Below, one piece after another: positions 1-24,066 of a stretch of DNA of 24,066 nucleotides; positions within the stretch are counted from its first letter, which is position 1; each line of letters starts with the position of its first letter. The notes under the pieces are model-generated. The model did no database searches. It was not told the DNA's origin and worked only from the letters and a program-made list of their open reading frames with translations. The DNA is from Plicaturopsis crispa FD-325 SS-3 (taxonomy: Eukaryota > Basidiomycota > Agaricomycetes > Amylocorticiales > Amylocorticiaceae). The stretch spans positions 880,118 through 904,183 of the forward strand of contig KN832559.1 in the NCBI GenBank assembly GCA_000827205.1, written 5' to 3'. The position numbers were made by a program, and so were the translations under genes.

Positions 1-475
1 CCAGCCAGGCGCAGGTTGCCAGATGGACTTGACGATCCAGAGCCGAACACCGGTCGCGGTTTACGCACCCGTGCCATGCTCGACTACTTGTCGATGCATA
101 GAGGTACACCATCCCGCCGCGCTGCGTCATCCTACGCGGAGGCGTATGCAGCAGTCGAGCTCGAGGACGGAGACCTTGAGCCAGGGGGAGTCGAGTTCGT
201 CGACTATGATGAAGGAGACCTGGACCCGCTATACGCGCTCGCCGGATCGATGGGCAATGAACCTCGATCGCTTGACGAAGCGCTTCGAGGTCCCAACGCC
301 GCATCCTGGACCGCAGCCCTGAAGCATGAAGTCAATCAGCTCCAGAAGCTCGGAACCTGGGATATCGAGAAACCACCTCCCGGCGCATCCGTCATCCCCT
401 GCTCAGCCGTTCTCAAGGAGAAGACAGGCCCTACCGGCGAGATCGAATCTCGTCGTGTTCGCATCGTCGCAGGAG
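1..475 (+). mobile_element. Copia pol piece, linker and start of reverse transcriptase
   Basis: The reading frame through this stretch carries the copia signature just before and into the reverse transcriptase: a run of the type EALRGPNAASWTAALKHE followed by a region matching the usual 'W.I...P.G..VI.C..VLK.K' pattern. Upstream is an acidic linker that typically joins integrase to reverse transcriptase. It is part of the polyprotein that copies element RNA into DNA inside virus-like particles. Element I follows directly. Confidence 0.85.
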
Positions 476-482
476 GACACAG

Positions 483-545
483 CACCTGAGGCTGTGGAGT
501 AATTGCATCAACTACCGGGATATCCCAGGCCGCATGATGCAATTT
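483..545 (+). repeat. Left terminal inverted repeat of element I
   Basis: It starts CACCTGAGGCTGTGGAGTAA and pairs with 9948-10010. Bases 517-545 of the repeat match perfectly (core GGGATATCCCAGGCCGCATG then ATGCAATTT). The 7-bp duplication GACACAG lies immediately outside. Confidence 0.9.
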
Positions 546-962
546 ATCCCAGCATCGGCCTACACTGCCACTTCACCCGTTTTTGGCCTCCCTGCCCTCT
601 CGGCTGCCTCTCCGGCATCCCGGCTTGCCTTCGGAGTTGAATTTTCTCCTCTGCTCGTCGTCACCTGTGCGCACGGACCCTGGGCGCCCTCGGGCGATCA
701 CGTGACCCTTTCTGGGCATACGAGGCACCCAGCTCTGCTCGAAAAAAAATTAAAAAAAAAAGAATTTTATTTTTTGGGGGGCAGGGGTGGGGGCATACGC
801 AGACCCTTCAGCATATGTACAATACTCTAATCTAGCACATAAAAAGCTGCTGCTGCTGCACTGGCCCCATGGCCATCTGCAGCAGCACCTAAAGAAAACA
901 TACACAGCACCACACTTTCACCCCAGCTGATGGCACGGAGACGGACGTAGTCCGTTGGCCAG
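546..962. other. Outer left arm of element I, non-coding
   Basis: No convincing gene was found. The stretch holds a CGGCTTG-type box near 622 that is shared with the other element ends. An A-rich block at 741-775 mirrors the T-rich block at 9624-9650 of the other arm; both contain an ATT-A-run-ATTTTATT pattern. G runs follow near 776-800 and a CTG/CAG-like run near 847-890. The gypsy element was inserted at the CTGGG that ends this stretch. Confidence 0.6.
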
Positions 963-967
963 CTGGG

Positions 968-1158
968 TGGAAGCCACCATGGGTGGCTACACTTAAGAGG
1001 AAAAGGGAGCAGAGTAAACAGGCCAAAGTTATGGCATTGAACGAGATGGTGGTTCGGGGGAGGGAGCTCGAGGGGAAGTAAATACATGTTCGTGGTCGAG
1101 TATGCGGGGTCAGGGGCAATGTCCGTAAGTAGAAGGTAGTAATCGTAGCGGGATTACA
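968..1158 (-). repeat. 3' LTR of the gypsy element
   Basis: 191 bp, begins TGTAATCCCG and ends GGCTTCCA on the element strand. Its partner is 6459-6649. Duplicated target CTGGG is at 963-967. Confidence 0.95.
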
Positions 1159-1351
1159 CTCCTCCCTGCCAGAAAAAAATAGCGTATGGACGCAGGAAAA
1201 TCGAAATGAAAACAACAAAAAAATCGGAAGGGACCAACAACGCCGGTCGACGGCGACAATGCGATAGCGTAAGTAGCGCGAGCGAGGAGCGTCCGTGAGC
1301 CCGCGAAAAAGCAAAAGAAGAAAAGGGTAAATGATAAAAAACCTCGCAAAC

Positions 1352-4300
1352 TCAGCGAGGATGGCTGGAGAGCCAGATGTCGAGCGCCTCGCAGTCGTCC
1401 AGCTCCCGCCGGGGGAGCCAGAGGTCGGACTCGGGTCCATAGCCGGCCCAACGAACAAGGTATTGGAAACCTCGTCCGCGCCGTCGCTCGTCGATGATCC
1501 GTTCCACCGTCCATTCTACCTCGCCGTCGGCAGTGACCACCGAGCCCGGCTCAGCGTTAGCGCGTGAGGGGAAGAGAACGTCGTCGTTTGCGACGTGTTT
1601 TGACAGCAGCGACGCATGGAACGTGGGCAAAACCGTCGGTGAATTGGGCATGTCCAAGGTATAGACGGACTTAGCTGGGAAAGACACGGTGACCGTGTAC
1701 GGGCCATCGTACCGCGGCATGAACTTGGCTACGCGGCGGTCGCCTTTCTGCATATAGTCGCGGCGGCGGTGAAAGGTGGAGAGCATGACTTTGTCGCCGA
1801 CATTGTACACGACCTCCGAACCTCGGTGCTTGTTCGCCTGCTCCGCTTGTGCGACCTTGGCGGCGAGGAGGTTGTCGCGAGCCTCGGCGACGTCGTCCTG
1901 CAGACGCTGGAGGACCTTCAACGCAGCGGCCTCGTTGTCATCCGCGGGCACCGACGACTCCACGATCGGCGGGATTACGCGGGGCGAGCGTCCAGTTTTC
2001 AACTGAAAACCAGAAAAGCCAGTAGACGAGTTAATGGAGTTCATGATGTCGAAACGCACCCGGGGGAGAGCGCGAACCCAGCCCTGCTGGTTGCGCTCGA
2101 CATGATATCGCAGACACTGGTTGACCGTCTTGTTTGAGCGTTCACTGGAACCGTCAGTTTGCGGGTGGTACGCTGTAGACATTTTCAGTTTTACGCCCGT
2201 CAACTTGGAGAGCGCTCTCCAGAAGCGCGAGACGAAGAGCTTGTCGCGGTCGCTGACGATGTCGAGAGGAAGGCCATTCTCGCAGTACCAGTTATCGAAA
2301 AATAGCGCCGCGAACTTCTCGGCAGAGATGTCGACCGTGGAAGGGACAATACGCAGGTCGGAGCCAAGGCGGTCGGTCATGGTGATGATGGAATCGAAAC
2401 CGGAATCCGGCGTTAACGGGCCAATGAAGTCGATGGCTACTGAGTCGCAGCGACCATCGGGAACAGGGAGCGGATGCAGAGGGCCGGAAGGCTTGGCCGT
2501 TCGTGATTTGTTGCGTTGGCAGTCAGGACAGCTAGGGATGTAAGCGTCCTCGAGATCGGTTCGCATGCGAGGCCAGTAGTAGGCGTCGCGCAACGAGCCG
2601 TACGACTTATCGAAACCAAAGTGCCCGAGAGCGTCGTGAGCCAACCTGAAGAGGTCTTCACGTATGTTAGCATAACGGGGAATTACGAGGCGGTCACCAA
2701 TGTAGAGCAGCCCGTCTTTCTCCGACAGACCAGGCACACTCTCCAGGTTTCCGCGAAGCTTCACGCAGTAAGGGTCGATGGTGTACCCGCGTCGAATTTC
2801 CGCGAGTAGGATGTCGTCCGTCTTTATTGAGAAAGTTGCCGCCACACGGATCGAGGGGACATAGCAGGGGAAAAGCGCAAGGGCGGAAGACACGGAGCGG
2901 GGTGTGAAGACGGGTGGCACCACAGCGGCCACGAAGGAGGAAGGAGAGGACGCGATGGCGGGCGCCAGTTCGTCGTCGTCCATGCGCGATAGCGCGTCGG
3001 CAACGGTGTTGTCGTCGCCTTTGACATAATGGATGTCGAAGTCGTACTGAGCCATATATTCCTGCCAACGGCATTGTCGTCGGGAGAGGTCGGGCTGGCT
3101 GGCGAAGGCTTCGAGGGTCCTGTGATCAGTATAGACCTCAAAACGCGAACCCAAGAGGTCCACGCGCCACTTCTTCAAAGCGCGGATGATGGCGAGCATC
3201 TCTTGCTCGTGCACGGGGTAGTTCTTTTCGGCCGAATTGAGTTGCGTCGAATCGAATGCGACCGGTCGCGCGGTCTCCCAAGTTTCGCCGAAGGAGAGGA
3301 CAGCGCCCGTGCGTCGGTTTGAGGCGTCCGTGGTCACGAATATGCGGTTCTTGCCCGGGGACTGATGGTCGATTGTCGTAAGGCAATCACGACCAAGAAC
3401 CAGGCCCTTGATGGCTTCGAAAGCCGCTTGGTGACAGTCTTCCCATGCGGGGAAATGCTTATCGCAGTCCTTCGTAGTGAGCGGGGTGAGCTGCGACGTA
3501 TACTCTGCTAAGGCAGGGAGGAACGTAGCTATATAACGGACAAGTCCCAAGAATGCGCGAACGTCTTTCGCGGATTCAGGGACTTTCCACTTCATGATGC
3601 GCTCGACTTTGCTTGAGTCAGCCTCGATCCCACGCTCCGAGATGTGGTGACCGAGGAAGTCGAGTTCTACTGTGAAGAGATCAGTCTTCTTCAAAGAGCA
3701 CACGAGATGGGCGGCACGTAGCGCTTCGAGAACAGCAGCCACATTAAGTTCGTGCTCCTCCAGGCTTTGCGACCATATGATGATGTCGTCCAGATATACG
3801 TGACAGATTTTTCCGATGAGTTTCCGCAGTGCGGCGTTTACGCGGCGTTGGTGTGTTGAAGGCGAGTTTCGGAAACCCATGGGCATTACGAGCCACTCGA
3901 AGGCCCCCTGCGGCGTCACTACGGCCGTGTACTGCACGTCGTCGGGGTGCATGCGAGTCTGGAAGAAAGAATTGGTCATATCAAGTTTACCCCAAATCTT
4001 ACCCTTGGCGCAGTCCGCGAGGATATCGTCGATTCGTGGGAGCGGATACGTGTCGACGACCGTATTGGCGTTAATCTTGCGGTAGTCGTTTACCCAACGC
4101 GGGACGGCGTCGCGGTCGGCTTTGGGGACGAGGAAGGCAGGTGAGGCGTACGGGGAATTTGAAGGGCGGATTCGGCCAGCGTCGAGGTGGGACTGAATCA
4201 GCTGGTCCCACGCGTCTTTGTACTTGCGCGGGCACGCATAGCCGCGGCATGCGATCACCTCGAGTGGGTCTTTGAGCTTGACCCGATGGTAGACGTCCGT

Positions 4301-6229
4301 CGGCAAGAGGTCGGTGTGCGGGATCTCACCGAAAACGTCACCGTATTTCTTTTTGAACTTTTCCGTGCGGGCGCGGAGTCGCTCTGTGAACGCTAAGGTT
4401 TCTATGCGTTGGCGCACAGCACCAACATAAGCGTGTTCAGGAGGGGGAGTGCACTCGGAAGTACGTGCCGTGAAATACTTGTATTCGGGCAAGACTTCCT
4501 TGAGCTCTTTCAGGACCGCGCGACGCGCGTTCTTGACGGTCCCAATCTTGGGCAGGTTCTTGCTGGAGCGCGCAGGCTTCGGCGGGCTTGGTGTGGCGGG
4601 CTTGAGCAGGTTGTAGCCCGAAGTCTTGTCGACAACCGAGCGCTCCTTGTAGTCGATCACAATGGAGTTGGCGGCCAAAAACGATTGACCTAAAATAAGC
4701 GGGGCACAAAGTCCGGGACTAACGAGCGCTTTTACAGAGTGCGATGACCAAAGAGAATCAGGAGAAAATAAGCGTATCCGGACCCATTCCTTCAGCTCGA
4801 ACTTCACGGCCTCGCCTGAATCCATCGCTAAACCAACGACAACAGGTTTATGCAATCGGAATCGCCTAAGTCCGAGCTGGTCTGCGATCCCCGGTCTAAT
4901 CAGAACGGCTGTGGAGCCGTCGTCAATCATCGCAGGGGTCGAGACATAGGAGGGCGCATTGGGACCGTCCACGAGACAGTCCCAGAATAAATGAGGCGCA
5001 TGCAGGGAGGGGACGTACCCGGAATCTTCGTCGGACATGGTGGTGTCCGCGTCGCTCTCGATGACGCAAGAGCTCATGCCCACCGCCGCCACGGTGACGT
5101 TGACGGCAGGGACTGTTGGTTTCTTGGGGGGCATGCGAGCGGCAACCGCAAGGGCAGCCGTGAGGTCTGACTTGACGAGGGGCTTGTAGTTCGCCGCGTC
5201 CGGAGCTTGGTTCGGGCACTCTTTGTACGTGTGGCCGGCGTTGAACTTCCGGCACTTGAAACAACCCTTCCCTTCGAGCAGAAGCTTGCGCTCGTCGTCA
5301 GTAAGGCGGGGGAGTCTGTTTGCGAAGTAGCCGGGGACGGCGGTGGTCTGGGTGATGGTGGTGTTGAACGGCCTAGCGCCTCCCGCCGCGACGGGGAAGG
5401 GCTTGAAAGCCTTCTCGCGTTCCTTGATGGTCTTGTCGACGAGGGCGCGGTGGCGTTCTGCGGTGCGGATACGCTGTTCGTCGAGCTTGTATACGGCGCG
5501 GAGGAAATCGGTGAAGTCGTCCGCCGGGATCTCGTGAACGAGGGCGTCCTCGCAGAGGTGGATGAGGTCGGGGTGGCAGTGATTTTCGATGTGGTTGCGC
5601 AGCTCGGGCTTCTTGACGTGCGCGGTCGTGCCGACAATGAGCGCGTTCAACGCTGAGATGCGGATGTACCACTTCTCAGCGGTGTCCGCACCCTGCTTCG
5701 ACGTCATAATCTGCGAGCGCAGGTCGCGCTCCCACCCCGGCGCGAGGACAAGCTTCTGGAGTTTCCCCACGAAGCTGTCCCACGTACCGGCGATGAGTTC
5801 GTCCTTGTCGCCTTGGTACCACTCGTTGACCGTGAGGTCCTTGAGTCCGTACGCGATTGTCAGGATTTTGTCGACGTCTTTCTTGATGTCCTTGATGTAG
5901 AGGAAATGCTCGGCCGCCATGACAAAGTCACGGAGGACGCGAGGGGTTACCTTGCCCTGAGTCAAGATCGGGGCGTTGCGCGGGTTCGCCTGCTCGACGC
6001 GAGCGACTGTCGGGTCGGCTGGTCCTGAGTACATCATGTTTGCGGGAGAGTCGGATTCGGAGTCGGCTGAGGAAGCGGTGGAGGAATTTGAGGGCGACTT
6101 ATGAGAGGCCGCGGGTGAGGACGGGGGGGGAGGCGAGAGATTCCCTAGGCTGAATTCGTCAGGGGATAAAGGGCGTGAGAACTGACCGCGCTGGTTGCGT
6201 CGGATCAACGAAGGAGGCGTGGTGGGCAA
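1352..6229 (-). CDS. Gypsy Gag-Pol polyprotein with C-terminal chromodomain
   Basis: One open frame of 1,625 residues makes the particle protein and enzymes of the element. In order it shows: a Gag region (about 70-330) ending in a zinc knuckle CFKCRKFNAGHTYKEC; an aspartic protease region with a DDGS motif (about 430-540); reverse transcriptase with YLDDIIIWS (about 640-830); RNase H with TTDASN and YTDH (about 920-1030); integrase with an HHCC finger and a DDE core including HPQTDGSSERSN (about 1120-1380); and a chromodomain (about 1565-1620, YLVRWAGYGPESDLWLPRRE). Chromodomains of this family direct integration to modified histones in silent chromatin. Gag and Pol lie in one frame, so no frameshift is needed. 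The start is the first ATG after a leader of about 230 nt from the 5' LTR. Confidence 0.93.
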   Translation of the reverse strand: MPTTPPSLIRRNQRGQFSRPLSPDEFSLGNLSPPPPSSPAASHKSPSNSSTASSADSESDSPANMMYSGPADPTVARVEQANPRNAPILTQGKVTPRVLRDFVMAAEHFLYIKDIKKDVDKILTIAYGLKDLTVNEWYQGDKDELIAGTWDSFVGKLQKLVLAPGWERDLRSQIMTSKQGADTAEKWYIRISALNALIVGTTAHVKKPELRNHIENHCHPDLIHLCEDALVHEIPADDFTDFLRAVYKLDEQRIRTAERHRALVDKTIKEREKAFKPFPVAAGGARPFNTTITQTTAVPGYFANRLPRLTDDERKLLLEGKGCFKCRKFNAGHTYKECPNQAPDAANYKPLVKSDLTAALAVAARMPPKKPTVPAVNVTVAAVGMSSCVIESDADTTMSDEDSGYVPSLHAPHLFWDCLVDGPNAPSYVSTPAMIDDGSTAVLIRPGIADQLGLRRFRLHKPVVVGLAMDSGEAVKFELKEWVRIRLFSPDSLWSSHSVKALVSPGLCAPLILGQSFLAANSIVIDYKERSVVDKTSGYNLLKPATPSPPKPARSSKNLPKIGTVKNARRAVLKELKEVLPEYKYFTARTSECTPPPEHAYVGAVRQRIETLAFTERLRARTEKFKKKYGDVFGEIPHTDLLPTDVYHRVKLKDPLEVIACRGYACPRKYKDAWDQLIQSHLDAGRIRPSNSPYASPAFLVPKADRDAVPRWVNDYRKINANTVVDTYPLPRIDDILADCAKGKIWGKLDMTNSFFQTRMHPDDVQYTAVVTPQGAFEWLVMPMGFRNSPSTHQRRVNAALRKLIGKICHVYLDDIIIWSQSLEEHELNVAAVLEALRAAHLVCSLKKTDLFTVELDFLGHHISERGIEADSSKVERIMKWKVPESAKDVRAFLGLVRYIATFLPALAEYTSQLTPLTTKDCDKHFPAWEDCHQAAFEAIKGLVLGRDCLTTIDHQSPGKNRIFVTTDASNRRTGAVLSFGETWETARPVAFDSTQLNSAEKNYPVHEQEMLAIIRALKKWRVDLLGSRFEVYTDHRTLEAFASQPDLSRRQCRWQEYMAQYDFDIHYVKGDDNTVADALSRMDDDELAPAIASSPSSFVAAVVPPVFTPRSVSSALALFPCYVPSIRVAATFSIKTDDILLAEIRRGYTIDPYCVKLRGNLESVPGLSEKDGLLYIGDRLVIPRYANIREDLFRLAHDALGHFGFDKSYGSLRDAYYWPRMRTDLEDAYIPSCPDCQRNKSRTAKPSGPLHPLPVPDGRCDSVAIDFIGPLTPDSGFDSIITMTDRLGSDLRIVPSTVDISAEKFAALFFDNWYCENGLPLDIVSDRDKLFVSRFWRALSKLTGVKLKMSTAYHPQTDGSSERSNKTVNQCLRYHVERNQQGWVRALPRVRFDIMNSINSSTGFSGFQLKTGRSPRVIPPIVESSVPADDNEAAALKVLQRLQDDVAEARDNLLAAKVAQAEQANKHRGSEVVYNVGDKVMLSTFHRRRDYMQKGDRRVAKFMPRYDGPYTVTVSFPAKSVYTLDMPNSPTVLPTFHASLLSKHVANDDVLFPSRANAEPGSVVTADGEVEWTVERIIDERRRGRGFQYLVRWAGYGPESDLWLPRRELDDCEALDIWLSSHPR

Positions 6230-6458
6230 ACGGGTTGGGTTTTGACTGGGTTAAGAGGGTTTTGACTGGGTTTTTGGAGCGGGAAAAATGTTGGGACTTG
6301 GTATGCGATGATAAAAAACGAGCGGGGAAGTCGATGGGGTCAAAAGGAAAGGCGGCGGGGTGGGCGGGAACGAGATAAGGTTCAAAAGAAGACTCAGCTG
6401 GTTTGGTCTCGATGACGAGACTTCTTGAGAATAGGCTTTGGCGATGTTTAAAAAAAAG

Positions 6459-6649
6459 TGGAAGCCACCATGGGTGGCTACACTTAAGAGGAAAAGGGAG
6501 CAGAGTAAACAGGCCAAAGTTATGGCATTGAACGAGATGGTGGTTCGGGGGAGGGAGCTCGAGGGGAAGTAAATACATGTTCGTGGTCGAGTATGCGGGG
6601 TCAGGGGCAATGTCCGTAAGTAGAAGGTAGTAATCGTAGCGGGATTACA
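6459..6649 (-). repeat. 5' LTR of the gypsy element
   Basis: 191 bp matching 968-1158 base for base as far as I can read. Followed outside by the duplicated target CTGGG at 6650-6654. Confidence 0.95.
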
Positions 6650-6755
6650 CTGGGGGGTGGTGCTGTATATGCAGGGTGGGGGGAGCGAAGCAGTCCCGGG
6701 CACCGCGCATGACATGTACTGTGCACGCAAATACCCGCGACCCACTAACACGAAG

Positions 6756-7112
6756 GTGCGGGAGGCATGCACGAGGGCGCGCAAGGGTGTGGGAGGCGTG
6801 CATGTGCGCGAGGGTGTCGCAGGCGTGCGCGAAGGTGCCCGAGGCGTGCGCGAGGGTGCGGGAGGCACGCGCGTGGGCGCGGGAGGCATGCGCGAGGGCG
6901 CGGGAGGGTTTGCGAAGCGTGCGCGAGGGTGTGGGAGGCGTGCGCAGGGCGTGCGCGAAGGTGTGGGAGGCGTGCGCAGGGCGTGCGCGAAGGTGCGCGG
7001 GGCGTGCGCGAGGGTACGGGAGGCCTGCGCAAAGGTGCGCAAGGCGTGCGCAAAGGTGGGCCGGGCGTGCACAAAGGTGTGCGGGGCGTGCGCGAGGGCG
7101 TGGAGGGCGTGG
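6756..7112. repeat. 21-bp tandem repeat array in the left arm of element I
   Basis: About 17 units of a degenerate 21-bp motif close to GTGCGGGAGGCGTGCGCGAG plus G, G-rich on the plus strand. A period of seven codons keeps several frames open, so the long Ala/Arg/Pro/Thr frames on both strands here are by-products of the repeat. Element II has a different G-rich array (28-bp unit, 19143-19254) in the equivalent part of its left arm. Confidence 0.85.
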
Positions 7113-7192
7113 TACCCAGGAGGATTGTGTAACTACGAGAACAAATATGTCAGCTGAATAGTACCGGAAAATGTACAATAGAAGACGAAAAT

Positions 7193-7254
7193 TGCCCGTG
7201 CCAGCGCGTTCAGCTGTCCAGGGTCGGACAATTCATACTGACGCGGCACGGGCA
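7193..7254. repeat. Short hairpin, 62 bp
   Basis: TGCCCGTGCCAGCGCGTTCAG at one side pairs with CTGACGCGGCACGGGCA at the other, with a short bulge and a loop of about 24 nt. It could be a tiny inverted-repeat insertion or an RNA hairpin; no clear target duplication was identified. Confidence 0.55.
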
Positions 7255-7460
7255 GGGAGGGGGGAAATGTGAAAAGGGCAGGCGGGCTTACCTGGTGGTC
7301 TACGGCCCATGCTGCGGCACCTCCCAGCTGTTCTGCTATGCGACAGAGCCTGCACCGGCTCTTGTTGTGTGGGACTGCGTGTGTGGGGGCATACGGGCCT
7401 GCACACGCGGCTATGGCGGTCGTTACGTTGCGAATGGGAGGGGACGGAGCGTGACGTGGC
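7255..7460. other. Left arm of element I between hairpin and central stem
   Basis: GC-rich sequence with no recognised gene. It continues the arm inward to the acceptor of the outward-facing intron-like module. Confidence 0.5.
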
Positions 7461-7517
7461 CTGCAAAAGATGTGTTAGCACGCAAACTAGCGGTCAAAAA
7501 AAGAAAAAACAACTTAC
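7461..7517 (-). other. Outward-facing intron-like module, left arm of element I
   Basis: Read on the minus strand: donor GTAAGTTG, branch-like GTGCTAACAC, acceptor TCTTTTGCAG followed by GCCACG, 57 nt in all. It mirrors the module at 8563-8619 in the other arm, which has the same length and the same signals. This suggests RNA transcribed outward from the centre is spliced. Confidence 0.6.
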
Positions 7518-8562
7518 AATTGAAAGAAGGACCACAGAGAACACCCCCTGCAACGTTGCAGGGGGACCGGTCGGCGTGTGGGCGAGCGAGGGCGTAGAGG
7601 AGGTGGGAGACGACGAGTACAAGCAAAAGTTGAACATCGACGCGTTGAGCGGAATTCAAACTCCGCCGGCTTTGGCCGCGCACGGACCCGCCGACCTCAA
7701 AACACGTTCCCCGTCCTTCAAAAGCGCGTATTATAATAAGATAAATTACAGGACTCTTATTTGGTACATAAGGATCCCCCTTGTAAATGATGAATTTTTT
7801 TGCGTGGTAGGAAACGAGTCAGTCAATGAAACGAGCCAATTTCGCGACAATTTCGTGACATTGTGCACACTTTCAGCGCACGCACGTCCACCCCCTCATT
7901 TTTACGCTCTGAAAAAATCATATTCGTGTTCTACGGGTAGGAAAACCCCCAGAACGAGTCTCCCTCGTGTATCCGTTCCGTGTGCCCAACGCAGGAGCTC
8001 AAACCGACCTGAAAGCACTAGGATCGAGCATTTCGGAATGTCCGAAATGCTTGTTTCTGGTGCTTCAGACCTCGATTTCGGCTCCTGCACCGGGCACACT
8101 CAACGGAAAACCAAGGGAGACTCGTTCTGGGGGTTTTCTGACCCTCTGAACATGAATATGATTTTTTCAAAGCAAAAAAACAAAGGGGCGGATGTGTGTG
8201 CACTGAAAGTACGCACAATGCCGCGAAATTGTTGCGAAATCAGCTCGTTCATTTTATTCAATCACACAAAGTGCACGAAAAAATTTAATACTTTTATACC
8301 GTGCTCTACAGTAATGGACGATTGTCCCCCAAATTAAATAGATTTAAATACGAACATCTGAGCGTTGAGGAAAAGACGTCGGCGTCGTCGGACGCCTGCG
8401 CGGACAACTCCGGCGGAGTTTGAAATCAAAACCAACGCGTCGTCGCTGTTGGTTTTGCTTTTGCTCGTTGTTGTCGTCGTCCTCCGCGTCGATCCACGCA
8501 ACGACGACAACCCACCCCCTGCAACTTTGCATGGGGGTGCTGCCTTCCTGCTTTTATCATTT

Positions 8563-8619
8563 GTAAGTCTTTTTTTCTCTTTTTAACCGTTGTATAATGT
8601 GCTAACGAGCTTTTTGCAG
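8563..8619 (+). other. Outward-facing intron-like module, right arm of element I
   Basis: Donor GTAAGTCTTT, a T-rich middle, branch-like GTGCTAACGAG, acceptor CTTTTTGCAG followed by GCCACC; 57 nt. All three splice signals are near ideal for a fungal intron. Its mirror copy is 7461-7517 on the minus strand. Confidence 0.65.
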
Positions 8620-9947
8620 GCCACCTCCCACACCTTCTCGCCAGCACCACCACGCCAGCGCACGCAGGGCCCAGCCAACACCATCCACGTCGACACCGCC
8701 GTGCTCGCCCCGTGCAGGAGCACGCGTATACCACGAACCCCGCCCGGCGGTGTAAGCACCAGCGCCCACCGCCGTGCCACCCTCGCGACCACGCGAATCA
8801 CCCCCATTCAACGCATCCCCCGCCCCATTCCACGCAGGTCGCCCCCCGCTTCCCGTGGTCCTCGCTACCCAGATGAGCGCTCCCCTCTCCCCCGCCAACG
8901 CCTACCTTTCCATATCACGCACCCGCGCTCTGCGCCACACCACCACTCCCCGTTCTCCGCAACCACACGCCGCCCGCGCACGGCCGTCTCCCGACGCCGC
9001 TGTGCGTCCTCAGGCCCACCCCAACGCCTCGCATATCAAGATGACGCCCGCGCAGAGCAGGCGCACTCGGCGGGCTCCCGGTGCGCCCGCATCGAGTCGG
9101 CGCCAGCGCACGCCTGCGCGCCGTGCGCGGCAGCACCCCGGCACCCTCCTCCATCCGTGGCGTCGTGCCAGTGACACGCGCCGTTCACGAAACGACCCGC
9201 GAGCGGCGCCCGTACGCGGGCACCGCAGACGACAGCGCACCGACGGGTGCCGCCGCTCACAGGCCCCCGCGCAGTTGAGCAGGTACAGGGCGGCGAGGGG
9301 GCCAGGTCCACTGAGGAGGAGAAGGACCAGCACGAAGCAAAGGGGCGGGAGGTGTGGCGGGGGTGCGACGGGCGCACGGTGCAGCACGAAGGCGGTCGCG
9401 ACAGGTACAGGGAGCGGCGCGCGACGGCAACGGCAACGGCGAGCGACGGCGTGAGCGACGACAGCGCCAGCGACGACAGCGCCAGCGACGACAGCGGCTG
9501 GCGCTGTCGCCGTTCACGCTGCCTCCGCCTAGCCGTTTGTCTTTGACGTCCCCCGCACCTCCGTACCCACTGTCGCGTCCGCCGTCGTGTTTGTGCCACC
9601 GGGACATCACTCAGTAGTCTACACAATAAAATCTTTTTTTCTAATTTCTATGAGCTTCTGTGCCAGCCTACCACCCCCAGTGTAAGGAGTGATGGAAAAA
9701 ATCCGAAAAAAATCCGAAAAAAATCGGAATATATTCGTGAGGCACGAACATCTAAGACGACGATCTCGAACATCACGTGAAATGGACCCGGGAGTCGAGA
9801 CCACCCCCGAAAACGCACCTGAAGTGAGTATAGGGGCTGAAAGACCCGATTGAGTGGGGAGTGCGAAATTTTCGAAATCCGAAAGGTGCCAGCAAGTGCC
9901 GGACAAGCCGCGCCGACAGGGGCGAGCTATATATGGTATCCCGATGA
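8620..9947. other. Outer right arm of element I, non-coding
   Basis: C-rich on the plus strand up to about 9600, the counterpart of the G-rich left arm. Long frames here are rich in Pro/Arg/Ala/Thr and look compositional, not genic. It contains a 15-bp repeat (9454-9498), the T-rich block 9624-9650 that mirrors the left arm, three copies of an ATCCGAAAAAA unit (about 9694-9729), and the subterminal box TGCCGGACAAGCCG (about 9897-9910), which is also present in element II near 22854-22867. Confidence 0.6.
9454..9498. repeat. 15-bp tandem repeat, three units
   Basis: Three nearly identical copies of AGCGACGACAGCGCC in the right arm of element I. Confidence 0.85.
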
Positions 9948-10010
9948 AAATTGCATCATGCGGCCTGGGATATCCCACACTTTGATGTAATTTCCCTACA
10001 GCCATGCCTG
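9948..10010 (-). repeat. Right terminal inverted repeat of element I
   Basis: Reverse complement begins CAGGCATGGCTGTAGGGAAA and pairs with 483-545. It is followed by the duplicated target GACACAG (10011-10017). Confidence 0.9.
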
Positions 10011-10443
10011 GACACAGACAGAAGTTCGGCGTTAACTACACCGAAACCTTCTCCTCCGGCGTCAAGATGTCGTCCATCCGGGTCGTCCTAGCCTACGCAG
10101 CTCAGCACAACTGGGACATCCATCAGGCAGACGTCGTAAGCGCGTACCTGAACGCCCCACTGAAGGAGGAAGTCTACATGAAACCTCCGCCAGGCGTCCT
10201 GAAACCAGGACAGGAAGGCATGGTCTGCCGCCTACGCAAGGCGCTCTACGGACTCAAGCAGGCCGGACGCGAGTGGTACGAGACTCTCGCCGCCGTGTTC
10301 TACGAACTCGGTTACACTCGGTCCAGCGTCGACCATTCAGTCTTCTTCCGCCACAAGCCGCCCTCCGAACACGTTATAGTTTGCGTCGCAACTGATGATA
10401 TGGCCATTGCTGGTACGCCCACTCGCGCCGTCATCGGATTCAA
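10011..10443 (+). mobile_element. Copia pol piece, reverse transcriptase
   Basis: The frame carries core copia reverse transcriptase signatures: ETFSSGVKMSSIRVVLAYAA, then DVVSAYLNAPLKEEVYMKPP and CRLRKALYGLKQAGREWYE, ending near VCVATDDMAI at the assembly gap. It belongs to the same copia element as the piece at the left edge and lies to the right of element I. Confidence 0.9.
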
Positions 10444-11129
10444 NNNNNNNNNNNNNNNNNNNNNNNNNNNNNNNNNNNNNNNNNNNNNNNNNNNNNNNNN
10501 NNNNNNNNNNNNNNNNNNNNNNNNNNNNNNNNNNNNNNNNNNNNNNNNNNNNNNNNNNNNNNNNNNNNNNNNNNNNNNNNNNNNNNNNNNNNNNNNNNNN
10601 NNNNNNNNNNNNNNNNNNNNNNNNNNNNNNNNNNNNNNNNNNNNNNNNNNNNNNNNNNNNNNNNNNNNNNNNNNNNNNNNNNNNNNNNNNNNNNNNNNNN
10701 NNNNNNNNNNNNNNNNNNNNNNNNNNNNNNNNNNNNNNNNNNNNNNNNNNNNNNNNNNNNNNNNNNNNNNNNNNNNNNNNNNNNNNNNNNNNNNNNNNNN
10801 NNNNNNNNNNNNNNNNNNNNNNNNNNNNNNNNNNNNNNNNNNNNNNNNNNNNNNNNNNNNNNNNNNNNNNNNNNNNNNNNNNNNNNNNNNNNNNNNNNNN
10901 NNNNNNNNNNNNNNNNNNNNNNNNNNNNNNNNNNNNNNNNNNNNNNNNNNNNNNNNNNNNNNNNNNNNNNNNNNNNNNNNNNNNNNNNNNNNNNNNNNNN
11001 NNNNNNNNNNNNNNNNNNNNNNNNNNNNNNNNNNNNNNNNNNNNNNNNNNNNNNNNNNNNNNNNNNNNNNNNNNNNNNNNNNNNNNNNNNNNNNNNNNNN
11101 NNNNNNNNNNNNNNNNNNNNNNNNNNNNN
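10444..11129. other. Assembly gap (686 Ns)
   Basis: Unsequenced bases inside the copia element. The true length may differ. Remaining copia RNase H and 3' coding sequence would be expected here. Confidence 0.99.
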
Positions 11130-11197
11130 GCTCGCAGCGCTAGAAGTTTGTCTATTTCTAGGGAGGATGTTGGGATTACGGGCAGATTGAGGGGGAG

Positions 11198-11556
11198 TGT
11201 TGGGATATACGGTCAATCTTCCTCTTATCCTATGTTCTATTTTTATCCTGTGGAGTAATGACGCTATCTACCCAGAGTGCTTGTACAATATTTGTACAAC
11301 TGCTCTGGTTAGATGAGGTCATACATTACGTCATCACTTGCATTTACTTCCGGGTTCCGACACAGTCTTTTCCACGTCGTTCTAACTTTGACACGTCTCA
11401 TCTTCGACACTGAAGCTGAGACGTGAGTACGCTCGTTCTATACATACATTCACTTTACTGAGCATTCCTTTACCTAGTCTATTGTTAGGTACATACTAGA
11501 ATGCTATCATCTTCGACACTGAAGCTGAGACTCTATTGTTAGCTGCCTGAATTACA
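11198..11556 (+). repeat. 3' LTR of the left copia element
   Basis: Begins TGTTGGGATATAC directly after a purine-rich tract ending GAGGGGGAG and ends GCCTGAATTACA, about 359 bp. A 24-bp segment with CTTCGACACTGAAGC is present twice (11399-11422, 11508-11531). The right end is placed by the TG...CA rule and by resumption of kinase-like gene A at 11557; the partner LTR is outside the window. Confidence 0.75.
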
Positions 11557-12105
11557 CCTACACAAGGCTAACAGTGTTGTACGCAGTTCAACAGGTTGGC
11601 AAGTGACAAGAGATGTAACGAGAACATACCGATAATTAAGGTCCATCTCGTGGAAAGGCACCCTCCGCGGCTCACCGCAGTACTGTAGGACGAGACAGGA
11701 AATCCATATGCCGGAGCAACGACCCCGGAAGAAACCGAAACATTGCGGCACGACTTTGCCTTGAGCAGTGGTGAGTTTAGTCTCGTACAGACGAGCCTCC
11801 TTCTCAAGATCAAAAGCGTTTGGGGACCTCCACTCGGAGTGCTGCGAGACTTTTAGCACGACGTCGATGTTCGCCTTGTCAGCACGAAGTTTCGCACGGA
11901 AAACCTTGAATTTTCTCCCCACATGCAACGTAGTAGTTTCGTGGACTTGGAGCTCGTCGCAAGTATTCCTGGGTACGAGTTGCACCCTACGCAGGACGAA
12001 GTCGGAGGGGACAGACGGCGGTTGTACATCTGGTGGCCTGCCAAACGGGTTGGCGCTGACAAAATTAATATCGCGCAAATCGAGGATAATTGCTGAGGGA
12101 TGCAT
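11557..12105 (-). pseudogene. Kinase-like gene A, 5' part, interrupted by the copia element
   Basis: Exon 1 (11630-12105, 476 nt) encodes the N-lobe of a protein-kinase-like domain: a beta-3 lysine in VVLKVSQ, an alpha-C-like LEKEARLYET, then CFGFFRGRC and a hinge-like CLVLQYCGEP. A donor GTATGT follows, and the intron ends with TTGTGTAG at 11558-11559. The copia LTR begins after the first base of exon 2, so the catalytic half lies outside the window or is lost. The start is placed at MHPSAIILDL because gene B begins with the same codons; an in-frame ATG further upstream is less likely. Exon 1 is 12 nt longer than the matching part of gene B and ends in the same phase. The cellular role is unknown. 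Confidence 0.8.
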
Positions 12106-12333
12106 CGTCGAAGACACCGTGACGGTCAGAGTTGAACGTTGAACGTTGAACCCGTGCAATCAACGCGGCAAATGCTTTTAGTGTGACTCAATCTCTTCCA
12201 ATCTTTCCTAACCTGTACATTTCGCGGAGACACGCTTACATATAATGAACCGGAGATAATGACCAAAGATTATACACACTGGGACACATGCTATAGTGCG
12301 ACTATGACCTTTATTACGAATGGCCGCAGAGCG
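12106..12333 (-). promoter_or_regulatory. Intergenic stretch between kinase-like genes B and A
   Basis: 228 bp with the presumed 3' end of gene B and promoter of gene A. A TATA-like ATTATATG on the minus strand lies near 12238-12245, rather far from the start. GTTGAAC is repeated three times close to 12129-12150. Nothing else was recognised. Confidence 0.4.
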
Positions 12334-13099
12334 TCAAGTTCTGTGCGAGGCCGTACCGCTCTGTGCTGTCGCCTCGGGATCTGACGCCTCTGCAGTCGGC
12401 CTTGTCCGTTCATTCCTTTGACGCCGCACCTCGGCCATAGACTCCTTTTCCTTGAGGATCTCGGGCAGGATTTTCTTCGCGTATTCGACCATCTCCTCGT
12501 ATTTGAACTCGCTGCAAGCGGACGCTGCGTTGATGATATCTTCGACTGAATTGATGTACGACTTGTGTATGATACGGCCATATATATCGATGTATGCTGA
12601 CAATAAAGAGTTAGTGTCACAAAATGAGAACGCCATCAGGAAAGAGAGGACTTACGCTCTAACCAGAATGCCATATCGCACGCAACATAATACAACTCCA
12701 TGCAGCCAAAATGTTCATAATATGGGCGATATTCTCCGACCTCGACGACGTCATGGTTACACTCGTGACGGGAGGAATGCTGGAAATCGATTATGAAGGG
12801 TTTGCCATCGTTGTCGAGTACATTGCGCTCGTGGAAGTCGCCGTGCTCCAGACCAAGGGTGTCATGTATGGCAGCTAGCCTGGTGTAAGCAGAAAGGCTG
12901 CCAGTGGAGTATACAGTCAGCTTGAGTTATGCAGTCGTGTGAGGAAGCGATGAGAGCGTACAGATAGGACTGGTCCATCTCGTGGAAGGGCCCCGTTCTC
13001 GGCTCACCACAGTACTGAAGGACGAGAACCGATATCCACTGGTCGGAGCATCGACCACGGAAAAAACCAAAACATCGAGGCACTACTATTCCCTGGGCA
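12334..13099 (-). pseudogene. Gene B, 3' half (catalytic loop to stop)
   Basis: Contains the end of exon 1 (13099-12962), exon 2 (12879-12656) with HGDFHERNVL and IIDFQ, and exon 3 (12596-12334). The hAT element adjoins at 13108 after the duplicated GTGATCAG (13100-13107). Confidence 0.85.
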
Positions 13100-13107
13100 G
13101 TGATCAG

Positions 13108-13119
13108 TAGGGCTGTCCA
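13108..13119 (+). repeat. hAT left terminal inverted repeat
   Basis: TAGGGCTGTCCA, next to the duplication GTGATCAG. Confidence 0.95.
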
Positions 13120-13249
13120 ATTATGAATAAATACTTTTTTGAGCCGTAATCTAATGTATTGTAGCAGAAGTAAGCGTACGAACAGGTCTAACTATTGCTA
13201 TGAAAATCTTAGTGTAATCTAACCATATGATAGTCATAAGTAATCGAAA

Positions 13250-16200
13250 TTATTGGTGAATGGAAACGTTCTCGAGATAATGGAGTCCTTCCCCAAAGCC
13301 CTTTTTGAGCCATTCCTTCGTGAGTATCGTCTTCGAGGCCGACTCGACACCCATTGAGCTCCGAGAATCTGTCAAGGTATGCTTGCTGCTCGAAAACAGG
13401 CGCTCGACAGATACACTGACGCCCGGAATAGCGAGTATATCCCTGGCGATCCTGGATAGAACAGGAAAATCACTCGCGTGTTTCTGCGTTAGCAAGTATT
13501 GCAATCAGTAACAATCGGGAAATTTGTTGGATAGTACTTGCCTTCCACCACGGGAGGGCTTTGTCATTGGAGCAGGCGTATGTGCCGCTGAGGTACACTT
13601 CAAGCTCGCTTGAGCTATTTGCTTGGCGCGTAGTCGGCTTGTTGGAACGGATGGCCTGTCGAAAGATTGAACCGGATACGGAGACCGGTTTTGTCGATGA
13701 GGAAGCGCCTTGCAATGCGGATGAGGGATCCGACTCCGGCGACTCGGAGCTTGGCTTCGAGTATTCGTTATACAGCTTCTCGAGCAGAACACGAGCCCGC
13801 TTGGGGATCGCAGCGTCCCAGTTGTCCGTGTTTTCGAATAATTCAATGCGAATCGAGGGGTGGAGGACTAAGCGGTAATGTAAATAGATCGCCAACAATA
13901 CAGACATGGGAGAATATTATCGTACCGGCACCTAGCAGAGCATAATCTCCCACCAAAGCCTTGTCCAGGTGCTTGATTAACTTTGCGTGCCCAGCACGGA
14001 AGGCCTGCTGCAAACCGTAAGGGTCAGGTTCCATGTCGAGGTCCGAGATGCAAGCGTTGAGGCGGTTTTCGATCAATTTATAAAGTGGTAAGATTTTGCA
14101 GATCGTCGGTTCGTCGGTCTTTGAGACGTTGAGTGTCGCGTCGTTGAAGACCTAAAGGCACTCCATATCTAATGAGTATCTGGAGGAGTAGAGTAGTTAC
14201 ACAATGCGCACGTACAGATAATGCCTTTGAAATCTTTTCGAGCATGTCCCAATCATTTGGACTCAAATACCATTTCTTCTTCCGTCGTGCTGCTACACGT
14301 CGCTTGCGCCCAGTAAGATGCTGGTCAATCTGGTCGATCCATTGATTTACTGCCTACAATATGTAAGCATCAGCGTGAGCACGATTGAAATAAGATGGAA
14401 AAACGAAAGAGCTTACGGGCTTTAGCAATATGCCACGATTGATCTCCGCGTACGTTGTGTTCCAGCGGATCGCCATGCTACGGATGGGCACCAGATGTCT
14501 ATTCACCTTGTCACACAGCCGCCTTATCAACCGGCGCATGCGCTTGCGGCGAACTTCCGACCGTAAAATGTCAACCACTACCGCATGCAGCTAGATATTC
14601 ATTTTGTCCATCAGCGTGCCGCTTGTAGCTGGGCATTGAAAGCTCACCTTCTCGACGATATTGAGGTCCTTTTTTGACCGGCGAGTGCCGCTGCGAGCCC
14701 CAGTTGCACTGCTCTCGTCTATCGTACTATCCTCCCAGTCATCATCCTCGTCACAACTGATACCGGAGGAGTCGTCGTCATGGCCTGAGTCCTCATCAGA
14801 ATTATGAGCTACCTGCCCCGCAGCCTCCGAAGCGGCTTCCTTCGACATGACTTCCATCTCTTCTACAACTGCCGGATCCTGCTCAGGGACATATGCGATA
14901 GGGTACTGGCGCGCGCCTTCATATTGATCCTCAATGTCAGGGTCCGGTGCGATCCCAAGCTTACATAGAATCGTTCTACGAAAGCCATAAGCAGAATGAG
15001 ATTCACCAAAATTATAGAACGTACTGGGCAACAATGTGGTATACGTGCGAGGCACATCCAATGCCAAGATTGAGAGGGTCAATGTAGAGGTCTCGGGCTT
15101 TACGGATCCGTTTACAGATAGCGCGGTTTTGGACACCGTTGCTTCCGGTGTTGTCCGTCGTGTTTGTAACTAAAACAAAATCAAATGTGAATCATCAATT
15201 CTGATACCGCAGTGATTATGACACGAGCGTACGTACTAAGCTTGCCCTCAATCTTGCGTCGCCGCAGCGCATTGAATACGAGCTTTCCGGACGCAGCTCC
15301 GGAATGATCACCGTCGATGGGTAAGAGCTCCAGAGCACTTTCAACGAGTTCCCACTCGTCGTTGATGTGAGACTGTACGACACCAGCAAATGCGTAGACA
15401 GAATTTTTACTTGTCCAGAGATCCGTCGCTATCGCAATTTTAGATGAATTTCCCTGTCAAGATAGTTGAGTAGTGAGCCTATCACTTGAACGGCAATGTG
15501 CGTCGGACGCAGTGCAGGCAATAGACGCACCACTAGCATTTCCGTAACACGTTCATCGACTTGGTCGTACAGCCGATCGAGGTCTTGACGCACGATCTGA
15601 TGTCCTGGGATGGTGAAATTGCGCGGAAGAATGTATTTGAAACACTTATTCATGCCGCTTTTTTCGCCTAGGGAGTACGGTAAATCATCCTCAATCAAGC
15701 CCTGAACGAAATGCTCGCGGAAGCCCTTCTTCGTGATTTGTTTGGCTGGGTTCTCGATGCCGCGTGCAACAAAATTAGCCATGAACTTATGCTGCGAGTT
15801 GGCGGGAAGGCGCGCGGGGTCATCGACGTTGATAGCTGTAGCGGACGTTCCGCCGCGACCAGATTCCGCATCGTTTAGACGTGCCTGCCACGCCTCAAAA
15901 GTATGGCTGGACGGTATTTTCGGACACTTATCGAGATGCGTGATGAAATTGCTGGAAGCGGGGAGTTTGAGAGTTTCTTCGGGGTATTTGGTACATCCCG
16001 CAGTGCGCGGGGATGTTCGGAACGTCCTGAATTACATTTCATGTGAGATAACTGCACGGAACCCGAAGAATGTACTGGTACTTACGGGCAGAAATTGCAC
16101 AACCACTTCCAGATTGGTTTCCCTTGCGTATTTTTCGCAGCGGTCGGCACAAAGTTCTCGAATGCCCAGCGTGTTTTCTTAGGCTGGCGTCCCGGCCGCG

Positions 16201-17450
16201 CGACCACAGTCTCAACTCCTCCGTCTGAGTCGTCTCCTGATGTACCACTGTCGGGAACACGCGCGGCCTTCTGACGTAACATAGAAGGTCAGTCGGGAGT
16301 CATAACGGCACATTTCGCAGTCCATGACTACCTTTGATGCTGCATTCCGGCGTGTTTTGGGCGTTGTCTTCTTCTTCTTAGCCTTCTAGATGATCGGCCC
16401 CTCGTAAAATACACATGTGATGAGAACAAATGATTCACTTACCGGACGCTGCGATGCAGACTTATTTGAGACATTTTTTGACGAGCCCGAGCCACGGATA
16501 GGACCGTCAACAAGCATCCTGTCGTCCTCATCGTCCTCGGAGTCTGAGCCTGACTGCAACGCAGGCAATTCGGGCTCGTCAGGCGCAAATTCGCTGTCAC
16601 TGCCATCTTTATTTGTTTGAGTTACTCGATCGTGATAAATATCCTGTGGTCTGACTAACCTCTTGCACGCTTTTCTCCACGGGTGGCATGCTCACTCGCT
16701 CGCCCGCCCTCGGCTTGATCAGCCTCGCTCAGCGTAGATTGTTCGGCTGGTGTTGTAGTCGGATTTGTAATTGTAAGAGCTGGGGAGAGTGTCGTCTGCG
16801 TTGAACTCTTGCGGGCCGTCACTGGCGGTGCTTTCGAGGCGGTAGTTGTCGTGCGCTTCGGTTTTTGGGCAGCTGCTAACGACGGGGCTGCATCTGTCCG
16901 AGTTGATGGTGCCTTCCTCGGAGCTGCCGGGCGCTTGGACTTTGCAGTCGAAATTGACGCGTAGAAACTTGCGGGTGACTGCGGTAGGTTGGAAACACTG
17001 GTGAAAAGCAAATTTTGTCAGAACTTAATGCACGAGAAAGTAACCAGTCCCAAAAATCGAGACGTACACTTCACTGATTAGATTTCGGAGACCTTTAACG
17101 CGCTCCGATAACAGAAATAAGCCATTATTGGCTTCCATTCCCTGCAGCTTTGAAAAATGTGACAAGAATGTGTATAGCATAGCTAGCCCATACTTTCCAT
17201 TGAGGACCAATTTCTTTCGCTCCTCCAGTGGTACCTGGAAGGTACGCTCCCAAGCACGGTTGAAGGTGAAGAACGGACCTTCTTCGGGATCTATGACTAG
17301 GCCGTCTATCCCAAAGTTGGAAGCAATCGGACCATCGCTGCTGCCGTTGGGAATCGACGACGGTAGGGCCTTGATAGAGTCCTTGAGTTGACGCAGCGAA
17401 AGGAGGAGCGCCTGACGCTCATTACTGTTGTCGCCCGATGAGGCTGACAT
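13250..17450 (-). CDS. hAT transposase, BED finger and dimerisation domain, many exons
   Basis: The enzyme cuts and re-inserts the hAT element. Exons I can place on the minus strand: 17450-17068, 16997-16660, 16606-16443, 16385-16332, 16268-16086, 16026 to about 15530, about 15452-15237, 15169 to about 15022, further exons to 13542, and the last 13483-13250. The total is roughly 1,100 residues. After a low-complexity N-terminal part comes a BED finger built across an intron (WKWLCNFCP then NFITHLDKC). The catalytic core has IAIATDLWTSKNSVYAF (first Asp), TDNTGSNGVQN (second Asp) and CASHVYH. Then RWNTTYAEI, YLSGTYACSN...PWWK and the hAT dimerisation domain FPVLSRIARDILAIPGVSVS with VERLFSS. 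The intron before the last exon appears to be GC-AG. The boundary near 15452-15530 is uncertain. I see no disabling change. Confidence 0.85.
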
Positions 17451-17760
17451 TGCCCACGGTGAAGGACGGCGCAGGGGCGTGTGAGGTACTCGAGCGACTC
17501 GAAGATTGTTTGACGCTTACATAAACTGGCAAGCCACAAGCACAAGCAGAGCCGCATGCTCGCGACGCTCGAAAACGCACAGTATACCTGGCTGGACATA
17601 ATCAATAATATGATTAACTACAAGGCCTGTAATCTATTCTAACCGTAGTGAAATCTAATCATATCACTATGTATTATGAGCCTACGGATTACGGGCCTTC
17701 CTGTATGTATTCGTAGTAATCAAATATAATCATGATTATAGTCGGATTTAATTTTAATTC

Positions 17761-17772
17761 TGGACAGCCCTA
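17761..17772 (-). repeat. hAT right terminal inverted repeat
   Basis: TGGACAGCCCTA, a perfect inverse of the left end over 12 bp. Confidence 0.95.
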
Positions 17773-18044
17773 GTGATCAGTTGGGTTTCGTACATATTTG
17801 CCTCTTTCTCTAGAGCAACAGCCTCTGTCGATGTTATCTTGGAGTTTTGCCAGAACTTGAGGACAACATCCGCATTGTCAGCACCAAGTTTCGCCCGGAA
17901 GATCGTGGAATTTCTTCCCCTGTGCAGCCTAGTGATGCCGTGAACTCTGACCCTATCGGAAGTCTTCCTAGACCCAAGGCGCACCCTTTGCAGGGCGAAG
18001 TCGGAAAGGACAGGCGGAGGTTGTACATCGGCTCGTAGTGGGCT
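17773..18044 (-). pseudogene. Gene B, middle of exon 1 (N-lobe)
   Basis: Encodes residues 19 to about 109, including lysine 81 and the alpha-C-like segment. It lies between element II and the hAT element. On the minus strand it ends in CTGATCAC, the hAT target duplication. Confidence 0.85.
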
Positions 18045-18051
18045 GCCGATG

Positions 18052-18124
18052 CAGCCATTGCTGTGAAATAATTGTAAAGGATCAGGGAATATGCCATTGG
18101 ACTTGATGCAAAGGATCCCAAGTG
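18052..18124 (+). repeat. Left terminal inverted repeat of element II
   Basis: Begins CAGCCATTGCTGTGAAATAA; pairs without gaps with 22905-22977. Confidence 0.85.
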
Positions 18125-19582
18125 ACCAAATATTTGCAATACCGATCCGATCTGCCCGCGCGGCTCAGCGCGGCTTGCTGTCGGACTTTGAAATTCTCGA
18201 AACCGCGTTTTCTGGCTTCCGAAAACAGCTATACAGCCCCTAAAGCTGCCTGGACTTTGCCTGCGCGCCTTCGGGCATGTCTCGGGCATCCACTCTTGTA
18301 TAAATAGCCCCTAATATTGACTTCCACAATTCCGCACCTCCTCGGGCTGGTCTCGGACATATAATTAGCCCCTGAATTGACTTCATAATTTTCGAGCTCG
18401 TGTTTTAATCACTGTATATGCTGACTTTGCCTTTCTGTGCTGAGTACTTTTTATCCCCAGCTTACAGGGCCTGGTTGTGGCATGTAAATTAAAGACATGA
18501 ATTCAATTTCTATCTACTACACAAAGCAGATACGTAAAACATCAATTATAGCCCGAGCATCAGGGTGCGAGAGCGGCAGCGACGAGTACGCGGGGCGTAC
18601 ACGATGCCAGCAGTGCAGACGGCCGTGGGCGCGGAGTGCGCTGGCACGGCCGTCCGTACGCGTGCCAGCGTCTCCTCACCCTACATGCCGCCTGCCTCGC
18701 TGGAATCCCGCCGAGCCGTCCCCCTTCTCCTACGACGATGGCAGCGACGCCGACCTCGGCGGTCCACATGGGGGTGAGCGCGCTTATTCAGCGTCGACGC
18801 GGCACCTGCGTCGATGTGCAGGTGCGCGTGTTGCGACGGGACTTGGGGGCGGCACGCTCCGGTGAACGGGCCACGGTGATTAGCGTGCGCCCGGGCGTTC
18901 GTACACTCTACAGCGCGGTGCGCTCTCCGGGTACGGACGCGCTGTCGTCCAGGGCGGTGCTGCACGGCTTGTCGATCGCAGCATAAGCATACGCGTGGGA
19001 GCCCTTGCTTGATGCTGTCGTCGACGACGGGTGGCGCGGATGCCGGGGGCGCAGACGCGGAAATGTGGGGTGGGCGCGTGAACGCAAGGCCGCGTGTGGC
19101 GCGGATGCCGAAGGTGTTGACGCGAGTGGTGTATTCACGGGAGGGCGTGGGCGTGGGCTGGGAAACGAGAGGGCGTGGGCATGGGCTGGGAAACGGCAGG
19201 GCGTGGGTGGGGGCTGGGAAACGGCAGAGCGTGGGCGTGAGCTGGGAAACGCGAGGGCGTGGGCTGGTTGGCGCGAGGGTGAGTACATGGGCGAGGGCGC
19301 GAGGCGGAGGGCATGGGCGGGGGTGGGAGACTGAGGGAGGGAGCGAGGGCGCGGGCGTGCTAACGCGAGGAGGCGGCGAGCGTGACGCCTCCGCTGCCGT
19401 CGAGAGGGCGGTTGGATGCGGCGGTGCGCTGGCGCTGAGGTGGGCTGGCTCGAGCCGGCGCCCGGCGTACCCTGCATTTCCTGCTGACTTCCTCCCCTCC
19501 TCTCAGGCCCTTCTCTGCGGCGTCGTCATCTCCTGCGGTGTCGTGGGTTGGCGTGCGCGAGTGGCAGGGTGCGTGGGTTGCG
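18125..19582. other. Outer left arm of element II, non-coding
   Basis: The first part (to about 18560) is A/T-richer. It holds the subterminal CGGCTTGCTGTCGGACTTTG box (18171-18190) and a degenerate tandem duplication of roughly 70 bp (about 18260-18400) with CTCGGGC and TAGCCCCT in each unit. From 18560 on it is GC-rich with G-rich arrays. Frames on both strands are Ala/Arg/Gly/Pro-rich and read as composition effects. No gene was recognised. Confidence 0.6.
19143..19254. repeat. 28-bp tandem repeat, four units plus a partial fifth
   Basis: The unit is close to GGGCGTGGGCGTGGGCTGGG followed by AAACGAGA. It sits in the G-rich left arm, as the 21-bp array does in element I. Confidence 0.85.
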
Positions 19583-19637
19583 CTACAAAAAGGTCGTTAG
19601 AGCTGTAATAGCGGATGAAAAAAGGATAAAAACTTAC
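19583..19637 (-). other. Outward-facing intron-like module, left arm of element II
   Basis: On the minus strand: donor GTAAGTTTTT, branch-like GCTCTAACGAC, acceptor CCTTTTTGTAG followed by CGCAACCC; 55 nt. It is followed inward by a short imperfect GC palindrome (about 19662-19686), like that of element I. Confidence 0.6.
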
Positions 19638-20640
19638 AATGCAGAGACGAAGAGTAACAAGCACCCTCTGCGAAGTTGCAGAGAGTGGGCGTCGTCATGC
19701 TGCGCAGCGGCAGCGACGTCGTGAGCGACGACGACGAGCCACGAAAACGAACATGCGCGACGATTTGTCCATTTCAAACTCCGCCGGCGTCGCCCGAATG
19801 GGCGGGTTTGCACTGTCGAAGCCTTTCTTCAAACCTCCCAGAGCGCTCTTTCGTCAGGAAAAAAATATAAAGGTGCTCGTAGATGTCACTAGGTGGTGTA
19901 TAAAAAGTTTCAAATTTTTTTACTGGATAGAAACGAGTCAGTAAATGAAAAGATCCCAAAAGTATGGGTTCAGTGTAGATCCTGGCTCGAATTCGCATCC
20001 CTAGTGTCCCCCTCTTGTTTTTATGCTTCAAAAAAATTAGATTCGTGTTTGGGGGACGTGATTACATAGTACACAAATTTACTGTGAAGATCTATGGTGT
20101 GTGCCCAGTACAGGAGCTGAAATCGCGCTCAAGAGTACCAAGATCGAGCATTTCGGACGATCCGAAATGCTCGATCTTGGTACTCTTGAGTGCAATTCTA
20201 GCCTCAGAGATGGGCACATCCCTGGGATCTTTACAGTAAATTGGGGGACCATGCATTCACGTCCCCCAAACACGAATCTAATTTTTTTGAAGCCTGGAAA
20301 CAAGAGGGGGACACTAGGATCGCGAATTCGACGCAGGTAAAGCTTGTTTTGCGATGATTTGCGATCTTTTGGGATTGTTTCACGTCGCGCTCATTCTACA
20401 CTCAACGAAAAAAATTGAAAATTTCTGTATCACATTTATAGGTAGAACACAGTACGTTTCTCATTTTTCCTTGCTGAAAAACACTCGCATGAGTGGTGAG
20501 GAAAGAAAGTCGGCGTCGTCGGCGCTAGCGCCACAGCGCGGCAAAGTCCGAAAACGTTCCCACGGTTCGTTTTCGAGCCTCGTCGTCGTCGTTGCCTAGT
20601 CTCCCGTAGTCAGACTCAAATTCCGAACAAAAAATGACAG
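19583..20640. repeat. Central long palindrome of element II
   Basis: Centred on GCATTTCGGA / TCCGAAATGC at 20159. The inner stem (about 19985-20157 with 20161-20335) is very well matched, including the 12-bp TTAGATTCGTGT run on both sides. Pairing continues outward to about 19715-19750 with 20555-20600 (ACGACGACGAG and CGAAAACGAAC). The left half, from intron-like acceptor to centre, is 575 nt, against 577 and 579 nt in element I. Confidence 0.88.
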
Positions 20641-20662
20641 TCGATTTTTTTTTCTACATTAG

Positions 20663-21201
20663 AGTCTGATTCAGTTGGTAGGGTCCGAACCGGACCTGAA
20701 ATCATGGTCACGTGCTTTCGCCCGATCGGGAATCGCGGCAGTTTGCTCTCGATGTTCTTTCCACTTTGCACCCTGTTACACATGTCTCACTCTCAATTTG
20801 TTCATTGTTTCCATCCTACAAGCACAATATATGCATTCTTCATGCTCGGTAGTTGCGGCGTGTTGCCAAAATCTTGCGCACACGATAAATCTCGCATCGA
20901 AGCTACCTCAGTTGTAAGTAGCACTCGAGAATCAGCATGTATAGCTTGCTTTTTTGTACAAAAACATGGATATCTACTTATCCGATAGATGCGTGTGCAT
21001 TTGCAAGCAGTTACAAGCAAATAGTGAGCGGGAATGTTGATATCCAGTGGTCCGCGTCTCGTTTCTGAGGCGCGTCGACAGCCCCGAGGACGAGCACTCT
21101 GGCCTTTTACATAAGCAAATTTCCTTATTCATCGAAAAAGCATGACCGCACATGACGAGAAATTTCAGGTCCGGTTCGGACCCTACCAACTGACTCAGAC
21201 T
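20663..21201. mobile_element. Small inverted-repeat transposon (MITE-like) inside element II
   Basis: About 539 bp with 40-bp terminal inverted repeats (20663-20702, 21162-21201) that match at 39 of 40 positions. The ends read AGTCTGATTCAGTTGGTAGG and, inverted, AGTCTGAGTCAGTTGGTAGG. No transposase frame is present. Flanks suggest a short duplication, AG or TAG, but its exact length is unclear, so the superfamily is open (Tc1/mariner-like and PIF-like are candidates). Near-perfect ends point to a fairly recent insertion. Confidence 0.85.
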
Positions 21202-22904
21202 AGTCGTTGCCTACCCTACCTTGCTCTCAGCATCCCATCCTCTTGCAGCCTCGCAGCCCTGCTCCTCCCTCACCGCAAGCTCCCGTCGCCGACGCTCTAT
21301 ACCGGCTCCATCACCTCGAAGGTCGGCTGCTTGCCTTAGTCCCCCGCCATCTTTTTCTGGCAGTCGTGGTCTGCCACGTCGCCGTCGAGCGCGTGCGCAT
21401 AGGTTGCGGGTAAGTCTTTGCTTTTTATTTATTCCTCCCCCATTCTTCCCCAAAGCCGCGCGTCAGTATGATAGCTCGGACCTTGGGCAGCAGAACGCGT
21501 GCGGCCTTGGCCATTTCACTCACCATTCATGTTTGCTTCACCCCAAAGAGCTCACTGAGATGTCCGTTGTTGTTTTTACAGGTGCAGCTCCCCATCCCCC
21601 TCCTCATCCGCGTCCCAGCCCCCACCCCTCGCTCTGATTCCCATGCCGCCTGCGATTATGCAGGGTCATGCACGGTGTCGACCTGCCGATACGCCCGAAT
21701 CTAGGCGGAGCGGATGCGCGCAAGTGTGCGGCCGACCCGGAGACGGGTAGCAGGCAGGGCAGGGCCGTACCTTTCGTGCAACATCATGACGCGCGGGCGG
21801 CGTGGGCTATGATCCACGGGCGGGGCGGGACGATGCAGTATAAATTGGATGCTGCATGCTCCTGCTACGAGCGTTGGGCTCGTGCACTGCGTGCTTCCCA
21901 GCGCACGGTAGGTTTGTTAATTTTCACCGTTCGCTTTTGCTTGTTACTGATAATCTTTCATTTAGAGACGCTTTTGAGTCACTCCTGGCCTCACGCGCCA
22001 TGCCCGAGGGCCGCACAGCCTACGTATGCCGCGACGTGCGTATGCACCCCACCTCGACAGTGTGCACCCAAATCCACCCATCTCGGCTCTGCATTAGCCG
22101 CACGCGCTACGCTATGCACAATACCCGTGTGGTCTACGGATGCGCGCCTGTGACCACGCACCAGCCCCTACCCTTCCTGCATTCAACCTTGTCAGGGTGT
22201 CCGACGTCTGCCTCCCGCGCTGAGCGCCCAGCGCCCACTTCTTGTCGATCCCCTGCAGGTGTGCTCGTGCATACATACCTCGCCCCGACTGCCTGCACAT
22301 GGGTGCGGGCAGGCACCACCACCTTGTCTGCAGCACTGCGATGTGTTCCCGCCTGCCTGCGCACCATGGAGCACACATGCCACGACGCACCTGCTTGCTC
22401 GCCAGCAGTGTGCTGCATGCGTTTGCCGTGTTAATACTGCAATCGGCGCGCGCGCAGTCTCCCCATCCCCCCAACCGTAACCCAACCCGGATGTACTCCC
22501 GGTCTCCGTGGTTGCCACCGGGGGTGTGTGGAAGTGCATGCGCCTGCCCTGCATGCGCCAGCCTCGCACCCGCCGCGCAGTGCGTGCATGTGCGGGTTTT
22601 TTTTCTTGTTGCAGATATCCATGTCGTAGACGTGGTACACTGCCCAAATACGATAATTTTTTCACCATTTTTTTTGAGTGGGAATGCGAGCGCGGCCCCA
22701 GGTCGAGCAAATTGAAAATTGAGTAAAAATAGATTTGTGAGCCTCGAGGCGTGATGACGACGAGCGCAGAGGGATGCCGAAGTGGCCCAAGCCATCCGAG
22801 GCAGCAGTGGACATTAGCAAAGCAATGTTCAATGTCCGAAGGCTAGCGCGAGATGCCGGACAAGCCGAAATACCCAAAAGGTGAGTAGGTGGCAGTGCAG
22901 CAGA
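21202..22904. other. Outer right arm of element II, non-coding
   Basis: C-rich on the plus strand, the counterpart of the G-rich left arm. It is the most diverged of the four arms. It contains intron-like stretches 21420-21581 (GTAAGTCTTT to TTTTTACAG) and 21908-21965 (GTAGGT, TACTGAT, CATTTAG). An A/T-rich block near 22650-22680 resembles the A-rich blocks of element I. The box TGCCGGACAAGCCG lies about 22854-22867. Open frames look compositional and no known protein is recognised. Confidence 0.55.
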
Positions 22905-22977
22905 CACTCGGGTTCCATTGCATAAAGTCCACTGGAATATTCCCATAACTTTTGTAAAGTGGCTACAGCATGAGGTG
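22905..22977 (-). repeat. Right terminal inverted repeat of element II
   Basis: Reverse complement begins CACCTCATGCTGTAGCCACT; pairs with 18052-18124 and is followed by GCCGATG. Confidence 0.85.
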
Positions 22978-23031
22978 GCCGATGACGGAGTAGATGTCGT
23001 GTAAATCGAGAATAATTGCTGAGGGATGCAT
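22978..23031 (-). pseudogene. Gene B, first 18 codons
   Basis: Starts MHPSAIILDLHDI, matching the start of gene A (MHPSAIILDLRDI) almost base for base. It ends at the element II target duplication GCCGATG (22978-22984), whose other copy is at 18045-18051. Confidence 0.85.
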
Positions 23032-23082
23032 GCTGGCAGAATTATGATCTTGGGGTGTTGTCGTAACCAGCAACGATAGCTG

Positions 23083-23090
23083 TATTTATA
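23083..23090 (-). promoter_or_regulatory. TATA box of kinase-like gene B
   Basis: The minus strand reads CATATAAATACAG about 52-60 nt before the ATG at 23031, a normal fungal distance. It supports this as the real 5' end of gene B. Confidence 0.65.
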
Positions 23091-23471
23091 TGCTGGGGGA
23101 GACAACAATTATGCAGAAGTGGCAAGTAGTACGCCGCTAGCGTTTGGGTGAAGTGCTTACTTGGACTCAAAACGTTGGGCGACGCCGCCGTGACGTGGGC
23201 TGAATGAGGGAATACGATTGCCTATTTTGGACATTTCTGTTCTGCGCCCGCAAACTTCAAGACGCCCGCTGCCACCATGTAGCATTACAGGATACTTCTC
23301 TCTACCACATGCTCTATTCAAGCTTCCAAGATGCATACCGAGAAACGTTGCGGAAGCCAAATATGGAGTTCAATGTGTGCGGGCGTCGCAATCCAAGGGT
23401 TCGTTTGTCGGAGTGCCGCCCGCCACAATACCTCGAGTACTCGTTCTTTCGCTTCATTGAGATAAAAAAGA
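23091..23471. other. Upstream flank between gene B and the right copia element
   Basis: About 380 bp with the upstream promoter region of gene B. One plus-strand frame crosses it without resembling a known protein. Nothing else was recognised, and part of it may belong to the LTR that follows, whose left end is uncertain. Confidence 0.4.
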
Positions 23472-23821
23472 TGTTGGCCATGCCAGGACATAGAGGGCTA
23501 GAGGTATATAAGGACTGCATTCTCGCACCTCAGCTCATCACTAACATTTCTTCCATCCCTACAGACTTTCCATCTCCCGTCACCTGACAACTCACAATGC
23601 CACGTATCCCGACCAGAACTAGCTCTCCGAGTCACCTCAATCCACGTGGACAAATTGTCAGAAATAGTGCGATGTCAGGACTCAAAGTATGGACTCAGCC
23701 AGCCACAGCTACAAACAGTACCAAATAGTTTGACTTGTCTGCGTCGTTCCTCATGTACTTATCCTCACTTCTGCACCATATACTGTCGTTGTCCGCTGCA
23801 CTTCCTCCTCGTCTTCTGACA
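23472..23821 (+). repeat. Probable 5' LTR of the right copia element
   Basis: Right end firm because the primer site abuts it. The left end is tentative. It contains a TATA box TATATAAGG (23505-23513). Confidence 0.5.
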
Positions 23822-23833
23822 GGTTATGAGCCC
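23822..23833 (+). other. Primer-binding site, initiator-Met tRNA half-molecule type
   Basis: GGTTATGAGCCC is complementary to the CAU anticodon arm GGGCTCATAACC of tRNA-iMet, not to a tRNA 3' end. Confidence 0.75.
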
Positions 23834-24000
23834 CGCGGCGTAAATCTGGGTCTATCAGTGTCTATCAGAGTCTATCAGTGCTTTACCGCTTCATCAGTGG
23901 TCCCCTCTGTCTCTTGTGTCTTTTTCCACCTTTCCACCCCTTATCCACCACCATCTACCCCGATCCATTATCATCCACCACTCCTATCCTATTCCCCACC

Positions 24001-24066
24001 ATGTCCACTTTCAGTGCCGCCAAACTCGTATCGTCAATCGTGAAGTTGAAGGGGCAGGAAGAGTGG
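24001..24066 (+). CDS. Start of a copia Gag frame, cut by the window edge
   Basis: The frame MSTFSAAKLVSSIVKLKGQE runs open to the window end. A short N-terminus leading to a 'KL.G.E.W' run is how copia Gag proteins begin. The ATG is preceded by CCACC. Only 22 residues are visible. Confidence 0.6.
   Translation, partial: MSTFSAAKLVSSIVKLKGQEEW

Follow-up and report, generated by a model that had tools for sequence, protein, structure and literature searches.

In the available parts of the reports on them, Kyakuja elements (KDZ) of Agaricomycotina have 7-bp target-site duplications (TSDs) and 5'-CA..TG-3' termini, two L. bicolor families were reported without terminal inverted repeats (TIRs), and the reported elements carry transposase and TET/JBP genes, the TET-bearing ones holding more than one gene (Kojima 2025, PMC12730594). 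The same source lists hAT7, a hAT group with 7-bp TSDs, from Puccinia. The excerpted accounts of other systems give TIRs of 139–241 bp, TSDs of 8 bp or 4–8 bp and an encoded KDZ transposase for KDZ1-3 of Cryptococcus neoformans (PMC12810828), a length of 1441 bp with 93-bp TIRs, a 9-bp TSD and loops for the A-locus transposon of Agaricus bisporus (PMC10051438), and 7-bp TSDs (consensus GTAGTAC) with long terminal inverted repeats for the Galileo/Foldback-like elements of Drosophila (P superfamily; PMC2775673). Here, we describe two elements (hereafter, I and II) in a 24,066-nt stretch of the Plicaturopsis crispa FD-325 SS-3 genome (contig KN832559.1, positions 880,118–904,183; hereafter, the window) that share some of these features and have a palindromic centre.

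Boundaries, tips and gene content of the two elements

Element I occupies positions 483–10010 of the window and element II positions 18052–22977, and both are flanked by exact 7-bp TSDs (I: GACACAG at 476–482 and 10011–10017; II: GCCGATG at 18045–18051 and 22978–22984). Joining the flanks of element I restored an in-frame Copia RT ORF (...RIVAGGHRQKFGVNYTETF...), and joining those of element II restored a host-gene ORF (MHPSAIILDLHDIYSVIGSPLRADVQPP..) that resembles a paralogue at 11539–12159 in the window. With inverted tips, an exact 7-bp TSD and a restored reading frame in two of two cases, I and II have the features of cut-and-paste TIR DNA transposons (class II). A nested Gypsy retrotransposon lies in element I at 968–6649 on the minus strand (LTRs: 968–1158 and 6459–6649; 5-bp TSD: CTGGG; pol ORF: 1352–6250), and a small transposon with 40-bp inverted ends and a probable 3-bp TSD (TAG) is nested in element II at 20663–21200. 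Without these insertions, element I is 3841 bp long and element II is 4387 bp (about 4.39 kb), the small transposon having been cut at 20663–21201 in the scripts and later estimated at 20663–21200, one base less.

The four tips (plus strand: 483–548 and 18052–18117; minus strand: 9945–10010 and 22912–22977) align without gaps over 66 columns, with within-element identities of 74% in I and 67% in II. The left tip of I reads CACCTGAGGCTGT..GGGATATCCC..ATGCAA, the pattern of the elements is CA..GCTGT..GGGATATNCC..ATGCAA, and both elements start with CA and end with TG. When the first 90 nt were compared, all six pairs of tips scored above each of 1000 shuffles. A hAT element at 13108–17772 was considered as the source of the element ends and rejected based on its 8-bp TSD (other lengths would also fit the repeat context), its TAGGGCTGTCC ends and a BLAST comparison of the element sequences with the rest of the window, in which no match reached E 1.

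Outside the Gypsy element, 22 stop-to-stop ORFs with a length of 150 aa or more overlap I or II. Twenty of these were scanned (leaving out 889–1515, mostly Gypsy, and 9986–11143, mostly Copia flank and N), and none had a Pfam match above the cut-off, including one to a DDE transposase gene, the mark of an autonomous class II element; I and II were therefore classified as non-autonomous. The preliminary description of this locus, which had proposed the same boundaries, terminal repeats common to I and II and a lack of coding capacity, agrees with these results.

The central palindrome and its outer edges

The centre of element I is a palindrome (7453–8627, centred at about 8040) that is 68% identical over 1205 columns (E 1e-103; 0 of 60 shuffles), and the central palindrome of element II has a well-paired core at 19981–20337 (centred at about 20159; 82% over 357 columns). 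Scores of the elements against their own reverse complements were 512 (I) and 408 (II), compared to maxima of 46 and 44 among 60 shuffles each, and the similarity of the three comparable half-arms at the centre was 428, 266, and 268 against block-shuffle means of 30, 20, and 14. With nested insertions excluded, the two arms of I are 1869 and 1969 nt long and those of II 2106 and 2278 nt, in line with the arm lengths given in the preliminary description. Both a central stem common to the two elements and its position close to the midpoint, as proposed earlier, were thus recovered. The centre is AT-richer, with a GC content of 0.40–0.46 over the first 300 nt of either half.

Of the 40 informative (two-to-two) columns of the inner stem, 38 were concerted and 2 were not. 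Out of 690 columns in total, 109 were left out for a gap in at least one row, and a further 315 belonged to neither the invariant nor the two-to-two class. Over the inner 200 alignment columns, the half-arms are similar within each element and unlike between elements, and the last 80 columns split 4 (concerted), 0 and 4. I and II are a natural case of palindrome arms in concerted evolution within a mobile element. Neither the core palindrome nor the tip motif of I had a match in a scan of viral contigs. The core palindrome hit two loci in the scan of bacterial genomes, both in Beijerinckia mobilis. Just one of these two could be aligned with the window by BLAST (33 bp), which we take as chance. 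A microRNA identity was also rejected, given that all four Rfam matches (three on the stem of II) fell below gathering scores.

The outer edges of the ~1.16-kb centre coincide with the 3' splice sites of outward-facing intron-like stretches in three of the four half-arms. These are located at 7461–7517 in the left half-arm of I (minus strand; GTAAGT..GCTAAC..TTTTGCAG), at 8563–8619 in its right half-arm (plus strand) and at 19583–19637 in the left half-arm of II (minus strand; GTAAGT..TCTAAC..TTTTTGTAG). The interval 7461–8619, proposed as a probe in the preliminary description, is bounded exactly by two of these introns, which had been overlooked there. The strict intron pattern occurs four times in the window; three occurrences lie at the outer centre edges, each facing outward, and shuffling the two elements gave three or more in 1 of 1000 trials. 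Because the three introns are homologous and not independent events, they were treated as a single ancestral intron retained in three half-arms. At the centre, the outermost stretch that BLAST aligned between I-right and II-left stops at the acceptors (8619 and 19583), and the match of I with itself runs 8 nt past the acceptors. Invariant columns make up 12 of 14 in the intron signals, compared to 21 of 43 elsewhere (P of only 0.015). A clean intron donor was not found in the fourth half-arm (II-right). The small nested transposon interrupts this half-arm near the expected donor.

Arms between the tips and the centre

Between the tips and the centre, the two arms of each element show weak pairing at most. 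In I, the top inverted local match scored 31, which was reached by 22 of 200 dinucleotide shuffles; in II, the top match scored 33 (0 of 200 dinucleotide and 7 of 200 block shuffles) and lies in C-rich repeats. Element I has no significant local arm match, and long terminal inverted repeats forming the arms, as in Foldback/Galileo elements, are therefore lacking. End-to-end scores of the within-element arms (I: 87 vs. a block-shuffle mean of 41, sd 20, 0 of 200 as high; II: 6 vs. −34, sd 20, 5 of 200) may reflect a faint mirror relation, with an excess of about 2 sd that is no larger than in the non-corresponding pair I-right/II-right (−11 vs. −52, sd 19, 4 of 200). Using 30-nt block shuffles, I-left/II-right was the only pair to stand well out (66 vs. 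−78, sd 17), followed by I-right/II-left (247 vs. 172, sd 20) and the repeat-rich pair I-left/II-left (79 vs. 28, sd 19). Four of the six arm pairs beat all 60 whole-arm dinucleotide shuffles, partly due to shared regional composition.

The left arm of I and the right arm of II share a 41-nt block (7205–7245 on the minus strand, and 21459–21499; 80% identity) at 216 and 211 nt, respectively, from the splice acceptor. In one frame this block reads RQYELSDPGQLNA / RQYDSSDLGQQNA, peptides that may represent lost coding sequence. The same two arms are also alike at the tip (about 150 nt, 63%). I-left matches II-right, therefore the element has polarity; given that clear residual arm homology exists in this pair and not within an element, the arms are mostly distinct and II is reversed relative to I. 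The edge of the centre is not a complete limit to similarity: in addition to the 41-nt block, matches between I and II beyond the edge or across arms comprise a repeat-rich pair (6871–7007/19229–19360) and a 30-nt pair (9433–9462/19704–19732). G-rich 21-bp tandem repeats, C-rich when read outward, occupy 6751–7119 in the left arm of I, and the outward arms are C-skewed (GC skew of −0.09 to −0.13 over whole arms), unevenly so, with positive values in several outer bins. The view of the locus as two related, unusually large, apparently non-coding, TIR-bounded elements with a common centred palindrome is hence retained, whereas a single graded inverted repeat running the full length of the element was not supported.

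Origin of the centre and comparison with known systems

On balance, we favor the interpretation that I and II are old and have diverged within a single lineage of large non-autonomous DNA transposons, known from these two copies, that are moved in trans and carry a conserved divergent promoter-leader-intron module. A transposase acting in trans (Kyakuja/KDZ-like or hAT7-like) would bind the ~66-bp tips, and cut and paste the whole element. Judging from the sequence, the centre would be a divergent promoter whose leader exon and intron are mirrored, and from which two spliced transcripts, non-coding or formerly coding, would run toward the tips. The palindrome arms may be kept similar by arm-to-arm conversion or hairpin repair, and the arms past the introns would drift fast and gain C-rich repeats. 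Only the ends of a non-autonomous DNA transposon are expected to be needed. Even though most arm similarity has been lost, both lineages retain the 1.16-kb centre with its splice signals, which suggests that, inside an element with no recognisable genes, selection acts on something beyond the binding of transposase to the tips. A bolder reading, possible but in our judgment doubtful as a whole, is that these form a class of large transposons lacking protein genes, in which selection acts on a self-homogenising palindrome as the payload. Its mirrored promoter, leader exon and intron would give rise to two spliced non-coding RNAs in divergent directions, and it would persist through transposition with the rest of the element drifting almost past recognition.

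Tentatively, the elements could instead be decayed or rearranged autonomous transposons with two divergent genes, in which a shared bidirectional promoter and the first introns form the centre, and the arms consist of exon remains. The outward introns at the centre edges, the similar peptides of the 41-nt block in I and II, an ATG-started 115-aa ORF spanning the junction of the left half-arm of I, and the multiple genes of TET-bearing Kyakuja elements of Agaricomycotina (in the available part of PMC12730594) are consistent with such an origin. However, this ORF is the only junction-spanning ATG ORF of at least 80 aa among three half-arms, the exon-1 alignment contains single-base gaps, and the 20 scanned ORFs gave no Pfam match above the cut-off; intact TSDs also argue against long decay in place. 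It appears unlikely that the palindrome is kept for a working hairpin, i.e., as the source of a long hairpin RNA for small-RNA silencing or as an extruded DNA cruciform that the transposase recognises, even though the palindrome core of II folds at −250.6 kcal/mol (z −26, 100 shuffles), the centre of I at −520.9 kcal/mol (given without a shuffle comparison), and the stem is maintained by 38 paired changes. In a weak test over the inner 190 columns, G.U-compatible mismatches favored neither strand consistently (I: 10 plus-strand, 19 minus-strand, 13 transversions; II: 9, 7, and 17), a promoter within the stem would leave part of the hairpin untranscribed, and the three Rfam microRNA matches on the stem of II fell below gathering scores.

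Similarity ends at corresponding places of I and II, as it would if the palindrome were a separate foldback or MITE-like element, inserted a single time into their ancestor and carried along since. We consider this improbable, given that the palindrome limits are intron acceptors, no duplication was seen at the edges on inspection by eye, and both centres lie near the element midpoint. Palindromes are common assembly artefacts, but an inverted chimera is scarcely credible here because arm identity is just 68–83% and two diverged elements share the design.

MITEs are under about 0.8 kb, a size that both elements exceed. The terminal start consensus of hAT elements is YARNG, whereas the ends of I and II (CACCT, CAGGC, CAGCC, and CACCT) have G at position 5 in none of four cases. 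The comparison also covered Abr1-like non-autonomous hAT elements. These and the A-locus transposon are, like I and II, mushroom TIR elements without intact transposase genes, but they are shorter, and no centred palindrome with introns is described in the available text (PMC10051438). Among other systems, hAT7 shares the 7-bp TSDs, whereas a transposase was not found in I and II. KDZ1-3, as excerpted, are likewise large basidiomycete DNA transposons with TIRs but differ in TIR length, TSD, and their encoded transposase. Galileo, also rich in inverted repeats with 7-bp TSDs, was first described without coding capacity (available part of PMC2775673), but its inverted repeats are long and terminal, whereas in I and II the palindrome is central and the tips are short.

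The accessible parts of PMC9674265, PMC3411680, and PMC7641404 held nothing closer, and no element of this build was among the matches listed from the open-access literature (Repbase and most subscription papers lay outside this scope). A Kyakuja-like or hAT7-like transposase producing 7-bp TSDs and CA..TG ends is a candidate mobiliser; the window does not contain the transposase of these elements, and the tips fit no family exactly. Kyakuja shares both the 7-bp TSDs and the CA..TG termini with I and II in two of two elements. Nevertheless, its families without TIRs differ from I and II, which have 66-bp imperfect TIRs, and the transposase and TET/JBP genes reported for it, with no central palindrome mentioned in the available text (PMC12730594), stand against the apparently non-coding elements with a palindromic centre described here.

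Insertion sites and nested elements

Elements I (483–10010) and II (18052–22977), the two large mobile elements of the 24,066-base window analysed, are genuine insertions, as the preliminary description held: each is bordered by a direct repeat (GACACAG on each flank of I; GCCGATG on each flank of II), and reading frames were recovered when the flanks were joined with one copy of the duplication. Joining the flanks of I gave an open Copia reverse-transcriptase frame (..RIVAGGHRQKFGVNYTETFSSGVKMSSIRVVLAYAAQHNWDIHQA..), and joining those of II gave a frame (MHPSAIILDLHDIYSVIGSPLRADVQPPPVLSDFALQRVRLG..) matching the paralogous ORF at 11539–12159 (MHPSAIILDLRDINFVSANPFGRPPDVQPPSVPSDFVLRRVQLV..), which had no match in a Pfam scan. 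The 7-bp duplication length is thus supported twice over, by the recovered frames and by the repeat itself. An assembly gap (686 N at 10444–11129) lies a short way to the right of element I.

Both elements carry later insertions. The Gypsy element in I (968–6649) is young, with a chromodomain and a single long intact ORF (domains: reverse transcriptase, RNase H, integrase zinc-binding, and chromo); its LTRs are identical across a 194-nt repeat and its duplication is 5 bp (CTGGG). The small transposon in II (20663–21200) has 40-bp inverted ends that are 98% alike, is probably flanked by a TAG duplication, and sits close to where the intron donor of II is expected. With these insertions cut out, lengths of 3841 bp (I) and 4387 bp (II) remain. 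Between I and II, a hAT element at 13108–17772 (TIR TAGGGCTGTCC; TSD GTGATCAG, read as 8 bp) has a hAT dimerisation domain (Pfam E 6e-15), with coding stretches scattered across several ORFs; it appears to interrupt one and the same host gene as element II. The minus strand carries related gene copies (MHPSAIILDL...) at 11539–13108, with repeated stretches at 11620–11776 and 12952–13108, and related stretches are found at 17781–18044 and 22985–23040.

Tips, arms, and central palindrome

The four tips (the 66-bp inverted ends of I and II) align without gaps over 66 columns and share a terminal CA, GCTGT at columns 9–13, a GGGATAT.CC-like box, and ATGCAA; all six tip pairs score higher than all 1000 shuffles. 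The I-left and II-right tips remain similar over about 150 nt (63%), and the same two sides have in common a 41-nt block (80%; I-left: 7205–7245, II-right: 21459–21499), which lies 216 and 211 nt, respectively, beyond the splice acceptor. This shared likeness indicates that II is reversed relative to I and that the element has a distinct left and right arm.

Each element contains one strong palindrome, scoring 512 in I and 408 in II, where shuffles reached at most 46 and 44, respectively (0/60 shuffles each), and the centres lie near the midpoints, as had been proposed (element coordinate 1871 vs. 1920 in I, 2108 vs. 2194 in II). The palindrome of I spans 7453–8627 (68%), and the well-paired core of that of II spans 19981–20337 (82%; fold z -26), its right half being broken by the small transposon. 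A second imperfect palindrome, with 15-bp tandem repeats, is present in the right arm of I (9385–9589; 70% over 212 columns). The core palindrome GAGCATTTCGGA..TCCGAAATGCT occurs twice in Beijerinckia mobilis (L001: 994–1021; L002: 7394–7421); by BLAST, the window matched L002 over 33 bp and L001 not at all.

The further proposal, that the whole element is one graded inverted repeat, is not supported in that form. With centre and tips excluded, the best local match between the arms of I was no better than shuffles (22/200 equally high). Their end-to-end score exceeded 200/200 block shuffles by about 2 sd, an excess nearly equalled by a non-corresponding arm pair (4/200 block shuffles as high). 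For II, the best local match between the arms consists of C-rich repeats, and its standing varies with the type of shuffle (0/200 dinucleotide, 7/200 block). The arms of one element may be mirror-related, whether faintly or from very long ago.

Putative outward introns and concerted evolution of the stem

Read outward from the centre, the half-arms finish with a series of intron signals: GTAAGT, a pyrimidine tract, CTAAC, and then TTTTGCAG or TTTTTGTAG. Intron-like stretches of the strict pattern are located at 7461–7517 (I-left, minus strand), 8563–8619 (I-right, plus strand), and 19583–19637 (II-left, minus strand), comprising three of the four occurrences in the whole window; shuffled I and II yielded a mean of 0.12 sites, with at least three in 1/1000. 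Given the homology among the half-arms, it is more cautious to count these as a single ancestral intron kept three times. Twelve of 14 intron-signal columns are invariant vs. 21 of 43 in the rest of the intron (P 0.015). The fourth half-arm, II-right, has an acceptor-like end at 21240–21248 and no clean donor, that place being occupied by the small transposon. Between I-right and II-left, the central match that lies farthest out stops at the acceptors (8619/19583), and the self-match of I reaches 8 nt past them. The first 60 nt beyond the acceptor are 48%, 33%, and 38% alike in ungapped comparison; farther out, I and II retain some similarity, in the 41-nt block, in repeat-rich sequence, and in a match of 30 nt. 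After in silico splicing, only one of three half-arms has an ORF that begins with ATG, spans the junction, and reaches 80 aa or more, and a putative leader predicted from these signals is therefore more likely non-coding than protein-coding.

The four half-arms were aligned, and columns with a two-to-two split were sorted by which arms group together. Across the inner 200 columns, 38 splits group the arms by element vs. 0 and 2 for the other groupings, indicating that the arms of each inner stem changed together after I and II split. The counts are 29 (by element), 15, and 6 in columns 200 to 610, and 4, 0, and 4 in the last 80, where II-right is poorly aligned. Assuming equal thirds and treating columns as independent, the probabilities are 3e-16 (inner 200) and 3e-4 (200 to 610). 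G.U-compatible mismatches showed no consistent one-strand excess across both elements (a weak test with n = 2), a result that fits conversion between the arms, repair templated by a hairpin, or repeated re-formation somewhat better than selection on an RNA hairpin.

Coding capacity and relation to known elements

Counting stop-to-stop ORFs of 150 aa or more, and leaving the Gypsy element aside, 22 overlap I or II. Consistent with the reported lack of coding capacity, none of the 20 scanned reached the Pfam cut-off (ORF 6251–7132 was scanned solely in its portion outside the Gypsy element); three had sub-threshold matches (E 0.07 to 0.11). The target duplications, tips, centre, intron signals, and concerted stem form the established part of the mechanism; I and II would transpose in trans, with transcription presumably diverging from the centre.

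We filed I and II as non-autonomous TIR transposons, cut-and-paste-like and classed above the superfamily level. Large non-autonomous TIR elements are already known as a kind; the build described here (short tips, mostly distinct arms, and a central self-homogenising palindrome with outward introns at its edges) was found in none of the matches listed in searches of open-access papers. Cryptococcus KDZ elements have TIRs of 139–241 bp and duplications of 8 bp or 4–8 bp (PMC12810828), and hAT7 elements of rust fungi have 7-bp duplications (PMC12730594). Kyakuja-type mobilisation is our leading guess: Kyakuja elements of Agaricomycotina resemble I and II in their 7-bp duplications and CA..TG ends, but differ in being reported without TIRs (PMC12730594).
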